From the NCBI RefSeq assembly GCF_000971115.1, contig NZ_BBLV01000003.1, forward strand, positions 186,001 through 250,000: a stretch of 64,000 nt of DNA, read 5' to 3'. The notes under the pieces were generated by a model. That model saw only the letters and a list, made by a program, of their open reading frames with translations, did not search any database and was not told the DNA's origin. The translations under genes were made by a program, and so were the position numbers. This document shows positions 1 through 64,000 of this stretch, piece after piece. The DNA comes from Demequina gelatinilytica (GTDB lineage Bacteria; Actinomycetota; Actinomycetes; Actinomycetales; Demequinaceae). The number at the start of each line of letters is the position of its first letter. Positions within the stretch are counted from its first letter, which is position 1.

Positions 1-124
1 CGCGCACCGCCTCGATGAGGTCCGTCGGGTTGCCCGAGAGCCCGAAGCCCCCGACCACAATGGTCTGCCCGTCGCTCACCACGTCTCGCACCGCGTCCGC
101 GGCGCTGGGGTACAGCTTCCCCAT
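1..124 (-). CDS. 3-oxoacid CoA-transferase subunit A, partial
   Basis: The first 41 codons are present and the rest lies beyond the left edge. The peptide has the N-terminal pattern of CoA-transferase alpha subunits, including TIVVGGFGLSGNPTDLIEAV, the conserved glycine-rich strand-turn. These enzymes move CoA from succinyl-CoA to a 3-oxo acid such as 3-oxoadipate or acetoacetate. The start ATG lies one base after the TGA of the preceding alpha/beta hydrolase gene, so the two are almost certainly translated from one mRNA. In this setting it would activate the acid released by ring cleavage. The exact substrate cannot be read from this fragment. Confidence 0.85.
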   Translation of the reverse strand, partial: MGKLYPSAADAVRDVVSDGQTIVVGGFGLSGNPTDLIEAVR

Positions 125-125
125 G

Positions 126-1334
126 TCAGCCCCGCTGCGCGTCGACGGTCACGGCCGCGACCGCGAGCGCGTCGAGCTCGGGCACCGTCTCCGCGATCCA
201 GTCGGCGATGAAAGCCGCGACGTACGCCATGTGGTCGATCGAGATGTGCTCGGTGCCGCCCTCGGGGTCCTCGAAGACCCTGAGCTCGCGCTTGGGGCTG
301 TGCACCGCCTGCTCGAAGCTGCGGTGCGCCATGGCGACCGGGATCTGGCGGTCGTTGGCACCGTGGGTGATGAGGAACGGCACGGTGATGTGCTCGACCA
401 CCCCGTCGAGGTGCATCTCCTTGGTCTTCTTCATGAAGTCGTCCAGGTCCGCGGCGTCCCAGACCCAGAACACGTGCTTCCAGTAGTGCGGCACGGGGTT
501 CTCCCCCTCGCGGTCCACGCGCCGGCGCTGCACGGCCGCCCAGTCGTGGTTGGCGCCCCACGCCACCACGAACCTGAGGCGCTTCTCGAACGCGGCGGCG
601 CGGGGGGCGTAGTACCCGCCCAGCGACCAGCCGACGATGCCCGCCCGGGTGGCGTCCACATCGTCCCTGGGCTCGAGGTAGTCCACGCACGCGGCGGCCC
701 ACACCTCGGTGTCGTGCCGCGCGGTGAGCCCGCGCATGCGCAGCGCCTCGCCGGAGCCGGGGGTGTCGACCATGAGCGTCGAGATCCCGCGCCGCGCGAG
801 CATCTGCGGGAACTGCGAGTAGTACATCATCTCCTTGGTCGAGTCGAGCCCGTTCCACTGGATGACCACCGGCGGCTTCTCCCCCGGCGCGAGCGCCGCC
901 GGGTCCGCGTGGTAGAGGTAGCCGGGCAGGCTGGCGCCTTCGAACGGGATCTCGACCGTCTCGACGGGCGCGCCCGAGAGCTCGACGTGCCTCAGCAGGA
1001 GGTCGATCGACTTCTGGTATGCCGCGTTGCGCCCGTCCCACTCGGGCGACTGCAGGCGCTCGGCCTGCGACACGTAGAGGCTCGCGCGGTAGAGCTTGTC
1101 GCCGGCGCCGATGAGCCGTCCGCGCGCGACGTCCTGCTCGGCGGAGGCGATGAGGCGGTCCGCGACGGCCTCCCACGACGCGTAGAGGAGGTCGGTGCCC
1201 ACGTCGTCGCCGTTGCGGGACGCCTCGAGCACGGGCTTGCAGGCCCGGTCCACCTCGTCGATGTAGCCGCCGCAGTTGAGCGAGGCCACTGCCGCCATGC
1301 TCCACACGTAGTTGGTCGGGAAGTACATGAACAT
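126..1334 (-). CDS. alpha/beta hydrolase, C-C bond hydrolase type (DHPON-hydrolase-like)
   Basis: A 402-residue alpha/beta hydrolase with a large helical N-terminal region (about residues 1-125) before the hydrolase core. The nucleophile elbow is GWSLGG (Ser237), the acid is probably Asp328 in HGANDRQIP, and the base His363 in GGTEHISIDH. The long N-terminal cap and overall layout resemble 2,6-dihydroxypseudooxynicotine hydrolase and FrsA-like esterases, which cleave C-C bonds beside a carbonyl or hydrolyse esters. The start has a good ribosome site (AGGTGGAG). It is divergent from the extradiol dioxygenase and upstream of the CoA-transferase, so a role in hydrolysing a ring-cleavage product is inferred. 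Substrate unknown. Confidence 0.85.
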   Translation of the reverse strand: MFMYFPTNYVWSMAAVASLNCGGYIDEVDRACKPVLEASRNGDDVGTDLLYASWEAVADRLIASAEQDVARGRLIGAGDKLYRASLYVSQAERLQSPEWDGRNAAYQKSIDLLLRHVELSGAPVETVEIPFEGASLPGYLYHADPAALAPGEKPPVVIQWNGLDSTKEMMYYSQFPQMLARRGISTLMVDTPGSGEALRMRGLTARHDTEVWAAACVDYLEPRDDVDATRAGIVGWSLGGYYAPRAAAFEKRLRFVVAWGANHDWAAVQRRRVDREGENPVPHYWKHVFWVWDAADLDDFMKKTKEMHLDGVVEHITVPFLITHGANDRQIPVAMAHRSFEQAVHSPKRELRVFEDPEGGTEHISIDHMAYVAAFIADWIAETVPELDALAVAAVTVDAQRG

Positions 1335-1410
1335 GGGGGCTCCACCTCGCTCGCGCCGTTGCGGTCGGCTCCACCCTAGGAAGCCGCCGCGGCATCAGCA
1401 CAGACGAAAC

Positions 1411-1507
1411 TGCCGATGCCTGCTATCGGCAGCGCTGATAGTCCGCCAGTCGGCGTCACTATCGACGCGAGTGATGCGACGCATACCAATATCGGCATTC
1501 CCTGATA
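1411..1507. promoter_or_regulatory. divergent promoter region with repeated LysR-type operator motifs
   Basis: This lies between the divergent hydrolase (start 1334) and dioxygenase (start 1573). TATCGGCA followed 4-5 bases later by TGATA occurs twice, at 1424-1440 and 1490-1507. The first copy overlaps a perfect inverted repeat, TGCCGAT at 1411-1417 and ATCGGCA at 1425-1431, and another, CTATC at 1423-1427 with GATAG at 1437-1441. Short interrupted dyads like these are typical of LysR-family binding sites, and the only local LysR gene is at 2631-3557. Assignment to that regulator is inference. Confidence 0.5.
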
Positions 1508-1572
1508 ACCCGCGGCTGGCGATAGTGGGACGCGTGCCGGCAACGACGCCGGGCCAACCGAAAGGATCGACG

Positions 1573-2589
1573 ATGATCTCGCTGCTGTCGCACCTGTCCT
1601 ACGTCGCCGTGACCTCGCCGGACGTCGAGGCCTCCGTCAAGTTCTACGAGGAGCAGGTGGGCCTCACCGTCACCGACCGCATCGGAGAGGACGTCTACCT
1701 GCGGTGCTGGGGCGACTACTACCGCTACAGCGTGGTCGTGAGGCCCGGCCCCGAGCCGTCGCTGTCGACCATGGCGTGGCGCACGTCGAGCCCCGAGGCG
1801 CTCGAGGAGGCGGCCCGCCGCGTCCAGGAGGCCGGCATCGAGGGCCGCTGGATCGACGGCCACACCACCGGTCGCACCTTCGAGTTCGTCGGCCCGTGGG
1901 GCCACTCGATGACCCTCCACTGGGATGTCGAGCACTACCACGCGACCGGGAACCAGGCCTCGATCTACCCCGACCGGCCCCAGCGCCGCAGCCGCCACCT
2001 GGGCGCGCCCCGGCAGCTCGACCACGTCACCATCGCCACGAGCGACGTCGACGCGTTCGCCGCCTGGTACCGCGACGTGCTCGGCTTCCGCATCATGGCG
2101 CGCACGGTGCTCGACGAGGCCCCGATCTCGGTGTTCTCCGTCATCACCACCAACGAGAAGTCCCACGACCTCGGCGTGGTGCTGGACGGCTCCACCCGTG
2201 CGGGCCGTGTCAACCACTACGCGTTCTGGGTCGACACCCGCGAGGACCTGCTCCAGTGCGCCGACGTGCTCATGGAGAACGGCACGGACATCGAGTACGG
2301 TCCGTCGATCCACGGCATCGGCGAGCAGAACTTCCTCTACTTCCGCGAGCCCTCGGCCCTGCGCATCGAGGTCAACACGGGCGGCTACCGCAACTACGTA
2401 CCGGACTGGGAGGTCCAGACCTGGACCCCATCGCTCGGCTCGAACAACTTCTACCGCAACAGCCAGATGCCGATGTCGATGACCGAGTCCTTCCCGCCCG
2501 CCGACGGCCCGTCCGCCACCGAGGAGGGCGTGCCCGACGAGATCAAGGAGCTCCTGTTCAACCCCTACGCCACGCACGGCCGGGGCTGA
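1573..2589 (+). CDS. extradiol ring-cleavage dioxygenase (VOC, catechol 2,3-dioxygenase-like)
   Basis: A 338-residue type I extradiol dioxygenase built from two vicinal-oxygen-chelate modules. The C-terminal module carries the Fe(II) ligands: His151 in RQLDHVTI, His215 in RVNHYAFWV and Glu266 in LRIEVNTGG. The enzyme cleaves a catecholic ring next to the two hydroxyls. The ATG is placed by the AAAGGA ribosome site just upstream; an upstream in-frame ATG lacks one and lies across the operator region. It is divergent from a hydrolase/CoA-transferase pair and convergent with LysR. Length matches the family. The catechol cleaved, plain or carboxylated, cannot be specified. Confidence 0.92.
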   Translation: MISLLSHLSYVAVTSPDVEASVKFYEEQVGLTVTDRIGEDVYLRCWGDYYRYSVVVRPGPEPSLSTMAWRTSSPEALEEAARRVQEAGIEGRWIDGHTTGRTFEFVGPWGHSMTLHWDVEHYHATGNQASIYPDRPQRRSRHLGAPRQLDHVTIATSDVDAFAAWYRDVLGFRIMARTVLDEAPISVFSVITTNEKSHDLGVVLDGSTRAGRVNHYAFWVDTREDLLQCADVLMENGTDIEYGPSIHGIGEQNFLYFREPSALRIEVNTGGYRNYVPDWEVQTWTPSLGSNNFYRNSQMPMSMTESFPPADGPSATEEGVPDEIKELLFNPYATHGRG

Positions 2590-2604
2590 CGCTCCTCCCC
2601 CTGT

Positions 2605-2648
2605 CCCGACGGCGGCGCCTACACATGGGCTCAGGCGCCGCCGTCGGG
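2605..2648. terminator. 16-bp hairpin between convergent dioxygenase and LysR genes
   Basis: A perfect 16-bp inverted repeat (arms 2605-2620 and 2633-2648, 12-base loop) lies just after the dioxygenase stop and overlaps the last codons of the convergent LysR gene. There is no U-tract, but position and strength suggest a bidirectional terminator or mRNA-stabilising hairpin. Confidence 0.6.
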
Positions 2649-3557
2649 CACCCTCATGCCCGTCGCGACCTCGGCGAGCAGCGCCCGTAGCCACTGGTGC
2701 CCGGGGTCCGAGTCGTAGAGGCCGTTCCACCAGAACGCGTCCTTGATGGGGGCGATCGGCACGGGGAAGTCGAGGATCCGCAGCCCATGGAGGCTTCTGA
2801 CCGCGAGCGCGAGGCGCTCCTGCAGCAGCCCGAGCCGCCGCGTGCCCGCGACCAGCGCGGGCAGGGTGGCGAAGCTCGGCGTCACCACCTCGACACGCGG
2901 CTCGATCCCGAGCGTCTGCATCTGGCGCACCGCCGGCGTGTACTGGGTGGTGCGGTTCATCGCGAGCACCCACGGCAGGCTCGCCAGGTCCTCGATCGCG
3001 AGGACGTCGCCGACCTCGTCGTTGTCCTCCCATGCCACCACGACCCAGCGGTCGTCGAGCAGGTCGAGGTAGCGCTCCGAGCCGATGAACCCGTGCGGGA
3101 GGATCATGCCGTCGCAGTCGCGCAGCGAGTCCGGCGCGGCCTCGAGGGTCTCCCGGGTCAGGGTCTCGAAGGTCAGCCGCGCCCGCGGTGCCGCGGCGGA
3201 CACCGCCATGGAGATCTCGCGCCCTGCAATGCGGAACGCGTAGTCCGCGCCCAGGATGCGGAAGTCGCGGTCGCTCGTGGCCGGGTCGAACTCCGCCTGC
3301 GCGGAGAACAGGCGGTCCATCGTCTGGACCGCCGCCCACGTGCGCTCCCGCAGCGCCTGAGCGAGCGGGCTGAGCTCGTAGGTGTTGCCGTGACGCACCA
3401 GCAGCTCGTCGCCGAACAGCCGCCGGAGCTTCGCGAGCGAGGCCGACAGCGCGGGCTGGCTCAGGCTCAGACGCTCGGCCGCGCGCGACACGCTGCGCTC
3501 CTCGAGCAGCGCGTGCAGCGGCAGGAGCAGGTTCATGTCGAGGCTGCGAAGGTCCAT
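2631..3557 (-). CDS. LysR-family transcriptional regulator
   Basis: A 308-residue LysR regulator. The N-terminal winged helix-turn-helix is clear (MDLRSLDMNLLLPLHALLEE, then SVSRAAERLSLSQPALSASLAKLR), followed by a periplasmic-binding-like effector domain. The sequence type is close to the NodD/PcaQ-like group that senses aromatic acids. The start at 3557 is the MDLRSLDMN methionine; longer in-frame extension is not LysR-like. It sits between the dioxygenase and the cyclase-to-P450 operon and probably controls both, most likely as an activator responding to the substrate or an intermediate. CTGATA-type half sites also occur in its own upstream region near 3575-3580. Confidence 0.92.
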   Translation of the reverse strand: MDLRSLDMNLLLPLHALLEERSVSRAAERLSLSQPALSASLAKLRRLFGDELLVRHGNTYELSPLAQALRERTWAAVQTMDRLFSAQAEFDPATSDRDFRILGADYAFRIAGREISMAVSAAAPRARLTFETLTRETLEAAPDSLRDCDGMILPHGFIGSERYLDLLDDRWVVVAWEDNDEVGDVLAIEDLASLPWVLAMNRTTQYTPAVRQMQTLGIEPRVEVVTPSFATLPALVAGTRRLGLLQERLALAVRSLHGLRILDFPVPIAPIKDAFWWNGLYDSDPGHQWLRALLAEVATGMRVPDGGA

Positions 3558-3678
3558 GCGGCGACCATAGCGCCGTATCAGCTCCGCGAATAGTGCGCAT
3601 CGCTGAATTCGTGTTTGCTGATGCGCCCGTCCACGCTTGACTAGGCCCTGGACGCGATGAGGCGTCCTAAGGAGCGAC

Positions 3679-4710
3679 ATGGGCGTCACATCCGCAGGCT
3701 TCGATCCTCGCGATCCGGAGGCCGCCATCGCCACGATGGCGCGCTTCGATCCTCGCGATCCGGAGGCCGCCATCGCGGCCATGGCGAGCGCCGTGAGCAA
3801 CTGGGGTCGCTGGGGCGAGGACGATGCGGTGGGCACGCTCAACCTCATCGATGACGCGGCCCGCGCACGGGCCGCGGCGCTCGTCCGCACGGGCGCCTCG
3901 ATCTCCCTGTCGCAGACCTTCGACATGAACGGACCTCAGCGCGGGTGGCGCCGTCGCACCAACCCCGTGCACACGATGCTCGACACGGGCACGGACGCCG
4001 AGCGCGGCCAACCGGGCTTCCCGCATGGCATCGGCGGCGCGGACGACGTGATCGCGATGCCGCTCCAGTGCTCCACGCAGTGGGACGGGCTCGGGCACAT
4101 CTTCGACCACGGCATCGCCTGGAACGGCCGCCGGGCAGGCGAGGTGGTGACCTCCGCCGGCGACATCGTCACCGGCATCGAGCATGCGGCGGCACTGGTC
4201 ACGGGCCGCGGCGTGCTGCTCGACCTGGGCCGCCACCTGCGCCCGGACAGCGGCGAGCTCGAGGACGGCTACGCGATCACCGCGAGCGACCTCGATGCCT
4301 GCATCGAGGCCCAGGGCGCCTCCAGCGAGGTGGGCTCAGGCGACATCGTCCTGGTCCGCACGGGGCAGCTGTCGCGCGCACGCCGCGAGGGCTGGGGCGA
4401 CTACGCCGGCGGCCCGGCACCGGGCCTGTCCTTCGCGACCGCCACGTGGCTGCGCGACCGCGACATCGCGGCGATCGCGACCGACACCTGGGGCTTCGAG
4501 GTCCGTCCCAACGAGTTCGACGACGCGTTCCAGCCGCTACACCAGGTGGTGATCCCGCACATGGGCCTCACCATCGGCGAGATGTGGGACCTCGACGGCC
4601 TCGCCGTCGCATGCGCCGCATCGTCGTGCTACGAGTTCCTCCTCACCGCCGCGCCGCTGCCCATCACGGGCGCGGTCGGCTCCCCCGTCAACCCGATCGC
4701 CCTGCTGTAG
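3679..4710 (+). CDS. cyclase-family protein (kynurenine-formamidase-like metal hydrolase)
   Basis: A 343-residue member of the cyclase family (PF04199), metal-dependent hydrolases acting on amides or lactones. The metal-site region is CSTQWDGLGHIFDHG, in which the usual HxGTHxD pattern is replaced by the QWDGLGH variant common in long-form cyclases. The ATG follows an AAGGAG site. The first 30 or so residues contain a duplicated block FDPRDPEAAIA(T/A)MA, encoded by a 45-bp tandem repeat. It opens the plus-strand run of cyclase, monooxygenase, FAH hydrolase and MFS. A hydrolytic step on a ring-cleavage intermediate is inferred. Confidence 0.85.
   Translation: MGVTSAGFDPRDPEAAIATMARFDPRDPEAAIAAMASAVSNWGRWGEDDAVGTLNLIDDAARARAAALVRTGASISLSQTFDMNGPQRGWRRRTNPVHTMLDTGTDAERGQPGFPHGIGGADDVIAMPLQCSTQWDGLGHIFDHGIAWNGRRAGEVVTSAGDIVTGIEHAAALVTGRGVLLDLGRHLRPDSGELEDGYAITASDLDACIEAQGASSEVGSGDIVLVRTGQLSRARREGWGDYAGGPAPGLSFATATWLRDRDIAAIATDTWGFEVRPNEFDDAFQPLHQVVIPHMGLTIGEMWDLDGLAVACAASSCYEFLLTAAPLPITGAVGSPVNPIALL
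3698..3787 (+). repeat. 45-bp tandem duplication inside the cyclase gene
   Basis: Two head-to-tail copies (3698-3742 and 3743-3787) differ at only a few bases. Both keep the reading frame and duplicate 15 residues near the N-terminus. The near-identity suggests a recent event. Confidence 0.9.
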
Positions 4711-4733
4711 CCCCGGAAGGAAGGAAGATCACC

Positions 4734-5867
4734 ATGACCGCAACGACGCGTGTCGCCATCGCAGGAGGCGGGCTCGCCGCCACCGCGCTCGCCATCCAGC
4801 TCGCCCGCGCGGGCCTCGAGGTGGAGATGTTCGACAAGGCCGAGTGCGTGAGCGCGCTCGGCTCGGGCATCACGCTTCAGGGCAACGCACTGCGGGCCTT
4901 CGACCGGCTCGGGGTGTGGGAGCAGATCCAGGAGGCCGGGTACGCCTTCAACGGCCTCACGCTGCGGGCGCCTGGACCGGGCGCCGTGATCGTCGCCGAC
5001 ATGCCGGAGATCAGCATGGGCGGACCCGCCTTCCCCGCCGGGATGGGCATGTACCGCCCCGAACTCGCCCGCATCCTCACGGATGCGGCGCTCGATGCGG
5101 GTGCCCGCCTCCACCACGCGAGTGCGGTGACCGGCTGCACCAGCCGCGACACCGACGTCGACGTCGAGGTCAACGGCGAGCAGAGGGGCACGTACGACCT
5201 GCTGGTCGGGGCCGACGGGCTGCACTCGGCGGTCCGCTCCGCGATCGGGATCGACCTCCACCCGCGTCGCACCGGCATGGGGATCTGGCGCGCTTTCGTC
5301 CCGCGACCTGCGGAGGTGACCCACACGGAGCTGTACTACGGCGGCCCCATGTACATCGCCGGCTACACCCCCACCGGCGAGGACTCGATGTACGCGTTCC
5401 TGGTCGAGGACGCCAAGGAGCACGTGGACGTCACCGATGAGCAGGCGGTGGAGATCATGCGGGGGCAGTCGATGGCCTACGACGGCCCGTGGAACCACAT
5501 CCGCGACAACCTGTCGACCGCGTCCCACGTCAACTACACGTGGTTCACCGAGCACGTGATCGACGGCGCTTGGAACCGCGGACGTGCCGTGTGCATCGGG
5601 GATGCGGCGCACTCGTGCCCGCCGACCATCGCGCAGGGCGCGGCGCAGGCGCTCGAGGACGCCGAGGTGCTGGGCGAGCTGGTCCTGCGCGGCGGTCGTA
5701 TCGACCAGGCGATGTGGGACGAGTTCCACGAGCGCCGCGTCGAGCGCGCGACCATGGTGGTGCGCTCCTCGGTGCAGCTGGGCGACTGGCTCCTCGAGGG
5801 ACGCCGTGACGCCGACGTGCCCGGGCTGGTCGCGAGCGTCGCGCAGCGGGTGAGCGTGCCCGCGTGA
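4734..5867 (+). CDS. FAD-dependent aromatic monooxygenase
   Basis: A 377-residue class A flavoprotein monooxygenase. The FAD-binding GGG motif is at the N-terminus (VAIAGGGLAATALAIQLA), followed by an acidic residue in the second strand, a central DG motif (LLVGADGLHSAVR) and the GD motif (RAVCIGDAAHSCPP) that contacts the FAD ribityl chain. Such enzymes use NAD(P)H and O2 to hydroxylate aromatic acids. The start has a GGAAGGAAG ribosome site. Its stop overlaps the GTG start of the FAH gene (GTGA), showing translational coupling. It could make the dihydroxylated substrate for the dioxygenase. Confidence 0.9.
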   Translation: MTATTRVAIAGGGLAATALAIQLARAGLEVEMFDKAECVSALGSGITLQGNALRAFDRLGVWEQIQEAGYAFNGLTLRAPGPGAVIVADMPEISMGGPAFPAGMGMYRPELARILTDAALDAGARLHHASAVTGCTSRDTDVDVEVNGEQRGTYDLLVGADGLHSAVRSAIGIDLHPRRTGMGIWRAFVPRPAEVTHTELYYGGPMYIAGYTPTGEDSMYAFLVEDAKEHVDVTDEQAVEIMRGQSMAYDGPWNHIRDNLSTASHVNYTWFTEHVIDGAWNRGRAVCIGDAAHSCPPTIAQGAAQALEDAEVLGELVLRGGRIDQAMWDEFHERRVERATMVVRSSVQLGDWLLEGRRDADVPGLVASVAQRVSVPA

Positions 5868-6838
5868 GGCTCGCCCGCTGGAGCCTGGAGGGCGCCGTCC
5901 ACGACGGCGTCCTCCAGGACGATGCGGCGGTCCCGTTCGCCGGCGGCCGCACGGTAGCCGACGCTCTGGCGCTCGGGCTGGCGCACCTCGACGAGGTCGC
6001 CGCGTGGGCCGACACCGCCCGGACCGTTCCCCTGGACCAGGTCGAGCTGCTGGTGCCGCTGGAGGCGGCGAGCGTGCGCGACTTCGTCGCGTTCGAGGAG
6101 CACGTCGAGGGGGTGAGCGCCGCGATCGACGGCGCGAGCCACGTCCCCGACGAGTGGTACGCGGCGCCCACGTTCTACTTCACGAACCCGCACACGCTGC
6201 TCGCCGACCGCGCCGTGGTGACGCCGCCGCTGACCGCACGGCTCGACTTCGAACTCGAGGTCGCGGCGGTGGTCGGCGCCGTCGAGCGCTCCGACGGGCG
6301 CAACCTCTCCCCCGCTGCGGCTGCGCGCCACCTGTTCGGCTTCACCGTCATGAACGACTGGTCGGCGCGCGATGTGCAGGGCCGCGAGATGCAGGTGCGC
6401 CTGGGCCCATGCAAGGGCAAGGACTTCGGCACGTCGCTCGGCCCCTGGATCGTGACCGCGGACGAGCTTGCGCCGTATCTCGACGATGACGGCTTCCTCG
6501 ACCTGGAGGTCGAGGCGTACGTCAACGACGTGCGGGTCGGGCACGACCTGCTGTCGAACATGGGCTGGCCCTTCGCGGAGCTGGCCGCCTACGCGTCCCG
6601 GGACTCGCGCATCGTCCCGGGCGATGTGCTCGGCTCAGGCACCGCCGGCAACGGCGGCTGCCTGGCCGAGCTCTGGGGCCGCTCCGGCGGCCTCCTGCCC
6701 GCGCCGCTGTCCGCGGGGGACGAGGTGGTCCTCCGCGTCCAGGGCATCGGTACCCTCCACGGCACGGTCGGCCTCGCCGCCGAACCCCCTGCCATCCCGC
6801 CCGCACGGGCACGCAGCCGCGCACGCACGCGCGTCTGA
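5864..6838 (+). CDS. fumarylacetoacetate hydrolase family protein
   Basis: A 324-residue FAH-superfamily enzyme. Family landmarks are FTVMNDWSARDVQGREMQ and KDFGTSLGPWIVT, together with the metal-binding acidic cluster around LDFELEVAAVVG. Members hydrolyse or decarboxylate acylpyruvates and 2-hydroxymuconate-type acids using Mg2+ or Mn2+. The GTG start overlaps the monooxygenase stop. The last 20 residues are Arg/Ala/Pro-rich and look like an unstructured tail. The cluster therefore has two separate candidates, this and the alpha/beta hydrolase, for breaking the ring-cleavage product. Confidence 0.9.
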   Translation: MRLARWSLEGAVHDGVLQDDAAVPFAGGRTVADALALGLAHLDEVAAWADTARTVPLDQVELLVPLEAASVRDFVAFEEHVEGVSAAIDGASHVPDEWYAAPTFYFTNPHTLLADRAVVTPPLTARLDFELEVAAVVGAVERSDGRNLSPAAAARHLFGFTVMNDWSARDVQGREMQVRLGPCKGKDFGTSLGPWIVTADELAPYLDDDGFLDLEVEAYVNDVRVGHDLLSNMGWPFAELAAYASRDSRIVPGDVLGSGTAGNGGCLAELWGRSGGLLPAPLSAGDEVVLRVQGIGTLHGTVGLAAEPPAIPPARARSRARTRV

Positions 6839-6864
6839 ATCATCCATCTCACCCGGGAGATTCA

Positions 6865-8103
6865 ATGGCGAATCCGATCACCGAGACCGCGCCCGCCGCG
6901 GCTCAGAGCCGTCGAGCCACAGGCTGGCAGGCGGCGCTCCTCCTCGCGGGCAGCTGCATGCCCGTCATGGGCTCCGTGCTCATCACCCCGATCCTGCCCC
7001 AGCTCTCCGAGCACTTCGGCGCGCAACCCGGCGCCGATGTGCTCGTCCCCATGATCGTCGCGATCCCGGCGCTCATGATCGCGATCTTCGCTCCGTTCGC
7101 CGGGCAGATCGTCGACCGGCTCGGTCGGCGCACGCTGCTCGTCGTCGCGATGGTCGCCTACGCGCTCGCCGGCACCGCGCCCGCGCTGCTCGACGACCTC
7201 CAGGCGATCCTCGCGAGCCGCGTGCTCGTCGGCGTGTGCGAGGCGGCCATCATGACCGCCTGCACCACGCTCATCGTCGACTACTTCCACGACCCCGAGA
7301 GGCGCAACAGGTACCTGGGCCTCCAGACGGTCGCGACCACCCTGGGCGCCACGGTGTTCATCGCGATCGGCGGCGCGCTCGGCGTCGGCGGCTGGCACAC
7401 GCCGTTCTGGGTGTACTCGATCGCGATCGTCCTCGCGGTGCTCATGGCGGTCTCGCTGTGGGAGCCCAGCCGCACCGACTCGACGGACACCCACGTGGCC
7501 GCCGGGGAGAAGGTCCGCGTGCCGTGGTCGCGCATCGCCTTCCCGCTCGCAGTGACGCTGTTCGGCGGCTTCTCCTTCTACGTCCTCATCATCGAGGCCA
7601 GCTACCTGGTGGTCGGCACCGGCGTCGCCCCGGAGGACACGGGGAAGATCGGCATGGTCTCCGCGATCGCGTCGCTCGCCACCGCGGTGGGCGCGTTCAC
7701 CTTCGCCCGGGTCGCACGGCTCCAGCCCAAGCGGCTGCTGCCCGTGGCCTTCGGGCTGCAGGCGGCGGGCATGCTGGTGATCTGGGCCGCCGGGACCTCG
7801 TTCGCGGGGGTGGGGGTCGGCGCCGTGATCGCGTCCGCGGGCTCTGGCCTGCTGCTGCCGACGCTCGTGACGTGGACCATCGCGCCGCTGCGCTTCGAGG
7901 AGCGCGGCCGCTCGACCGGCTGGTGGAACTCGGCGTTCTTCCTCGGCCAGTTCCTCACCCCGCTGCTCATGACGGGGCTCAGCAACGCGACCGGCGCGCT
8001 CACCGTGGCCGTCGGCGCCGTGGGCGTCATCGCGGCGGTCATGGCCGTGGGCCTGGGCATCGCACTGCGACGCCAGGAACCGGCCGTCTCCGCGATCGCC
8101 TGA
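6865..8103 (+). CDS. MFS transporter
   Basis: A 412-residue major facilitator with about 12 hydrophobic segments. The loop 2-3 signature is recognisable in AGQIVDRLGRRTLL. It begins after a GGGAG ribosome site 26 bases behind the FAH gene. Given the neighbours it most likely imports the aromatic acid or exports an intermediate. Direction and substrate are not visible in the sequence. Confidence 0.88.
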   Translation: MANPITETAPAAAQSRRATGWQAALLLAGSCMPVMGSVLITPILPQLSEHFGAQPGADVLVPMIVAIPALMIAIFAPFAGQIVDRLGRRTLLVVAMVAYALAGTAPALLDDLQAILASRVLVGVCEAAIMTACTTLIVDYFHDPERRNRYLGLQTVATTLGATVFIAIGGALGVGGWHTPFWVYSIAIVLAVLMAVSLWEPSRTDSTDTHVAAGEKVRVPWSRIAFPLAVTLFGGFSFYVLIIEASYLVVGTGVAPEDTGKIGMVSAIASLATAVGAFTFARVARLQPKRLLPVAFGLQAAGMLVIWAAGTSFAGVGVGAVIASAGSGLLLPTLVTWTIAPLRFEERGRSTGWWNSAFFLGQFLTPLLMTGLSNATGALTVAVGAVGVIAAVMAVGLGIALRRQEPAVSAIA

Positions 8104-8109
8104 CAGGGC

Positions 8110-8158
8110 CCGGCCCGCATACCGGACGCCTCCGCGGGAGGCACGGCATGCGGGCCGG
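8110..8158 (+). other. nested intercistronic hairpin between MFS and reductase genes
   Basis: An outer 11-bp perfect stem (8110-8120 with 8148-8158) encloses a smaller stem, GCCTCC pairing with GGAGGC. It fills the gap between the MFS stop and the reductase ribosome site. With no U-tract it could be a processing site, stabiliser or weak terminator that sets relative expression of the two halves of the operon. Confidence 0.5.
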
Positions 8159-8185
8159 CCGCCCACCCCGACCGAGGAGGGATCC

Positions 8186-9163
8186 ATGACAACCACGCAG
8201 GACGATGCGCGACCCCAGCCCGCGCCCGCCGTCGCCGGCGTCCGCACGCTCGTGGTCGATGCGCGCCGCGAGGTCGCGGAGGACACGGTCGAGCTCACGC
8301 TGCGCCGGCCGGACGGCGCGCGGCTGCCCGACTGGGCGCCCGGCGCGCACCTGGACCTGGTGCTCCCCGACGGCCGTTCGCGTCAGTACTCGCTGTGCGG
8401 GGACCGCTGGGACGCGCACACGTACCGCATCGCGGTGCGTCGCGAGGCGCAGGGCCGCGGCGGCTCGGTCTACCTCCACGACGAGGCGCAGATCGGGGAC
8501 CGCCTCGAGTTCGCGGGCCCGCGCAACAACTTCCGCATGACGCCCGCGCCGCGCGTGCTGCTGATCGCGGGCGGCATCGGCATCACCCCGATGCTGCCCA
8601 TGCTTCATCAGGCGATCGCCCTCGAACTCGACTGGCGCCTCGCGTACCTGGGTCGCAGCCGCGCCTCGCTGCCTTACCTGGACGAGCTCGAGGCGCTCGG
8701 CGACCGCGTGACGGTCCACGCCAAGGACGTCGACGGGCGCGCGGACCTGGACTCCTTCCGCCCGGACGATCCAGCGGTGCAGGTCTACGCGTGCGGCCCG
8801 GAACGGATGCTCGACGCCGTGGAGGCCTGGGCGCCCGCGCTGGGCCATGCGCCCCGCATGGAGCGCTTCGCCGCCCGCGCGGACGACCGCCCTCGCACGC
8901 CCTTCGAGGTGGTGGCGGCCCGTTCAGGTGTCGCCACTCCCGTCGGCGCCGACGAGACGATCGTCGCAGCGCTGCGCCGCGTGGGCGTCGACGTCATCAC
9001 CTCGTGCGCCCAGGGGGTGTGCGGGACCTGCGAGACGAACGTGCTCGAGGGCACCCCGGACCATCGCGACTCCGTGCTCGATGAGCGTTCCCGCGACGAG
9101 GGCGCATGCCTGCTGCCGTGCGTGAGCCGCTGCCTCGACCGCCGCCTCGTCCTCGATCTCTGA
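8186..9163 (+). CDS. phthalate-dioxygenase-type reductase with C-terminal 2Fe-2S ferredoxin
   Basis: A 325-residue three-domain electron transfer protein: FMN/FAD-binding barrel (RQYSLCGD near residues 71-78), NAD-binding domain (LLIAGGIGITPMLPML and the YACGP motif) and a C-terminal plant-type 2Fe-2S domain with Cys274, Cys279, Cys282 and Cys312. It moves electrons from NADH through flavin to the cluster. The P450 gene starts 18 bases downstream, so it is the probable P450 redox partner, doing in one chain what separate ferredoxin and reductase proteins do in the classical CYP199 system. The ribosome site is GAGGAGGG. Confidence 0.92.
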   Translation: MTTTQDDARPQPAPAVAGVRTLVVDARREVAEDTVELTLRRPDGARLPDWAPGAHLDLVLPDGRSRQYSLCGDRWDAHTYRIAVRREAQGRGGSVYLHDEAQIGDRLEFAGPRNNFRMTPAPRVLLIAGGIGITPMLPMLHQAIALELDWRLAYLGRSRASLPYLDELEALGDRVTVHAKDVDGRADLDSFRPDDPAVQVYACGPERMLDAVEAWAPALGHAPRMERFAARADDRPRTPFEVVAARSGVATPVGADETIVAALRRVGVDVITSCAQGVCGTCETNVLEGTPDHRDSVLDERSRDEGACLLPCVSRCLDRRLVLDL

Positions 9164-9180
9164 CCGCCTGAAGGAACGCC

Positions 9181-10392
9181 ATGACCCCGACCACCGCCAC
9201 CGCCGTCCCGACGTCGGACGTCGACCCGTTCTCGCCCGAGTTCCTCGAGGACCCGTGGCCGTTCGTCACCGCGCTGCGCGAGACCGCGCCCGTGGTGCAC
9301 CTCCCCCGCCACGACGTGTACGCGATCGGACGCTACGAGGACGTGCACTGCGCGCTCACGGACTGGCAGTCGCTGCAGTCCTCCGCCGGCGTGGGCCTCG
9401 CGAACTTCCACCATGAGAAGCCCTGGCGCCCGCCCAGCGTGCTCCTCGAGGCCGATCCCCCGCGCCACGACGCGCCCCGGTACGTGCTCCAGGAGATCCT
9501 CTCCCCGCGACGCCTGCGGGCGCTCGAGGAGCGGTGGCGTGCCGATGCCCGCGTGCTCGTCGACGCCGTGCTGGAGCGCGGCACCACCTTCGACGCGGTG
9601 ACCGAGCTCGCCGAGGCCTTCCCCCTGCGCGTGTTCCCGGACGCCGTCGGGCTGGGACCGGACGGGCGCGAGAACCTGCTCCCCTACGGCGACTTCGCCT
9701 TCAACGCGTTCGGGCCGCAGGAGGGCCTGGTCGCGAAGGCGCAGGCAGGCATCGGCCCCACCATCGCGTGGATCGGCGAGCAGTGCCGTCGCGAGAACCT
9801 CGCCCCCGAGGGCTTCGGGGCGGAGATCTGGGCGTCCGCGGATCGCGGCGACATCACGCCCGAGCAGGCCCCGCTCATGGTGCGCTCGCTGCTGACGGCG
9901 GGCGTGGACACCACCGTGACGGGGATCGCCGCGGTGGTGCACGCGGTGTCCACCACGCCGGGCGCGTGGGAGCGGCTGCGCGCGCAGCCCGCGCTGCTGC
10001 CTCGCGCCTTCGAGGAGGCGGTGCGGCTGCAGTCCCCGGTCCAGACCTTCTTTCGCACCACGCGCGTGCCCACCACCATCGCGAGGATCACGCTCGAGCC
10101 CGATCGCAAGGTGCTGATGTTCCTGGGAGCCGCGAACCGCGACCCGCGGCGGTGGGACCGCCCGGACGCGTTCGACCTCGATCGCGACCCGTCCGGCCAC
10201 GTGGGCTTCGGGATGGGCATCCACCAGTGCGTCGGCCAGCACGTGGCGCGGCTCGAGGCGACAGCGGTCCTCGGCGCGCTCCTCGAGCGCGTCGCGGAGA
10301 TCGCGCCGGCGGGACGGGTCCGCCACCACCCGAACAACACGCTTCGAGGGTTCGAGAGCGTCCCGGTCACGGTGACGCTCGACCGGGCATGA
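9181..10392 (+). CDS. cytochrome P450, CYP199-like (para-substituted benzoate O-demethylase type)
   Basis: A 403-residue soluble bacterial P450. It shows the heme-binding loop HVGFGMGIHQCVG with Cys350, the I-helix oxygen motif LLTAGVDTT and EEAVRLQSPVQTFFRTT. Several stretches, notably EKPWRPPSVLLEADPPRH and FEEAVRLQSPVQTFF, closely recall CYP199A enzymes, which demethylate 4-methoxybenzoate and related acids. That resemblance is from memory of the family and not from an alignment. It is the last gene of the operon, next to its presumed reductase. Likely job: unmasking a phenol on a methoxylated aromatic acid before ring hydroxylation and cleavage. Confidence 0.92.
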   Translation: MTPTTATAVPTSDVDPFSPEFLEDPWPFVTALRETAPVVHLPRHDVYAIGRYEDVHCALTDWQSLQSSAGVGLANFHHEKPWRPPSVLLEADPPRHDAPRYVLQEILSPRRLRALEERWRADARVLVDAVLERGTTFDAVTELAEAFPLRVFPDAVGLGPDGRENLLPYGDFAFNAFGPQEGLVAKAQAGIGPTIAWIGEQCRRENLAPEGFGAEIWASADRGDITPEQAPLMVRSLLTAGVDTTVTGIAAVVHAVSTTPGAWERLRAQPALLPRAFEEAVRLQSPVQTFFRTTRVPTTIARITLEPDRKVLMFLGAANRDPRRWDRPDAFDLDRDPSGHVGFGMGIHQCVGQHVARLEATAVLGALLERVAEIAPAGRVRHHPNNTLRGFESVPVTVTLDRA

Positions 10393-10395
10393 AGC

Positions 10396-10445
10396 CCGGC
10401 GCACCGCCCTCTCCCCTCAGGGCCCCTCGTGGGACGGTGCGCCGG
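10396..10445. terminator. hairpin between convergent P450 and pgmB-GH3 genes
   Basis: An 11-bp perfect inverted repeat (10396-10406 with 10435-10445) separates two convergent genes. The loop is long (28 bases) and there is no U-tract, so termination is inferred mainly from position. Confidence 0.45.
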
Positions 10446-10450
10446 ACGCT

Positions 10451-12838
10451 CTAGAGCCGCGCGTCCCAGTAGCCCATGAACGGGTCGACCGGGCTCACGC
10501 CCCGGAACTCCGACTCGCCCGTGAGCTTCGCGGCGACCGCGGAGATCGTGGCGTCGTTCGACGCGTACGCGTTGATGTACGTCTTGACGCGCGGGACATC
10601 CTGCAGGTGGAACGGGTTGGCGACCGACACCACGATGGTGGGGACCTCGTGCGTGAAGCGCGGCAGGTTCGCCGCGGTCCAGAAGGTCCAGTCGAGACGC
10701 GCGGTCGGGTGGTTCGACGTCGGCGGCACGTCCGCGACGTAGATCACCAGGTCGTAGCTGTCGCGGAGGTCGTCGCCGACGATCGCGCCGTCACGGCCCA
10801 CGTTGCGGAACATCGTCGCCTCGCGCGGCGGATCGTCGTGGACCGTCGCCTCGAAGCCGCGCTCCCCGAGCGCCGCCGCGAGCTTGTCGGCCGCCGCGGT
10901 CGACGGCATCGCACCGCCGCGCAGCGAGTACAGCAGCACGCGCGGCGTGCGCTCCGGGGACAGCGGGAGGAGGCCTTCCTCCCGGTCCTTCACCAGGGTG
11001 ACGGCCGCATCGGCCTGCTGGGCGGCCCAGCCCTCGTGCATGCCGCGGTTCACGCCCTCGAGGCCCGGGGTGAGCTGCTCGCGCGTTGCCGTGTGGAGGC
11101 CGAGCGCCGCCTTGAGCGCGAGGACGCGCGTCACCGCGTCGTCGAGGCGCTCCGAGGTGACGATGCCCGCCTCGACGCCCGCAAGCATGTGGGCGTAGTC
11201 GGCGGCGTAGTCGTCCGCGAAGAGGAACATGTCGCAGCCGGCGGCGATCGACCGCGGGACCGCCTGGGCGCGCGGCATCGACATCTGCATGCCCGCCATG
11301 AGCGTCGCGTCGGTGACCACCAGGCCGTTGAAGCCGAGCTTCCCGCGCAGCAGGTCGGTGGTGATCTCGGGCGCGAGCGAGGCCGGCAGGATGTCCTCGT
11401 CGGCGATGCCGGGGCGCAGCGCGCGCGAGTAGGACGGCAGCGCGATGTGCGCGGCCATGACGGTGAACGCACCCGCGTCGATGACGGCCTGGTAGACCTC
11501 GCCGAAGGTCGCGTCCCACTCCTCGGTGGACATCGTGTTGACCGTGGTGATGAGGTGCTGGTCGCGGTCGTCCACGCCGTCCCCCGGCCAGTGCTTGACC
11601 GACGCGGCGACGCCGTTGTCCTGCAGACCATGCACGAACTCGACACCCATGTCGCGCACGGTGGCGGTGTCCGAGCCGAAGCCGCGGTTGAGGACGATGG
11701 GGTTGTGCGGGTTGGTCTGGATGTCGACGATGGGCGAGAACGCCCAGTTGACGCCCATCGCGCGGCCCTGGACCGCGCACACCGCGCCCATGCGGTAGGC
11801 CGACTGCGCGTCCCCGGTGGCGGCGGCCTGGAGCGGCGAGCCCATCGACGTCTGGTCGAAGGCCGCGCCCGAGGCGCCCGCCTCGAGGTTCGCCGCGATC
11901 AGCGCGGGCACCGTGCACCTGGACTGGATGTAGCGGTTGAGCTCGATGATCTCGTGCGAGAGGGACGGGCGTCGCATGTAGCCGCCCGGCTCCGCGACCG
12001 CGAGCTCGGCATCGATCTGCTCGGTGGTGCCGGGCATGCCGAGCAGGCAGAACAGCTGGCCCACCTTCTGCTCGGTGCTGAGGCCCGCGAGGGTGTCGTG
12101 CACCCAGGCCTGGGCGTCGGCGTCGAGGCTGAACGGCGCGGCGTCGAGGCGGACGGCGGTGTCGACGGACGCGCGTGCGGCGGCGAAGCCGATGCCGTGC
12201 GCGGCGAGGTCGGCGACCGCATGGAGCCCGGGGATCACCGCATCGGCCTGCGTGAGGACGGCGGGGACGCCGATGCCGACCGCGGTCATGCCGGCGGCCT
12301 TCGCTGCCTGCACGCCGGCGATCGCGTCCTCGAAGACGATGCAGGTCGAGGGGTCGACGCCGAGCGCACGAGCGCCCTCGAGGAACACCCGCGGGTGCGG
12401 CTTCGCCTCGGTGACCACGGAGCCGTCCACGATCGCGTCGAACAGGTGGGTGATGCCCAGGCGCTCGAGGATCAGCGGCGCGTTGCGGCTGGCCGAGCCG
12501 AGCGCCGTGCGGATCCCCCGGGCGCGGAGGTCCTCGAGGGTCTCGAGCGCGCCGGGAAGCATGTCGGCCGGGGTGATCGAGGCGATCGCGTCGACATAGC
12601 GCGCGTTCTTCTCCTCGGCGAGGTGCAGCGCGGTCGCGTCGTCGACCTCGACGCCGCCGATGCCGAGCACGATGCGCAGCGCGTCCATGCGCCCCACGCC
12701 CTTGAGCAGCTCCTCGTCCTCGTCGGCGAGGGTGAAGCCGAGCTGATCGGCGGTCTGACGCCACGCGGCGAAGTGGTGGACTGCGGTGTCGACGATGACG
12801 CCGTCCAGGTCGAACAGCGCGGCGGAAGCCGTGGTCAT
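10451..12838 (-). CDS. fusion of beta-phosphoglucomutase and NagZ-type GH3 enzyme
   Basis: A 795-residue two-enzyme fusion. Residues 1-220 are a HAD-family beta-phosphoglucomutase (FDLDGVIVDT with nucleophile Asp10 and acid Asp12, the cap domain, SASRNAP, then FEDAIAGVQAAKAAG), closely matching the Lactococcus-type enzyme. From about residue 235 it is a GH3 domain of the NagZ type, with Asp426-His428 in the DDRDQH segment as the acid/base dyad and Asp510 in GLVVTDATLMAG as nucleophile. NagZ-type GH3 enzymes with this His dyad have been reported as retaining phosphorylases (Cellulomonas fimi Nag3). A retaining beta-phosphorylase would make a beta-sugar-1-phosphate, the substrate of the fused mutase. 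No internal start or frame break is seen. Confidence 0.9.
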   Translation of the reverse strand: MTTASAALFDLDGVIVDTAVHHFAAWRQTADQLGFTLADEDEELLKGVGRMDALRIVLGIGGVEVDDATALHLAEEKNARYVDAIASITPADMLPGALETLEDLRARGIRTALGSASRNAPLILERLGITHLFDAIVDGSVVTEAKPHPRVFLEGARALGVDPSTCIVFEDAIAGVQAAKAAGMTAVGIGVPAVLTQADAVIPGLHAVADLAAHGIGFAAARASVDTAVRLDAAPFSLDADAQAWVHDTLAGLSTEQKVGQLFCLLGMPGTTEQIDAELAVAEPGGYMRRPSLSHEIIELNRYIQSRCTVPALIAANLEAGASGAAFDQTSMGSPLQAAATGDAQSAYRMGAVCAVQGRAMGVNWAFSPIVDIQTNPHNPIVLNRGFGSDTATVRDMGVEFVHGLQDNGVAASVKHWPGDGVDDRDQHLITTVNTMSTEEWDATFGEVYQAVIDAGAFTVMAAHIALPSYSRALRPGIADEDILPASLAPEITTDLLRGKLGFNGLVVTDATLMAGMQMSMPRAQAVPRSIAAGCDMFLFADDYAADYAHMLAGVEAGIVTSERLDDAVTRVLALKAALGLHTATREQLTPGLEGVNRGMHEGWAAQQADAAVTLVKDREEGLLPLSPERTPRVLLYSLRGGAMPSTAAADKLAAALGERGFEATVHDDPPREATMFRNVGRDGAIVGDDLRDSYDLVIYVADVPPTSNHPTARLDWTFWTAANLPRFTHEVPTIVVSVANPFHLQDVPRVKTYINAYASNDATISAVAAKLTGESEFRGVSPVDPFMGYWDARL

Positions 12839-12907
12839 GGTGGGTGTCCTGCTTTCGGTGGGAGAGGGGTGGGAGGCGCCTCACGCGGGGACCGCGGGCG
12901 CGCTCAT

Positions 12908-12936
12908 GCCGATGCGGGCCCAGGGCCCGCATCGGC
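12908..12936 (-). terminator. strong hairpin after the solute-binding protein gene
   Basis: Two 14-base arms (12908-12921 and 12923-12936) form an almost perfect palindrome immediately behind the binding-protein stop and before the fusion gene. It lacks a U-tract. It could partly terminate transcription, giving more binding protein than enzyme, the usual pattern for such operons. Confidence 0.55.
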
Positions 12937-12941
12937 GAGGG

Positions 12942-14492
12942 TCAGGAGGCCGAGGGGCCGATGTTCCAGAGGTACGGGTACGCGTTGCCCACCTGGAGGG
13001 TCACATCGGTGCCAGGCGCCGTGTAGAACACCTGGAGGTTGCGGTACCACGGGGCGAACCAGGCCTCGTTGACCACGTACTTGTTGAGCGCCGCCGCGGC
13101 GGCGATGTCGCCCGTCGCGATCTTCTCGCCGAGCTCGTCGATCCACTCGTCGGAGCGGTGCGTGACGTTCCACGGGGAGTCCGCGGCGATTTCGAGCGCG
13201 TAGGTTTCCCACGCGCTCGCCGGCTGCTCGATCTGCATCGAGGCGACCGCGTACTGCCCGCTGAGGAGCGAACCGACGTAGGACTGCGTGGACTCCTCCA
13301 CGAACTCGACCGTGATGCCGACGTCGCCGAGCTGCTCTGCCAGCAGGTCGAAGGTGGCCCCGGGCACGAACGACACGGTGGGGATGGTGAGGGTGAAGCC
13401 GTCGGGGTACCCGGCGTCCGCGAGCAGCGAGCGCGCCTTGGTGGGGCTGTAGATGTACGTCGTGTCGAGCTCCTCGGCGTATCCCGCGGTGTCCGGGCCG
13501 AACACCTGCGCGGTGGTCTCGCCGCGGCCCCCGAGCAGCGTCTCGAGCATCTGGTCGCGGTCGATCGCGTAGTTGATCGCCTGGCGGACCTGCGTCGAGG
13601 CCAGCTCGGGCGCGATCGCGCCGTTCCGGTCGAACAGGAGCAGCCCGGTCCAGTCGAGGGTGAACTCGTGGCTCGCGTACCCCGCGGCCTCGATCTGGTC
13701 GAAGCCGGAATACCCGGTGTAGAGCGCGGCATCGAGCTCGGACCTGAGCAGCGCGCTCTGCATCGCGTCGGGCTCCTCGTAGACGCTCATGATGATCTCG
13801 TCGTAGTGCTGGCTCGCGGGGTCCCAGTACTCGGGGTTGGCCGTGAACACGTAGGAGGCGTCGTCGATCGAGCGCGCCTCGTCGAGGATGTACGGCCCGG
13901 TGCCCACGGGGGCCGGGTCGTCGAACGAGGCCGGCGACTCCATGTAGCCGGCGGACTTCGACAGGTGCGTGAGCAGCGCCTGGTCGGGCTCGGCGAGCGT
14001 GATCTGCACGCGGCGCGCGTCGAGCGCGACCACCTCCGTGACGCCCGCGAGCCACGACGCGTTCTCGGCCGAGCCGTCGCGGAAGCGGAGAAGGTTCTGC
14101 ACGGCCGCGTCCGCGTTGAACGCCGTGCCGTCCGTGAAGGTCACGCCCTCACGCAGCTCGAGCTCGAGGATCGTGCCCGTGACGTCCCAGGCCCACGTGG
14201 TAGCGAGGCCCTCGACGGGCGCCCCCTCCTCGTCGGAACGCACCAGAGTGTCGTACACCGCCTGGCCGTACGGGGACTGCGTCGCGAAGCGCATGTTGGC
14301 GGCGACGAAGCCGTTCTCGCCCGGGGCGTCGACCATGCCGAGGCGCAGCAGCGGGGCATGCGCGGCGCTCGTGGTGGTCACCGAAGGGTCCGCGGAGGGA
14401 GAGGGGTCGGCGGTGCCTCCCGCGCTCGAGCACGCCGCGAGGGCGAGCACGCCCGCGGTGGTCGCTGCGATGACGCTGGTCCTTCGAAACAT
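12942..14492 (-). CDS. ABC transporter solute-binding lipoprotein, family 5 (peptide/oligosaccharide type)
   Basis: A 516-residue SBP_bac_5 protein. The N-terminus is a lipoprotein signal (MFRRTSVIAATTAGVLALAAC, lipobox cysteine at residue 21), followed by a Ser/Thr/Pro-rich linker and the family-5 fold (ATTWAWDVTGTILELELREGV-like segment and the FRDGSAENASW region). Family 5 proteins bind peptides or oligosaccharides outside the membrane. No permease or ATPase genes are adjacent, so it must share a transporter encoded elsewhere. It precedes the pgmB-GH3 fusion on the same strand and is divergent from TetR, which points to carbohydrate rather than peptide uptake. Confidence 0.88.
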   Translation of the reverse strand: MFRRTSVIAATTAGVLALAACSSAGGTADPSPSADPSVTTTSAAHAPLLRLGMVDAPGENGFVAANMRFATQSPYGQAVYDTLVRSDEEGAPVEGLATTWAWDVTGTILELELREGVTFTDGTAFNADAAVQNLLRFRDGSAENASWLAGVTEVVALDARRVQITLAEPDQALLTHLSKSAGYMESPASFDDPAPVGTGPYILDEARSIDDASYVFTANPEYWDPASQHYDEIIMSVYEEPDAMQSALLRSELDAALYTGYSGFDQIEAAGYASHEFTLDWTGLLLFDRNGAIAPELASTQVRQAINYAIDRDQMLETLLGGRGETTAQVFGPDTAGYAEELDTTYIYSPTKARSLLADAGYPDGFTLTIPTVSFVPGATFDLLAEQLGDVGITVEFVEESTQSYVGSLLSGQYAVASMQIEQPASAWETYALEIAADSPWNVTHRSDEWIDELGEKIATGDIAAAAALNKYVVNEAWFAPWYRNLQVFYTAPGTDVTLQVGNAYPYLWNIGPSAS

Positions 14493-14564
14493 CGTCGTTC
14501 CCCATTCCTTGTGCGGAGGCCGGCCGTCCGCGGCTTCGGCTGCGCACGGAACCTACCACGGAAC

Positions 14565-14582
14565 CTGAACGTGCGGTTAGTT
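14565..14582. promoter_or_regulatory. candidate TetR operator, copy 1
   Basis: CTGAACGTGCGGTTAGTT lies in the divergent promoter between the binding-protein and TetR genes. It has a dyad (CTGA...TTAG) and matches 13 of 18 positions with a second site upstream of the rhamnosidase. Assignment to the TetR protein is inferred from location. Confidence 0.5.
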
Positions 14583-14623
14583 TTCACGGCTCGACACGCC
14601 ACTCGGGTGCTACGGTGTGCGCC

Positions 14624-15238
14624 ATGACCGCACGCAGCGCCGCGCGGGGCAGCTACGCCAAGACCGCTGCCCGCCGCCAGGAGATCCTCGAAGCGGCCTT
14701 CGCCGTGTTCGCCGCGAACGGCTACGAGAACGGCTCGCTGCGCGATATCGCGGACAAGGTCGGCATCAGCCAAGGCGGCGTGCTCTTCCACTTCGGCTCG
14801 AAGATCGACCTTCTCGAAGCCGTGCTCGACCTGCGGGACACGCGCAGCCGCGAGCTGTTCGAGGCGCGCGTCGGCACACTCCCCGCCGGACTCACGCACC
14901 TGCGAGCCTTCGTCGACCTGGTGCGCGACAACGTGGAAGAACCAGGCATGATCCAGCTCTACACGCTGCTCTCCGCCGAGGGCACAGACGCGGGCCACCC
15001 GGCCCACAACTACTTCAGCACGCGCTACTCGTGGCTGGTCGAGCAGGCCCACGCGTCCTTCCTCGCCCTGCGGGACGAGGGCCTGCTGAGGCCGGGCGTC
15101 GAGCCGGGCCATGCCGCGCGCTCGATCGTCGCACTGGTGGACGGTCTGCAGCTCCAGTGGCTCTACCGGCCTCAGGACGTGGACCTGGTGGGCGACCTGC
15201 GCGCCGCGATCCAGCAGCTGATCTCGGTCCCGCTCTAG
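14624..15238 (+). CDS. TetR-family transcriptional regulator
   Basis: A 204-residue TetR regulator. The DNA-binding domain is clear (RRQEILEAAFAVFAANGYENGSLRDIADKVGISQGGVLFHFGSK), followed by an all-helical ligand domain. A GTG three codons upstream is an alternative start. No ribosome site is seen, and a TACGGT hexamer at 14611-14616 sits where a -10 would be for a leaderless transcript starting at the ATG. It is divergent from the solute-binding gene and upstream of the rhamnosidase. Matching operator candidates in both promoters suggest it represses both until a glycoside or sugar appears. Confidence 0.9.
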   Translation: MTARSAARGSYAKTAARRQEILEAAFAVFAANGYENGSLRDIADKVGISQGGVLFHFGSKIDLLEAVLDLRDTRSRELFEARVGTLPAGLTHLRAFVDLVRDNVEEPGMIQLYTLLSAEGTDAGHPAHNYFSTRYSWLVEQAHASFLALRDEGLLRPGVEPGHAARSIVALVDGLQLQWLYRPQDVDLVGDLRAAIQQLISVPL

Positions 15239-15288
15239 GACCCCTGCGCCCGGCCGGACGCCTCCGCCGTGCCACAATGGAGTCAAAT

Positions 15289-15306
15289 CTGACCATGCGC
15301 TCAGTA
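15289..15306. promoter_or_regulatory. candidate TetR operator, copy 2
   Basis: CTGACCATGCGCTCAGTA lies in the gap between TetR and the rhamnosidase, 26 bases before the chosen rhamnosidase start. It has a CTGA...TCAG dyad and matches 13 of 18 positions with the site at 14565. Confidence 0.5.
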
Positions 15307-15331
15307 CTGGCGCCGCATGAAGGGAATCACC

Positions 15332-18202
15332 GTGTCGAAGGTGACGCAGCTCTGGCTCGACGGTCGCGGAGGACCCCGCTTCCTCGCCTCTCCCACCCCC
15401 ACCCTGACCTGGGCGTCGGCGTCCGAGACGGACTGCTGGCTCCAGGCCGCCGCCGAGATCGAGCTGTCGCTCGCCGGAGCCGTCACCACGCACCTGGTCG
15501 ACGGCCGCGACTCGGCGGCCGTCGCATGGCCGTTCGCGCCGCTCACGCCGTACGCCGCGGGCGCGGTGCGGGTGCGAGTGCGGGCGGAGGGCGAGGACTG
15601 GTCCGAGTGGAGCGAGCCCATCGAGGCGCTCACCGGGCCCCTCACCGCCGACGACCTCACCGCGTCCTTCGTGACCGCATCGGCCCCCGTTGTCGACGGC
15701 GAGGACCTGGGCGCGGACCGTCCCGCGCTGCGCGTCGCCGGGGTGGTCCCCGTCCGCGCGGGGCTGGCGCGCGCCGTGCTGACGTCGACCGCGCTCGGCA
15801 TCTACGAGCCCGTGGTCAACGGCGCCGTCGCGACCGATGAGGTGCTCGCGCCCGGCTGGACCGTGTACCAGGACCGCCTGCTGTACCAGACCGTCGAGGT
15901 CACCGACCTGCTCCGCGAGGGCGAGAACGTGGTGGGCGCCGAGGTCGCCGAGGGCTGGCACCGCGAGCGGTTCGGCTTCGACGGGCACTTCGCGGTCGCG
16001 TACGAGGGCGAGACCTCGCTGCTCATGCAGCTGCGCCTCGAGTACGCGGACGGCAGCGTCGAGGCGCACGCCTCCGACGCGGGCTGGTTCGCGACGCGCA
16101 CGGGCCCGACCGTCTCGGCATCGATCTACCAGGGCGAGCGTCGCGACGAGCGCCTGGACGATGCAGGACTCGCGATCGCTGTCGATGGCGCCCCCGCCTT
16201 CGCCGACGCCGCGCCCGCGCGCATCGTCCCCCACCCCGCCGCCGCGCTCGCGCCCGCCGCTGCGCCGCCGGTGCGCCGCATCGAGACCGTCGCTCCCGTC
16301 GAGACGAGCGTGCTCGAGGACGGCACCGTCCGCCTCGACCTGGGCCAGAACCTGGTCGGTTGGCTCCGCATCCGGGCGACGGCCCCGGCCGGCACCGTGA
16401 TCACGCTCCGCCATGCCGAGGTGCTCGAGAACGGCGACCTGGGAACGCGTCCGCTGCGCCACGCCGCGGCGACCGACACCCTGGTGGTCGGCAGCTCCGG
16501 GACGCTCGACTTCGCCCCCCGCTTCACGTTCCACGGCTTCCGCTACGCCGAGGTCTCCGGGCTGCCGTCCGCGGACGCCCTGGACCTCGCCGAGGCGGTC
16601 GTGATCCACACCGACATGACCCGCACGGGCTGGTGGGAGTGCAGCGATCCGCTGCTCACCCAGCTCCACCGCAACGTCGTGTGGGGCATCCGCGGCAACT
16701 TCGTGTCGCTGCCCACGGACTGCCCGCAGCGCGACGAGCGCCTCGGGTGGACCGGCGACATCCAGGTCTTCACCCCCACCGCCGCGTACCTCTACGACTG
16801 CGGCGCGATGCTCGGCTCGTGGCTCGAGGACCTCGCGGCGGAGCAGCGTCGCTACCACGGCGTGGTGCCGATGATCGTGCCCAACCCCACCCCCGCGACG
16901 CCCGTGCTGCCCGCGGCCGCCTGGGGCGACGCCGCGACGCTGGTGCCCGACGCGCTCTACACCGCGCTCGGCGATGGCGAGGTGCTGCGCCGCCAGTACG
17001 CATCGATGACGGCCTGGGCCGAGGTGGTGCTCGACCGCGCGAACGACCAGGGCCTGTGGGCCGGCGGCTTCCAGTTCGGCGACTGGCTGGACCCGAGCGC
17101 TCCGCCGCACAACCCGTCCGCCGCGAAGGCCGACCCCGACATCGTCGCGACCGCGTACCTGTTCCGCACCCTCACGGCGTGCGAGCGCGCCGCCACCGTG
17201 CTCGGTCTCGACGAGGACCAGGCCCGGTGGGCAGCGCTCGCGGCGCGCACGCGCGCCGGCTTCCTCGCGACCTATGTGACGCCCACCGGCCGCATCCTGT
17301 CCGACGCGCACACCGTCTACGCCGCCGCGATCCAGTTCGGGCTGCTCGACGGCGACGAGCGCCGCCAGGCCGCGGGCGATCGCCTTGCCGAGCTCGTGGT
17401 GAGCCACGGCTTCCGCATCCGCACCGGGTTCGTCGGCACGCCGCTCCTGTGCGATGCGCTCTCCTCGACCGGCCACAGGGACGTCGCGCACCGCCTCATC
17501 GCCGAGACCGGCCTGCCCTCGTGGCTCTACCCCGTCACCATGGGCGCGACCACCATCTGGGAGCGCTGGGACTCGATGCTGCCCGACGGCTCGATCAACC
17601 CCGGCGAGATGACGTCCTTCAACCACTACGCGCTGGGCGCGGTGGCCGACTGGCTGCACCGCGACGTCGCCGGGCTGTCCCCGGTCGAGCCGGGCTACCG
17701 GGTGGCGCGGATCGCGCCCCGACCGGGCGGATCGCTCACGTCGGCAAGCACGTCGCACCAGAGCGCCTATGGCCGCTTCGCCGTCGCGTGGACGCTCGAG
17801 GACGGTGTCCTCACGGTCACCGCGGAGGTCCCCGCGAACGCCACCGCCGTGGTGTCCCTGCCCGGCCGCGACGAGTTCGAGGTCGGCTCCGGCGTGTTCA
17901 CCTGGACCGTCCAGACCGCCGGTGAGGCACGCGCGCCGCGGCGCATCACCATGGATACCCGCATCGCCGACCTCGCCTGGGACCCGAGCATCGCGGGCCG
18001 CATCATGGGCGTCTGGGGCCGCACGAGCTACTTCATCGGCTTCGGCTGGAACGACACGGGCCGCTGGCGCGAGGACACGACGCTGCGCACGGGCCTGCCG
18101 ATGATGACTCCTCCGCAGCTCCAGGTGCTGGGAGCGGAGCTCGACGCCATCAACGTGCAGCACGGCTTCGAGCCGTGCGGCGAGGAGCACTGGGTCCTGT
18201 AG
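15332..18202 (+). CDS. GH78 alpha-L-rhamnosidase
   Basis: A 956-residue GH78 enzyme. It has N-terminal beta-sandwich domains, an (alpha/alpha)6 catalytic barrel and a C-terminal beta domain. The catalytic region DCPQRDERLGWTGD starts at Asp463, and the second acid is Glu744 in TTIWERWDS; both are hallmarks of the family. It removes terminal rhamnose from plant glycosides or polysaccharides. No signal peptide is visible, so it probably acts inside the cell on imported oligosaccharides. The GTG at 15332 is preferred over ATG 15317 because AAGGGA lies at proper distance before it. About 85 residues follow the expected end of the last family domain and are unassigned. Confidence 0.9.
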   Translation: MSKVTQLWLDGRGGPRFLASPTPTLTWASASETDCWLQAAAEIELSLAGAVTTHLVDGRDSAAVAWPFAPLTPYAAGAVRVRVRAEGEDWSEWSEPIEALTGPLTADDLTASFVTASAPVVDGEDLGADRPALRVAGVVPVRAGLARAVLTSTALGIYEPVVNGAVATDEVLAPGWTVYQDRLLYQTVEVTDLLREGENVVGAEVAEGWHRERFGFDGHFAVAYEGETSLLMQLRLEYADGSVEAHASDAGWFATRTGPTVSASIYQGERRDERLDDAGLAIAVDGAPAFADAAPARIVPHPAAALAPAAAPPVRRIETVAPVETSVLEDGTVRLDLGQNLVGWLRIRATAPAGTVITLRHAEVLENGDLGTRPLRHAAATDTLVVGSSGTLDFAPRFTFHGFRYAEVSGLPSADALDLAEAVVIHTDMTRTGWWECSDPLLTQLHRNVVWGIRGNFVSLPTDCPQRDERLGWTGDIQVFTPTAAYLYDCGAMLGSWLEDLAAEQRRYHGVVPMIVPNPTPATPVLPAAAWGDAATLVPDALYTALGDGEVLRRQYASMTAWAEVVLDRANDQGLWAGGFQFGDWLDPSAPPHNPSAAKADPDIVATAYLFRTLTACERAATVLGLDEDQARWAALAARTRAGFLATYVTPTGRILSDAHTVYAAAIQFGLLDGDERRQAAGDRLAELVVSHGFRIRTGFVGTPLLCDALSSTGHRDVAHRLIAETGLPSWLYPVTMGATTIWERWDSMLPDGSINPGEMTSFNHYALGAVADWLHRDVAGLSPVEPGYRVARIAPRPGGSLTSASTSHQSAYGRFAVAWTLEDGVLTVTAEVPANATAVVSLPGRDEFEVGSGVFTWTVQTAGEARAPRRITMDTRIADLAWDPSIAGRIMGVWGRTSYFIGFGWNDTGRWREDTTLRTGLPMMTPPQLQVLGAELDAINVQHGFEPCGEEHWVL

Positions 18203-18234
18203 GCGGCTGTCAACGTGGTATTCACGCGGAGATC

Positions 18235-19035
18235 CACCGACATCCGCGTGTGCACCACGACTGCCAGCGGATGCACACCTTGAGCGCAGGTCCACGACCG
18301 CGGCCTGCAGCCGAACGAGCCGGCCCGACGTCGCGCCCAAGGCAGCGAGCGAGGCCTCGATGCCGACGACGGCCCCATTTGTGCCATAGGTGATCTGGGC
18401 GACACAGGAGGCAAGCTCCGCATCCCTTGCCGCAGCCTCGCCCCCACGCCGCTGCATCTCCGGGGTCGTGGCAGTCTGCTCCTCGACCGCCGACGCGATC
18501 GATGCCTGGAAGGCATTGACGCGGCCGACGATCTGGCCAATCGCCTCAATGGCGCCGCCCGTATCGCGCTGGGTCGCGGCGACCCGGCGTGCGACCTCTC
18601 CAACTGCCCGAGCCACCTTCGGTGCCAGGTCCTTGACCTCTGAGGCCACCACGGCGAAGCCTCTGTCGCGTCGCCTGCCCGCGCCGCCTCGATCGGCGCG
18701 TTCAACGCGAGCAGATTCGTCTGCGCCGCGATCGACGAAGTCACCTTCATGACGTCGCCGAACTCCTGCGACGAGACCGCGACCTGCGCCACCCTGGTGT
18801 TGGTAGCTTCGGCCACTACCGTCGCACTGAAAGCCACGCGCACGGTCTCGTTCGCACGGTGGGCTATCTCGCGGATCGAGGACGCCATCTGGTCCGCACC
18901 AGATACCACCGACTGAACAGACCGGTTGACATCGTCCTCCGCAACGGTGACCGCACCCGTGGTGTCCACGTCACTGCGGAGCGCGTCCGCCGCGAACCCG
19001 GACCCACGGATCATCGTGCCCGTGATCGCGGCGAT
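18235..19035 (-). pseudogene. methyl-accepting chemotaxis protein remnant, frameshifted and truncated
   Basis: The minus strand encodes the cytoplasmic signalling hairpin of a chemoreceptor in two frames. The first part (to about 18668) reads through SSIAAQTNLLALNAPIEAARAGDA. The remainder (from about 18668) reads RGFAVVASEVKDLAPKVARA and continues to the region of 18240. A single missing base near 18668 separates the frames. The ligand-binding, membrane and HAMP regions are absent upstream, and no proper stop follows before the convergent rhamnosidase. The highly conserved core still reads well, so decay looks recent. Confidence 0.8.
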
Positions 19036-19062
19036 GGGGTCTGCACCGTAGTTGATTGACGT

Positions 19063-19084
19063 CAACCAACGCTGGGGCAGTCCC
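19063..19084. repeat. 22-bp direct repeat, left copy
   Basis: It begins CAACCAACGCTGG and ends GGCAGTCCC, and is identical to 21363-21384. It sits just beyond the point where chemoreceptor homology ends, so it may mark a recombination junction. An ACGCATC heptamer follows each copy within about 13 bases. Confidence 0.85.
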
Positions 19085-19244
19085 CCCATCCACGCATCGC
19101 ACCTGTGCTTTCCGGTGGCCGCACACCGGGGGCTGTTGGAGTGCCGAGGCGACTGCTTGGTCAGGGCGCACTTGGGTCCCTGCGGATGGCCTACCCTCCG
19201 TACCGCCGGAACGGACGGCTCAAACGAGGAGATGAGGGACAGTC

Positions 19245-19670
19245 GTGAACGACGATGTCATGTGGTTGGCGAACCGGGCGCTCGACGAGTGGGGCGACAG
19301 ATGCGCCGACGCGGTCAAGCGTGCGCAAGCAGACGTGAACGATGACGGCGGGACGTGGGACTACCTCGGCATTGAAGTCGACCACTGGTTCCGCTACCGA
19401 AGCATCGGGACTGACCCTCCGCTCAAGCACTGCATCGGTGGTCCAGCGGGGATCTCCGCCGATGTGGATGCGGCGCTGCGGCTGGAGTGGTTCGTCTTCG
19501 ACGAGTACCACCGCACCGACGGCCCCGCGATCATCGAGTGGAACGCCGACGGTGAGGTGGTACTCGAGGAATGGTGGATTCGCGGGGAACGAGTCTCCAC
19601 CGCCAGTCACGAGACCACCAGCGACGAAAGCGAGTACGCAGGCGAGCACAAGGGCCCGACAGCATCGTGA
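19245..19670 (+). CDS. hypothetical protein with HRTDGPA repeat-like motif
   Basis: A 141-residue acidic protein, GTG start behind a GAGGAGATGAGGGA ribosome site. The only recognisable piece is EYHRTDGPAIIEWNADGEVV, which resembles the short beta repeats (HR.DGPA...W..DG) found in phage and eukaryotic-virus proteins; here it is single. The N-terminal half is rich in Trp, Asp and Arg. No function can be assigned. It lies inside the segment between the two 22-bp repeats. Confidence 0.6.
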   Translation: MNDDVMWLANRALDEWGDRCADAVKRAQADVNDDGGTWDYLGIEVDHWFRYRSIGTDPPLKHCIGGPAGISADVDAALRLEWFVFDEYHRTDGPAIIEWNADGEVVLEEWWIRGERVSTASHETTSDESEYAGEHKGPTAS

Positions 19671-19994
19671 TGCTCGCGGATCGCCTCACCACGGCCGGGC
19701 ATACCGCTCCCTCACGTCATCCAACTGTTCCATCGCACCGTTCGGCGCAGTAGCTGTGCATCGCCCCGCGCCTCCCTTTGACACACGGGTCCCACGTCCG
19801 GCGCTGCGCGATCTCCGCCAGTAGCCTGCATAGAACGGGCCTTCGGACGGGGCCCGAGTCGAGTTTCCCCGGCCCTACGCACCGGGGAAGCGTGAGGGAC
19901 CAAAGTGCTCAGCGCTACGTGCGGACCCACTGTGATCGCCGTACGCGATCGGGGCGTAGGACCGACCGCGTGTGACGCACACTGGAGAGCACCC
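19671..19994. other. non-coding stretch of 324 bases
   Basis: No convincing gene on either strand. An 8-bp hairpin, TTCCCCGG at 19865-19872 with CCGGGGAA at 19882-19889, is the only clear structure. It may end transcription of the preceding gene or belong to the leader of the next one. Confidence 0.4.
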
Positions 19995-21293
19995 ATGCCG
20001 TTCCCGTCCAACTTCGGCTCCAGCGCCGACGACTCCTACGACTTTGCACGCCACACCGGGATCCCCGAAGCGACCACTGGCTGGCACACCAACAACCCCG
20101 ATCGGCGCAAGACGCCCGCCAGGTACGAGGCGCACGTCACGGCTGTAGTGCCCACGGCAAGCCCGTCGACGTCGGCCCTGGCAACCACCTCACGCTTCCC
20201 CCTCACCCCGGTCCACCGATGGGTGGCTGCTCGCTTCGGCTCGGCAGTTGACTTCCACGCGTGGATGATCCCGACCGCGAACCCGGATCTGCAAGCGTTC
20301 CATCTTGCGCTGCACTGTTCCTCGGGCGCTGAGCGCGATCTGCGCGCCTCAGGCGACCACCGCGTCGCCCGTCTCGTCAACGCCGCTCTCGAAGACCTCG
20401 ATGTCCTGGCCATCATGGTGTCGCGCGCCGTCACGCAGCACCCCGATCATGGGATCACCGACCAGCTCGTCGACCGCATCGGCACCATCGAGAGCGTCAC
20501 AGCGGAGTCGATCCTCACGGAGGTGTCGGCCCGAGTCGACGAGGGCTCGCCAGACCGCGAGTGGGTCGCCAAGGTGTGCGCCGGGGCGATAGTGCCGAGG
20601 TTCGAGCGTGTGAGGCGTCTCGCCGACATGACCGAACGCATCGAGGTCGGCGACCTGCTGCCAGCGCTCGCTCCCGACCGTGCGAACCTGGAGGCGGCGC
20701 TCGCGGAAGCCGCTGCCACCGCCGTCGCCCGAGAGCTGATGAGGGCCGGCGAGTGGGACACCGCAATGCCTGGAGCGACTGAACAGATGGCCTATGCCAC
20801 GCACATGGCCGCCTCAGAAGTGGTGAGACACACCCGGTCCGATATCAGCTTTCAAGGTCTCGCACGCGCGTTCCACTTCGCCGAACTCAACGTGTGCGGC
20901 CGCTGCTACTGGTGCATCCTCAACGAACAGCCCGCAGGCCCGCTGACGCCGGAGACCGAGGCGCGCGTCCTTGATGAGATCTACGCCCGTAACCTCGACG
21001 ATCACGGCTCGCCCGAGGAGATCACCTACTCCAACGGGCGATTCGACACCGGCGGCCGCGCATACTGCACCACGCTCGCCTTCAAGTCCCTCGACCAGAT
21101 TTGCCAAGAACCTGAGAGTGGATTCGCAACCCGCGGTGCGCGCATCACAAGCGCAATCGCGTCAGCGGTGGCAGCCGGCCGTCTCACCTACAACGATCTC
21201 ATTCACGCCGAACCGCTGTTCGAAGACCTCGAGCACGACGCCCTGCTCGCACACCGCAACGCTCAGAAGTCCCGCCACGTCCGTGGCGGATGA
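19995..21293 (+). CDS. hypothetical protein of 432 residues
   Basis: Start ATG is chosen for the GGAGAG site upstream; an earlier in-frame start at 19905 has none. The protein is mostly alpha-helical and has no signal peptide or membrane segment. A small cysteine cluster, NVCGRCYWC near residue 305, could bind metal. I do not recognise the family. Codon use is typical coding sequence, and it lies between the 22-bp repeats, so it may be cargo of a small mobile segment. A CGCCAC/GTGGCG hairpin covers its last codons. Confidence 0.6.
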   Translation: MPFPSNFGSSADDSYDFARHTGIPEATTGWHTNNPDRRKTPARYEAHVTAVVPTASPSTSALATTSRFPLTPVHRWVAARFGSAVDFHAWMIPTANPDLQAFHLALHCSSGAERDLRASGDHRVARLVNAALEDLDVLAIMVSRAVTQHPDHGITDQLVDRIGTIESVTAESILTEVSARVDEGSPDREWVAKVCAGAIVPRFERVRRLADMTERIEVGDLLPALAPDRANLEAALAEAAATAVARELMRAGEWDTAMPGATEQMAYATHMAASEVVRHTRSDISFQGLARAFHFAELNVCGRCYWCILNEQPAGPLTPETEARVLDEIYARNLDDHGSPEEITYSNGRFDTGGRAYCTTLAFKSLDQICQEPESGFATRGARITSAIASAVAAGRLTYNDLIHAEPLFEDLEHDALLAHRNAQKSRHVRGG

Positions 21294-21594
21294 CCCCACG
21301 GCGCGACCACACGAGGCAATCCGCCGCCGCTACAGGAGGGGCTACCCAAGTACTGGTGGCGGCAACCAACGCTGGGGCAGTCCCGCGCGCACGCATCATG
21401 CCGCCGGCAAGGTGTTCGACCCACGCGACGATCCGCCCTGTGTCCGTCTCGAGGACCGCAGTGCGACCGCCACGGTCAGCGGCGTGGAAGGTGAACTGGG
21501 GATCTCTCATCTACCCATCGTCCCGTCGGACGCCGAGTGTCGGTGTCAGACCCCGCCTTTACCGTGGCTCTGACCAGGCGATATGGAGGCGGAC
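21294..21594. other. stretch of 301 bases holding the right 22-bp repeat
   Basis: Apart from the repeat at 21363-21384 nothing is firmly supported. A minus-strand reading from 21510 starts with a plausible peptide (MRDPQFTFHAADRGG) but has no clear ribosome site and decays into low-complexity Arg-rich sequence, so it is not called. Confidence 0.4.
21363..21384. repeat. 22-bp direct repeat, right copy
   Basis: Exact match to 19063-19084. The two copies bracket a 2.3-kb segment carrying two genes of unknown function. Confidence 0.85.
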
Positions 21595-22365
21595 ATGCGT
21601 GTCGCACTGCTCGGGGATACCCACGGCAACGAACTGTGGCTGTATGAGGCTACGAACGTCTTCGCGGGCGCGGGTCTCACGACGATCATCCAGGTCGGCG
21701 ATCTCGGGGTGATGATCGGCGCGGCTGGCCGCGACATGTGGGACCGCGTCGACGAGCGCCTCGCTCGCAACGGCCAGACGATGCTCGTCGCTCCCGGCAA
21801 TCATGAGAACTACGACGTGATCGATGAGCTCGAGGCGAACGCCGACGGCTGGCTGGTGCTCCGGGAGCGCATCCTGCTTGCGCCGCGCGGCCACCGCACC
21901 GTGATGGGCGGCAGGTCGTTCGTGTGGCTGGGTGGTGCCGCCTCAGTTGATCGGCGTTGGAGGCGTAAGGCTGCGCCTGTGCGCGGCAAGACGTGGTGGG
22001 AGCAGGAGGTACTCACGGACGCCGACGTTGCAGCGGTCGTTGCCGACGGCCACGCGGACATCATGGTCGCTCACGATGCGCCCCACGGTGTCCCGACGAT
22101 CGAAGAGAACATGCGTCGCACCCGTGCCGCCTTCGCGCCGGAGGATCTCATGTACGCCCACTATTCGCGGTCGGCGTTCACGACGGCATTCGAGGCGGTG
22201 AAGCCCGACGTGTTGCTTCATGGGCACTTTCATTTCCCCGTCGACGAGCCCGTGGATTTCGACGGCTTCGAGACCAGAGTGTTCGGACTGTCCAAGGACG
22301 GAGATCCCTACTCCTTGGGTGTGCTGGATCTGTCCTCCGAGCCGCTGCGGCCCGACTTCCTGTGA
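21595..22365 (+). CDS. metallophosphoesterase
   Basis: A 256-residue calcineurin-type phosphoesterase. Metal ligands appear in the standard order: GDTHGN at residues 7-12, GDLG, GNHE, then two later histidines (AHDAPHG and HGHFH). Such enzymes hydrolyse phosphomonoesters, phosphodiesters or nucleotides with a two-metal centre. An ATG four codons upstream exists, but GGAGG lies between them and fixes the start at 21595. No partner gene indicates the substrate. Confidence 0.88.
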   Translation: MRVALLGDTHGNELWLYEATNVFAGAGLTTIIQVGDLGVMIGAAGRDMWDRVDERLARNGQTMLVAPGNHENYDVIDELEANADGWLVLRERILLAPRGHRTVMGGRSFVWLGGAASVDRRWRRKAAPVRGKTWWEQEVLTDADVAAVVADGHADIMVAHDAPHGVPTIEENMRRTRAAFAPEDLMYAHYSRSAFTTAFEAVKPDVLLHGHFHFPVDEPVDFDGFETRVFGLSKDGDPYSLGVLDLSSEPLRPDFL

Positions 22366-22396
22366 TGCCTGCCGCACCGGTCGATACGATAACGCC

Positions 22397-22759
22397 GTGA
22401 TATTCACCGTGGAGGCCAGGCCGCTGCCGGGAGGTCAGTGGCTGCTGAGCGTGCTCGAGGTGCCGTCGGTGACGCTCGTGGTCGACGATATCGAGGCGTC
22501 TGCGCAGCGGGTGCGCGCCGAGATCGGCGGAACGCTGGTTCTCGATGTCGATGATGATGAGATGCGGTTTCTCGCGAATGCCGACGCACCCGACGAAGCC
22601 CCCACTATGACGCCGCTGTCACCGTTCGGACAGAGGTGGCGCAGCTCCGAGGATGAGAACGACCAGCCCCACCGCATCACCGGGCGCCGCATGCTTGAGA
22701 TCACCGACGATCCACCCATGAGGCCCACTGCAGTACCGGACATTCCCCAAGTCGCATAG
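22397..22759 (+). CDS. small hypothetical protein, HicB-like N-terminus possible
   Basis: A 120-residue protein starting at GTG. The N-terminal half (VIFTVEARPLPGGQWLLSVL, then VVDDIEASAQRVRAEI) has the strand-strand-helix pattern of HicB-type proteins, but no HicA toxin gene is adjacent, so an antitoxin role is not claimed. A TACGAT hexamer at 22384-22389 sits 8 bases before the GTG with no ribosome site between, which suggests a leaderless transcript. The C-terminal half is charged and probably disordered. Confidence 0.55.
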   Translation: MIFTVEARPLPGGQWLLSVLEVPSVTLVVDDIEASAQRVRAEIGGTLVLDVDDDEMRFLANADAPDEAPTMTPLSPFGQRWRSSEDENDQPHRITGRRMLEITDDPPMRPTAVPDIPQVA

Positions 22760-22985
22760 CCCCGAAGCCCGCCTCGAGCGGGCCGCGAAGCATGCGGGCA
22801 ATCGCCCGCGGGGTCTAAATCGCGCGCCGCTCGACGGATCATCAGGCGCCTGGGCCCATCAATGCGTCCGATATGCGCGGCCCGAGAGGTCTGAAGCGGC
22901 CCACGCCTCACCAAACTGCCCGTTTGTGGCGCGTCGGAAGAGAACCGAGTGCATGAACACCCGAATACCGAGTGCACGCCGCGCG

Positions 22986-23059
22986 TGGGCCAGGCGGGGC
23001 TCGAACCCGCGACCGATGGATTATGAGTCCACTGCTCTAACCGGCTGAGCTACTGGCCC
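22986..23059 (-). tRNA. tRNA with CAT anticodon (elongator Met or Ile2)
   Basis: A 74-nt cloverleaf on the minus strand. The acceptor GGGCCAG pairs with CTGGCCC, the discriminator is A, the anticodon loop is CTCATAA and the T-arm is CGCGGGTTCGAGCCCCGC. The first acceptor pair is a normal G-C, so it is not the initiator. Elongator methionine and lysidine-modified isoleucine-2 tRNAs both carry CAT, and I cannot separate them by eye. Confidence 0.93.
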
Positions 23060-23206
23060 GAGGCCTCGGGGAGGCCGCCCGACAGTCTAGCGACGCGCCG
23101 GGCCGGCACCCGCGCTCCCTGCATGCCGGGAATGACTCGGCCGCCGATCGACTTGCACCTGGGGTGACCGCGACCGCGGTCGACGACGATTCGACGAGGA
23201 GGAGTC

Positions 23207-23407
23207 ATGAGCATGTCCGACCGTGCGAGCAACGCTGCCGAGGACCTCAAGGGCAAGGCCAAGGAGGGCGCCGGCAAGGCGACCGGCGACGAGCAGCTGG
23301 AGGCCGAGGGCAAGATGGACCAGCTCAAGGCCGGGGCCAAGGACAAGGTCGAGGACGCGAAGGACGCCGTCGCCGCCAAGTTCAACGAGGCCACCGACAA
23401 GGACTGA
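23207..23407 (+). CDS. CsbD-family stress protein
   Basis: A 66-residue, highly charged, helical protein of the CsbD type. The typical opening (ASNAAEDLKGKAKEGAGKATGD) and the family spacing of KGKAKE and KMDQLKAGAKDK are present. CsbD proteins are induced in stress or stationary phase; their molecular role is not known. The start is set by a GAGGAGGAG ribosome site. Confidence 0.88.
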   Translation: MSMSDRASNAAEDLKGKAKEGAGKATGDEQLEAEGKMDQLKAGAKDKVEDAKDAVAAKFNEATDKD

Positions 23408-23484
23408 CAGGCGAAGAAAGGCGACTCTCGACCCCCGGATTGGTCATCAGAGCCCTCCGGGATCCGGTAGAGTATTCCTCGCCT

Positions 23485-23557
23485 TCCTCCGTAGCTCAAT
23501 TGGCAGAGCAGCCGACTGTTAATCGGCAGGTTGCTGGTTCGAGTCCAGCCGGGGGAG
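23485..23557 (+). tRNA. tRNA-Asn (GTT), 3' half probably supplied by the prophage
   Basis: A 73-nt cloverleaf with acceptor TCCTCCG paired to CGGGGGA, anticodon GTT and a T-stem GCTGG/CCAGC. From the anticodon rightwards it coincides with attL, so the gene is rebuilt by the integrated phage. A TAGAGT hexamer at 23468-23473 is a plausible -10. The intact tRNA would be read into the antisense strand of the repressor gene, because its original terminator is now 36 kb away at 59486. Confidence 0.96.
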
Positions 23558-23821
23558 CTTCTTGATCGAGGCCCCTGCCTTGGCCGCCACCGGCGGCTGG
23601 GTGGGGGCCTCTGTCGTTCCCCACTGCAACCAGTACGCGGGCACGCCCGTGACCTCGGCCCACGCGCGGCGCGCGAGCGGCTTTGGCGTAGAGCGCCCCT
23701 TCTCGTAGCGGATCACTGTGCCCGGCGCGATGCCGATGCGCTCGGCAATCTCTCGGACTTCGAGCCCGGCCTCCTCGCGCGCGATACGCATCCGGTGACC
23801 TTCGTGAATCGTGGGGATCAT
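23519..23821 (-). CDS. prophage immunity repressor (XRE helix-turn-helix), lysogen-specific short form
   Basis: A 100-residue protein. Residues 10-35 form an XRE/Cro-type helix-turn-helix (RIAREEAGLEVREIAERIGI, then APGTVIRYEKG). It begins at a strong GGGAGGAGGG ribosome site and is divergent from the excisionase-like gene, as expected of a lysogeny repressor. Its last 12 residues (LPRLDSNQQPAD) are encoded antisense to the tRNA-Asn T-arm, inside the attachment core, and its TAA stop (23519-23521) uses a host-side base. In the reconstructed attP the stop becomes TAC and the frame continues 36 codons to 59332. The lysogen form (100 aa) and predicted virion form (136 aa) therefore differ by a C-terminal tail ending in AA. 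Confidence 0.85.
   Translation of the reverse strand: MIPTIHEGHRMRIAREEAGLEVREIAERIGIAPGTVIRYEKGRSTPKPLARRAWAEVTGVPAYWLQWGTTEAPTQPPVAAKAGASIKKLPRLDSNQQPAD
23520..23558. other. attL, left prophage attachment core (39 bp)
   Basis: The 39-bp segment covering the 3' half of tRNA-Asn matches 59441-59479 at 37 of 39 positions. The differences are G23533/A59454 and C23549/T59470, which pair with one another in the T-stem. Identity left of the first mismatch is 13 bases (23520-23532), the likeliest crossover zone, in the anticodon-stem side as usual for tRNA-targeting tyrosine integrases. Confidence 0.93.
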
Positions 23822-23953
23822 GTCGCCCTCCTCCCAAAACGGTGACTACAGGATAGCAACTAGTAATCAATACGCAAGAGGGAACTAGAGGGGCGACACG
23901 CGGCGTATAGACACTGGTTGCGCTTTGGTGCTCGGCATGCTTCACTGCCACCC
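23822..23953. promoter_or_regulatory. divergent immunity switch region (rep / xis promoters)
   Basis: For the repressor (minus strand), TTGCGT (complement at 23872-23877) and TATCCT (complement at 23850-23855) are spaced 16 bp. AACTAG occurs at 23858-23863, inside that spacer as part of the palindrome ACTAGT, and again at 23883-23888, 17 bp upstream of a TATAGA hexamer (23906-23911) facing the xis gene. Two copies, one in each promoter, make AACTAG/ACTAGT a candidate repressor operator. Confidence 0.5.
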
Positions 23954-24214
23954 ATGAGCGAAAACGACACGGGTGTCCATATGGGCACAGAGGTCGCCCT
24001 CCTCGCCACGGGAGCGGCGGCGAAGCGCCTCGCGATGACGCCGGCCGCCGTGCGCAAGGCGGCCGAGCGCGGCGACCTGAGGGTCGCGCAGAAGCTCGAG
24101 GGATCGCACGGCGCCTACCTCTTCGACGAACGCGACGTCACGGCGTTCGCCGCCGTTCGCCGCGCAGAGCTCGAGGCGAAGCTCGCCGCGATGCGCGCGG
24201 GCGGCGCGTCATGA
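23954..24214 (+). CDS. excisionase/MerR-like helix-turn-helix protein
   Basis: An 86-residue protein with a winged-helix of the excisionase/MerR type: ATGAAAKRLAMTPAAVRKAAERGDLRVAQKLEG and a wing with YLFDERDV. It faces away from the repressor across a 130-bp control region, the place of cro or xis in temperate actinophages. An upstream in-frame ATG at 23918 exists, but the chosen start removes a segment that overlaps the probable promoter. Ribosome site weak. It could direct excision, lytic control or both. Confidence 0.75.
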   Translation: MSENDTGVHMGTEVALLATGAAAKRLAMTPAAVRKAAERGDLRVAQKLEGSHGAYLFDERDVTAFAAVRRAELEAKLAAMRAGGAS

Positions 24215-24219
24215 GCGAC

Positions 24220-24585
24220 CTACTCGCTCGCGACGATGAGCAGCTGGTACTCGTCCGTGAAACGCAGCATGCTCGCGTTGGCAACGAGGCGGGCCTTGCC
24301 GGCACGCTCGAGCTCGCGGTGTGCCCAGTCGAGGTGTCCGCGCGGCACGTGTCCGAGGACCGTGACGCCCAGGCGAACCGCGACCGCGCGTGCGTCGTAC
24401 TGATTCCGCGGCTCAGCCCGCAATTCAACGACGCACTCCGCAGTCGGTGCCGCCGCGCCGTGCTCGACCCAGTCGAGACCGCGTCGATGCGCTTTGTAGG
24501 CGCTCTGGTAGGCGAAGGAGCCCGCCACGCGGAACCCCTCCGGCACATGCGCAAGCACAGTGTCCTTCCTGCTGAACAGTCCCAT
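24220..24585 (-). CDS. HIRAN-domain protein
   Basis: A 121-residue protein opposite to the surrounding early genes. The C-terminal 80 residues have the HIRAN pattern: AECVVELRAEPRNQYDARAV followed by VLGHVPRGH. HIRAN domains bind DNA ends or damaged DNA and usually sit on helicases; here the domain is alone. The ribosome site GAGGGGGAC fixes the start. A plus-strand reading over the same bases lacks any family signal and is treated as its shadow. Its location beside the switch and contrary strand suggest expression in the lysogen. Confidence 0.75.
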   Translation of the reverse strand: MGLFSRKDTVLAHVPEGFRVAGSFAYQSAYKAHRRGLDWVEHGAAAPTAECVVELRAEPRNQYDARAVAVRLGVTVLGHVPRGHLDWAHRELERAGKARLVANASMLRFTDEYQLLIVASE

Positions 24586-24653
24586 CACGTCCCCCTCAAG
24601 ATCGTGTCCCCCACTCTCTCGGTTCAGGCGTGCGGCCACAAGGGGGGCGTGCG

Positions 24654-24872
24654 ATGAACGATGGGACGTTCCTGCAGGTCGTGGCCTTCTGGCTGCTGTT
24701 CGCCGCACTGATGTGCCTCGGGCTCGCGGGCGGCGGCTACTTCTTCGCCCAGGGCTTCGCCTGGTGGGGGCACCGCCGCTTCCACTCCCTCGTCGACTTC
24801 GCCGTCACGCTCGCGATCTGGGGCGTCACCGGCGCGATCCTCGCAGGGCTCCTCCTCGAGGTGTCGGCATGA
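24654..24872 (+). CDS. small membrane protein, two TM segments
   Basis: A 72-residue protein after an AAGGGGGGC ribosome site. Two hydrophobic stretches (VVAFWLLFAALMCLGLAGGG and FAVTLAIWGVTGAILAGLLL) flank a short basic-aromatic loop. It overlaps the next gene by ATGA and opens the rightward early operon. Function unknown; superinfection exclusion is one possibility with no direct support. Confidence 0.65.
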   Translation: MNDGTFLQVVAFWLLFAALMCLGLAGGGYFFAQGFAWWGHRRFHSLVDFAVTLAIWGVTGAILAGLLLEVSA

Positions 24873-25030
24873 AGGCCCGTCGCGCCGCACGCGCCACCCA
24901 CGTCGCCGCCCACGGCCTCGTCGTCGGTGTCGCCTGCGCCGCGCTCCCCCTCGCTCTGGCGCTCGCGATCGCACTGCTGGCGGCCACGCCCGCTGCGCTG
25001 ATCATCCTCGCGAAGGGACGCGAGCAGTGA
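24869..25030 (+). CDS. small membrane protein, early operon
   Basis: A 53-residue peptide, basic N-terminus then one or two hydrophobic segments rich in Ala and Leu (LPLALALAIALLAATPAALII). Overlaps both neighbours by four bases, so it is translationally coupled. Family not recognised. Confidence 0.55.
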   Translation: MKARRAARATHVAAHGLVVGVACAALPLALALAIALLAATPAALIILAKGREQ

Positions 25031-25272
25031 CCGGCCGGTATGCGGGCCTCGACCGCCGCACCTTCGACCGCACCCTGCCCGCGGTCGTCGTGATCGAGCA
25101 CTTCCCCGACGGCGCCCCCGCGCACTACGTCCGCGTCGGCAACGAGATCACCTGGGTCCCGTCCCACGCCGAAGCACTCCGCCGCGCCTACGTCCACAAC
25201 GTCGTGAACGGTCACGCCGCGACCCCTGCAGACCTCCGCAAGCCCACGCCCACCACAGGAGGTACCCGATGA
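25027..25272 (+). CDS. hypothetical early phage protein
   Basis: 81 residues, GTG start overlapping the preceding stop. A soluble alpha/beta protein with the segment AVVVIEHFPDGAPAHYVRVG. No recognised domain. Confidence 0.55.
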   Translation: MTGRYAGLDRRTFDRTLPAVVVIEHFPDGAPAHYVRVGNEITWVPSHAEALRRAYVHNVVNGHAATPADLRKPTPTTGGTR

Positions 25273-25493
25273 ACAAGCCCGTAGCACCCAAGCCCCGACC
25301 CGAGCCTCCGGTCGACCCGGCCGCCGCGCACGTCGAGGCGATCCTCGACAACGCGACCCACCGCGTCCACACCGAAGCCGTCGACGCCATGACCGCGCTC
25401 CACCGGTACGCGCAGCTCATGGACCGCCCGACCCTCGAGTCCGCCACCCAGGACGTCCTCGACGCTCTCGATCGAGTGGAGGCCGCACTGTGA
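25269..25493 (+). CDS. hypothetical early phage protein, helical
   Basis: 74 residues: a Pro-rich start then an amphipathic helical body (AAHVEAILDNATHRVHTEAV). Overlaps both neighbours (ATGA and GTGA). A small oligomerising or regulatory role is possible but not shown. Confidence 0.55.
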   Translation: MNKPVAPKPRPEPPVDPAAAHVEAILDNATHRVHTEAVDAMTALHRYAQLMDRPTLESATQDVLDALDRVEAAL

Positions 25494-25846
25494 CCGCGAC
25501 CCTCACCCCGCGTGACCTCAAGCGCGCCGGCCAGCAGGCTTCCGTCTACCACCTCGACTCCCGCGAGGCCCGCGAGGCCGCGACCGAGGCGATCGTGACC
25601 GCACTCCCCGCCGGCATGGTCGTGTCCGTCAACGTCATCCGTCCCGAGCTTGACGCCGCGAACATCCCCAACCGCTCCCGCGGCGGCCTCATGGTCATCA
25701 TGTGCTCGCGCGGTCACCTCGAGCCGATCTGGACCACGTTCCGTGGCCTCGACGTCCCGGTCACGGAGCCCTCGACCGGCCCGTCGGCGCACAGCGCCCC
25801 GGTCCGCGTCTACATCCGGACGGCGCACCTCCCGGAGGGCAGCTGA
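25490..25846 (+). CDS. hypothetical early phage protein
   Basis: 118 residues of alpha/beta character (MVVSVNVIRPELDAANIPNR). It is coupled to the preceding gene by a GTGA overlap. No family recognised. Confidence 0.55.
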   Translation: MTATLTPRDLKRAGQQASVYHLDSREAREAATEAIVTALPAGMVVSVNVIRPELDAANIPNRSRGGLMVIMCSRGHLEPIWTTFRGLDVPVTEPSTGPSAHSAPVRVYIRTAHLPEGS

Positions 25847-25847
25847 C

Positions 25848-26135
25848 ATGGCCTACGCCCCCGACGACCGCTGCCCCGAGGCGGGCTGCCGCGCACCGAT
25901 CAACTTCGTGTACGTCCCTGCGCGCCGTAAGTCCCTCCGCTTCGACCCGACGCACGTGCGTCGCAACGGCGACCCCCTCGCGAAGTGGGTCGCCTACCCC
26001 GACCCGCGCACCGGAGCGACGTTCGCCCGCCGCCTCACCCCCGGTGAGCACGTCGACTTCGAAGGCGGTGAGGAGGTCATCCGCCTCCACGCCGCTGTCT
26101 GCCCCGCCGTTGTCCGCGGCAACCACGACTCCTGA
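25848..26135 (+). CDS. hypothetical protein with possible zinc site
   Basis: 95 residues. A CPEAGCRAPI segment near the N-terminus and a later Cys/His pair (RLHAAVCP) could bind zinc. The ATG lies one base after the preceding stop, so translation is probably coupled. Function unknown. Confidence 0.55.
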   Translation: MAYAPDDRCPEAGCRAPINFVYVPARRKSLRFDPTHVRRNGDPLAKWVAYPDPRTGATFARRLTPGEHVDFEGGEEVIRLHAAVCPAVVRGNHDS

Positions 26136-26158
26136 CGCCCACCGGAAGGAACCCCATC

Positions 26159-27640
26159 ATGCCCACGAAGAAGCGCACCTCCGTCACCACCGCCACCGAC
26201 GTCGACGTCGACGTCGCGCTCGACACCGCCGACCTGATCACGGAGCGCCTGCAGGCGACCGGCCTGGTCGCGATCGATCCGCACCTGATCGACCCCCACC
26301 CGCGCAACCCCCGCAAGGAGTTGGGTGACCTCACCGAGCTGTCCGCCTCGATCGCGGCCCACGGCATCCGCCAGCCCCTCACGGTGGTGCCGCACCCCGA
26401 CGACCCCTCCCGGTTCCGTGCCGTCATCGGCCACCGGCGTCGCGCGGCCGCGATCGAGGCGGGCTTCACCGTCGTCCCCGCCCTCATCGACCACGAGCTC
26501 GACGAGGCCGGCCAGCTCGAGCTGATGCTCCTCGAGAACATCCAGCGTGTCGACCTCAACGTCATCGAGGAAGGCACCGGCTATCAGGGTCTCCTCGACC
26601 TCGGCGTCACCCAGGCCCGTATCGCATCCGAGACGGGCCGTGCCGCATCGACCGTCGCACAGCGCATCAAGGTTGCGTCCCTGCCGGAGAACTTGCATGC
26701 CGCGGTCCTCGAGCGTCAGTGCACACTCGAGGAGGCCGCGGACTTCGCGGGCCTGCCCGAGCGTGACGACGTCGCGTTCGCGAAGGCGATCAAGGCCGTC
26801 GAGGCGGGCAAGAAGATCCCCGGGTACGCGATCCAGGACGCCCTCACGCAGGCCCGCCGTCGCGAGCGGCTCGCCCGTGCGAAGGACCTCGCCGCCGAGT
26901 TCGACTTCGACGTCACGATGAAGAGCGAGTGGGAGTACTCCCCCAAGGTCTCCCTCGGTGAGCTCGAGTGGACCCCGAAGCAGCACCACAAGTCGGGTTG
27001 CGACGGTGGTCTCCTGTGCACCTCCGACTACTACCTCGGTGGGGACACGCTCACGTCGCTCGGTCGCCTGATCTGCGTCAAACCCGACAACCACGCCAAG
27101 CGCCGCGAGGAGCTCGCCGCGATCGCCGCTGCGAAGCGTGCCGCCCAGCCCGAACGCGTCGAGTCCGACGAGGACCGCGCGGACCGTGAGGAGATCGAGC
27201 AGCTCGAACGCGACATCAACGCCGCCACCGAGGGCCGCCGCGCGTGGGTCGCGGCGCTCTTCCTCCCCGCTGCCGAGCACGTGGGCCCGATGCGCGCCGC
27301 GCTCGCGGCCTACGCCACCGACATCGTCAAGACCGGACGCCGCACCATCAACGTGCACCTGTGGGGCGACACCATCATCGACGACGTCCTCGCCGACTCC
27401 GTAAAGGGCCCCGACCGCCTCGCGACCCTCGCACTCCTGTCCGCCACCGAAGCACTCGTCCCGACCGACCCGTGGGGATGGGAGCGGATCGCACGCTCGG
27501 CGGGCTACAACCCCCTCGGCGCCGCCCAGGGTCCCGTCCACCGCTACCTCACCACGCTCCGCGACATCGGCTACGAGCTCACCCCCCGCGAGACCGACCT
27601 CGTCACCGCGCTCGCGGATCTCATCAAGGACGCGGACTGA
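26159..27640 (+). CDS. ParB/RepB-like nuclease-domain DNA-binding protein
   Basis: A 493-residue protein with a ParB N-terminal domain: IDPHPRNPRKELGDLTELSA, then the arginine-rich box GHRRRAAAIEAGF and the motif LMLLENIQRVDLN. A helix-turn-helix follows (GVTQARIASETGRAASTVAQ). A central insert with CDGGLLCTSDYYLGG and Cys may bind metal; the C-terminal 150 residues are unassigned. No parA gene accompanies it, so in this integrated phage it is more likely a regulator or replication factor than a partition protein. It shares one base with the WhiB start. Confidence 0.85.
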   Translation: MPTKKRTSVTTATDVDVDVALDTADLITERLQATGLVAIDPHLIDPHPRNPRKELGDLTELSASIAAHGIRQPLTVVPHPDDPSRFRAVIGHRRRAAAIEAGFTVVPALIDHELDEAGQLELMLLENIQRVDLNVIEEGTGYQGLLDLGVTQARIASETGRAASTVAQRIKVASLPENLHAAVLERQCTLEEAADFAGLPERDDVAFAKAIKAVEAGKKIPGYAIQDALTQARRRERLARAKDLAAEFDFDVTMKSEWEYSPKVSLGELEWTPKQHHKSGCDGGLLCTSDYYLGGDTLTSLGRLICVKPDNHAKRREELAAIAAAKRAAQPERVESDEDRADREEIEQLERDINAATEGRRAWVAALFLPAAEHVGPMRAALAAYATDIVKTGRRTINVHLWGDTIIDDVLADSVKGPDRLATLALLSATEALVPTDPWGWERIARSAGYNPLGAAQGPVHRYLTTLRDIGYELTPRETDLVTALADLIKDAD

Positions 27641-28032
27641 TGGGCGCCCTGGACTGGCAGGCAGACGCGCTCTGCGCGCAGGTCGACCCGGAGGTCTTCT
27701 TCCCCGGCAAGGGCGGCTCGACGCGCGAGGCGAAGTGGATCTGCAGCCGCTGCGACGTCCGAGAGAAGTGCCTCGAGTGGGCGATCGCGAACGACATCAG
27801 CGGCGGCACCATCGGTGGTCTCTCGGACCGCGAGCGAGCGAAGGTCCGCCGCGCTCGCGGCATCCCGAGCGCAGACGAGCAGCGCCGCAAGCGTGAGGAC
27901 GCTGCGATCGCTGCCCGCGCCGCCGCCGGTCTCGACGTCGAAGAGATCGCCGCTTCGCTTGCCATGAACGCCGAAACCGTCCGCCAGCGCCTGTCCCGCA
28001 TGAACCGTCGACCAGCGGAGATCGCATCATGA
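27640..28032 (+). CDS. WhiB-family iron-sulfur regulator with C-terminal helix-turn-helix
   Basis: A 130-residue WhiB-like protein. Four cysteines (12, 35, 38, 44) match the 4Fe-4S pattern C-x22-C-x2-C-x5-C, followed by the turn GGTIGGLSDRER. Unlike the usual short basic tail, about 60 more residues form a second helix-turn-helix (LDVEEIAASLAMNAETVRQR). Phage WhiB proteins can interfere with host sigma-factor-bound WhiB regulators. The start shares its A with the ParB-like gene's TGA. Restricted to actinobacteria and their phages, it supports the taxonomic call. Confidence 0.9.
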   Translation: MGALDWQADALCAQVDPEVFFPGKGGSTREAKWICSRCDVREKCLEWAIANDISGGTIGGLSDRERAKVRRARGIPSADEQRRKREDAAIAARAAAGLDVEEIAASLAMNAETVRQRLSRMNRRPAEIAS

Positions 28033-28220
28033 CCGCCGCCGACGTCCGCGCCCTCACGATCATCGCCCTCCTGACCGTCGCGACCGCGGCCGTGTCGACC
28101 CACGTCGCCGCGACCGCCGGCCGCGGTCTCGCCGCCCTCGCCGCGCTCGCGGTGCTCACCGCGGTCGCGCTCCTCGCGTGGGCCCGCCGCCGCCTGATCC
28201 TCGAGGAGCGTGCACGATGA
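28029..28220 (+). CDS. small membrane protein
   Basis: 63 residues, two hydrophobic stretches (LTIIALLTVATAAVSTHVAA and LAALAALAVLTAVALLAW) and a basic end. Overlaps the WhiB gene (ATGA) and the next gene. Function unknown. Confidence 0.55.
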   Translation: MTAADVRALTIIALLTVATAAVSTHVAATAGRGLAALAALAVLTAVALLAWARRRLILEERAR

Positions 28221-28759
28221 CCACGGACGCCTGGATCACCGTCATCGCGGTCGCGATCCTGTTCACCCCCCTGGGGCTGGTGAAGCCCGCCATGCGTTGG
28301 TGGCGCGCCCACCACACCCAGCCCGCCACGGTGTCCCCGATCGCACAGCAGGCCAGCGAGCACATGCGCCGCGGCGTCCCCGGCGCACGCTCCCGTCAGC
28401 CCCTCCCGGACGGCTTCGCACCCCTCACCGGCGGGGCCCTCACGATCGAGGCCGGCAACGTCGCGATCTTCACCGCGTCGAACGGGATCGTGCTGCACAA
28501 GCTCACACCCCTCGACGCACCCGGCATCCTCATCGCCCACGACGGCACCCTCTGCGGATCCCCCGTCACCTGCTGCCGCCGCTCCCCCGACCTGCCCGCC
28601 TACGGCGGCTGGTCCGACTGGCTCATCGAACTCGACGCCATCCGCGCGACCGGCCGCGCCCTCGCAGAGCTCACCCTCGCAGACCTGCGAGCCATCACCG
28701 CCTTCACCGAGTACGGGCAGACGCAACGCGCCCGCCAGAACGGAGCCCACCGTGCCTGA
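28217..28759 (+). CDS. hypothetical membrane-anchored protein
   Basis: 180 residues: one N-terminal membrane segment (AWITVIAVAILFTPLGLV), then a soluble domain with CGSPVTCCRR. Ends in LRAITAFTEYGQTQRARQ, a helical tail. Family not recognised; overlapped by the next gene. Confidence 0.55.
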   Translation: MTTDAWITVIAVAILFTPLGLVKPAMRWWRAHHTQPATVSPIAQQASEHMRRGVPGARSRQPLPDGFAPLTGGALTIEAGNVAIFTASNGIVLHKLTPLDAPGILIAHDGTLCGSPVTCCRRSPDLPAYGGWSDWLIELDAIRATGRALAELTLADLRAITAFTEYGQTQRARQNGAHRA

Positions 28760-29201
28760 CACCATCAACCACCGCGCGCTCGCGGACGACTACCTCGAGC
28801 GCGCTGGGATCGCGCGCAGCGTGGACGACCACGACGCGACAGCCGCGCTCGTCGCGATCGCCACGCACCACCAGCTCGCGGCGCTGACTGAGCTCACGGC
28901 CGAGCTCGTCGACCACGTCAGGTTCCTCGCGGGCGCTGAGGTGCAGCGTCTCCGCGACGAGGAGGAGCTCGCGAAGCCCGACCCCGACATCGCCTACACG
29001 CCCAGCCTGCCGGTCCTGCTCTACACCGAGCCCGACCCGCCCATCATCGTCAACACCCCCATCGAGTTCGCGGGCGTCGCGGATGACGCGGTCGTCGAGG
29101 ACGCGACGGGATGGATCAACACCGCGCACGCCTGGCGCTCCACCCCCTACCAGTCCCTCACGCTCCCCGCACGCGTCCTCGTCCGCACCACCTCTGCATG
29201 A
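28752..29201 (+). CDS. hypothetical early phage protein
   Basis: 149 residues, GTG start overlapping the preceding gene by eight bases. The first half is helical (LADDYLERAGIARSVDDHDA), the second half beta-rich and proline-containing. No domain recognised. Confidence 0.5.
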   Translation: MPDTINHRALADDYLERAGIARSVDDHDATAALVAIATHHQLAALTELTAELVDHVRFLAGAEVQRLRDEEELAKPDPDIAYTPSLPVLLYTEPDPPIIVNTPIEFAGVADDAVVEDATGWINTAHAWRSTPYQSLTLPARVLVRTTSA

Positions 29202-29314
29202 CCCGCTGCCCCGCGGCCTGCCCCACCTGCGGCCACCGCTGCGAAGCGATGACCATCGGCCACGCCAACCACTACGACGAAGCCCACACCTGGCCCGAGG
29301 AGGACCCGACATGA
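29198..29314 (+). CDS. tiny zinc-finger-like protein
   Basis: 38 residues with C-P-A-A-C-P-T-C-G-H-R-C near the start and two later histidines, a probable zinc knuckle. Overlaps its neighbours by four bases on both sides, which supports translation. Confidence 0.5.
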   Translation: MTRCPAACPTCGHRCEAMTIGHANHYDEAHTWPEEDPT

Positions 29315-30201
29315 ACGGCTCCGACACCATCACGATCCACCACCTCGTCACCACCACCATCGCGATCACCGCGAACCCTGACCCGACGGCCCCCGCTGCG
29401 TTCCTGACCCTCGGCGACGCCCACCACACCGTGCGCCGTCTCACCGACGACGAGATCAAGCGGCTCTACCTCCTCGGCGTCGTCACCATCGTCGGCGTCG
29501 GCCCCGACCCGGAGATCATGATCCCGCTCGACCCGGCCACCGCCGCACCGGTTGTGTCCGACCCCAAGCCCACGCCCGACCCGGCACCGGCACCGGCTCC
29601 CAAGGCCAAGCGCACCCCGCCCCGCGGTGGCCGCAAGACCGCCGCCGAGACCCAACGCATCAACGACGCCATCCGCACCGCGCTCGCGACCGGGGCATCC
29701 ATCACCGAGGCAGCGGAGGCCGCGGGCGTGTCGTCGTCGGCCGCTCAGCAGCGGATCTCGAGGTACAAGCTCCGCGACGGCCTCAACCCGTCGAAGCACG
29801 CCCCGGCCAAGACGAAGAAGGTCACGAAGCTGCCGAACCCGAAGGCCGTACCCGCGCCGCAGCGGCCTGCATCGTTCGCGCCGAAGCCCACCGAGGCCCC
29901 CACCTCCCGCATGGTGTCCGCGCTCGGAGCGAAGCGCCGCATCCTCTCGCTCTACCGCATCGGGTACGACCACCTCCGCCTCAACCAGCGTCTCGGCGCT
30001 GCCGGCATCGTCGTGTCGTCGATCCTCGCTGACGACGTCACCGAGATCCCCCGCGCCACCCACGCCGCGATCGACGACCTCTGGCACCGCCTCCGCTACA
30101 CCCCCGTCACGCCGTCCCCCGCCTCCCACGCTCCGCGCGCGTTCCCGCCGCCCGGAGCGTGGGACAACATCGACGACCCCAACGAGCACCACGAGATCTA
30201 G
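29311..30201 (+). CDS. DNA-binding protein with helix-turn-helix segments and basic linkers
   Basis: 296 residues. A Pro/Ala/Lys-rich linker around residues 85-110 leads to a helix-turn-helix (ALATGASITEAAEAAGVSSSAAQQRIS), then another Lys/Pro linker and a C-terminal helical domain with a second recognition-like segment (GYDHLRLNQRLGAAGIVVSS). The layout suggests a DNA-binding regulator or replication accessory protein of the early operon. Target unknown. Confidence 0.65.
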   Translation: MNGSDTITIHHLVTTTIAITANPDPTAPAAFLTLGDAHHTVRRLTDDEIKRLYLLGVVTIVGVGPDPEIMIPLDPATAAPVVSDPKPTPDPAPAPAPKAKRTPPRGGRKTAAETQRINDAIRTALATGASITEAAEAAGVSSSAAQQRISRYKLRDGLNPSKHAPAKTKKVTKLPNPKAVPAPQRPASFAPKPTEAPTSRMVSALGAKRRILSLYRIGYDHLRLNQRLGAAGIVVSSILADDVTEIPRATHAAIDDLWHRLRYTPVTPSPASHAPRAFPPPGAWDNIDDPNEHHEI

Positions 30202-30212
30202 GAGCAGCCGCC

Positions 30213-30329
30213 ATGGAACCGAACTGCACCACCTGCGGCCACCCCGCCAGCGAGCACACCCCCATGCTCCGCGGCTGCGACCGCATCACCTGCAAGTGCC
30301 CGAAGTACATCGAGTCCAGCGATGAGTGA
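30213..30329 (+). CDS. tiny cysteine-rich protein
   Basis: 38 residues with CTTCGHPASEH and CDRITCKC, a likely zinc-ribbon-like fold. It has a GGAG ribosome site and overlaps the next gene by eight bases. Confidence 0.5.
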   Translation: MEPNCTTCGHPASEHTPMLRGCDRITCKCPKYIESSDE

Positions 30330-31056
30330 CCCCATCACCGCCGAGGTCGACGCACTTCTCGATCTCCACCAGTGCTCCGACGAGTACGACCTCGACATGG
30401 GCAACGGCGTCACCGCGAAGTCCTGCACCTCATGCACGACCACCATGTGGCCCTGCCCGAGCCATGACCGGGCTGTCGCTATCCGCGCCATCCTCGACCG
30501 CACCGCCCCGAGCGGTGGCGAGGGCGTGACGCTGGAAGACCGCTACCGGGTGACGCGCCGTGATGGGCGCGACGCACCCGGCGAGAAGCACCACGGGTGC
30601 CGGTACTTCGTGTTGGACCTCACGCATGACCCGAAGGCCCCGGAACTTCTGGATGCCTACTTCGACCGCACCGCCGCGAGTGAGGACCCGCCGCTGCCCG
30701 GGTGCACGGGTGACTACAACTGCCCCGCCCCCGCCCACCAGCACGGGTGCTTCTCGGACACTCAGGGTCACTGCAACGACCCGGGCGACCACAACCACGC
30801 CGCCCCGAGCGAGGACGAGCGGGAGGCGTTGGTCCAGGCTCTGCGACGCGATGCGGGCGACTACGCGCGCCACATGCGAGGCGAGACTGGCCAACTGTCG
30901 TGGGATCAGCGCGACGTGCGGGCGTGGGAGGCGGCGGGGGTGCTTGCCGCTCTCACCGCCAACCACCGTCCGACCGCGAACCATCCCGCCACGTGCGCCT
31001 GTGGGTGGGAGTTCCCGTGCGCGACCGTGCGCATCATCCGAGGAGGCCGCGCATGA
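30322..31056 (+). CDS. hypothetical protein, Cys/His-rich
   Basis: 244 residues. Contains several Cys/His clusters (SCTSCTTTMWPC, CTGDYNCPAPAHQHGC) and a C-terminal CACGWEFPC. The arrangement suggests more than one metal site. I do not recognise the family. A 12-codon reading at 31053-31091 between this gene and the ASCH gene may only provide translational coupling. Confidence 0.55.
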   Translation: MSDPITAEVDALLDLHQCSDEYDLDMGNGVTAKSCTSCTTTMWPCPSHDRAVAIRAILDRTAPSGGEGVTLEDRYRVTRRDGRDAPGEKHHGCRYFVLDLTHDPKAPELLDAYFDRTAASEDPPLPGCTGDYNCPAPAHQHGCFSDTQGHCNDPGDHNHAAPSEDEREALVQALRRDAGDYARHMRGETGQLSWDQRDVRAWEAAGVLAALTANHRPTANHPATCACGWEFPCATVRIIRGGRA

Positions 31057-31087
31057 ACGCCCGCGCTGTGCTCGCGGAGGTGGCCCG

Positions 31088-31543
31088 ATGAGGGTCCTTA
31101 CCGTGCGTCAGCCCTGGGCGTGGGCGATCATCCACGGCGGCAAGCACGTCGAGAACCGCTCGCGCAACATCGCGGGCGACTACCGCGGCCCCGTCGCGAT
31201 CCACGCCGCAGCTCGCGAGGCGGAGAGGTACCACCAGGCGGCTGAGGAGATCTACGACCGCGCCGGCACCTACGTCCTCAAGGCCCCGCAATCGGCGATC
31301 GTCGGCGTGGTCGACCTCGTCGACGTCCACAAGGACGACCGCTGCGACGACAAAGCCCACCCGCACACTCCTGGCGAGCTCGCCTGCTCCTCCTGGGCGA
31401 TGGCGGACCACCACCACCTGGTCCTCACCAACCCCCGCCCGCTCACGAATCCGATCCGCGCTCGCGGCCGCCTCGGCCTGTGGAAGCCTGACGAGGACCT
31501 CGAGCAGGCGATCGCCGCCGCGCTCGCGGAGGTGACGCGATGA
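31088..31543 (+). CDS. ASCH-domain protein
   Basis: 151 residues beginning MRVLTVRQPWAWAIIHGGKH, then VENRSRNIAGDYRGPVAIHA, the strand and loop signature of ASCH (PUA-like) domains, which bind RNA or modified nucleobases. The segment IVGVVDLVDV and closing GRLGLWK are also typical. ASCH proteins are frequent in actinophages; the ligand here is unknown. Confidence 0.85.
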   Translation: MRVLTVRQPWAWAIIHGGKHVENRSRNIAGDYRGPVAIHAAAREAERYHQAAEEIYDRAGTYVLKAPQSAIVGVVDLVDVHKDDRCDDKAHPHTPGELACSSWAMADHHHLVLTNPRPLTNPIRARGRLGLWKPDEDLEQAIAAALAEVTR

Positions 31544-31545
31544 CG

Positions 31546-31728
31546 TCAGGCGCCGTGCACGCGGCCGGCCGTGATCTCGCGAGCCCTCGCCTGACCGGCT
31601 TCGAGGCCGATCGTCGCAGCGCCGTCCGGGTTGCCGTCCTCGAACCGCGCCTTCAGCGCAGCATCCAGGCCGACCTTGAGCGCATCCGCCCACTCGGCAT
31701 CCGTCAGCGTGTAGGTGATCTCGGCCAT
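31546..31728 (-). CDS. small hypothetical protein
   Basis: 60 residues, helical and acidic (MAEITYTLTDAEWADALKVG). It is on the opposite strand to its neighbours and has a GAGGGGGC ribosome site, so it is preferred over a plus-strand reading of the same bases that is Arg/Leu-rich and featureless. Function unknown. Confidence 0.55.
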   Translation of the reverse strand: MAEITYTLTDAEWADALKVGLDAALKARFEDGNPDGAATIGLEAGQARAREITAGRVHGA

Positions 31729-31799
31729 GTCCGCCCCCTCGTAGTAGGTGGCCCCAACCGTAGCGGCTGCAATCGCGCGAGCAACAGGAGGAACAGCCG

Positions 31800-32171
31800 A
31801 TGAGCGCGTTCAGCCCGGCACAAATGTTCGCCCTCGACCAGGCGTGCAAGCCGATCCGCGAGGCCTTCCCAGCCGCGCACGGCCCGTACCTCGTCGGCAC
31901 CGGCACGACCCGCGGCGGGTACCGCGACGTCGACGTCCGCCTGATCCTGCCCGACGACTACTACGCCGACGTCGAGCGCGCCCTGGGCCGCGACGCCGTC
32001 ACGTTGCTCGCGCTCGCGATCAGCGCCTACCTGGCCGCTGCGACGGGTCTGCCGATCGACTTCCAGTTCCAGCAGTTCACCCTCGCCAACGAGCACCTGG
32101 GCATGCGCAACCCCCTCGGGATGCGCTCACTCGGCCACTACGTCGGCGACGCACGACCCGAGGTGAAGTGA
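31800..32171 (+). CDS. nucleotidyltransferase-fold protein
   Basis: 123 residues. GPYLVGTGTTRGGYRDVDVRLIL matches the Gly-rich turn and Asp-x-Asp of the Pol-beta nucleotidyltransferase fold. The later helix and second strand are present (LPIDFQFQQF supplies the third acidic position), but there is no partner domain. It may be a minimal nucleotidyltransferase acting on a small molecule or nucleic acid; the substrate is not predictable. Confidence 0.65.
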   Translation: MSAFSPAQMFALDQACKPIREAFPAAHGPYLVGTGTTRGGYRDVDVRLILPDDYYADVERALGRDAVTLLALAISAYLAAATGLPIDFQFQQFTLANEHLGMRNPLGMRSLGHYVGDARPEVK

Positions 32172-32593
32172 TGGGCTACAACTACAGGGCTGTTCAGGGT
32201 GAGGCTTCCTACGACGCGAACATCGCCCTCGGCACCAGACTCGCGGACATCATGTTCGACCTCGGTGCCGGCCACGACTCGCAAGCGCCCCCGGCACCGA
32301 GCGCTGAGGCGTGGGCCGCCATCCCCGACCATGACGACGACGAGAACGGCTACCTCGAAGGCCTAGACCGCCTAACCTCGCCGCACGGTGACGGCCCGCC
32401 CGGCATCCCGCTCCACAAGATCGACGGCAGCAATGACGGCTGGCTCGTCACCGAGCAGGAGATCCGCGACGCGCTCGCGGTCATCGACGCGTCGCCGCCG
32501 CCGGCGCTCGAGGGGCGCATGGCCGAGTTCTGGACCGCCTGGGTCGAGTTCATGCGAGCCGCCTCCACGAAGGGAGGGTTCCGCACGTGGTGA
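32171..32593 (+). CDS. hypothetical phage protein
   Basis: 140 residues, ATG overlapping the preceding TGA. Acidic, with a long central loop and a Trp-rich C-terminal helix (MAEFWTAWVEFMRAA). No domain recognised. Confidence 0.55.
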   Translation: MGYNYRAVQGEASYDANIALGTRLADIMFDLGAGHDSQAPPAPSAEAWAAIPDHDDDENGYLEGLDRLTSPHGDGPPGIPLHKIDGSNDGWLVTEQEIRDALAVIDASPPPALEGRMAEFWTAWVEFMRAASTKGGFRTW

Positions 32594-32817
32594 CCGATGC
32601 TACGACCGAGATCGCCCGGTGGGCGGGTCCGCACTTCAATGCTGCACACCAGATCGACGCACCGCGCACGCGCATGACGCGTCGCGCGACCTGTGGGTGC
32701 ACCTGGAAGGCACCGATCGCCCGACTGACATACCGGGCGGCCGTGCGCGACGTGATGCGCCATGTCGAGGCGGTGCGCGAAGCCCGTCATCGCGACCGCG
32801 GCACAGGGAGGAGGTGA
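32587..32817 (+). CDS. small basic protein
   Basis: 76 residues, GTG start overlapping the previous gene by seven bases. Arg/His-rich with a CGC pair. Possibly nucleic-acid binding; no family recognised. Confidence 0.45.
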   Translation: MVTDATTEIARWAGPHFNAAHQIDAPRTRMTRRATCGCTWKAPIARLTYRAAVRDVMRHVEAVREARHRDRGTGRR

Positions 32818-32824
32818 ATCCCTG

Positions 32825-33025
32825 ATGAAGATCAAGCTCTGCTCGGAGTGCGCTCGCGGCAACCACTACGAGTGCACGGGCCTGTCGACGACTCCCCACG
32901 AGGACGACGCGAGCCCGCACCCGTGCCCCTGCTACCGCTGCCACCCGCCCCAGCCCGGCAAGTGCACAGCGTGCGGCCGTTCCGTGAACCCGCACACCGC
33001 CGAGTGCGCCGGCTGCTCCGACTGA
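32825..33025 (+). CDS. cysteine-rich zinc-ribbon-like protein
   Basis: 66 residues with paired motifs CSECARGNHYEC, CPCYRC, CTACGRS and CAGC, enough for two zinc sites. A strong GGGAGGAGG site precedes it. Function unknown. Confidence 0.6.
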   Translation: MKIKLCSECARGNHYECTGLSTTPHEDDASPHPCPCYRCHPPQPGKCTACGRSVNPHTAECAGCSD

Positions 33026-33060
33026 CCCACCCGACCACCAGCTGAGAGGACCCTCCCCTC

Positions 33061-34056
33061 GTGTCATGGCTCCGTACCGGCGACACCGCCGCCCACGACC
33101 CGCGCACCCTCGCGCCCCTCGACCTCGAGGACGCTGACGAGCGCACCGTGGACGAGGTGTTTGGGTTCTCCTGCCGGCTCGCGCTCGAGGCCGGCTCGAA
33201 GGAGACCGACCGGAAGGTCACCCTCGGCATGGTCCGCTCCCTCGCGGGTTCCCCGGCCCGCGCACAGCACCTGATGGGCATGCTCGTGTACGCGAAGGTG
33301 TGGAAGCCCATCGACGGCGGCTGGGAACTCATCAACGACCCCGCCTACCTCCACCTCCGCGGCCAGGACGACATCGACAACGACCGCATCCGCGCTCGCG
33401 ATCGTCGTGACGACCGGCTCGTCGTGTACGCACGCCTGCGGGATGGCGACAACTGCCGGTACTGCTCGAACCCGGTCAACTGGCGTGACCGGAAGAGCCT
33501 GCGGGGTGCGGAGTACGACCACGTCAACATCGCCAACCAGCCCACCGTGCTCGACGAGTTCGTCGTGTCCTGCCGGGACTGCAACGGCGACCACGCCAAC
33601 AAGGGCGACCTCCTGCCCCCGCCCGAGCACCCCGTCTACGGCGCGGTGACGAAGGAGTTCATCAAGACCCGTCTCGGCACCTTCCCCACTCGGGCGAAGA
33701 TCGCCGAGATGCTCAACGGCCAGCGGACCACGCCCGTGGAGAACGCGACCGACCGCCAGCGGACCACCTCGGAGAACGCGACCGGCACGCACGGCCAGCG
33801 GCCCAAGATGGAGAACGCGACGGCCGGCCAGCGGACCACGCGCGCGGAGAACGCGACCGAAACCCCAGGTCCGACCACAGATCCGCCCGATCTACGTCAG
33901 ATCACAGATCCGGGGGGTGTCGGAACTAGATCTGTCGGGTCGGGTCGGGACGGGACTAGTAGTTACGGGCCTGACCTGGACTCGCCTGGCAGCATGCCGC
34001 GCCCTCGCAGGTCTCGCCGCCATCGCCCGAAGCCTCAGCCCACCACGGAGGTCTAG
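33061..34056 (+). CDS. replication-organiser-like protein with HNH endonuclease domain
   Basis: 331 residues, GTG start. Residues 1-105 look like a winged-helix domain of the kind found at the start of phage replication initiators (KVTLGMVRSLAGSPARAQHL). An HNH nuclease follows: CRYCSNPVNWRDR, AEYDHVNI as the DH core, then CRDCNGDHANKG. After that, residues 221-266 carry four imperfect repeats of QRTT...ENAT, and the C-terminus is Pro/Ser/Arg-rich and probably unstructured. It is one of the last early genes and the best candidate for a replication function. Confidence 0.75.
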   Translation: MSWLRTGDTAAHDPRTLAPLDLEDADERTVDEVFGFSCRLALEAGSKETDRKVTLGMVRSLAGSPARAQHLMGMLVYAKVWKPIDGGWELINDPAYLHLRGQDDIDNDRIRARDRRDDRLVVYARLRDGDNCRYCSNPVNWRDRKSLRGAEYDHVNIANQPTVLDEFVVSCRDCNGDHANKGDLLPPPEHPVYGAVTKEFIKTRLGTFPTRAKIAEMLNGQRTTPVENATDRQRTTSENATGTHGQRPKMENATAGQRTTRAENATETPGPTTDPPDLRQITDPGGVGTRSVGSGRDGTSSYGPDLDSPGSMPRPRRSRRHRPKPQPTTEV

Positions 34057-34058
34057 CC

Positions 34059-34781
34059 ATGCCCACCCCTCAGCCCACCACGGACACTCCGCCGCTCACC
34101 GCTCAGGAACGCCGCCGCCTGCAGGCTGATCTCGCGCACCAGCTGCGGCCGATGATCGAGCCGTTCACCAGTCACGAGCCGTGGTACCGGTGGGACGACA
34201 CCGACCACCGGTGGGAGAACATGCCCGCCGGCCTTCACACGACCGAGCTGCCGAGTCTGCTCGAGCAGCTGCAGCATGCGACGAAGCAGGCCAACGGGTC
34301 GACGTCGGGCGGCTACCAGTCGACGGTCCTGGCGCACACCGACGCGATCGACGGGCAACGGTCCATCGACCACGATGTCACCGCGTTCGTCAGCGGCAAG
34401 CTCCACACCCAGCCCGGCCCGCTCGAGGCGAACCTGGCCCTCATCATCAGGCGGATCCCGACCCTGGTGGACGCGGACCTGCTCGAGCTCGCGGCGCTCG
34501 CGAAGCGTTGGGTCATCGCCGCGAAGGTCCTGTCGGGTCTCGACGCGCGGCCGTGGGCTCCGCACAACCGATGCCCGTGGTGCTCGGCGATGGACTCTCT
34601 GCGGATCCGGTTCGACGTGTCGGGGCAGCTCGGCGTCGGCTGGTGCAAGGAGTGCAAGGAGACGTGGGACGAGAACCAGATCTGGATGCTCGGTGCGGAG
34701 ATCAAGAAGCAGAACGCTGAGGGCGTCGACGAGGACGACGCCGACGGTGAGGATGACGACGCAGTGGAGGATGACGCATGA
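34059..34781 (+). CDS. hypothetical phage protein with zinc-finger C-terminus
   Basis: 240 residues. A helical N-terminal domain is followed by CPWCSAMDSLRI and CKECKETWD, a zinc ribbon, then an extremely acidic tail of Asp and Glu. It starts two bases after the HNH-containing gene. The ribbon and DNA-mimic-like tail suggest contact with nucleic acid or replication proteins. Confidence 0.65.
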   Translation: MPTPQPTTDTPPLTAQERRRLQADLAHQLRPMIEPFTSHEPWYRWDDTDHRWENMPAGLHTTELPSLLEQLQHATKQANGSTSGGYQSTVLAHTDAIDGQRSIDHDVTAFVSGKLHTQPGPLEANLALIIRRIPTLVDADLLELAALAKRWVIAAKVLSGLDARPWAPHNRCPWCSAMDSLRIRFDVSGQLGVGWCKECKETWDENQIWMLGAEIKKQNAEGVDEDDADGEDDDAVEDDA

Positions 34782-34984
34782 CCATGGATGAGACCGGGCT
34801 GATCGAGCAGTACGACGTCGACGACACCGTGACGGTCGACGCGGCCGTGCAGACGGGCCGCATCGGGATGCTCCTGACGAACCGGTGCATCGGCTGCGGG
34901 GCGTGGCTGACGAACGACGACGTGCCCGCCCACGTCGCGTTCCATGCCCGTCTCGGTGATCTGCCCGACACGCCGACACCGTGA
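34778..34984 (+). CDS. small hypothetical protein with CxxC/H motif
   Basis: 68 residues, overlapping the previous gene by ATGA. CIGCGAWLTNDDVPAHVAFH resembles a single Cys2His2 finger. Function unknown. Confidence 0.55.
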   Translation: MTMDETGLIEQYDVDDTVTVDAAVQTGRIGMLLTNRCIGCGAWLTNDDVPAHVAFHARLGDLPDTPTP

Positions 34985-35060
34985 ACGCTTCCCCGATGGC
35001 CGGTGTCAGGCGTACCATCGGAACCACTGGGTGACGTGCGCCTGCAGGCGTCCACCCGTG

Positions 35061-35087
35061 AAGGCCCGGCCCGATGGTCCGGGCCTT
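35061..35087 (+). terminator. hairpin at the end of the early operon
   Basis: AAGGCCCGG and CCGGGCCTT form a 9-bp stem in the 238-base gap (34985-35222) after the last early gene. No U-tract follows. It may separate early from late transcription. No gene is seen in the rest of this gap. Confidence 0.5.
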
Positions 35088-35222
35088 CCGCATGTCCAGC
35101 CCCGGTGGGCGAGGCTGCATGCACGGCGGGTCGCACGGGCGTGGGCAGCGCCCGGGCCACACAGAAGGCCGACGCTCGACCCACGCGACCCGGGGCGGCG
35201 TCGGCTCACCCCGGAGGATCCC

Positions 35223-35534
35223 ATGCCGCTGAATGAGTGGGACCCCAGGCGGGGCCGGGGCGGGCGACGATGGCGCGAGCTGACGCGCGAGGTCTGCCCG
35301 CCCGGCTCGATGTGCGAGGCCGAGCGCTGCAAGGCGTCGACCCGCGAGATCATCTTCGGCCTCCGCAGGAACCACCCGCTCGGACCCTCGGTCGACCACA
35401 TCGTGTCGCTCAAGAAGGGCGGGCACCCGACCGCACGAGAGAACCTGCGGCCCGCGCACTTCGGATGCAACTCGTCCCGCGGGTCCGGCGAGCACGAGCA
35501 GCGGAGGCCACGCTCGCGCAACTGGGCCGTGTAG
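35223..35534 (+). CDS. HNH endonuclease, packaging-associated
   Basis: 103 residues. The nuclease core is SVDHIVSLKKGGHPTARENL, ending in RPAHFGCNSSRG, with CEAERCKAS upstream giving the zinc pair. It starts at MPLNEWDPRR; upstream in-frame sequence is not protein-like. HNH proteins encoded beside terminase are a common part of phage packaging machines and help cut DNA at cos sites. The gene stands directly before the small terminase, which fits that role. Confidence 0.85.
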   Translation: MPLNEWDPRRGRGGRRWRELTREVCPPGSMCEAERCKASTREIIFGLRRNHPLGPSVDHIVSLKKGGHPTARENLRPAHFGCNSSRGSGEHEQRRPRSRNWAV

Positions 35535-35665
35535 CGCACAGTTCGCCAGTTACCAGGCGTAATGGCCCGTTTTTTGCGCAAGGCGATTTCTGGGCGATCG
35601 CGCAGTTGACCTTTTTTTCCCCCCACCGATCTGCCCTGATGGGGCCCCACAGGCAGGAGTGAGCG
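35535..35665. promoter_or_regulatory. AT-rich gap between HNH and terminase genes (late promoter or cos candidate)
   Basis: This 131-base gap has the only T-runs in the prophage (near 35570 and 35612), a TTGACC hexamer at 35605-35610 and short palindromes such as TTGCGCAA and GCGATCGC. No good -10 is visible. Its place between the HNH nuclease and the small terminase is where a cos site or the late-operon promoter would be expected. Confidence 0.4.
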
Positions 35666-36139
35666 ATGCCGATCACGACGCATGGCACCTCCGGGTACCG
35701 CCGTGGATGCAAGTGCGACACCTGCCGGCAGGCGCACGCGAAGGCCGAGCGGGACCGCCGTGAGCGTCGTCGCAAGGAGCGGGCGCTGCAGGCCAAGGTC
35801 GACGAGTGGGAGGAGCCGCGGCCGCCGCTGCAGCTGCCGCCGGCGGCCGACATCCTGCGCCGCATGCGCGACAACGGCATCGAGAAGACCCTCGCGGCCG
35901 AGCTCGACGCGCTCGTGGGTGAGCCGCCATGGAAGCAGACCCTCTCGGCGCTCGCGCTGATGAACGCCCGCTACCTCGACCACCTCGCGGAGCTCGATCG
36001 TCTCGATCTGTCGTCGCCGATCCAGCTGCGGCTGCGCGAGTGCCTGAACGGCCTTCGCGCCGCGGCGGGCGGCAACGCCGGCATCGTCGGCGGCCTCGAG
36101 GGGATCCTCAGTGGCCTCGGCACCCCCGACGACCAGTAG
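35666..36139 (+). CDS. terminase small subunit
   Basis: 157 residues. The N-terminus HGTSGYRRGCKCDTCRQAHA is the Cys-rich DNA-binding motif seen in many actinophage small terminases, followed by a highly charged helix and a helical oligomerisation region. It would recognise the packaging site on phage DNA. Its end overlaps the large subunit start by 29 bases. Confidence 0.8.
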   Translation: MPITTHGTSGYRRGCKCDTCRQAHAKAERDRRERRRKERALQAKVDEWEEPRPPLQLPPAADILRRMRDNGIEKTLAAELDALVGEPPWKQTLSALALMNARYLDHLAELDRLDLSSPIQLRLRECLNGLRAAAGGNAGIVGGLEGILSGLGTPDDQ

Positions 36140-37652
36140 CCCGCCGCTCGGGTTCACTCCCCCGCGGTTCGGAACCCAGCGCAATCCCGCGCGCAAGACC
36201 CTAGGCCCGAAGGCCGCCGCGCTCGCTGCGGCGATGGGCGAGCCGCTGATGCCGTGGCAGCGGTGGGTGCTCGACGTCGCGCTCGAGATCGACCCGTCGA
36301 CGGGGCACTTCTTCTACCGCGAGGTCCGGATCGCGCTGCCACGCCAGCAGGGCAAGACGACTGCGGTGAAGACCAGGGCCCTGTTCCAGGCCCTCGCGTG
36401 GGCGAAGCAACGCATCGTTTACACGGCGCAGTCGCGCAATATGGCCCGTCAGCGCCTCGAAGAGGACTTCTACGACCCGATCTCGGCGTCGGTGCTGGCG
36501 GCGACGCTCGCGAGGACGTCGGGCGACAAGCCTGGCTTCCGCGCGCAGGCGGGATCCGAGCACATCTCGTTCATCAACCGGTCCGGCTGGTGGATCGACG
36601 CGGTCACGAAGAAGTCGGGCCACGGTCCCTCCCTCGACCTTGGGCTGATCGACGAGGCGTTCGCGCACGTCGACTCCCGCATCGAGCAGGCCATGCGGCC
36701 CGCGATGATGCAACGTCCGAACGCGCAGCTATGGGTCCTGTCGACCGCCGGCGACGGCGACTCCCTGTACTGGCGCCAGAAGGTCGACGACCTGCGGGAC
36801 AGGATCGCCTCCGGAGCGGAGTCCCGGGTCGCCGGGTTCGAGTGGTCGGCTGACGACGACGCCGACCCGGACGACCCTGAGGTGTGGCGATCGGTGATGC
36901 CGGCCTACGGCGTCATCCTGCGCGACGCGATCTACGGTCCGCGCGGCGAGGTCATCGAGCCGGAGCTCGTCGCGGCCGGTGAGGACCTCGTCAGGGCCGA
37001 GCGCGACAGCATGGACGAGGACGACTTCCGCCGGGCGTTCCTGAACCAGTGGGTCGACAAGAAGGCCACCCAGGGGATCATCGCGTTCGAGCCGTGGAAG
37101 GCCTGCACCGTCCCCGACAACGACCCTGACGTATGGACCGGCGACCCCCTCTGGGCGATCGACGTCTCCCCGTACCGCGACAGTGTGTCGATCGCGATGG
37201 CCGGCGCGCCCGCGCTCGCGGATCGGCGCACCTTTGCCGAGGTCGTCACCCGCCTCGAGGACACCCGCAACGCGGTCGGCACGCTCGTGAAGCTCCGCAC
37301 CGATCACGGCGGGAACATCGTCGCGGTTGACGGCACGGGCGCCGCCGGCAGCCTGATTCCCGACCTCGAGGAGGCGGGATTCGAGGTGATCCAGTTCGGC
37401 CAGCGCGACAAGGTCGCCGCCTGCGGGTCGTTCTACGACGCGGTCTACGAGGGCTCGTTCAGCCACATGAACGACCCCCTGCTCAACGACGCCGTCCTGT
37501 CTGCCAGGAAGCGTGACATCGGCGACGGGGCGTGGGTCTTCACCCGTCGCGGCCTCAATGACATCACACCGCTGTACGCGGTCCTGCTCGCCCGTTGGGC
37601 GTGGATCAAGGAACGGACGGACGACTACGACATCGCCGACTCGCTCGGCTGA
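36111..37652 (+). CDS. terminase large subunit
   Basis: A 513-residue packaging motor. The ATPase domain has the Walker A variant LPRQQGKTTAVK and the Walker B segment LGLIDEAFAH. The C-terminal nuclease has the first catalytic Asp in AIDVSPYRD and further acids downstream. GTG start within the small subunit gene. The whole family length is present without interruption. Confidence 0.95.
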   Translation: MASAPPTTSSPPLGFTPPRFGTQRNPARKTLGPKAAALAAAMGEPLMPWQRWVLDVALEIDPSTGHFFYREVRIALPRQQGKTTAVKTRALFQALAWAKQRIVYTAQSRNMARQRLEEDFYDPISASVLAATLARTSGDKPGFRAQAGSEHISFINRSGWWIDAVTKKSGHGPSLDLGLIDEAFAHVDSRIEQAMRPAMMQRPNAQLWVLSTAGDGDSLYWRQKVDDLRDRIASGAESRVAGFEWSADDDADPDDPEVWRSVMPAYGVILRDAIYGPRGEVIEPELVAAGEDLVRAERDSMDEDDFRRAFLNQWVDKKATQGIIAFEPWKACTVPDNDPDVWTGDPLWAIDVSPYRDSVSIAMAGAPALADRRTFAEVVTRLEDTRNAVGTLVKLRTDHGGNIVAVDGTGAAGSLIPDLEEAGFEVIQFGQRDKVAACGSFYDAVYEGSFSHMNDPLLNDAVLSARKRDIGDGAWVFTRRGLNDITPLYAVLLARWAWIKERTDDYDIADSLG

Positions 37653-37665
37653 ACCCGGAGAACGC

Positions 37666-37851
37666 ATGCAGCACGTCATCACCACGGCACTCGAGACGGC
37701 GGGAATCGTCGCGCTCGCGGTTGCCGCGGCGCTCGCGCTGGCGCCGTTCTCGATCGCGGCGGGCGTCGCTGTCGCCGGCGGCGTGCTGATCGGTGCGTCG
37801 GCGCTCATCGCGCGTGTGAACGCGCCGCGACGCGGGAAGGCTGACCGATGA
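37666..37851 (+). CDS. small membrane protein between terminase and portal
   Basis: 61 residues with two hydrophobic segments (AGIVALAVAAALALAPFSIA, then AGVAVAGGVLIGASALIARV) and a basic tail; overlaps the portal gene by ATGA. Often found at this place in siphophages; function unknown. Confidence 0.6.
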   Translation: MQHVITTALETAGIVALAVAAALALAPFSIAAGVAVAGGVLIGASALIARVNAPRRGKADR

Positions 37852-39044
37852 GCCTGTTCTTCGACAAGCCCTCGGAGCGTCGCTCCATCGACTCGCTCTC
37901 GTGGGATGCCGGAGGCACCCTTGCGGGCGGTCTGTCGGCGACGACGGCGACGCGTCTGATCCCGGTGTACGCCGCGACGAGCCTCATCGCGGACTCGATC
38001 GCGACGCTCCCGCTGCACGCGTACACGGGCTCCGGGGCTGGGCGCGTCCGGCTCGAGCGGCAGCCGACGATCCTGACGAACCCACAGCTGACGCAGACGG
38101 GCAGGATCGCGTGGCTCCACCAGGCGCTCGCGTCGCTCCTGCTCCACGGCAACGCCTATGGCTACACGGTGAGGCTCGGCGCGACGGGCTGGCCCGAGAA
38201 GCTCGTGTGGCTCAACCCGGAGAACGTGCGGGTCGACGAGACGGGCATCGCGCCCCGGTACTTCCACCGCGGCGTCGAGCTCGACCCGGCGGCGGTCACG
38301 CACATCCCGGCCTACGTCCAGCCCGGCTCGATCGTGGGCCTGTCGCCGATCGCGGCGTTCCGACGCCAGTTCACGAAGGCCGACGCCGCCCAGCAGTTCG
38401 GGGCCGCGTTCTTCGAGCGCGGCGTCACGCCCGCGGGCATCCTCCGGAACAACAACAGTGCAACTCTCGGCGCCGAGGAGTCGGCGATCGCGAAGCGCCG
38501 CTTCCGGGCCGCGGTCGCAGGCCGGGACATCTTCGTCACCGGCAAGGACTGGGACTGGCAGCAGCTGTCGGTATCGGCAGCCGACGCGATCTTCCTCGAC
38601 GCGATCGAGGCTTCCGCGACGGAGATCGCCGCAATCTACCGCGTCGCACCCGAGGACATCGGTGGCAAGACGGGCCACTCGCGCCAGTACGCGACGCTCG
38701 TGATGGAGCTCCGCAAGTTCAACGTCCGCACCGTCACCCCGTGGTCGGCTCGCTTCGAGGAGGCGCTGACGTCGCTGCTGCCGCGCGGTCAGTACGCGAA
38801 GTTCAACCTGGATGCCCCGCTGCGCGCGGAGCCCAAGGAGCGGATGGAGACGCACAAGATCGCGCTCGAGCTGGGCCTCGAGACCCTCGACGACGCGCGC
38901 GCGCTCGAGGAGAAGCCTCCGCTGACCGACGCCGAGCGCGCCGAGTGGATCACGACCTTCCGCCCGGCGGCACGCCCGACCGCGGAGCCGCGCGCACTTC
39001 ACGACCCTGCACCCATCGACCCGACAACGGGAGACGCATCATGA
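37848..39044 (+). CDS. portal protein, HK97 family
   Basis: 398 residues. The opening TRLIPVYAATSLIADSIATLPLHAY, the YGYTVRLG segment and the VAPEDIGGKTGHS loop match PF04860 portal proteins. Twelve copies form the channel at the capsid vertex through which DNA moves. It follows the terminase and overlaps the protease gene, the classical HK97 order. Confidence 0.93.
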   Translation: MSLFFDKPSERRSIDSLSWDAGGTLAGGLSATTATRLIPVYAATSLIADSIATLPLHAYTGSGAGRVRLERQPTILTNPQLTQTGRIAWLHQALASLLLHGNAYGYTVRLGATGWPEKLVWLNPENVRVDETGIAPRYFHRGVELDPAAVTHIPAYVQPGSIVGLSPIAAFRRQFTKADAAQQFGAAFFERGVTPAGILRNNNSATLGAEESAIAKRRFRAAVAGRDIFVTGKDWDWQQLSVSAADAIFLDAIEASATEIAAIYRVAPEDIGGKTGHSRQYATLVMELRKFNVRTVTPWSARFEEALTSLLPRGQYAKFNLDAPLRAEPKERMETHKIALELGLETLDDARALEEKPPLTDAERAEWITTFRPAARPTAEPRALHDPAPIDPTTGDAS

Positions 39045-39730
39045 ACGACAAGCTCGAGATCCGCACGGGCCGCCTCGAGCCCGTGGAGCTGCGCGCCGCT
39101 GACGGCGGCATCGGCGTGCTCGCGGGGTACGCGTCGCGGTTCAACTCGTACAGCCAGAACCTCGGTGGGTTCGTCGAGCTGGTGGACCCGGCGGCATTCA
39201 ACAAGTCGATCGCGGACGCGGTGCCGGTCATGGCGCGCTACAACCACGAGGACGCGTACCTCCTCGGCACGACCGACGCCGGCACCCTGAGGCTGTCGAC
39301 GGACAACCTGGGGCTCGCCTACGAGGTCGACCTGCCCGACACGGGCGCCGGCCGTGACCTCCGAGCGCTCGCGGGCCGCGGCGACGTCCGCCACTCGTCG
39401 TTCGCGTTCTACACGATGGAAGACGAGTGGTCAGTGACGGACCAGGGCTTCCCACTGCGGATCCTGCGGTCGGTCCAGCTGATCGACGTCGCGCCGGTGA
39501 ACAACCCCGCGTACCGCGACACCACCGCCGCCGTCCGCTCCCTCTCGGAGCGGATCGGGATGGACCTCGACGAGTTCGCGACCCTCACCCCGGAGGCGCG
39601 CAAGGAGCGCCTCCTCCACGAGACTCCCCCGGCCCCCGCGGTCGAGGAGCAGCACGACGACGAGCAGCGCGCCACGCACTCGCCGATCGCGCTGATGCAG
39701 CGCCGCCTCATCCTGGACGACCTGCGCTAG
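39041..39730 (+). CDS. HK97-type prohead protease
   Basis: 229 residues. The catalytic histidine is His69 in ARYNHED, and the serine is in VRHSSFAF (Ser119 or Ser120), as in family S78. The C-terminal 50 residues are a charged linker. It trims the scaffold region of the capsid protein during maturation. Overlaps the portal gene by four bases. Confidence 0.92.
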   Translation: MNDKLEIRTGRLEPVELRAADGGIGVLAGYASRFNSYSQNLGGFVELVDPAAFNKSIADAVPVMARYNHEDAYLLGTTDAGTLRLSTDNLGLAYEVDLPDTGAGRDLRALAGRGDVRHSSFAFYTMEDEWSVTDQGFPLRILRSVQLIDVAPVNNPAYRDTTAAVRSLSERIGMDLDEFATLTPEARKERLLHETPPAPAVEEQHDDEQRATHSPIALMQRRLILDDLR

Positions 39731-39803
39731 CAGTACCCGCTTGGGCAGCGAGCACCGCACCCGGCACCACCCACCACTCCACCCAAGCAAAAGGGGAACC
39801 ATC

Positions 39804-41021
39804 ATGACCATCAAGGTCCTCACCGAGCTGACGGAGAAGCGTCAGCGCATCTGGAACGAGGCTCAGGCCATCCTCGACACCGCGTCGAACGAGGGCCGCG
39901 ACCTCAACGCGCAGGAGCAGGAGCGCTTCGACGCTGCGTCGGGCGACCTCACCGAGCTCCGATCGCGCATCGACGCGATCGCGCAGGTCGACGCGGACAA
40001 CCGTGCCGCCGAGGAGGCCCTGCGCAAGCTCGGCACCTCGCCGGCCCACGAGCCCGAGGCCGGCTCGATCTCCGAGCAGTTCCGCCAGCTCGCCCGCGGC
40101 GAGATCCGCAAGATCGAGCTCGCGGCCTCGCAGGAGCCGTGGAAGCGCGCCCTGACCAAGGGCACCGCGACCGCCGGCGGCAACACCGTCCCGACGTCGT
40201 TCCACGACCAGCTCGTCGAGCACATGGTCGAGGCGGCGGGTGTCATCACGGCCGGCGCGACGGTCCTCACCACCGCCGGTGGCGAGCCGATCGAGATCCC
40301 CGTCACGACGTCGCACGGCGCTGCGGCGGCCGTCGCGGAGAACGGCACCCTCGCGGGCACCGACCCGGCGTTCGCGAAGCGCACGCTCGGCGCCTACAAG
40401 TACGGCCAGCTGGTGCTGGTGTCGAAGGAGCTCGTCGAGGACTCCGCGGTCGACCTCGAGGGCTACCTCGCGAAGGTCATGGGCCGCAACGTCGGCCTCG
40501 CGCTCGGCACCGACATCGCGGTGGGCAACGGTTCGTCCAAGCCCACCGGCATCATGACCACCGCGTCGACCGGCACCACCGGTGCCGCCTCGGCCGCGGG
40601 CGTGTTCACCGCGGACAACCTGATCGACCTGATGTTCTCGGTCATCGCGCCGTACCGCAACGCCCCCGACGCCGGCTGGCTGATGAAGGACGCCACGCTC
40701 GGTGCCGTCCGCAAGCTCAAGGACGGTGCGAACCGGTACCTGTTCGAGCCCGCGGCGACGGTCGGTGCGCCCGACACGCTGCTGGGCAAGCCGATCACCA
40801 CCGACCCGAACATCGCCGCGGTCGCGGCGACCGCCGCGTCGGTCGGATTCGGCGACTTCTCGGCGTACTACGTGCGCATGGCGCGCGGCGTCACGTTCGA
40901 GCGGTCCGACCAGTTCGCCTTCGACTCGGACCAGATCGCGTACCGCGTGACGGTCCGCGCTGACGGCCTCCTGGTCGACCAGACCGGCGCGTTCAAGAAG
41001 TTCGTCGGCGGCGCGGCCTAA
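39804..41021 (+). CDS. major capsid protein, HK97 fold
   Basis: 405 residues. A coiled, charged N-terminal delta domain (about residues 1-100, TIKVLTELTEKRQRIWNEAQ onward) that the protease would remove is followed by the HK97 core, with TAGGNTVPTSFHDQ and the GNGSSKPTGIM segment typical of the family. An AAGGGGAA site fixes the start. A strong hairpin follows the gene. Confidence 0.95.
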   Translation: MTIKVLTELTEKRQRIWNEAQAILDTASNEGRDLNAQEQERFDAASGDLTELRSRIDAIAQVDADNRAAEEALRKLGTSPAHEPEAGSISEQFRQLARGEIRKIELAASQEPWKRALTKGTATAGGNTVPTSFHDQLVEHMVEAAGVITAGATVLTTAGGEPIEIPVTTSHGAAAAVAENGTLAGTDPAFAKRTLGAYKYGQLVLVSKELVEDSAVDLEGYLAKVMGRNVGLALGTDIAVGNGSSKPTGIMTTASTGTTGAASAAGVFTADNLIDLMFSVIAPYRNAPDAGWLMKDATLGAVRKLKDGANRYLFEPAATVGAPDTLLGKPITTDPNIAAVAATAASVGFGDFSAYYVRMARGVTFERSDQFAFDSDQIAYRVTVRADGLLVDQTGAFKKFVGGAA

Positions 41022-41031
41022 GCCGCGTCTC

Positions 41032-41062
41032 GGCTGGGCGCCCCAACATGGGGCGCCCAGCC
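41032..41062 (+). terminator. hairpin after the capsid gene
   Basis: A 13-bp perfect stem (41032-41044 with 41050-41062) and 5-base loop, AACAT. No U-tract. It probably stabilises or partly terminates the capsid mRNA so that capsid is made in excess over tail proteins. Confidence 0.65.
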
Positions 41063-41094
41063 CCACCACTACCCCACTCGGCGAGGAGGACACG

Positions 41095-41373
41095 ATGCCG
41101 AAGTACACGATGCGAGTCCAGATCTCGGGCACCCGCAATGGTGCCGACTGGCCCAAGGTCGGCGGCACGGTCGAGCTGCCGGAGTCCGAGGGCGAGGAGA
41201 TGACCGCCGCGGGCCTCGTGCTTCCCGGCGTCGTCAAGGTCGACCGCTACGGCAACCCCGTGACGCCGGCACCCGAGGCCGCGACCGCACCCACGCCGGA
41301 GACCACCAAGCGCAAGGCTCCCGCGAAGCGGTCCGTGAAGGCTTCCGCTGAGGCCACCAAGGCGAGCGAGTAG
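41095..41373 (+). CDS. small head protein, function unknown
   Basis: 92 residues: a beta-rich first half (PKYTMRVQISGTRNGADWPK) and a Lys/Ala/Pro tail. Located between capsid and connector, where head decoration or small accessory genes lie. No direct evidence for either. Confidence 0.6.
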   Translation: MPKYTMRVQISGTRNGADWPKVGGTVELPESEGEEMTAAGLVLPGVVKVDRYGNPVTPAPEAATAPTPETTKRKAPAKRSVKASAEATKASE

Positions 41374-41382
41374 GTCGCTGCC

Positions 41383-42162
41383 ATGTTCGTCGTCGGTGGC
41401 ATCGCGACCGTCCTGTGGCAGGCCCACACGGGCGGGTCTGCGACGCTCACGATCACACAGCCCGACGGCACCGCGTTCCCGTCCCCGCCGACGCCGAGCG
41501 CGTCGAGCAGCACGTTCTCGGCCGTGTTCACGCCGACGCAGCCCGGCCGGCACCAACTGCTGTGGACCCACGATGACGACACGATCGTCGCGGACATCGC
41601 AGACGTGTGGCCCGCACAGCCGCGCTACCTGGTGTCGGTGCAGGACGCGCTTGAGCGGCTCCGCCTGGGCGCCCAGGCAGCGAAGAGCTACGACTCGATC
41701 GCGATGCTGGGCCTGTACGTCGCAGCCGCGACCGCGATCGTCGAGAATGTCACGGGCCCCCTGCTGCCGGACGACAAGACGTGGACGTGCCTGGGCGCCG
41801 ACGTCAAGTACGACGTCCTCCTGCCCCACACGGGCATCGCGGTCTCGACCGTCACGGTCGACGGCGTCGCCCTCGTCGCCACGGACTACACGGTCGACGC
41901 CGCCGCCGGCATCATCTCGTCAGGAGCGTTCACCAGCGCCCGAAGCGTCGTCGTCACCTACACCGTGGGGAGCACGACGATCCCGCCGCAGGCGCGTCTG
42001 GCGTGCCTCGAGGTGATCGCGCAGATGTGGCAGGTCTCCCGACAGGGCCTGCGTGAAGCCGGCGCGGTCGAGGAGACCTTCACCACCCCGATGGGCTTCG
42101 CGCTCCCCAAGCGTGCGTGGGAGATGCTGCAGTCGCTGAAGAACACGCCGGGCCTGGCATGA
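41383..42162 (+). CDS. head-tail connector (gp6-like adaptor)
   Basis: 259 residues. The first 80 residues are an Ig-like beta extension. From about residue 84 the helical adaptor domain begins (SVQDALERLRLGAQAAKSYD, then LGLYVAAATAIVENVTG), resembling HK97 gp6. Joins portal to tail. Overlaps the next gene by ATGA. Confidence 0.75.
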   Translation: MFVVGGIATVLWQAHTGGSATLTITQPDGTAFPSPPTPSASSSTFSAVFTPTQPGRHQLLWTHDDDTIVADIADVWPAQPRYLVSVQDALERLRLGAQAAKSYDSIAMLGLYVAAATAIVENVTGPLLPDDKTWTCLGADVKYDVLLPHTGIAVSTVTVDGVALVATDYTVDAAAGIISSGAFTSARSVVVTYTVGSTTIPPQARLACLEVIAQMWQVSRQGLREAGAVEETFTTPMGFALPKRAWEMLQSLKNTPGLA

Positions 42163-42626
42163 CCACCGTCTCGACGATCGGCGCGAGCCTCCACGAAGCC
42201 ATGTTCCAGGCCGCCCGGACGCTGTTCGACGGCGAAGGCGTGCGCGTTAACCGCACCCCCTCGCCGATCGAGTACTCCGACTCCGTCGTCACGATGGGCC
42301 GCTACAAGTCGACCCAGGAGCCCGCCACGCTGGGCGGCACACGCGGCCGTGACGAGGAGTGCACCGTCACGATGATGTTCGCTCACTTCGAGGCCGGCGA
42401 CGCAGAGCTGATCGACGACGTCGCACGTGACGCAGCATTCGCACTCCTCAACCGTTTCGCGGAGTCGCTGCGTTCCGCGCTCGCGGGCGACACGACCGTG
42501 GGCGGGACCGTCTTGTCCTGCTTCCTCACCGAGGTCGACGCCGAGAGCGTCTACACGGCGCAGCCTGCGGGCGCGCTGTGGGAGATCGAAGCCGAGTTCA
42601 CCGCCAAGTACCGAATCCGAGGTTGA
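42159..42626 (+). CDS. tail completion/terminator-like protein
   Basis: 155 residues of alpha/beta pattern with TMMFAHFEAGDAELIDDVAR and a beta C-terminus ending EIEAEFTAKYRI. Size and position, directly after the adaptor and before the major tail protein, fit a tail terminator. Sequence family not recognised with certainty. Confidence 0.6.
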   Translation: MTTVSTIGASLHEAMFQAARTLFDGEGVRVNRTPSPIEYSDSVVTMGRYKSTQEPATLGGTRGRDEECTVTMMFAHFEAGDAELIDDVARDAAFALLNRFAESLRSALAGDTTVGGTVLSCFLTEVDAESVYTAQPAGALWEIEAEFTAKYRIRG

Positions 42627-42628
42627 CC

Positions 42629-42952
42629 ATGGCCGTCATCACCATCAAGAACGCCGGACCGTTCGCGCGGGACGTGCCGCTGCTTCGCTGCCGGGTCGGC
42701 CGCGGCGAGACCGTCGAGGTCTCGGAGGACCATGCGCGGATCCTGCTCGCGCAGGACTCGTGGAAGGCGGTCTCGAAGGCCGCGAAGGACATCCAGGTCG
42801 AGCTCGACGAGCCGACCCCCATCGACGACGCCGATGAGGCGCCCAACGACGACGCCGATGAGGCGCCCAACGACGACGCCGATGAGGCGCCCAACGACGA
42901 CGCCGATGAGGCGCCCAACGACGACGCCGCGGCGTCCGATGAGAAGGAGTAG
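42629..42952 (+). CDS. tail-region protein with four tandem DDADEAPN repeats
   Basis: 107 residues. The first 65 form a compact beta/alpha unit (ITIKNAGPFARDVPLLRC), similar in size to small head-tail proteins. Then come four exact copies of DDADEAPN, giving a very acidic tail. The start follows the previous stop by two bases. Function unknown; the repeat number may vary by slippage. Confidence 0.65.
   Translation: MAVITIKNAGPFARDVPLLRCRVGRGETVEVSEDHARILLAQDSWKAVSKAAKDIQVELDEPTPIDDADEAPNDDADEAPNDDADEAPNDDADEAPNDDAAASDEKE
42824..42919 (+). repeat. four perfect 24-bp tandem repeats
   Basis: Units at 42824, 42848, 42872 and 42896 are identical, followed by a partial copy. Each encodes DDADEAPN, so changes in copy number keep the frame. 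Confidence 0.95.
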
Positions 42953-42955
42953 CCC

Positions 42956-43984
42956 ATGACCACGCAGCTCGACTGCTCGATCGGCGTCAAGAAGGAGTCG
43001 GTCTACGGCACGCCCGTCGTGGTCGACCGGTTCCTTGAGTTCACCGAGGAGTCCCTCGAGGACTCCACGGAGTACGGCCAGGGTGAGGGGATGCGCCCGG
43101 GTCAGCGCGGCGCGCGCCTGGACCGCCGTGTCGTCAACAAGATCGACGCCGGCGGTTCCATCACGGACGAGGCGAAGACGAAGGGCCTGGGTCTCCTCCT
43201 CGAGGCGGGTCTCGGTGGCACGCCGACGAACGTCGAGACCTCCGACTCGGGCGTGTACCAGCAGGTGCACACCCTGACCAAGGGCGCGCACCCGTCGTAC
43301 ACGCTGCAGAAGGGCATCCCGAAGCTCGACGGCTCCGGCGTCGAGACGTACACGTTCCCCGGATCGCAGGCCTCGTCGATCGAGTTCGACGCATCCGCGA
43401 ACGACATCCTCAAGGTCTCGCTCGAGTGGATGTGCCGCGAGGTGCTCCGCGATGTGGCCTACGCCGCCCCGTCGTACCCCGTCGACGCCGAGCTGTTCCA
43501 CCTCACGCACGCCGCGCTGACGTTCTCCGACGGCACCCTCACCGTCCCCACGACGACCGCGCTCGCGTCGATCACGGGCGCGGCGACCGCGACCGCTCGC
43601 ACCGTCAACGTGAAGATCGAGCAGGGACTCGACGGCGAGGGATGGAACATCGGCGGCCAGGGTCGCCGCACCCGCGCCAACGTCGTCGGCCGGGCGACCG
43701 TGTCCGGGTCGGCCGAGTTCGAGTTCGACAACGAGGAGATGGCGGACGCGTACCTCGACCAGACGACCCTGTCGCTGGTGCTGACGTTCACGCACCCCTC
43801 GACCATCGGGTCGTCGTCGAACCCCGTCCTGCAGATCGTGATCCCCGCGATCCGTCTCGAGGGCGCCGTCCCGACGTCCGCCGGTGGCGACGTCATCACC
43901 GTCTCCGCGGACTACACGGCCCTCGAGGACGGCACGAACGAGATGATCTACGTCGTCTACCGCACCGACGACACCACCGTCTAA
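42956..43984 (+). CDS. major tail tube protein
   Basis: 342 residues, beta-rich throughout, beginning MTTQLDCSIGVKKESVYGTP, an opening common in actinophage tail tube proteins, with the long strand segment RTRANVVGRATVSGSAEFEF. It precedes the chaperone pair and tape measure, the canonical place. Confidence 0.85.
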   Translation: MTTQLDCSIGVKKESVYGTPVVVDRFLEFTEESLEDSTEYGQGEGMRPGQRGARLDRRVVNKIDAGGSITDEAKTKGLGLLLEAGLGGTPTNVETSDSGVYQQVHTLTKGAHPSYTLQKGIPKLDGSGVETYTFPGSQASSIEFDASANDILKVSLEWMCREVLRDVAYAAPSYPVDAELFHLTHAALTFSDGTLTVPTTTALASITGAATATARTVNVKIEQGLDGEGWNIGGQGRRTRANVVGRATVSGSAEFEFDNEEMADAYLDQTTLSLVLTFTHPSTIGSSSNPVLQIVIPAIRLEGAVPTSAGGDVITVSADYTALEDGTNEMIYVVYRTDDTTV

Positions 43985-43993
43985 GGGGCGATC

Positions 43994-44596
43994 GTGGGAG
44001 TCGGCGCACGCAACGCTGCGTCCGACGAAGCGATCATCCAGGTCCGAGGACGCAACCTCAAGGCCGAGCTCGAAGCCCTCAAGGAGTTCGACCCGATCCT
44101 CGCACGCAACGTGCGCCGCGAGCTGCGCGAGGCAGGCAAGCGCGTCATCGGGTACATGCGGGTCGAGCTCGACAAGGAACCCCTCGGTCTCGTCACGGGT
44201 GTGTCGAAGAAGACTCGGTACACGACCCGGAAGTCCTCGAACCGGGCGTCCGGGATCTCGGTCACGCGCCGCGAGTACGTCACGGACGTCACCACGACCG
44301 GCGCTCGCGGGCGTGGCCGGGGCTCGCGCGAGGAGATCAAGGCGGGCCTCAAGGTCGCGATCCAGACAGGCCGCCGTTCGGGGATCCGGATCCGCGGCGG
44401 CGGTTCCGGATTCGCGAAGGCCTACAACACGAAGCGGTTCCGCCACCCGGTCTACGGCAACCGCTCGACATGGGTGTCGCAGGCCGGGCGGCCGTACTTC
44501 GGCGAGGTCATCACGCAACGCCGTGAGGAGCTCGCACAGGCGATCCTCGCCGCGCTCGACGCGGGCCTCGAGGAGATGAACAAGGGAGGAGCGTAG
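43994..44596 (+). CDS. tail assembly protein (gp10-like), basic
   Basis: 200 residues, GTG start. Basic helical protein (PILARNVRRELREAGKRVIG) with an Arg/Gly-rich middle. It has the general character of HK97 gp10-type tail proteins, but its position after the major tail protein is unusual for them. Assigned with moderate confidence. Confidence 0.55.
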   Translation: MGVGARNAASDEAIIQVRGRNLKAELEALKEFDPILARNVRRELREAGKRVIGYMRVELDKEPLGLVTGVSKKTRYTTRKSSNRASGISVTRREYVTDVTTTGARGRGRGSREEIKAGLKVAIQTGRRSGIRIRGGGSGFAKAYNTKRFRHPVYGNRSTWVSQAGRPYFGEVITQRREELAQAILAALDAGLEEMNKGGA

Positions 44597-44600
44597 CCAG

Positions 44601-44981
44601 ATGGCTCGCATCAAGATCAACGGCCACGACAAGTTCGACGGCGACTACCGCGTCGTCACACAGTCGAAGATGAAGATCGGCACCCAGCTCGAGCTGCAGT
44701 ACCAGGCCGGGTGGGACAACAAGCAGATGCAGGACCACCTCGAGCAGGGCTCGTCGCTCACCGCGGCACTGATCTTCGCGTCGCTGTGGCAGGCCGGCAT
44801 GAAGCCCACCTGGGACGAGGTCCTCGACATCGAGAACGGCCAGATCCGCATGGTGCGTGAGGCCGGCGACCCGACCGACGACGCGGAGGACGACACCCAG
44901 GTGGACCCTACGTCGGCCCCGGAGGCTTCGCCTCGGGGCGACGACGCAGCACCGCAGGCCGCACCGCCCTCCCAGCAGTAG
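44601..44981 (+). CDS. tail assembly chaperone, short form
   Basis: 126 residues. The first 90 are a small helical domain (GTQLELQYQAGWDNKQMQDH, then MKPTWDEVLDIENGQI) typical of chaperones encoded before a tape measure. The last third is acidic and Pro-rich. A second reading frame continues past its stop to the tape measure gene, as in lambda G/GT. Confidence 0.8.
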   Translation: MARIKINGHDKFDGDYRVVTQSKMKIGTQLELQYQAGWDNKQMQDHLEQGSSLTAALIFASLWQAGMKPTWDEVLDIENGQIRMVREAGDPTDDAEDDTQVDPTSAPEASPRGDDAAPQAAPPSQQ

Positions 44982-45181
44982 CCGCAGAGCCCATCGAGCA
45001 GGCGGTCAACCACCGCCTGCTCGATGCGATGCAGATCTTCCCCTCCCTCAACCACGAGAACATCTGGACTCTCACGCTGCCCCAATGGTGGGCGGTCGCG
45101 AACTCCGTCGACTCGTGGCGCAAGGAGCAGAAGCGCAAGTCCCGCCAGTCCCGCACCGCGAGTAGATCCAGGAGGCACTGA
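44882..45181 (+). CDS. tail assembly chaperone, -1 frame extension
   Basis: The -1 frame is open from about 44882 to a stop at 45179-45181 and encodes a sensible peptide (HRLLDAMQIFPSLNHENIWT, then QWWAVANSVDSWRKEQKRKS) without a start of its own. It would be fused to the short chaperone by programmed -1 frameshifting. A GGGG run at 44935-44938 is one candidate slip site, but no classical heptamer is clear. The stop overlaps the tape measure ATG. Confidence 0.7.
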   Translation, partial: RGGRHPGGPYVGPGGFASGRRRSTAGRTALPAVAAEPIEQAVNHRLLDAMQIFPSLNHENIWTLTLPQWWAVANSVDSWRKEQKRKSRQSRTASRSRRH

Positions 45182-47418
45182 TGCCGTCGCGCCGCTCCAT
45201 GATCTTCGACATCCTCGCCGACGCGGCACCGGCGAAGAAGGTCTTCGACAAGTTCGAGGAGCACGCGCTCGGCGTGGCAGCATCGATCGCCGCCGGGTAC
45301 GCCGGCACGAAGCTGCTCGGCGGCCTCGACGACGCGCTCGCGGCCGACGCGTCGGGCGACAAGGTCGCGGCGCAGCTGAACCTCATCCCTGAGGCCGCGC
45401 AGGCCGCCTCCGACGCCGCGAAGGGCGCGTTCCGCGACGGCATGGGCGACTCGCTCGAGGAGGTCTCTCGGGCGGTGTCCGAGGTCGGCGAGGACATGGT
45501 CGACCTCAACAAGACGTCGTCGGCCGAGACCCAGAAGATGGTCACCGACGCGCTCGCGATCGCGGACGCCTACGACAAGGACGTCTCCGAGGTCACGCGC
45601 GCCGCGGGCCAGCTGATGAAGAACGGCCTCGCCGCGGATGCCGACGAGGCGTTCGACATCATCACCACCGGCATGCAGGGCGGTCTGGACAAGACCGACG
45701 AGTTCCTCGACACCCTGTGGGAGTACTCGGAGCCGATGTCGCAGCTGGGCCTGTCGGGCCAGGACGCGATCGCGATGTTCGGTTCCGCGCTCGACTCGGG
45801 TGCGTTCTCGATCGACAAGGCCGGCGACGCGATGAACGAGTTCGCGACGCGCGCGATCGACGGGTCGGACTCGACGGCTAAGGCGTATGAGGCGATCGGC
45901 CTCAACGCCGAGCAGATGCAGTCGCAGATCGCGATGGGCGGTCCTGCCGCGAAGACGGCCTTCTCTGAGGTCGTCCAGGCGCTCGCGGGCGTCTCGGATG
46001 CGGCGGAGCAGGACGCGGCGGGTGTCGCGCTGTTCGGGTCGATGTGGGAGGACGCCGGCAAGGAGATGGTCCTGTCGATGGACCCGGCCAAGCAGACCCT
46101 CGCTGACGTGTCCGATGCGACGGAGAACATGTCGGACACGTTGTACGACAACGGGATCGCGTCGGCGGAGTCGATGCGGCGCAGCTTCGATGGGCTGTGG
46201 CAGGACGCGATGAGCCTGCCTGGCCCGTTCGGGACGGTCGCGGCCGGGGTGAAGGCGTTCGGTGGGGACCTCCTGGCGGGCGCGGGCGCGGCGGGTTCGC
46301 TGCTGGTGGGGCTGACGAACCTCGGTGTGGGTCAGAGGCTCGCCGCGGTCGGCACGGGCATCGTGACGGCCGCGCAGTGGGCGTGGAACGCGGCGCTGAA
46401 CGCGAGCCCGGTGATGTGGATCGTGACGGCGATCGCGCTCCTGGTCGCGGCGCTCGTGTGGGCGTGGAACAACGTCGACTGGTTCCGTGAGGGGCTGCTC
46501 AACGCGTGGGCGTTCATCAAGGGCGCTTGGTCGCAGGTCGGTCCGTTCTTCGGGCGGGTGAAGACGCGGATCGTCACGGCGTTCCGTATCGCGTGGAACT
46601 TCCTCAAGACGGTGTTCAAGTGGACGCCGATCGGGATGGTCACGTCGAACTGGGGCAAGATCACGAAGTTCTTCTCCGGCTTCAAGACTCGTGCGATCAG
46701 CATCTTCCGGGGCGCGTGGAACTTCATGAAGCAGGTGTGGAAGTGGACGCCGTTCGGGATGGTCACGTCGAACTGGGGCAAGATCACGACCTGGTTCGGC
46801 GGGTTCAAGGAGCGGACCGTCAGCATCTTCCGGGGTGCGTGGAACTTCATCAAGAAGGTGTGGAAGTGGACGCCGCTGGGGATCATCACCGAGAACTGGG
46901 GCAAGGTCGTCGACTGGTTCGGTGACCTGCCCGGCAAGGTCGCGGAGGGCTTCGCGACCGTGAAGGATCTCCTGTCGGAGCCGTTCAAGAATGCGTTCAA
47001 CGCGATCGCGTCGTTCTGGAACAACACCGCCGGCAAGCTGCACTTCACGGCGCCGGACTGGATCCCTGGGATCGGCGGCAAGGGTTGGGGCATGCCGAGC
47101 ATCCCGCTGCTCGCGTCGGGTGCTGTCGCTTACGGGCCCACGCTCGCGGTGGTGGGTGAGGGCTCCGAGCCTGAGGCGATCGCGCCGCTGTCGAAGCTGG
47201 CGTCGTTCATGCGTGGCTACCTCGACGAGGCCACGGTGGTCTCCGCTCCGACTTCCGCGGGCAGCTCCGCGGTGCACGTCACGACGTCTCTCGCGGGCGC
47301 GGTCCTCGAGGTGCGGGACGCCGACGGTGTCCTGCTGGGCCGGATGAAGACTGCCGCCGATCAGGCCGTGAGTGCACACCGTCAGGGTCGCCGTGTCGCG
47401 GCGAGGGCGAGGGGCTGA
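45181..47418 (+). CDS. tape measure protein
   Basis: 745 residues. Long helical N-terminal part, a hydrophobic region around residues 400-430 (PVMWIVTAIALLVAALVWAW), then three 41-residue repeats, each with AWNF, W(T)P and NWGK motifs, and a soluble C-terminus. Its length sets tail length; about 745 residues predicts a tail of ordinary siphovirus size. ATG shares a base with the chaperone stop. Confidence 0.92.
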   Translation: MPSRRSMIFDILADAAPAKKVFDKFEEHALGVAASIAAGYAGTKLLGGLDDALAADASGDKVAAQLNLIPEAAQAASDAAKGAFRDGMGDSLEEVSRAVSEVGEDMVDLNKTSSAETQKMVTDALAIADAYDKDVSEVTRAAGQLMKNGLAADADEAFDIITTGMQGGLDKTDEFLDTLWEYSEPMSQLGLSGQDAIAMFGSALDSGAFSIDKAGDAMNEFATRAIDGSDSTAKAYEAIGLNAEQMQSQIAMGGPAAKTAFSEVVQALAGVSDAAEQDAAGVALFGSMWEDAGKEMVLSMDPAKQTLADVSDATENMSDTLYDNGIASAESMRRSFDGLWQDAMSLPGPFGTVAAGVKAFGGDLLAGAGAAGSLLVGLTNLGVGQRLAAVGTGIVTAAQWAWNAALNASPVMWIVTAIALLVAALVWAWNNVDWFREGLLNAWAFIKGAWSQVGPFFGRVKTRIVTAFRIAWNFLKTVFKWTPIGMVTSNWGKITKFFSGFKTRAISIFRGAWNFMKQVWKWTPFGMVTSNWGKITTWFGGFKERTVSIFRGAWNFIKKVWKWTPLGIITENWGKVVDWFGDLPGKVAEGFATVKDLLSEPFKNAFNAIASFWNNTAGKLHFTAPDWIPGIGGKGWGMPSIPLLASGAVAYGPTLAVVGEGSEPEAIAPLSKLASFMRGYLDEATVVSAPTSAGSSAVHVTTSLAGAVLEVRDADGVLLGRMKTAADQAVSAHRQGRRVAARARG
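46558..46926 (+). repeat. three 123-bp tandem repeats in the tape measure gene
   Basis: Units begin at 46558, 46681 and 46804. The encoded 41-residue units share KWTP.G, NWGK and AWNF motifs but are diverged, so the duplication is older than the 24-bp repeats upstream. Spacing of Trp residues is kept. Confidence 0.9.
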
Positions 47419-47420
47419 CG

Positions 47421-48200
47421 ATGGCGGTCGCGATCTCGGCGTCGATCCTTTCCGGTGACGCTCCCGCTCCCGTGCAGGTCGTCCTGACGGGCATGACCGC
47501 TGGCGACGCGTACACGGTGCACGGCACCTACGGCGGCTTCTCGTGGCCCGTCCCGGGCGGAGTCGGCACGTCCGACGGCAACCAGCTGGTGCTGATCGAC
47601 AACCGTGCACCCTTCAACGGCGACATCGTCTACACGGTCACGATCGACGGTGACGTCACCTCGTCGTCCGCGATCATGCTCGACGTCGACGCGTACAGCA
47701 TGCTGCAGACCCTCGACGGGGCGCAACGTGCGGTCGTGGAGATCGCGGACCCTGAGGACGCACGCGAGTACGACCACGACGTGACGCTCGTGAAGGTCGC
47801 GGGTCGTCGCGACCCGGTCGCCCGGGTCGACGTGACCTCGACGGCGTCGATGAAGTGGTCGCTCGAGGCCGAGGGTGAGGAGTCGGCGGCGCTGAAGGCG
47901 GTCCTCGAGGACAACTCGGTGCTGGTGCGCCGCAACACGGTGGACCTGCGTGACATCCCGCCGGTCGAGATCGTCGTGGTCACGAAGCACCGTGACCAGC
48001 TGATCGGCGCGGTCGGGACGCTGCGTCTGTTCGAGCTCGATGTGCAGGCCATCGGTGACCCCGAGCCCGGCACGCCGCTGGCAGTGTTCGACTGGGACGA
48101 CTTCGACGCGGCCTGGTCGGCAGCGTCGTGGGACGACTTCGACGCGGCGTGGTCGGGCGCGGACTGGGACGACTTCGACCGGTACGACTACGGGGCTTGA
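47421..48200 (+). CDS. distal tail / minor tail protein with WDDFDAAW repeats
   Basis: 259 residues directly after the tape measure, beta-rich, the position of the distal tail protein. The C-terminus has two exact WDDFDAAW blocks and a partial third (WDDFDRYD), spaced about 11 residues. Such aromatic-acidic repeats may bind the neighbouring tip protein or cell-wall glycans. Confidence 0.75.
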   Translation: MAVAISASILSGDAPAPVQVVLTGMTAGDAYTVHGTYGGFSWPVPGGVGTSDGNQLVLIDNRAPFNGDIVYTVTIDGDVTSSSAIMLDVDAYSMLQTLDGAQRAVVEIADPEDAREYDHDVTLVKVAGRRDPVARVDVTSTASMKWSLEAEGEESAALKAVLEDNSVLVRRNTVDLRDIPPVEIVVVTKHRDQLIGAVGTLRLFELDVQAIGDPEPGTPLAVFDWDDFDAAWSAASWDDFDAAWSGADWDDFDRYDYGA

Positions 48201-48201
48201 C

Positions 48202-49281
48202 GTGCGTGACGGTGCTCCGGGTCCCCTGTATGCGGGCTCCCTGATCTGGCGTCCCCAGGTGTCGTCGTGGCTCGCAGGCGAGCTGCTCGCACCGGAGGTC
48301 CCGATCGTGGGTGGCACGTACAACGAGGACGAGTCGCAGGAGATCCCCGACTCGGTGTCTCTCAATGTGCCGCGCCGTCAGGACGGCTTCGACTGGATGC
48401 CCGGTGCCGACCCGCGCCATCCGCTCGCTCCCAACGGGCAGCAGCTGGTCGTGTCGATCGTCGTGACGTCGCTCCTGACCCGCCAGTCCTACGAGACCCG
48501 CCTCGGGGTGTTCCAGATCCAGGACTTCAACCCGAGCGACGGCGACGTGCAGCTGACCACGGCGGGCATGTTCAAGGTCATCCGCGGCAACAAGCCCGCA
48601 TGGCAGCTCGCGCCGCGCGCCGGCGGCACGTTCGCCTCCGAGATCCGCCGTCTCGTGCCCGGCGGCATCGGCGTCCAGATCGACCCGGCGCTCACCGACC
48701 GGACGGTCCCGACATCGACCGGGTACGGGTCGGACCGGCTCGCGGCGATCAACGCGCTCGCGAAGGCGTGGCCGGCACGCGTGTACGCCGACGAGTACGG
48801 GCAGGTCCGGGTCGTCGAGGCGCAGCCCGACATCCCCGTCCCCGTCCTCGAGTACGTCGACGGCGAGGGCGGCACCGTGGTGTCTGCCCCGACGTCGGGC
48901 ACCCGCGACGGGATCTACAACCGGATCAAGGTCAACGCGACCGACACCGACGGGTCCGACCAGAAGCCCACGCTCGCGATCGTGGAGCAGACCACGGGCC
49001 CGTTCGCGGTGTCCACGTTCGGTGTCGAGACCCGCGAGTGGTCCTCCCCGTTCGTCACGAACGCCACCCAGGCGCTCGCGGCCGGCACGAAGATGCTCCG
49101 CCGGTCGCTGCGTCCGGCGCGCACGCTCGACGTCGAGTGCCTATCGGATCCGCGGGTGCAGTCCGCCGACCCCGTCGCCGTCACCTACGAGGGGCTGCGC
49201 GAGGAGGGGTACGTCATCGCCGCCCAGCATCCCCTCACCCACAGGGACGGCAACACGAAGCTGAAGGTGGGACTGGGATGA
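48202..49281 (+). CDS. minor tail protein (tail tip/baseplate hub)
   Basis: 359 residues, GTG start one base behind the preceding stop. Mixed beta protein (GTYNEDESQEIPDSVSLNVP, then GVFQIQDFNPSDGDVQ) resembling siphophage tip proteins that follow the distal tail protein. Overlaps the next gene by ATGA. No lytic domain is visible. Confidence 0.7.
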   Translation: MRDGAPGPLYAGSLIWRPQVSSWLAGELLAPEVPIVGGTYNEDESQEIPDSVSLNVPRRQDGFDWMPGADPRHPLAPNGQQLVVSIVVTSLLTRQSYETRLGVFQIQDFNPSDGDVQLTTAGMFKVIRGNKPAWQLAPRAGGTFASEIRRLVPGGIGVQIDPALTDRTVPTSTGYGSDRLAAINALAKAWPARVYADEYGQVRVVEAQPDIPVPVLEYVDGEGGTVVSAPTSGTRDGIYNRIKVNATDTDGSDQKPTLAIVEQTTGPFAVSTFGVETREWSSPFVTNATQALAAGTKMLRRSLRPARTLDVECLSDPRVQSADPVAVTYEGLREEGYVIAAQHPLTHRDGNTKLKVGLG

Positions 49282-50321
49282 CCGACCAGTTCGACTACGC
49301 CCGCGAGGGTGTCACCCTCCCCGTTGGTGTCGAACAGTCGATCGACACCGAGATGCTCGCGGTCGGCGTGCTCGACTCGATCGACGAGTCCAAGAACAAA
49401 GCCCTCGTCGCGGTCGACGGCGCGGAGTCGATCGCGCTGCCGTTCGTGCCCGGCATCTACCGTGTCAACCAGACGGTGTTCGTGCTGAAGAACCCGTTCA
49501 AGGCGGGCCGGCCGTTCCTCGTGGTCGGCCCCACCAAGCCCTCGTCGACGCGCCCCGTCGGGGTCGTGACCGCCGTCAACGCGGGCGCGAACAAGGCCAC
49601 CGTCACAGTCGTCGGGCAGTCGTACACCCTGCCGTACATCCCGATCGTCACCTACTCCGTCTCCGACGAGGTGTACGTCCTGCGGGAGCCGCGCCTCGGC
49701 GGCAAGCCCACCCTGATCCTCGGACCGTGCGACATCGACCCCGCCGACCTCGAGGACGACGACGACGACCCCGCCGCCCCCCCGGTCGCGACCACCACCT
49801 CGACATCCGAGACCGCGACCGCGACCATCCGCCCCACGTTCACCGGCACCTACGACGCCCACCGTGCCGCCTGGGACCGCTGGAACACCAGCCGCGAGGA
49901 GTACGGCGGCGCATCGACCCTGTACCAGGGCGACCCGTCGTTCTCGACACAGGGCCCCTTCACGGGCCTCGCAACCTACGCCGACCAGATCGTCGACCTC
50001 GGCGCGACCGCGATCTCCAAGATCGAGGTCCGCCTGCGCGGCGCGGACCTCGCGCTCGCGACCTACCCCACGATCACCGTCCAAGGCTCCGCGCACGCCG
50101 CCCGGCCGGGTGGTGCGCCGTCGTCGTCGGGCGACACGGCCTCGGGCTCGCCGGGCCGTTCGGGTGCGATCTGGGTCGAGTTGCCGGCGTCCATGGTGGC
50201 GGCGTTCGCGGCGGGCTCGGTCAAGGGCCTGTGCGTCGTCGGGTCGGGCTACAACGCGGTCCGCGGCACGAGCTCGGGCGACGGCATGGCGCTGCGTGTG
50301 ACCTACACCCGGCAGATCTAA
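49278..50321 (+). CDS. minor tail protein, function unknown
   Basis: 347 residues. Two small OB-like beta modules (GVLDSIDESKNKALVAVDGA and VGVVTAVNAGANKATVTVVG) separated by similar spacing suggest internal duplication. A DDDDDP linker and Thr-rich stretch lead to a C-terminal beta domain (IVDLGATAISKIEVRLRGAD). Probably a virion tip or fibre-attachment protein. Confidence 0.65.
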   Translation: MTDQFDYAREGVTLPVGVEQSIDTEMLAVGVLDSIDESKNKALVAVDGAESIALPFVPGIYRVNQTVFVLKNPFKAGRPFLVVGPTKPSSTRPVGVVTAVNAGANKATVTVVGQSYTLPYIPIVTYSVSDEVYVLREPRLGGKPTLILGPCDIDPADLEDDDDDPAAPPVATTTSTSETATATIRPTFTGTYDAHRAAWDRWNTSREEYGGASTLYQGDPSFSTQGPFTGLATYADQIVDLGATAISKIEVRLRGADLALATYPTITVQGSAHAARPGGAPSSSGDTASGSPGRSGAIWVELPASMVAAFAAGSVKGLCVVGSGYNAVRGTSSGDGMALRVTYTRQI

Positions 50322-50333
50322 CGAGGGAGAGAC

Positions 50334-50936
50334 ATGGCGACCAACGAGCGCGGGCACACCGTCCCGCCGGCCACCGGCGAGGCCCCGTCCCGGGCAGGGA
50401 TCTTCGGTGCGTTCCCCACGATCAACGACATCATCCTGTGCTCGTCCGCGGCGGACCGGACCTCGAAGATCGCCGGGCTGTCGTACACGCCGTCCGCGAC
50501 GCGGCCCGCGATCTTCTGGCGTGCGGACGCGACCGCGGGCAAGCAGATCGAGATCTACGACGGCTCTTCCGTGCGCGTCCTCGACGTCCGCGACACCGGA
50601 TGGGTCAACCTCACCAGCGTCGGGTCGTTCTCGGGAGGCGGCGCGGCCGGTACCCCGACGCCGCAGGTCCGCATCAAGGAGGGCGAGCTCGAGGCGCGGG
50701 GCCGCATCACGTTCACGGCGATCGCGGTCGGTGGTGGTGCGATCGTGTTCCAGTTCAACACCGGCTGGCGTCCCTACGGCGAGTTCCTCGCCCCGGGCGC
50801 GTACAACGTCGCGAACCGCCTCTTCAACTACACCGTCGGCACCGGCGGCGCGCTGAACATCAACGTCGCCGCAGGCTCTGCGGGCACCGTCACCGCGCTG
50901 TCGCTGGACAACCTGCGCTTCTCGACCGAGGCGTAG
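50334..50936 (+). CDS. tail fibre/minor tail protein
   Basis: 200 residues, GAGGGAG ribosome site. The C-terminal half is a beta sandwich (LEARGRITFTAIAVGGGAIV, then GWRPYGEFLAPGAYN) common at the ends of actinophage fibre proteins. Receptor binding or fibre assembly is likely. Confidence 0.65.
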   Translation: MATNERGHTVPPATGEAPSRAGIFGAFPTINDIILCSSAADRTSKIAGLSYTPSATRPAIFWRADATAGKQIEIYDGSSVRVLDVRDTGWVNLTSVGSFSGGGAAGTPTPQVRIKEGELEARGRITFTAIAVGGGAIVFQFNTGWRPYGEFLAPGAYNVANRLFNYTVGTGGALNINVAAGSAGTVTALSLDNLRFSTEA

Positions 50937-50939
50937 GCG

Positions 50940-51170
50940 ATGGGTCCTGAAGCGATCGTCGCCGCCGCCATCGCGCTCGGCGGCTCCTGGTTCGTCACCC
51001 GCGGCGACCGGGCCCGCATCGATGCGCTCGAGAAGCAGGTCGAGAACCTCTGGGAGGGGCGCCGCGAGGACGACCGGCGTATCCGTGCCCGCGACGACCA
51101 CATCGATGTCCTCGAGGCGCACATCTGGGAGCGCAAGCCCCCGCCACCGCCGGCACGCCCGACGGACTGA
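50940..51170 (+). CDS. small membrane protein with coiled coil, lysis module
   Basis: 76 residues: an N-terminal membrane segment (IVAAAIALGGSWFVT), then a charged helix (RIDALEKQVENLWEGRREDD) and Pro-rich end. It immediately precedes the endolysin. It may be a second holin-type or spanin-like protein. Confidence 0.65.
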   Translation: MGPEAIVAAAIALGGSWFVTRGDRARIDALEKQVENLWEGRREDDRRIRARDDHIDVLEAHIWERKPPPPPARPTD

Positions 51171-51195
51171 CACCACACGAGCCCACGGAGGAGAC

Positions 51196-51996
51196 ATGAC
51201 CGAGACCCTCGTGAACCTGTCCACGCCGGGCCAGCTGCTGGCGCGCACGGCACGCTCCTACGAGTCGCTGCTGCGCGCAACCGGGCACGGCACCACCATC
51301 CCGGGCCACGCCATGCGGACCCTCGAGATGCAGATCAACGTCTTCAAGGACTACTACACGACCGACACATCGGAGCCGCTGTTCCGCTTCGACAGCGGCG
51401 CGTTCGACACCCGCCTCTGGAACGGCAGCCGCTGGTTCCGCCGCGCCGGCCGCCCCTCGGCCGCGATCCCCGGCACGTCGAACCACGGCAAGGGCCGCGC
51501 CGTCGACTTCCAGGGCCTCGGCGGGTTCGACACCGACGAGTACAACACGTTCGCGCGCGAAGCCACCAAGCGCGGATGGGACAACGCCGAAGGCAAGCGC
51601 GTCGGCGAGTGGTGGCACTGGAACCACAACCCCGACACCGACACGTTCGACTACGAGGAGGACGAGCTCATGGCAGCCAAGGACGAGATCGCCGCCGAGG
51701 TGATCAAGCAGCTCAAGGGCCAGGCCGGCAAGGTGACCCTCACCTGGGCCACCCGCCGCTCCATCGCCGCCGCACAGGGCAAGAAGATCGACGACATCCC
51801 CACCGAGATGGCCCTCGACGACGTCCTGTCCTACGCCGCCCGCGCCACATTCGACAACGCCGCGCTCGCGATCGAGGTCGAGACGCTCAAGGCAAAGGTC
51901 GACAAGCTCGCCGCCGGCATCAAGGTCGACGTCACCGTCGACGAGACCGCGATCGCCCGCAAGGTCGTCGCCGAGCTCGCCGAGAAGCTGAAGTAG
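51196..51996 (+). CDS. endolysin, VanY-type D,D-carboxypeptidase/peptidase
   Basis: 266 residues. The zinc peptidase motif is present: SNHGKGRAVDF with His97 and Asp104, and GEWWHW with His141. This is the LAS family that cuts peptidoglycan stem peptides or cross-bridges. Residues 155-266 form a helical/coiled region (VETLKAKVDKLAAGIKVDVT) that may bind wall or hold the enzyme dimeric. GGAGGAG ribosome site. Confidence 0.9.
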   Translation: MTETLVNLSTPGQLLARTARSYESLLRATGHGTTIPGHAMRTLEMQINVFKDYYTTDTSEPLFRFDSGAFDTRLWNGSRWFRRAGRPSAAIPGTSNHGKGRAVDFQGLGGFDTDEYNTFAREATKRGWDNAEGKRVGEWWHWNHNPDTDTFDYEEDELMAAKDEIAAEVIKQLKGQAGKVTLTWATRRSIAAAQGKKIDDIPTEMALDDVLSYAARATFDNAALAIEVETLKAKVDKLAAGIKVDVTVDETAIARKVVAELAEKLK

Positions 51997-52005
51997 GCCA
52001 CGCCC

Positions 52006-52230
52006 ATGAACATGACCAGCCTCCACAAGGCCGCCGCGAAGCGCGCCTACCGCACCCTCGCCCAGGGCCTCGGCAGCTCCACCGTGACCACAGCGATCAC
52101 CGCCGTCGTCACCGACGGCAAGACCGCGCTCGCGGCCGCCGGCATCGCCCTCGGCACGACCGTCGTGACAGCGTTCGCGTCGTTCTGGCAGGGCGTGGCC
52201 AAGGGCCTGCCCGAGGCCGACCGCGAGTAG
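52006..52230 (+). CDS. holin
   Basis: 74 residues with a membrane-spanning region (AITAVVTDGKTALAAAGIAL, then GTTVVTAFASFWQGVAKG) and charged ends, like r1t-family holins. It starts 9 bases after the endolysin. It would form the membrane lesion that releases or activates the endolysin. Confidence 0.75.
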   Translation: MNMTSLHKAAAKRAYRTLAQGLGSSTVTTAITAVVTDGKTALAAAGIALGTTVVTAFASFWQGVAKGLPEADRE

Positions 52231-52240
52231 GGCGCTCACC

Positions 52241-54262
52241 ATGGCGAAGTGGGAGTTTACCCGCGAGGGCACATACCGGTATCCGACGCTCGGCTTCACT
52301 GCCTCGACCGGCGACGTGGTCGAGGCAGATATCGCCCCAGACGCGTGGTGGGACGAGGTCGATGGGTCGACCGCGGTGACGATCCCGGTCACCCCGATCG
52401 GCGGCGCGACCGAGCCTGCGCAGGACGCGATCCAGGCCTACAACCGGACCACCAACCGTGGGCAGTGGAAGACGCTCAGCGAACTCGGCTTGCTCACTGC
52501 GGCCGAGCAAGATGCGCGGTATGCCTCTCAGCTCGACATCACCGGCCTGCCCACTGCGACGATCAACGCCTGGCTCGCGACCGCCTCCGCGCTCGGAGTG
52601 AAGCGCATGGTCGGCGCGGCCACGATCTCTGCGCCGCTCACCGTCGTATCGGATACGCGCCTCGACGCGCTGGGCGCACACATCACCGCGGGCTTCGACG
52701 GCAACATCCTCCGCAACGAGCACTATGCGAGCGGCGACCGCGACACGAACATCACCATCATCGGCGGCACCTGGGACCGCGCCGCGCGCGGCGGGTCGAA
52801 CAACGATGCGCACTCGATCTTCATCCGTCGAGTCGACGGCATCCATATCGAGCAGGTGACGTACCTCTCGGAGGCTGGGAAGTACGGGATCGCCCTTGGC
52901 GACATCAGCGACTACACGCTGCGTGACATCCGCTCGACGTGCGCCTCCGACACGATCCACATCACCGGCCCCGCCTACGACGGGGTCATCGACGGCGTGC
53001 GAAACTCCGGCGGCGGCGATGACGTCGTGGCCTTCACGACGACCGATTACACCGCCTACGACGACGTCCACGGCCCTATCGCGGGCGTCTCTGTGCGCAA
53101 CGTCTCCGGCACCACTTCGACCCGCATCGTGCTGATCGGCGGAACAGCATCGGGCGTGGCCGACGGCTACGACATCAGCGGCATCGTCGTCGAGGACGTT
53201 GTCCAGCACGGGACCGGCCACTCCGTGTGGACCGGCTCCACCGCCGCCGACGCGGCCCAGATCGTGGACCTCACGGTGCGTCGCGCATCGGGCGGTCAGG
53301 GTGTGAACCTGCGCCACCACCGCCACGGGGCTGTCACGCTCGAGACGATCACCGCGGCGGCCGGCAGCTCGCCCGTGAGCATCGGCATCGACAGCGCCGG
53401 CTCCAACGTCGTGACCAATCTGACGGTGAGCAAGGCTACCCACACCGGCTCGACGGCGTTCCTCAGCGTCAACAACGCGAACATCACCGTGGGCACAGTC
53501 ACCCTCGACGGCGTGACGTGCACTGGCGCCGGCGCGATGGTGAGCGCCATCGCCGCCGCATCGTTCACCGCCCTTGTCCTGCGCGGCTGTCGCTACGCCG
53601 GGAGCAACGACGTCCTCACGCTCGGAGGCACCTACACGCTCGGGCAGGTGACCTTCTCGGACTCCGCGCTCACGACCGGAGCGGGCAAGCACGTCATGCG
53701 CCTGAGCGACACGATCACGGTCGCGGCGATCGCGTTCTCCCGGTGCACCATCGGAGCGGCCGACACCAGCAGCGGGATCATGGTCTACAAGGGCTCGACG
53801 GGCCCCGTGCTCGGCTCCATCAACGTCGATGGGTGCGACCTCAACGCGATCGGTCGCATCCTCGAGGTGGCCAGCGGTTCCAGCGGGACCGTCGCTCTCA
53901 ACGTCGCGAACACCGATGTCACGGGCTGCAACCGCATCGCCCAGGTCGGCGGCGGCACGCTCAACTTCATCTACGCCAACGTGAGCGGTGCCACCGTCAA
54001 CGAGCCCATCCGGGTCTACAACGGCACGGCGGCGAACATCCGCGGTGCCGGATGGGGAGTCAAGACTTCGAGTTGTGTGGTGCGCGCGAGCGCCGAGGTC
54101 ATCCACGTTCTCGCGCAGGACTTCCCGGCCGACGTGTCGATCCTCACGAAGGCCAACGGCGACGCAGCGACCAACACCAACGCAGGCCTCGCGTGCGGAG
54201 CCGGTCGCGTGATCTCGGACGGGTCGGCGTGGAAGAACGTCTACTCAGGGGCGACGTACTAG
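52241..54262 (+). CDS. tailspike 1, beta-helix
   Basis: 673 residues. The first 85 residues are an adapter shared with the second tailspike (MAKWEF, GDVVEAD, APDAWWDEVD, then an LGL motif). From about residue 110 a right-handed beta-helix runs through repeated short strands of Asn/Asp/Val/Thr (ITIIGGTWDRA, GIHIEQVTYLS, NITVGTVTLDGV). Such spikes bind or cleave surface polysaccharide. No catalytic residues can be picked out by eye. Confidence 0.85.
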   Translation: MAKWEFTREGTYRYPTLGFTASTGDVVEADIAPDAWWDEVDGSTAVTIPVTPIGGATEPAQDAIQAYNRTTNRGQWKTLSELGLLTAAEQDARYASQLDITGLPTATINAWLATASALGVKRMVGAATISAPLTVVSDTRLDALGAHITAGFDGNILRNEHYASGDRDTNITIIGGTWDRAARGGSNNDAHSIFIRRVDGIHIEQVTYLSEAGKYGIALGDISDYTLRDIRSTCASDTIHITGPAYDGVIDGVRNSGGGDDVVAFTTTDYTAYDDVHGPIAGVSVRNVSGTTSTRIVLIGGTASGVADGYDISGIVVEDVVQHGTGHSVWTGSTAADAAQIVDLTVRRASGGQGVNLRHHRHGAVTLETITAAAGSSPVSIGIDSAGSNVVTNLTVSKATHTGSTAFLSVNNANITVGTVTLDGVTCTGAGAMVSAIAAASFTALVLRGCRYAGSNDVLTLGGTYTLGQVTFSDSALTTGAGKHVMRLSDTITVAAIAFSRCTIGAADTSSGIMVYKGSTGPVLGSINVDGCDLNAIGRILEVASGSSGTVALNVANTDVTGCNRIAQVGGGTLNFIYANVSGATVNEPIRVYNGTAANIRGAGWGVKTSSCVVRASAEVIHVLAQDFPADVSILTKANGDAATNTNAGLACGAGRVISDGSAWKNVYSGATY

Positions 54263-54280
54263 CCCCACAACGACCCAGAA

Positions 54281-54328
54281 TGTGGCGGTCATCGCTACAC
54301 CTTTGATAGCGTGGCGATGACCGCTACA
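54281..54328. promoter_or_regulatory. inverted repeat upstream of the cargo gene set
   Basis: Arms 54281-54298 and 54311-54328 are complementary at 16 of 18 positions, and both exceptions can pair as G-U in RNA. The centre holds CTTTGATAG, and TACAGA (54325-54330) ends the right arm. It could be an operator around a promoter for 54342-55398, or a terminator for the tailspike. Confidence 0.55.
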
Positions 54329-54341
54329 GATGGGGGAAGCC

Positions 54342-54797
54342 ATGGCCTCGACAGCCCCGGGCTCGAGCACCGTTCGCGCCTGCGACCTGCGCTACGGGAT
54401 GCGCATCATCACGCCGAATGGCCACCTCGGCACCGTGCTCGACGCCGTGCTCGACGACACGCACCTGCGCATCTTCGTCGCGCTCGAGGACGGCGACGAG
54501 AGCAGCATCTACGCGCGCGTCGGCGAGACGTTCCACGTCCGCGCCGCCGCGATCAAGGTCCGCGCGGTGTGCCAGTTCTGCGCCTGCACGTCCCGCTGGC
54601 ACGAGACGCGCGACGGACGCGCCGACCTCTGGGAAGGCGTCGGCCGCGGCTGGTCCGTGGCACCGTATCCGCCCGCGCACGCGCACCGGTGGGGCCCGCA
54701 TGGCGACCTGTGGACCTGCCCCAAGTGCGAGCGCGAGGGCACCATCGGCAAGCGCCCCGGCGCGTGGGAGGGCACTGAACGCAAGGCGGCGGCATGA
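54342..54797 (+). CDS. hypothetical protein with zinc motif, inter-tailspike cargo
   Basis: 151 residues. The start is set by GGGGGAAG, though an ATG four codons earlier is possible. An N-terminal beta barrel (GMRIITPNGHLGTVLDAVLD) is followed by CQFCACTSRWHE and a final CPKCEREG, together a likely zinc site. It lies between two virion genes but overlaps a regulator-like gene, so it is probably expressed separately from the tail operon. Confidence 0.6.
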   Translation: MASTAPGSSTVRACDLRYGMRIITPNGHLGTVLDAVLDDTHLRIFVALEDGDESSIYARVGETFHVRAAAIKVRAVCQFCACTSRWHETRDGRADLWEGVGRGWSVAPYPPAHAHRWGPHGDLWTCPKCEREGTIGKRPGAWEGTERKAAA

Positions 54798-55012
54798 TGT
54801 CCCCCATGTCGCCACAGCACAAGGGCCTGATCCCCGCGACCGACCAGGCCCGCATCCGCGCCGCGCTCGCGGCCCGCGATGCGTCCTACGACGAGCTGGT
54901 CGCCGCGGTCCTCGACGCCGCCGAGCATGGCGCGTCGGTGCGTGAGCTCGCGGAGTTCACCGGTCTGTCGACGAACACCATCACCAGGTGGAAGCGAGGC
55001 GAGCGAGCATGA
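54794..55012 (+). CDS. small helix-turn-helix protein
   Basis: 72 residues with a C-terminal helix-turn-helix (ASVRELAEFTGLSTNTITRW). Overlaps both neighbours by four bases. Possibly regulates the small gene set in which it sits. Confidence 0.7.
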   Translation: MMSPMSPQHKGLIPATDQARIRAALAARDASYDELVAAVLDAAEHGASVRELAEFTGLSTNTITRWKRGERA

Positions 55013-55398
55013 GCGAGACAGGTTCCCACGAGTTCACGACACGCGACGGCGTGCGCGCGATCATGATGACCGAGCGCACGCGCTTCGGCGACGAGACCGC
55101 CGCCGGCGTCATGGCGAACCGTTGTGCGTTCACCTCGCGCGACATGGGCGCGGACTGGCCCGAGGCGTTCACCTACGCGATCGTCATGGGCTGGGGCAAC
55201 GATGACGACGAGTGCGAGTCGGGCGAGTGCGAGGTCGCGTTCGAGGACTGCAAGGACCCGGCGCACCGCGGCATGGCTGAGCGGGAGGTGGCGGCGAAGT
55301 TCGGCTGGGACGAGACGCTGATCGCCTTCCTGCGCGACGCCCACGACCGCTTCAAGGCGCTGCCTCAGACGGCGAATCGTAGCGACGGTCGCGAATAG
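55009..55398 (+). CDS. hypothetical protein, acidic
   Basis: 129 residues with an acidic, Cys-containing middle (WGNDDDECESGECEVAFEDC) and a helical end. Coupled to the helix-turn-helix gene by ATGA. No family recognised. Confidence 0.55.
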   Translation: MSETGSHEFTTRDGVRAIMMTERTRFGDETAAGVMANRCAFTSRDMGADWPEAFTYAIVMGWGNDDDECESGECEVAFEDCKDPAHRGMAEREVAAKFGWDETLIAFLRDAHDRFKALPQTANRSDGRE

Positions 55399-55460
55399 TC
55401 AGCCACCCCACTTTGCCCGGCCCCACCGCCACGGAGCCGACCACTGCCCAGCGCTCCCAG

Positions 55461-55652
55461 ATGACAGGATCCTCGGTCGCGGTGGACGCCCGCGTCCCGT
55501 TCACGGGCTACTACCTCGGCGAGCCGGGGACGCGCGTCGCGCTGTCCATCTGGGGCATGCGAAGCGGCGGCTCCGCGACCACGGCCGCGACCGACTACCG
55601 CGGTGAAGCCGCGCGCTGGGAGCCAGTGCGCAACAACCAGTTCCACGGCTGA
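55461..55652 (+). CDS. possible small protein before tailspike 2
   Basis: 63 residues from ATG (MTGSSVAVDARVPFTGYYLG). No ribosome site; a TTG 48 bases upstream would lengthen it. Coding nature uncertain. Confidence 0.3.
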   Translation: MTGSSVAVDARVPFTGYYLGEPGTRVALSIWGMRSGGSATTAATDYRGEAARWEPVRNNQFHG

Positions 55653-55696
55653 GCACCGGCTCCCCAACCTCGCCCTACCCCCGGACGGAGACCGAC

Positions 55697-57622
55697 ATGG
55701 CGAAGTGGCAGTTCAACCGGCCCGGCTCGTGGGACTACGCGACCCTCGACATCCGCGCGACGTTCGGCGACGTCCTCGAGGCCGACTTCGCGCCCGACGC
55801 ATGGTGGGACGAGGTCGACGAGTCGACGCCGGCGACGATCCCCGCGACACCGTCATCCGGCGTCATCGAACCCAGCCAGTTCTCCCTGCAGGCCTACGAC
55901 CGCGGCCTGAATCACGGCGTATGGAAGTCCCTGTACGACCTCGGGCTGGTGCCGGGCGCGCCCGGCGTGCGCTTCGCCGGCCAGATCCAGCCCTCGGGCG
56001 ACACGTCGGGCATGACGGACCGTCTCGCGATCATGGCCGAGCTCGCGCGCTGCGGTGTCGCCCACCTCGCGCCAGGCAGGTTCTACATCAACGACGACCT
56101 CCTCGTCCCCGAGGGCGGCGCGATCATCGGATCCGGCTGCTTCGCGACAGTGATCACGGTCGCGGCAGACGCGAACGTCCACGGCATCATCTGGGCCACC
56201 GACGTCGACAACATCCACGCCGCCGACCTCGCTGTCGACGGCAACGCGGACAACACGAACTCGTTCACCGGCACCTACCCTCGCGCGGGGATCTTCACCC
56301 GCCGCGTCTCGAACGTCGTCCTGTCGAACGTCTACGCGACGAACACATGGGGCGCCGGCGTCTACCTCATCAACTCGGGCGCGGAGACGAACTCCCGCAA
56401 CACCGAGCTCACCAACGTCACCGCACAGGCGTGCAAGTCCGACGGCATCAAGGTCTCCAACGCGATCCGCGACGTCTTCTACAACGGCGTCTACGCCCGC
56501 GACAACGGCCGCCACGGCGTCGTCATCGACCACTCCGAGGCCTCGAGCTCCGAGATCATCGCCAACGCCAACGCCGGCGTCGGGATCTACGTCCGCAACG
56601 TGTACTCCCACAACCTCAAGGGCCTCACCGCCAAGCGCAACCAGCTCGCCGGGATCGTCGGCTGGGCCCTCACCCGCTCGATGGACTCCTCCTGGGTCGC
56701 GCAGGGCAACTGCCTCCACCTGACCTCCGGCGAGGGCGCCATCTCCGACCTCGGCGAACCGTTCGACTCCACCGGCGACCACCTCAAGGGCGACATCGTG
56801 ATCATGGCCGGCGCAGCCGAGGGCGCGTCCTACGGCTCGACCCGCCACCTCGCGCTCGCGGGCGTCGTCGCGGGCTCCGACAGCGAGCTGGGCTACTCCC
56901 GCGCCGCCCCCTACGCGCTGTACATCGCCGACGGTGTCGGCGCTCGCGGTTCGGTCGCGATCACCGGAGTCGTCGCGCAGGCGGGTACCGAGGGCCGCAT
57001 CCGGGTGCCCGAGACGGGCGACATCTACGTCGAGGAGTTCGTCGACGGGGTGCGATACGTGCACCGTGGCCGCGACGCCGCGGACCTCCTCGCCTACGAC
57101 GACTGGTCCGGTCGCGACGCGATCGGCGCGGGCATGACGTCGGGTCAGGCATGGATCCAGACCACCGGCACGTGGACTCGCGTGCGCGACCTGCTGTCGG
57201 GCTCAGGCTCGAGCACGTACCTCACGGCCGCGCTCGGCGCGGACCTCCGGCTCGACGTGACCTGGGAGACGCAGGACTCGGACACGATGGCGCTGCTGTT
57301 CCGCGGAATCGACCAGAACAACCATCTCTGGGTCGCGCTCGGCGGCACCGGCATGCAGCTGCGCAAGCGCGTCGGCGGCACGAACACGACCCTCGCGGAG
57401 GGCGCGCTCGCCTGGACGACGAACACCCGCCACCGCGTCACGGTGACCGTCGACGGCGCTGAGATCACCGTCGCGGTCGACGGCGCGGAGGTCATCGCGC
57501 ACACCCTCACCGGCGGCGACGAGACCACGTTCGCGTCGGCCGACCGTGTCGGCTACAAGGTGCTGGGCGCGAACTCCGGTCAGGCCGCGATCGGGCACCT
57601 CACGGCGCAGTCGCTCGCTTAG
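55697..57622 (+). CDS. tailspike 2, beta-helix with C-terminal sugar-binding-like domain
   Basis: 641 residues. The N-terminal adapter (about residues 1-85) matches tailspike 1 (MAKW.F, GDV.EAD, APDAWWDEVD.ST, QAY.R..N.G.WK). A pectate-lyase-like beta-helix follows (ADLAVDGNADNTNSFTG and ELTNVTAQACKSDG). The last 180 residues form a concanavalin-like sandwich (WETQDSDTMALLFRG, then HRVTVTVDGAEITVAVDGAE). The two spikes probably use the same socket with different receptors. Confidence 0.85.
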   Translation: MAKWQFNRPGSWDYATLDIRATFGDVLEADFAPDAWWDEVDESTPATIPATPSSGVIEPSQFSLQAYDRGLNHGVWKSLYDLGLVPGAPGVRFAGQIQPSGDTSGMTDRLAIMAELARCGVAHLAPGRFYINDDLLVPEGGAIIGSGCFATVITVAADANVHGIIWATDVDNIHAADLAVDGNADNTNSFTGTYPRAGIFTRRVSNVVLSNVYATNTWGAGVYLINSGAETNSRNTELTNVTAQACKSDGIKVSNAIRDVFYNGVYARDNGRHGVVIDHSEASSSEIIANANAGVGIYVRNVYSHNLKGLTAKRNQLAGIVGWALTRSMDSSWVAQGNCLHLTSGEGAISDLGEPFDSTGDHLKGDIVIMAGAAEGASYGSTRHLALAGVVAGSDSELGYSRAAPYALYIADGVGARGSVAITGVVAQAGTEGRIRVPETGDIYVEEFVDGVRYVHRGRDAADLLAYDDWSGRDAIGAGMTSGQAWIQTTGTWTRVRDLLSGSGSSTYLTAALGADLRLDVTWETQDSDTMALLFRGIDQNNHLWVALGGTGMQLRKRVGGTNTTLAEGALAWTTNTRHRVTVTVDGAEITVAVDGAEVIAHTLTGGDETTFASADRVGYKVLGANSGQAAIGHLTAQSLA

Positions 57623-57815
57623 CCGCGATCGCCTCGAGCGCGTCGCGCGGCTCGTAGTAGCGGCCGTCGCCGGCCCCACCTGCGAGCAGCGACACCGACC
57701 AGTACTCCCCCGCAGGCGAGATCCAGCCGATCGTCACGCCGGCGCTGTCGCGCACGACCCACTGGCGTCCGGCGAGGTCGGCGACGAGGTCACCCGCGGT
57801 CATCGTGATCTTCAC
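57600..57815 (-). CDS. small hypothetical protein, convergent to tailspike 2
   Basis: 71 residues from GTG (ATG four codons later is possible). Beta-rich (GRQWVVRDSAGVTIGWISPA) with an EPRDALEAI helix at the end. It overlaps the tailspike end by 23 bases tail to tail. Function unknown. Confidence 0.55.
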   Translation of the reverse strand: MKITMTAGDLVADLAGRQWVVRDSAGVTIGWISPAGEYWSVSLLAGGAGDGRYYEPRDALEAIAAKRATAP

Positions 57816-57862
57816 CCCACCAGCGTGCCAGGCGCCCCTGACGTCCGCCGCACACCCAGACG

Positions 57863-57897
57863 ACCCCCACCACCCCTTCCTCCCGGGTGGTGGGGGT
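57863..57897 (-). terminator. 13-bp hairpin after the integrase gene
   Basis: Perfect arms 57863-57875 and 57885-57897 with a 9-base loop, 10 bases beyond the integrase stop. GC-rich without U-tract. It likely ends integrase transcription. Confidence 0.6.
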
Positions 57898-57907
57898 CTC
57901 GTGGTGT

Positions 57908-58744
57908 CTACGCGGCGCGGGGAAGCTCCCACGCGTGGGGGGCGATCGGCCGGATGTCGTTGACGGGCGCGGCGTCGGCGACGATCTGGACGCGGGCGGC
58001 GTCGGCGACCTTCGCGTAGAGCAGCGTCGTGTCGATCTTGGCGTGGCCCATCACGTCCCGCAGGGCGAACACGTCGTGGTTGGCCTGGTAGGCGGTGGTG
58101 CCGAACGCATGGCGCAGGGTGTGGGCGGTGTAGTGCCCCTCGAGGGCGCGCGACGCGAGCCGGGTGATGTGGAGCGCGGACAGGTGGCCGTCGACGCGAC
58201 CGGGGAAGAGGTAGCCGCGGGCGTTGGCGATCGCGGCGCGCAGCTCGGGGTCGAGGATCGGCACCGCGCGCTCGTTCTTGCCCTTGCCGCGCACGTAGAG
58301 GTTCTCGCCGATCAGGTCGCGGCTGTGGACCTGCGCGATCTCCATGCACCGAAGGCCGGCCTGGCGTGCGAGCGCGAGGATGAGCCGCTCGCGCCACGGC
58401 GCGATGCCCATGGCGCGCCGGTAGACCTCGTCAGGTGCGGGCCGGGGCACCCCGCGCGGCGCGGTGACCGGCCGCATGCCTGCCGCGGGCGAGGCTGCGA
58501 GATAGCCCGCGTCGACCACCCAGCGGTAGAACTGGCGCAGCGTCACCTGCGCGCTCTTGCGTGCCTGCGCGCCGACGTTCAGCCCTGCCAGCCACATCTC
58601 GATCTGCAGACGGGTGACGGTGAGCGGGTCGGCGTGGCGGCGCGAGAAGGCGGTGACGTAGTGCCGCCGCAGTCGGCACGTGCCGAGCGAGCGCCCGGCC
58701 GCGAGGTACGAGGTGATGAACTCGTCGATCAGCTTGCTCCACAT
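57908..58744 (-). CDS. tyrosine-family integrase
   Basis: A 278-residue tyrosine recombinase. An N-terminal SAM-like core-binding domain is followed by the catalytic set: Arg132 in AGLRCMEI, Lys155 nearby, HTLRHAF with His208 and Arg211, GHAKIDTT with His234, and Tyr243 in LLYAKV. It would catalyse integration at tRNA-Asn. In the free phage it lies downstream of the repressor and the 118-aa gene on the same strand. In the lysogen that operon is cut at attR. The next 229 bases (58745-58973) hold no gene; a TATACC hexamer there faces the integrase and may be its own promoter. Confidence 0.95.
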   Translation of the reverse strand: MWSKLIDEFITSYLAAGRSLGTCRLRRHYVTAFSRRHADPLTVTRLQIEMWLAGLNVGAQARKSAQVTLRQFYRWVVDAGYLAASPAAGMRPVTAPRGVPRPAPDEVYRRAMGIAPWRERLILALARQAGLRCMEIAQVHSRDLIGENLYVRGKGKNERAVPILDPELRAAIANARGYLFPGRVDGHLSALHITRLASRALEGHYTAHTLRHAFGTTAYQANHDVFALRDVMGHAKIDTTLLYAKVADAARVQIVADAAPVNDIRPIAPHAWELPRAA

Positions 58745-58973
58745 GGTGAACCCCCAGCTTCCGGACGGCGTCGGTACCGTCCTGCCTGTGCCGGATGCAT
58801 CGGCTTCCCGACCGCCGCTCTTGAGCCCGAGATTCCAGCATTACCCCAGGTATACTACGGAATTGTGTGGTGGTTTCGGGCATACGGAACCGTCCCGCGG
58901 GCCGCGTTTTCCGCTGGTATATCAGGGAGGTGGTGCGGGATGCGCGCGGCTTCGGGTGCGGTGGTCTCGGCTG

Positions 58974-59330
58974 TCAGGAGTGCGTCGAATTGGCTCCGAA
59001 CTTCGCCTCGACGATCTGGCTGGCGACGAAGGAGTCCCACCCATCGGGCGCTGGGGGGACCCATGCGGGCACGTCACGGATCAGCTCGCGCGCGCCGGCG
59101 ATGACGTGCCACGTCACTCCGCGGAAGGACTCGGCGCCCATGGCGTGGACGCCGAGGTACTCGACTTCGCCGCGCAGCGAGTGCTCCCAGGTGACGCGGT
59201 CCACGACGATCGGCATCGCGGACGGGTAGTGCGGGTCCTCGAGCTCGACCGGGGGGACGACGGCGACGGTGACCTTCGCGGACGCGTGGGCTCCGGGCTC
59301 AAGGCGCCCCGGCCGGCTGCCGATGCCCAT
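58974..59330 (-). CDS. hypothetical protein between repressor and integrase in the free phage
   Basis: 118 residues, beta-rich with PIVVDRVTWEHSLRGEVEYL and a helical C-terminus (GWDSFVASQIVEAKFG). Its ATG lies one base after the TGA that ends the predicted virion-form repressor (TGAGATG), so in the circular phage it is coupled to that form only. I do not recognise the family. It could modulate immunity or integration. In the lysogen it has lost its upstream gene. Confidence 0.65.
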   Translation of the reverse strand: MGIGSRPGRLEPGAHASAKVTVAVVPPVELEDPHYPSAMPIVVDRVTWEHSLRGEVEYLGVHAMGAESFRGVTWHVIAGARELIRDVPAWVPPAPDGWDSFVASQIVEAKFGANSTHS

Positions 59331-59331
59331 C

Positions 59332-59442
59332 TCAGGCGGCCTTGTCGCCGAGGTCCAGCCGCGGCGCGCTCAGGCGCTCGCGGACGCGGCGCTTCTTGTC
59401 ATCGAGCGAGGAGACGGTCCCCGGGACCGTGTGCGCCCTGTA
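59332..59442 (-). other. stranded 3' exon of the virion-form repressor
   Basis: Read on the minus strand from the attR core, these 36 codons plus stop are in frame with the repressor when attP is restored. The peptide begins YRAHTVPGTV, has a charged middle (DDKKRRVRERL) and ends RLDLGDKAA, with the terminal Ala-Ala of ssrA-type ClpXP tags. In the lysogen it has no start and is not expected to be made. Confidence 0.75.
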
Positions 59443-59479
59443 ATCGGCAGGTTACTGGTTCGAGTCCAGTCGGGGGAGC
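59441..59479. other. attR, right prophage attachment core (39 bp)
   Basis: Second copy of the core, ending the prophage. It carries the T-stem ACTGG/CCAGT, compared with GCTGG/CCAGC in attL, so it most likely holds the original host 3' tRNA sequence. It is not a complete tRNA: the 5' half is absent. Confidence 0.93.
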
Positions 59480-59485
59480 CATCCA

Positions 59486-59520
59486 GGGCCGGTCCTCATC
59501 GAGGACCGGCCCTTCTTCTT
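59486..59520 (+). terminator. original tRNA-Asn terminator, now at attR
   Basis: A 12-bp perfect stem (59486-59497 with 59501-59512) with a 3-base loop, followed by TTCTTCTT. Six bases after the core, exactly where a tRNA terminator belongs. Integration has moved it 36 kb from the tRNA it served. Confidence 0.85.
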
Positions 59521-59544
59521 GCCCCGCGACGGGGTGCCGGAGCC

Positions 59545-59979
59545 TCAGGTGGTGAGGCCGTAGCCGTCGCCCCACTCCCACTGCCGGCGGTCCGCGCGGG
59601 CGTCCAGCGCATCGGCCGCCGCATTGCGATAGGCCGTCATGAGGCGCGCGTACTCGCGCCTCTCGGCGCGGTTCACGCGAGGCTCCGACGCGATCCCCCA
59701 CGTCACCGCGACGAAGCCCATGAACAGCGCCGTGCCGTTGTGGAACACCGCGGCCCACGTCAGCAGCATCGGCGCGACGAGGATGAGCAGCGGGGACCGC
59801 TCCCACCAGGGACGCAGCGCGCCCTCGTCGCGCATCGCATGACGGATCTGCCGCCGCGCATGCCGCATGAGCGCCGCGAGCCTGATGTCGCGAAGGCCCC
59901 GGATCGACGGCACATCGACAGGATCGAGCGCCGCGACATCGCGTCGCGCCCGCTCCTGGATGACGAGGACGGCGTCCAC
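59545..59979 (-). CDS. membrane protein, 2TM-domain-like
   Basis: 144 residues from GTG. Cytosolic helical N-terminus (SIRGLRDIRLAALMRHARRQ), two hydrophobic segments (SPLLILVAPMLLTWAAVFH and TALFMGFVAVTWGIA), then a charged tail. A TAGGTT hexamer just upstream suggests a leaderless start. A longer reading up to 60129 is Arg/Pro-rich and not convincing. Confidence 0.55.
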   Translation of the reverse strand: MDAVLVIQERARRDVAALDPVDVPSIRGLRDIRLAALMRHARRQIRHAMRDEGALRPWWERSPLLILVAPMLLTWAAVFHNGTALFMGFVAVTWGIASEPRVNRAERREYARLMTAYRNAAADALDARADRRQWEWGDGYGLTT

Positions 59980-60062
59980 TCTTCGGAACCTAGCAAAGTG
60001 CGGCGCGCCGTTCCAGAGATCGGGGGCCGAAGGTTCGCACCAGGGATGATGCCGCGGCGGGG

Positions 60063-60488
60063 CTATCCCCCGAGCATCACCGTGCCGTCGGGGGCGAGCG
60101 GCCAGAACGGGTTCATCGCGAGCTCCCACACGTGCCCGTCGGGATCCGCGACGTAGCCGCTGTAGCCGCCCCAGAAGACCGACTGGGGGCGCTTGAGCTC
60201 CGTCGCCCCGGCCGCGAGCGCCTCCTCGAAGACGGCGTCGACCTCCGCCTCGGTGCCGTAGTTCTGCGCGAGGGTCATGGCACCCGTGCCGAGCGTCGCG
60301 CCGGGCCGCACCTGATCCTCCGCGAGGTCCGCGAGCCCGAACAGCGCGATCAGGGTGCCGTTCGCCTGGAACATCACCAGGCCGCCCTCACGGTCGACGC
60401 GCTCCCAGCCCCACGCCTCGTAGAACGCGAGCGCGCGATCCATGTCCGCCACGCCCAGGGTCACCAGCGATACCCGCGGTGCTGCCAT
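60063..60488 (-). CDS. VOC-family protein (glyoxalase/bleomycin-resistance-like)
   Basis: 141 residues with two beta-alpha-beta modules. The N-terminus SLVTLGVADMDRALAFYEAWGW and the C-terminal GGYSGYVADPDGHVWELAMN are standard VOC features, with the final Glu as potential metal ligand. Function not predictable. GAGGAGG site fixes the start. Confidence 0.85.
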   Translation of the reverse strand: MAAPRVSLVTLGVADMDRALAFYEAWGWERVDREGGLVMFQANGTLIALFGLADLAEDQVRPGATLGTGAMTLAQNYGTEAEVDAVFEEALAAGATELKRPQSVFWGGYSGYVADPDGHVWELAMNPFWPLAPDGTVMLGG

Positions 60489-60565
60489 CACGGCCTCCTC
60501 ACCTCTCCCTCGGAGGCTACGCGTGCCGTCCGACATCGGTGATGCCGTCACCGCGAGGAGATCGC

Positions 60566-62551
60566 TCAGGCGGAGTCGCGCAGCTCGCGCCGACGCTGCT
60601 CGATGCGGATCATCTCCGCGAACGCCTCCTGGGCGACGTCCGTCCCCGCTCCCGCGCGCTGCATGCGGCCGCGCAGGTCCGCGATCTTGCGCGTGAGCGA
60701 GTTGTCGAGAAGGCGCGCGAGAACCGAGCGTGCGTAGACGCCAGACTCGGCCGGCTTGTCATGCGGAAGCGGCGTCACCGCGAGCTGCGAGACGAGCGGC
60801 GCAAGGTCCGTACCCGCCTGCTCGACCACGGCACCCACCCAGTCCGAGGGCGCTTCCGCAGGTCCGCCCGCCGCCACCACCGCATCGAACACCTGCGCGT
60901 ACTGCGGCGTCACGTACGCGTCGCGCGCCAGCTCCCCGTAGATCGCAAGCGCCTGAGCATCGTCCGCGATCGCGCGATGCGCCTGGAGCAGCACGCCGAG
61001 CGACAGCGCCTCCGCCCGCACCACGGGGTCGCGTGGATTGGGGCGCGCCACCGTGACGGTGGCGATCTGACCCGTCTCGGGGTCCATCGGCGGCGGGCCG
61101 TCGTCGTACGGCGGGGGCGCCTGCGACGGGCCCGGGGCGCCGCCGTGACCGGGACGCCCCTGGCCTGGACGCCCGGAGGACGATGCGCCGCTCCCCCGCT
61201 GCCCTGCCTGCGACACCGCGCGCAGCACGTCGACGGGCTCCATCCCGAGCCAGCCGGCGAGGCGACGCGCATACTCCGGGCGGATCGCGCGGTCGCGGAT
61301 CTGCGCGACGATCGGCGCCGCCGTGCGCAGCGCGGCCACGCGACCCTCGGGGGTCTCGAGGTCGTGCGACGCGAGCGAGGCCTTGATGACGAACTCGAAC
61401 AGCGGGACGCGACGCTCCATGAGGCGCTTCACAGCGTCGTCCCCGTCGCGCTGGCGGATGTCGCAGGGGTCCATGCCCTCGGGGTCCACCGCCACGAACG
61501 TCTGCGCAAGGAACTGCTGGTCCAGCGCGAAGGACTTGAGCGCAGCGTTCTGGCCGGCCTCGTCGCCGTCGAACGTGAAGACCACCTTCGCACCGTGCGA
61601 GCCGACCTTGAGCTGCGTCTGGCCCGTGTCCCCCATGAGGCGTCGGACCACCTTGACGTGGTCCTCGCCGAAAGCCGTGCCGCACGTCGCGACGGCGTTG
61701 GTGACGCCTGCGAGGTGGCAGGCCATCACGTCGGTGTAGCCCTCGACCACCACGGTGGTCCGCTCGGAGCGGATCGAGCTCTTCGCGAGGTCGATGCCGT
61801 AGAGCACGTGGCTCTTCTTGTAGATCTGGGTCTCGGGGGTGTTGAGGTACTTGGGGCCCTGGTCGTCGTCGTGGAGGCGGCGCGCGCCGAAGCCGATGAC
61901 GTCCCCCGTGACCTCGCGGATGGGCCACACGAGCCGCCCGCGGAAACGGTCGTAGACGCCTCGCTGGCCCTCGGAGACCAGTCCCGAGGCCTTGAGCTCG
62001 GGCTCGGTGAAGCCGTTCTTGCGCAGGTGGTCCGTGAGATGCGACCACCCCTGCGGCGCATAGCCGCAGCCGAAGAGCTCCGCGGCGTCGCGGTCGAAGC
62101 CGCGCTCGCGCAGGAAGTCACGCGCGATGCGCGCCTCGGGGGCGGCGAGCTGCGCGCGGAAGAAGTCGTTGGCGACGCGGTGCGCCTCGAGCAGGCGGCG
62201 CCGCATGCTCGATCCGGACTCCGAGCCGCGCCTTCCGCCGGCCTCGTAGCGCAGCGTCACGCCGGCCCGCTCGGCCAGGTACCCGACCGCCTCCGCGAAC
62301 GGCAGCCCGTCCATCCGCATGACGAACTCGATGACGTCGCCGCCCTCGCCGCAGCCGAAGCAGTGCCAGCGGCCGGCGGCGGGCCGCACGTGGAACGAGG
62401 GCGAGCGCTCGTCGTGGAAGGGGCACAGCCCCTTGAGGGAGCCCACGCCTGCGGACTTGAGGGAGACGTGCTGGCCGATGATGTCCTCGATCGGCGCACG
62501 CTCGCGGACAGCCGCGATGTCATCCCTGTTGATCGTGCCCGCCACGCGCAC
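60566..62551 (-). CDS. dnaG: DNA primase
   Basis: 661 residues, GTG start. The N-terminal zinc domain shows CPFHDERSPSFHV and WHCFGCGEGGD. The catalytic core has VVVEGYTDVMACHLAG and the TOPRIM acidic cluster (FTFDGDEAGQNA). A Gly/Pro-rich linker leads to the helical C-terminal domain that contacts the replicative helicase. A house-keeping gene, confirming that the host chromosome resumes after attR. Confidence 0.97.
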   Translation of the reverse strand: MRVAGTINRDDIAAVRERAPIEDIIGQHVSLKSAGVGSLKGLCPFHDERSPSFHVRPAAGRWHCFGCGEGGDVIEFVMRMDGLPFAEAVGYLAERAGVTLRYEAGGRRGSESGSSMRRRLLEAHRVANDFFRAQLAAPEARIARDFLRERGFDRDAAELFGCGYAPQGWSHLTDHLRKNGFTEPELKASGLVSEGQRGVYDRFRGRLVWPIREVTGDVIGFGARRLHDDDQGPKYLNTPETQIYKKSHVLYGIDLAKSSIRSERTTVVVEGYTDVMACHLAGVTNAVATCGTAFGEDHVKVVRRLMGDTGQTQLKVGSHGAKVVFTFDGDEAGQNAALKSFALDQQFLAQTFVAVDPEGMDPCDIRQRDGDDAVKRLMERRVPLFEFVIKASLASHDLETPEGRVAALRTAAPIVAQIRDRAIRPEYARRLAGWLGMEPVDVLRAVSQAGQRGSGASSSGRPGQGRPGHGGAPGPSQAPPPYDDGPPPMDPETGQIATVTVARPNPRDPVVRAEALSLGVLLQAHRAIADDAQALAIYGELARDAYVTPQYAQVFDAVVAAGGPAEAPSDWVGAVVEQAGTDLAPLVSQLAVTPLPHDKPAESGVYARSVLARLLDNSLTRKIADLRGRMQRAGAGTDVAQEAFAEMIRIEQRRRELRDSA

Positions 62552-62659
62552 AGACTACTCGGGCACGCCACCCTGCCCGCGCATCGTCCACCGGCCCGTC
62601 ACGTCCGTGTCACCGGGTGGCGCTAGGCTGGACGGAGCACCCCAGGAAAGGACGCTGTT

Positions 62660-63115
62660 GTGAGAGTGGACGCATTCCTCGCCGATTCGGCAGAGGTCGT
62701 GCAGAACAAGATCTACGCGCTCGGCGCGGGGTGGAACATCATCTTCGTCAACGGCTTCCCGGCCGTGCACCGCCGCCTCTCGGTGGGCGCGATCGTGCAC
62801 GTCCCGTTCACCGAGACGAACCGCTCGCACCAGTTCGAGCTCAAGCTCCTCACCGAGGACGGCGTGGAGTACCCGATCGGCATCCGCCCCGACGCCGAGG
62901 GCAAGCCCGCTCCCGTGCGCGCCATGGGCGGCGAGTTCACGGTGGGCCGCCCCGCCCACCTGGTCGACGGCGACGAGCAGGTCGCCAGCTTCGCGTTCAC
63001 CATCGACGGACTGCGCTTCGACAAGCCCCGCCTCTTCTCGTGGGTCATCAGCGTGGACGGCGAGGAGATGACCCGCCTGCCGATGCGCGTGCAGCAGGCG
63101 GCTCAGCGCGCCTAG
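62660..63115 (+). CDS. conserved hypothetical protein (DUF6941-like)
   Basis: 151 residues, GTG start after an AGGAAAGGA site. Beta-rich with MRVDAFLADSAEVVQNKIYA and FELKLLTEDGVEYPIG. Similar proteins are widespread in actinobacteria without known role. Divergent from dnaG and coupled to two membrane-protein genes by stop-start overlap. Confidence 0.7.
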   Translation: MRVDAFLADSAEVVQNKIYALGAGWNIIFVNGFPAVHRRLSVGAIVHVPFTETNRSHQFELKLLTEDGVEYPIGIRPDAEGKPAPVRAMGGEFTVGRPAHLVDGDEQVASFAFTIDGLRFDKPRLFSWVISVDGEEMTRLPMRVQQAAQRA

Positions 63116-63537
63116 TGGACGTCTACACCGGGGTCGTCTACCCCCTGGTGCTGATCGCCTGCGCCGTGCTCGCGGTCGCAGGTCTCGCCGCCCTCGCGTG
63201 GCCGCGCCTGCATCGTGCGCTCACGCTCATCACGCCGGCCGCGTTCGTCGCGGCCGGCGTGCAGGCCATCACGGTCGTGACGCTGCTGCTGTCGGGCGTC
63301 GACGCGGACATGATCCTCGCGCTCGGCTACCTCATCGCGTCCGTGGCCCTGCTCGCGCTCCTCGGGATCGGTCGGCTCGGCACCCCTGAGGCAGCCGCCG
63401 GCGACCCCGATCCGAGCCGCCCCGTCCTGTCCCCCCTCCAGATCGCGCGGGTCGACGCCGCCGCGGCGAGCATCGTCGCGATCGCCCTGGCAGTCGTCTC
63501 GTGGCGCATCTACGTCATCCTGGAGACCGCCGCATGA
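63115..63537 (+). CDS. integral membrane protein
   Basis: 140 residues with four hydrophobic segments; GTG shares one base with the previous TAG. No family recognised. It overlaps the next gene by ATGA. Confidence 0.7.
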   Translation: MDVYTGVVYPLVLIACAVLAVAGLAALAWPRLHRALTLITPAAFVAAGVQAITVVTLLLSGVDADMILALGYLIASVALLALLGIGRLGTPEAAAGDPDPSRPVLSPLQIARVDAAAASIVAIALAVVSWRIYVILETAA

Positions 63538-63956
63538 ACCCCGTCGCGCGCATCTCGCTCATCGTCGCCTACGCCGTGCTCGCGCTCGCCGCGCTGGGCC
63601 GCTCGAGCTACCAGATCTCGACCAAGCTGTCCGAGGCGCCCGTGCCCTACCTGGTGTCCGGCGTCTCGGCGCTGCTGTACCTGGTGATCGCGATCGCGCT
63701 GTGGAAGCGCTGGGCGGGCGTCGCGCTCATCGGCACCGCGGTCGAGCTGTTCGGGGTGCTGGTGGTCGGCACGCTCGGCTACGTCGAGCCCTCCTGGTGG
63801 GCGGACGAGACCGTGTGGACCGGCTACGGCTCGGCGTACGGGTGGGTGCCGCTGCTCCTTCCCCTCGCCGCGCTCATCCTGCTGGTGCGTGAGCGCCGCG
63901 CCCGCGCGGCTCGCACCGCCGCCTCGGCGGCCGCCACCTCAGGGGACGCGCGATGA
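63534..63956 (+). CDS. integral membrane protein
   Basis: 140 residues with about four membrane segments (ISLIVAYAVLALAALG, VALIGTAVELFGVLVVGTLG) and a basic Ala-rich tail. Part of the same overlapping operon. Function unknown; the general look is of actinobacterial integral membrane proteins of about this size. Confidence 0.7.
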   Translation: MNPVARISLIVAYAVLALAALGRSSYQISTKLSEAPVPYLVSGVSALLYLVIAIALWKRWAGVALIGTAVELFGVLVVGTLGYVEPSWWADETVWTGYGSAYGWVPLLLPLAALILLVRERRARAARTAASAAATSGDAR

Positions 63957-64000
63957 CCGCCGCTCCCGAGCGCGCGGTCGAGCCGCGACGCAGCAGCCCG
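63953..64000 (+). CDS. start of a further gene, cut by window edge
   Basis: 16 codons from an ATG overlapping the preceding stop (MTAAPERAVEPRRSSP). Too short to classify. Confidence 0.6.
   Translation, partial: MTAAPERAVEPRRSSP

Follow-up and report, generated by a model that had tools for sequence, protein, structure and literature searches.

A prophage repressor gene spanning attP at tRNA-Asn: a very probable integration-dependent immunity switch with a candidate tRNA terminator in the repressor linker

Introduction

Integration-dependent immunity was reportedly described by Broussard in 2013 for mycobacteriophage BPs and for phages of clusters G, I, N and P. As set out in the available parts of PMC4557955 and PMC9262239, BPs-type systems carry attP inside the repressor gene (rep), use a tRNA gene as attB, receive the stop codon of the integrated gene from the host base adjoining the core, form a viral repressor of 136 aa and encode a tyrosine integrase with a C-terminal signal of its own. 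The available text of PMC4557955 also reports that the long repressor form of BPs is proteolysed and that long and short forms bind DNA similarly. PMC5559632 describes integration-dependent immunity in Gordonia phages; the targets in its table include tRNA Arg, Lys, Ser, Thr, Ala and Gly, and Asn is not listed there. For prophages of Mycobacterium abscessus and Bifidobacterium, the viral repressor has been deduced from attL and attR, with truncation near the core and -AA tails in several cases (available parts of PMC8092301, PMC9934374 and PMC6109161).

Here, we describe a prophage in a window of 64,000 nucleotides from Demequina gelatinilytica (the whole stretch of DNA that was analysed), which resembles these systems in gene anatomy, in a different host. 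The switch type is already published, and the window is a further member of integration-dependent immunity. It differs from BPs-type systems in its tRNA-Asn target, in the antisense frame used, in the end of its tail (-DKAA compared to -DKAS in Angel), in an extra ORF between rep and int, and in a strong linker hairpin, which Angel-type linkers lack. Among the literature matches listed, none linked integration-dependent immunity, tRNA-Asn and a prophage.

Results

The prophage body spans 23559..59439. Ten of its ORFs were scanned, three of which gave no match; the scan returned ParB-like (26159), terminase (36111), portal (37848), capsid (39741), minor tail (42956) and tape measure (45181) genes. 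At the left end, rep (23519..23821, minus strand) encodes a lysogen repressor of 100 aa of the XRE/HTH_3 type (PF01381, 6e-10; phrog_2328 transcriptional repressor, 1.1e-16). The frame reads from 23821 into attL and terminates with LPRLDSNQQPAD, encoded antisense to tRNA-Asn, and with a TAA codon (23521-23519) that is supplied by the host base adjoining the att core. On re-reading the sequence, this ORF and all coordinates that the first-pass annotation had given for rep and the att sites proved correct. A related repressor is carried by four of the 44 genomes of the window's genus, its own included.

Facing rep across a control region of 132 bp (23822..23953) lies a divergent small HTH gene of 86 aa (23954..24214, plus strand), which appears Cro/excisionase-like; its matches are weak (phrog_2474 and phrog_66, E about 6e-4; 7e-4 for the excisionase family phrog_66), and Angel gp34 is annotated as an RDF protein. 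A search for operators in the 132-bp region gave no convincing repeated palindrome, and scans for sigma-70 consensus promoters that included 23822..23953 found none. On the strand of rep and downstream of it, a tyrosine integrase of 278 aa (57908..58744, minus strand; PF00589, 3.9e-15, the catalytic domain being the only Pfam match) ends in WELPRAA, a possible degradation signal. An ORF of 118 aa (58974..59330, minus strand), which begins 1 nt past the rep stop, and a gap of 229 nt intervene between the rep tail and int, so that rep and int are only possibly cotranscribed; no consensus promoter was found. Pfam and PHROG searches with the 118-aa ORF gave no match. In two independent lysogens (G003 and G001), another, different small ORF starts at the rep stop, and the available text of PMC5559632 places an ORF between rep and int in GMA5 as well. 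The layout had been described as that of BPs, which holds for rep across attP, for int downstream on the same strand and for the divergent gene, and a tRNA gene likewise provides attB at its 3' end; the 118-aa ORF makes the layout less than identical.

The sequences had also been thought unrelated to those of the BPs group. This view has to be given up: Rep is homologous to gp33 of the BPs relative Angel (40% over residues 2-68, E 5e-6) and Int to Angel gp32 (35.5% over residues 2-267, E 6e-28). Among the best 120 of 232 matches listed, which include Angel gp33, Gordonia repressors were the best-matching named ones, with 43% for Wizard gp47. Integrases of small Gordonia phages are 38-41% identical to that of the window. 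Like the window, the related repressors of Wizard, McGonagall, GRU3 and Opie show -AA tails and linker hairpins.

At the other end of the prophage, a 3' remnant of rep (59332..59440, minus strand) encodes a tail of 36 residues, YRAHTVPGTVSSLDDKKRRVRERLSAPRLDLGDKAA, followed by TGA, and is in frame with rep only in attP. Joining attL-right to attR-left turns codon 101 from TAA into TAC (Tyr) and extends the repressor to 136 aa, ending in RLDLGDKAA before TGA at 59334-59332; both join and stop agree with the first reading of this locus. The viral form would thereby carry an ssrA-like C-terminus, -DKAA. The host tmRNA tag is ADSKRTDFALAA and the ssrA tag ends in ALAA, which the window's -GDKAA resembles less than some other tails do. 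An open frame of at least 36 codons is not rare here, as it occurs in 60% of random frames, whereas -AA directly before the stop was found in only 236 of 8835 random frames (2.7%). In a greedy gene set, one of 53 ORFs ended in -AA, a crude count on which no weight is placed. Compared with the tail of the independent lysogen G003, the window tail is identical at 15 of 26 positions, which none of 100000 shuffles reached.

The reconstruction depends on which allele attP carries. The tRNA-Asn gene (gtt; 23485..23558, plus strand) has a 5' part from the host and a 3' part supplied by the phage, and its uninterrupted sites are found in G011 and G002. The attL core (23519..23558) and the attR core (59440..59479) have in common the blocks TAATCGGCAGGTT (13 bp) and CTGGTTCGAGTCCAG (15 bp) and differ in a single T-stem pair. 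Because this pair, to the right of the 13-bp TAATCGGCAGGTT (23520-23532), is the phage allele in attL, the crossover was assigned to that block. The 15-bp CTGGTTCGAGTCCAG, right of the first T-stem difference, is likewise common to both cores, and a crossover there would leave attP with the A-T pair of attR; the repressor would then end at codon 97 in both states, since the host A-T version places TAA there whether integrated or free, and the tail frame would be due to chance. The allele does vary within the group: among the best 30 tRNA-Asn loci read from 59 genomes, 15 had A-T and 15 G-C, the latter including the window's attL and G003. However, the empty sites of G011 and G002, the two closest relatives examined, both carry A-T, the attR allele. 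G011 matches the window contiguously on both flanks, at 95.3% on the left and 89.8% on the right, with the two matches sharing no more than the 39-bp core, and the empty site of G002 is likewise contiguous with both flanks. As the sites with the closest flanks have A-T, the attR pair is host-derived, and the reconstructed attP therefore has G-C and an open frame. G003 shows the same allele split with a similar tail, and all six resolvable tails (see below) end in -AA. An attP with the attR alleles, which the first-pass annotation had named as the refuting case, is thus scarcely credible. Judged from the cores, the G-C for A-T change of the phage is paired, preserves the tRNA stem and avoids a premature stop.

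We then have the comparison that the first-pass annotation had suggested, a search of related phages for attP-spanning repressors with -AA ends. Within the order, 6/6 resolvable lysogens, the window included, have attP-form tails ending in -AA: G003 at tRNA-Asn (..DLDHKAA), G001 (..HGKPAA) and G032 (..QPDAA) at tRNA-Arg(acg), G382 (..DWDLAA), whose core resembles the tRNA-Arg(acg) of the latter two, and G101 (..RTPVAA), where the tail lies in contiguous DNA ahead of int. A seventh, G110, stands outside this count, as its rep contig stops at the core. Integration creates the stop at the core by changing TAC to TAA in the window and G003, TGG to TGA in G001 and TGG to TAG in G032. The integrases end in -AA in the window, G003 and G001, and in -AG in G032. 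tRNA-Asn was rightly named as the target; it is no peculiarity of the window's phage, as related rep genes end in tRNA-Asn also in G003, G101 and the IMG/VR contig L102. The possibility that G101 holds two such prophages, both intact and in tandem, was considered and rejected, as the one on the left, next to fatty-acid genes of the chromosome, appears to be a remnant; tandem cases are described in the available text of PMC9934374.

A single-protein scan of viral sequences recovered only the window's prophage (L036), and an alignment was therefore used as query; a single-protein scan of genome contigs gave one short match of 23 residues (L035). In IMG/VR, 12/15 repressors with int downstream end in -AA compared to 1/24 without (Fisher p 1.4e-6). 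The 24 loci without int include the prophage of the window itself (L096), and at five others the DNA ends 79-647 nt past rep, so that int may lie further on. From the best 120 of 232 matches, 12 records of named phages were used. Where int is next or one gene downstream, 6/8 repressors end in -AA, the exceptions being Angel (-KAS) and Barebow (-RAS). Four records fall outside this count: Nandita (rep of 81 aa, no tail), Scamander (-TAA, no int beside rep), Cole (-RKAA, int about 1 kb away) and prophiGD43A-5 (a cut prophage record). The C-terminal change could be real and yet not create a degron, altering instead multimerisation, DNA binding or translation, or being a neutral by-product of tRNA targeting. 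Ends such as -KAS in Angel, L126 and L128 and -AVA in L125 would fit this; an -AA end is not a general rule and does not prove degradation, because members lacking it exist and only 4/8 integrases of the named phages end in it. Against this stand the strong tie between -AA and the attP form and, for BPs, the reported proteolysis of the long form with similar DNA binding of both forms, and we regard a tail with no role in degradation as very unlikely.

The linker codons of rep contain a terminator-like hairpin on the tRNA strand (23564..23615, plus strand; MFE -45.8 kcal/mol for 23559-23640, z -4.0). Where relatives have an uninterrupted tRNA-Asn site, the gene is followed by a terminator-like hairpin; the window carries this element (59485..59513, plus strand) at attR, and 36 kb separate it from the tRNA. 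Phages can in general bring tRNA terminators. A simple hairpin scan detected stems in 28/40 non-redundant repressors compared to 2/160 control windows; 12/40 stayed below the scan cut of 26, among them the window (24; bulged stem). Of 54 repressors, 50 entered the positional analysis (L114, L116, L133 and L134 had no motif) and 40 were retained after reduction at 80% identity. Their mean folding z was -3.67 at the tRNA end and 0.05 to -0.55 from 30 nt onward. On the tRNA strand, the 10 nt that follow the stem hold 3.79 T's, compared to 2.11 for the rest of the gene (p 6e-6). Stems start at a median of +8, near the median of +5 for the best hairpin of 28 tRNA-Asn loci, one of which is lysogen G003.

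The hairpin might nevertheless be a by-product of a Pro/Asp/Gly-rich linker in G+C-rich DNA, or act on the repressor mRNA, and be no tRNA terminator at all. Resampling of synonymous codons (54 repressors, five dropped for lack of an att motif, 46 unique regions folded) retained much of the folding energy, codon choice adding a modest excess (mean z -0.76, p 0.0035). The repressors below the scan cut also fit this explanation, as does the T/A asymmetry between strands, which is weak once both flanks are equally long (0.38 vs 0.27, p 0.02); a stronger asymmetry (p 2.5e-4) was discarded as biased, the 5' flank often being shorter than 10 nt. On the other hand, the strong signal is confined to the tRNA end across very different linkers, T's are enriched past the stem on the tRNA strand, the stem start lies close to that at tRNA-Asn loci, and stem changes are paired, albeit in a small set in which two of five measures are weaker (9/500 and 70/500 shuffles reach them). 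We thus hold a by-product or mRNA element to be rather unlikely, and consider it probable that, in phages with integration-dependent immunity, the linker codons between DNA-binding domain and att peptide are overprinted on the opposite strand with an intrinsic terminator that serves the captured tRNA. These tests cover repressors of this family.

A literature search that did not extend to Broussard 2013 found no report linking a terminator to integration-dependent immunity. The words "terminator", "hairpin" and "stem-loop" are absent from the text available for PMC9934374, PMC8092301, PMC9262239, PMC5559632 and PMC6109161, "terminator" and "hairpin" from PMC9635641, and "terminator" from PMC12243558; the available text of PMC4557955 mentions a hairpin-like DNA loop only.

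Discussion

Reading frames, allele assignment, homology and tails are plain at the level of sequence, and anatomy and comparison (homology, lysogen tails, att alleles) support the initial proposal of integration-dependent immunity. The prophage very probably represents such a switch, with attP inside the repressor gene. ClpXP reads ssrA-type ends. In the free phage, the 136-aa repressor with its C-terminal -AA tag would be removed by host proteases, most likely ClpXP, and its loss would keep lytic genes on. The integrase, itself ending in -AA, would catalyse recombination between the core and the tRNA-Asn 3' end, whereupon the first host base past the core would convert codon 101 from TAC (Tyr) to TAA. 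The resulting 100-aa repressor would be stable and confer immunity. Integration moves the host terminator to attR, 36 kb away, and the linker hairpin, which lies where a tRNA terminator would be expected, probably takes its place.

The findings extend the switch to another actinobacterial genus and add tRNA-Asn as a target, together with the use of two different antisense frames at one tRNA-Arg. They also provide a cheap survey method, namely looking for antisense-tRNA peptide ends in prophage repressors and for -AA ends in the virion forms. The allele result illustrates how the switch constrains the core, the phage's paired T-stem change avoiding a premature stop. The core adjoining the linker has three functions at once: it encodes the repressor C-terminus, forms the 3' end of the tRNA and is the site of attachment. 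If the hairpin terminates tRNA transcription, the repressor coding sequence doubles as a host tRNA terminator, an overlap of which no report was found, with about 50 bp both encoding the repressor linker and standing in as terminator of the tRNA gene. Linker peptides that recur, PSPDGDG and PDGPDGG among them, would then be the hairpin spelled in antisense. Transcription of the tRNA in the lysogen would be kept out of the repressor gene and its control region, and this would explain how lysogens retain a normal tRNA 3' end.

Predicted truncation of the repressor by integration in tRNA-Asn

In the window (contig C30, 186001-250000, of a 3.2-Mb genome), tRNA-Asn (23485-23558) forms one edge of the prophage and a partial second core (59440-59479) the other, with terminase, portal, capsid, minor tail and tape-measure genes between them. 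The XRE repressor gene rep (23821-23519, minus strand; 100 aa) matches HTH_3 (6e-10) and the phage repressor family phrog_2328 (1.1e-16), and its C-terminal codons are tRNA antisense, reading LPRLDSNQQPAD*. Joining the phage sides of both cores exactly reproduced the 136-aa attP form ending in RLDLGDKAA that the first-pass annotation had described; the tag of the host tmRNA ends in ALAA. This attP is a reconstruction, and repressor stability, repression and termination on the tRNA strand are predictions from sequence. Scans for the window switch found no sigma-70 consensus promoter and no convincing repeated operator. The early region of the prophage also holds a gene for a ParB-like protein (26159-27640), and a 3.8-kb contig of the same genome (G000:C5) carries another integrase-like open frame, 515 residues long and related to the window integrase (38%).

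Empty sites assign the core alleles

The two cores differ at a T-stem pair, which is G-C in attL and A-T in attR; an attP with A-T would bring a stop into the frame at codon 97. The tRNA-Asn loci of 30 genomes, the window's included (the best matches from 59 genomes searched), were split evenly, 15 with A-T and 15 with G-C. The allele is therefore not fixed in the group, and flank-matched sites must decide. In the genome G011, the matches to the two flanks of the window (left, 95.3% over 574 bp; right, 89.8% over 1859 bp) are contiguous and share only the 39-bp core, which carries A-T, and the empty site of a second genome, G002, agrees. Thus, attR holds the host half and attL the phage half, which places the crossover within TAATCGGCAGGTT and leaves the attP frame open. 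The case that would stand against the first-pass reading, an attP with the attR alleles, is made unlikely by these two sites: the attR allele is the host's, and the reconstructed attP is predicted to be open. The paired T-stem change removes the in-frame stop while the tRNA stem stays paired.

Independent lysogens carry tails ending in -AA

A related rep occurs in 4 of 44 genomes of the genus, the window's included (E 1e-8). The lysogen G003, whose rep is 65% identical to that of the window, bears its prophage in tRNA-Asn and likewise ends in LPRLDSNQQPAD*; its attR restores a tail ending ..SSLDDKRRIASERQRVTRPDLDHKAA, identical to the window tail at 15 of 26 positions (reached in 0 of 100000 shuffles). 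The other two, G001 and G032, are both integrated in tRNA-Arg(acg), where their frames differ (..EGFEPPTF and ..RDSNPQPSDP, respectively) and the tails end in KPAA and PDAA. The same tRNA-Arg(acg) is read by two related repressors (loci L041 and L042) in two antisense frames, which suggests a frame change or a repeated origin of the repressor-tRNA overlap.

In a sample of 396 genomes from across the order, six passed E 1e-12, of which three (G382, G110 and G101) lie outside the genus. The G382 tail ends in ..GDWDLAA; its repressor (L079) may be as long as 195 residues, because additional sequence separates the HTH domain from the att peptide. The G110 contig stops at the core and was excluded from the resolvable tails. 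On its contig C1, G101 has two different related repressors (L078 1471-1848 and L080 1474-1773, at about 589.7 kb and 631.8 kb). A full-length form, ..NQQPFGYKF..RTPVAA, is encoded by contiguous DNA before int, beside an apparent remnant prophage, and a truncated form, ..NQQPFD*, lies 42 kb away at tRNA-Asn; the pair appears to derive from a tandem whose decay left one of the repressors with a permanent tag. All six resolvable tails end in -AA, which precedes the stop in 236 of 8835 random frames of the window prophage.

Using an alignment of 15 repressors as query, we recovered 39 IMG/VR loci. With int downstream, 12 of 15 repressors end in -AA and the others in -AVA, -KAS and -KAS, compared to 1 of 24 where the locus DNA holds no int (Fisher p = 1.4e-6; 2.1e-6 with near-duplicates collapsed); judged by eye, the remaining ends of the int-less loci resemble antisense-tRNA peptides. 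Among named phages with int next to or one gene downstream of rep, six of eight repressors end in -AA and two in -AS. The integrases end in -AA in three of four lysogens of the genus (-AG in the fourth) and in four of eight named phages (Wizard, Emperor, Opie and Doggs).

Relation to known integration-dependent immunity

PMC4557955 and PMC9262239 describe an attP inside rep, a degraded 136-aa long form in BPs, an integrase that is also under C-terminal control, a stop made by the first host base, and core mismatches that preserve tRNA pairing. Further cases are described from Gordonia (PMC5559632), M. abscessus (PMC8092301, including some repressors without ssrA-like tags) and Bifidobacterium (PMC6109161). 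The first-pass view that the sequences are unrelated to those of BPs was refuted by homology to its relative Angel (40% for rep over residues 2-68 and 35.5% for int). This homology, together with the published anatomy, makes the window one of a known kind. It differs in its tRNA-Asn target, in the 118-aa ORF that separates the tail from int, and in a linker hairpin on the tRNA strand. Tandem prophages are described in PMC9934374 and argued there to need different frames; the G101 junction is in-frame, but the partner prophage there looks like a remnant.

In the window (58974-59330), G003, G001 and the Gordonia phage Opie, a small ORF starts at the rep stop or only a few bases away from it; in the corresponding extracted loci, these ORFs follow the rep tail in L038 and L057 and occupy 1839-2081 in L065. 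Their proteins look unlike one another, and that of the window had no match in Pfam or PHROG.

The repressor linker is predicted to fold as a hairpin beside the tRNA

Empty sites have a terminator-like hairpin 3' of tRNA-Asn, which in the window is located at attR (59485-59513). Just inside attL, the linker codons of rep form a hairpin on the tRNA strand (23564-23615; MFE -45.8 kcal/mol and z -4.0 for 23559-23640). Over 46 unique linkers, the mean z was -3.7 against dinucleotide shuffles and -0.76 against resampled synonymous codons (p = 0.0035), so the signal resides mostly in the amino-acid sequence itself. Among 40 non-redundant repressors, it was limited to segments starting at the tRNA end (mean z -3.67; z below -2 in 78%); the mean fell to -1.43 for a segment begun 15 nt further and, at every offset beyond that, ranged from 0.05 to -0.55.

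Simple strong hairpins occurred in 28 of the 40 linkers compared to 2 of 160 control windows from the same genes; below the cut were the window itself (bulged stem), G032, Angel, L103, L104, L108, L109, L110, L119, L125, L130 and L131. On the tRNA strand, the 28 had 3.79 T in the 10 nt 3' of the stem versus 2.11 in the rest of the gene (p = 6e-6), an excess that was modest against the matching other-strand flank at equal lengths (0.38 versus 0.27, p = 0.02). Linker stems start a median of 8 nt past the tRNA, and the best hairpins at 28 tRNA-Asn loci of other genomes, including the lysogen G003, at a median of +5. In an alignment of five members chosen by hand, 4 of 14 stem pairs were changed on both sides with 98.6% of cells still paired; the covariation score was reached in 0 of 500 shuffles and the number of two-sided changes in 9 of 500. 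The literature searched, a set without the founding paper, contained no mention of the linker as a terminator. We infer that the linker is probably a replacement terminator encoded within the repressor gene.
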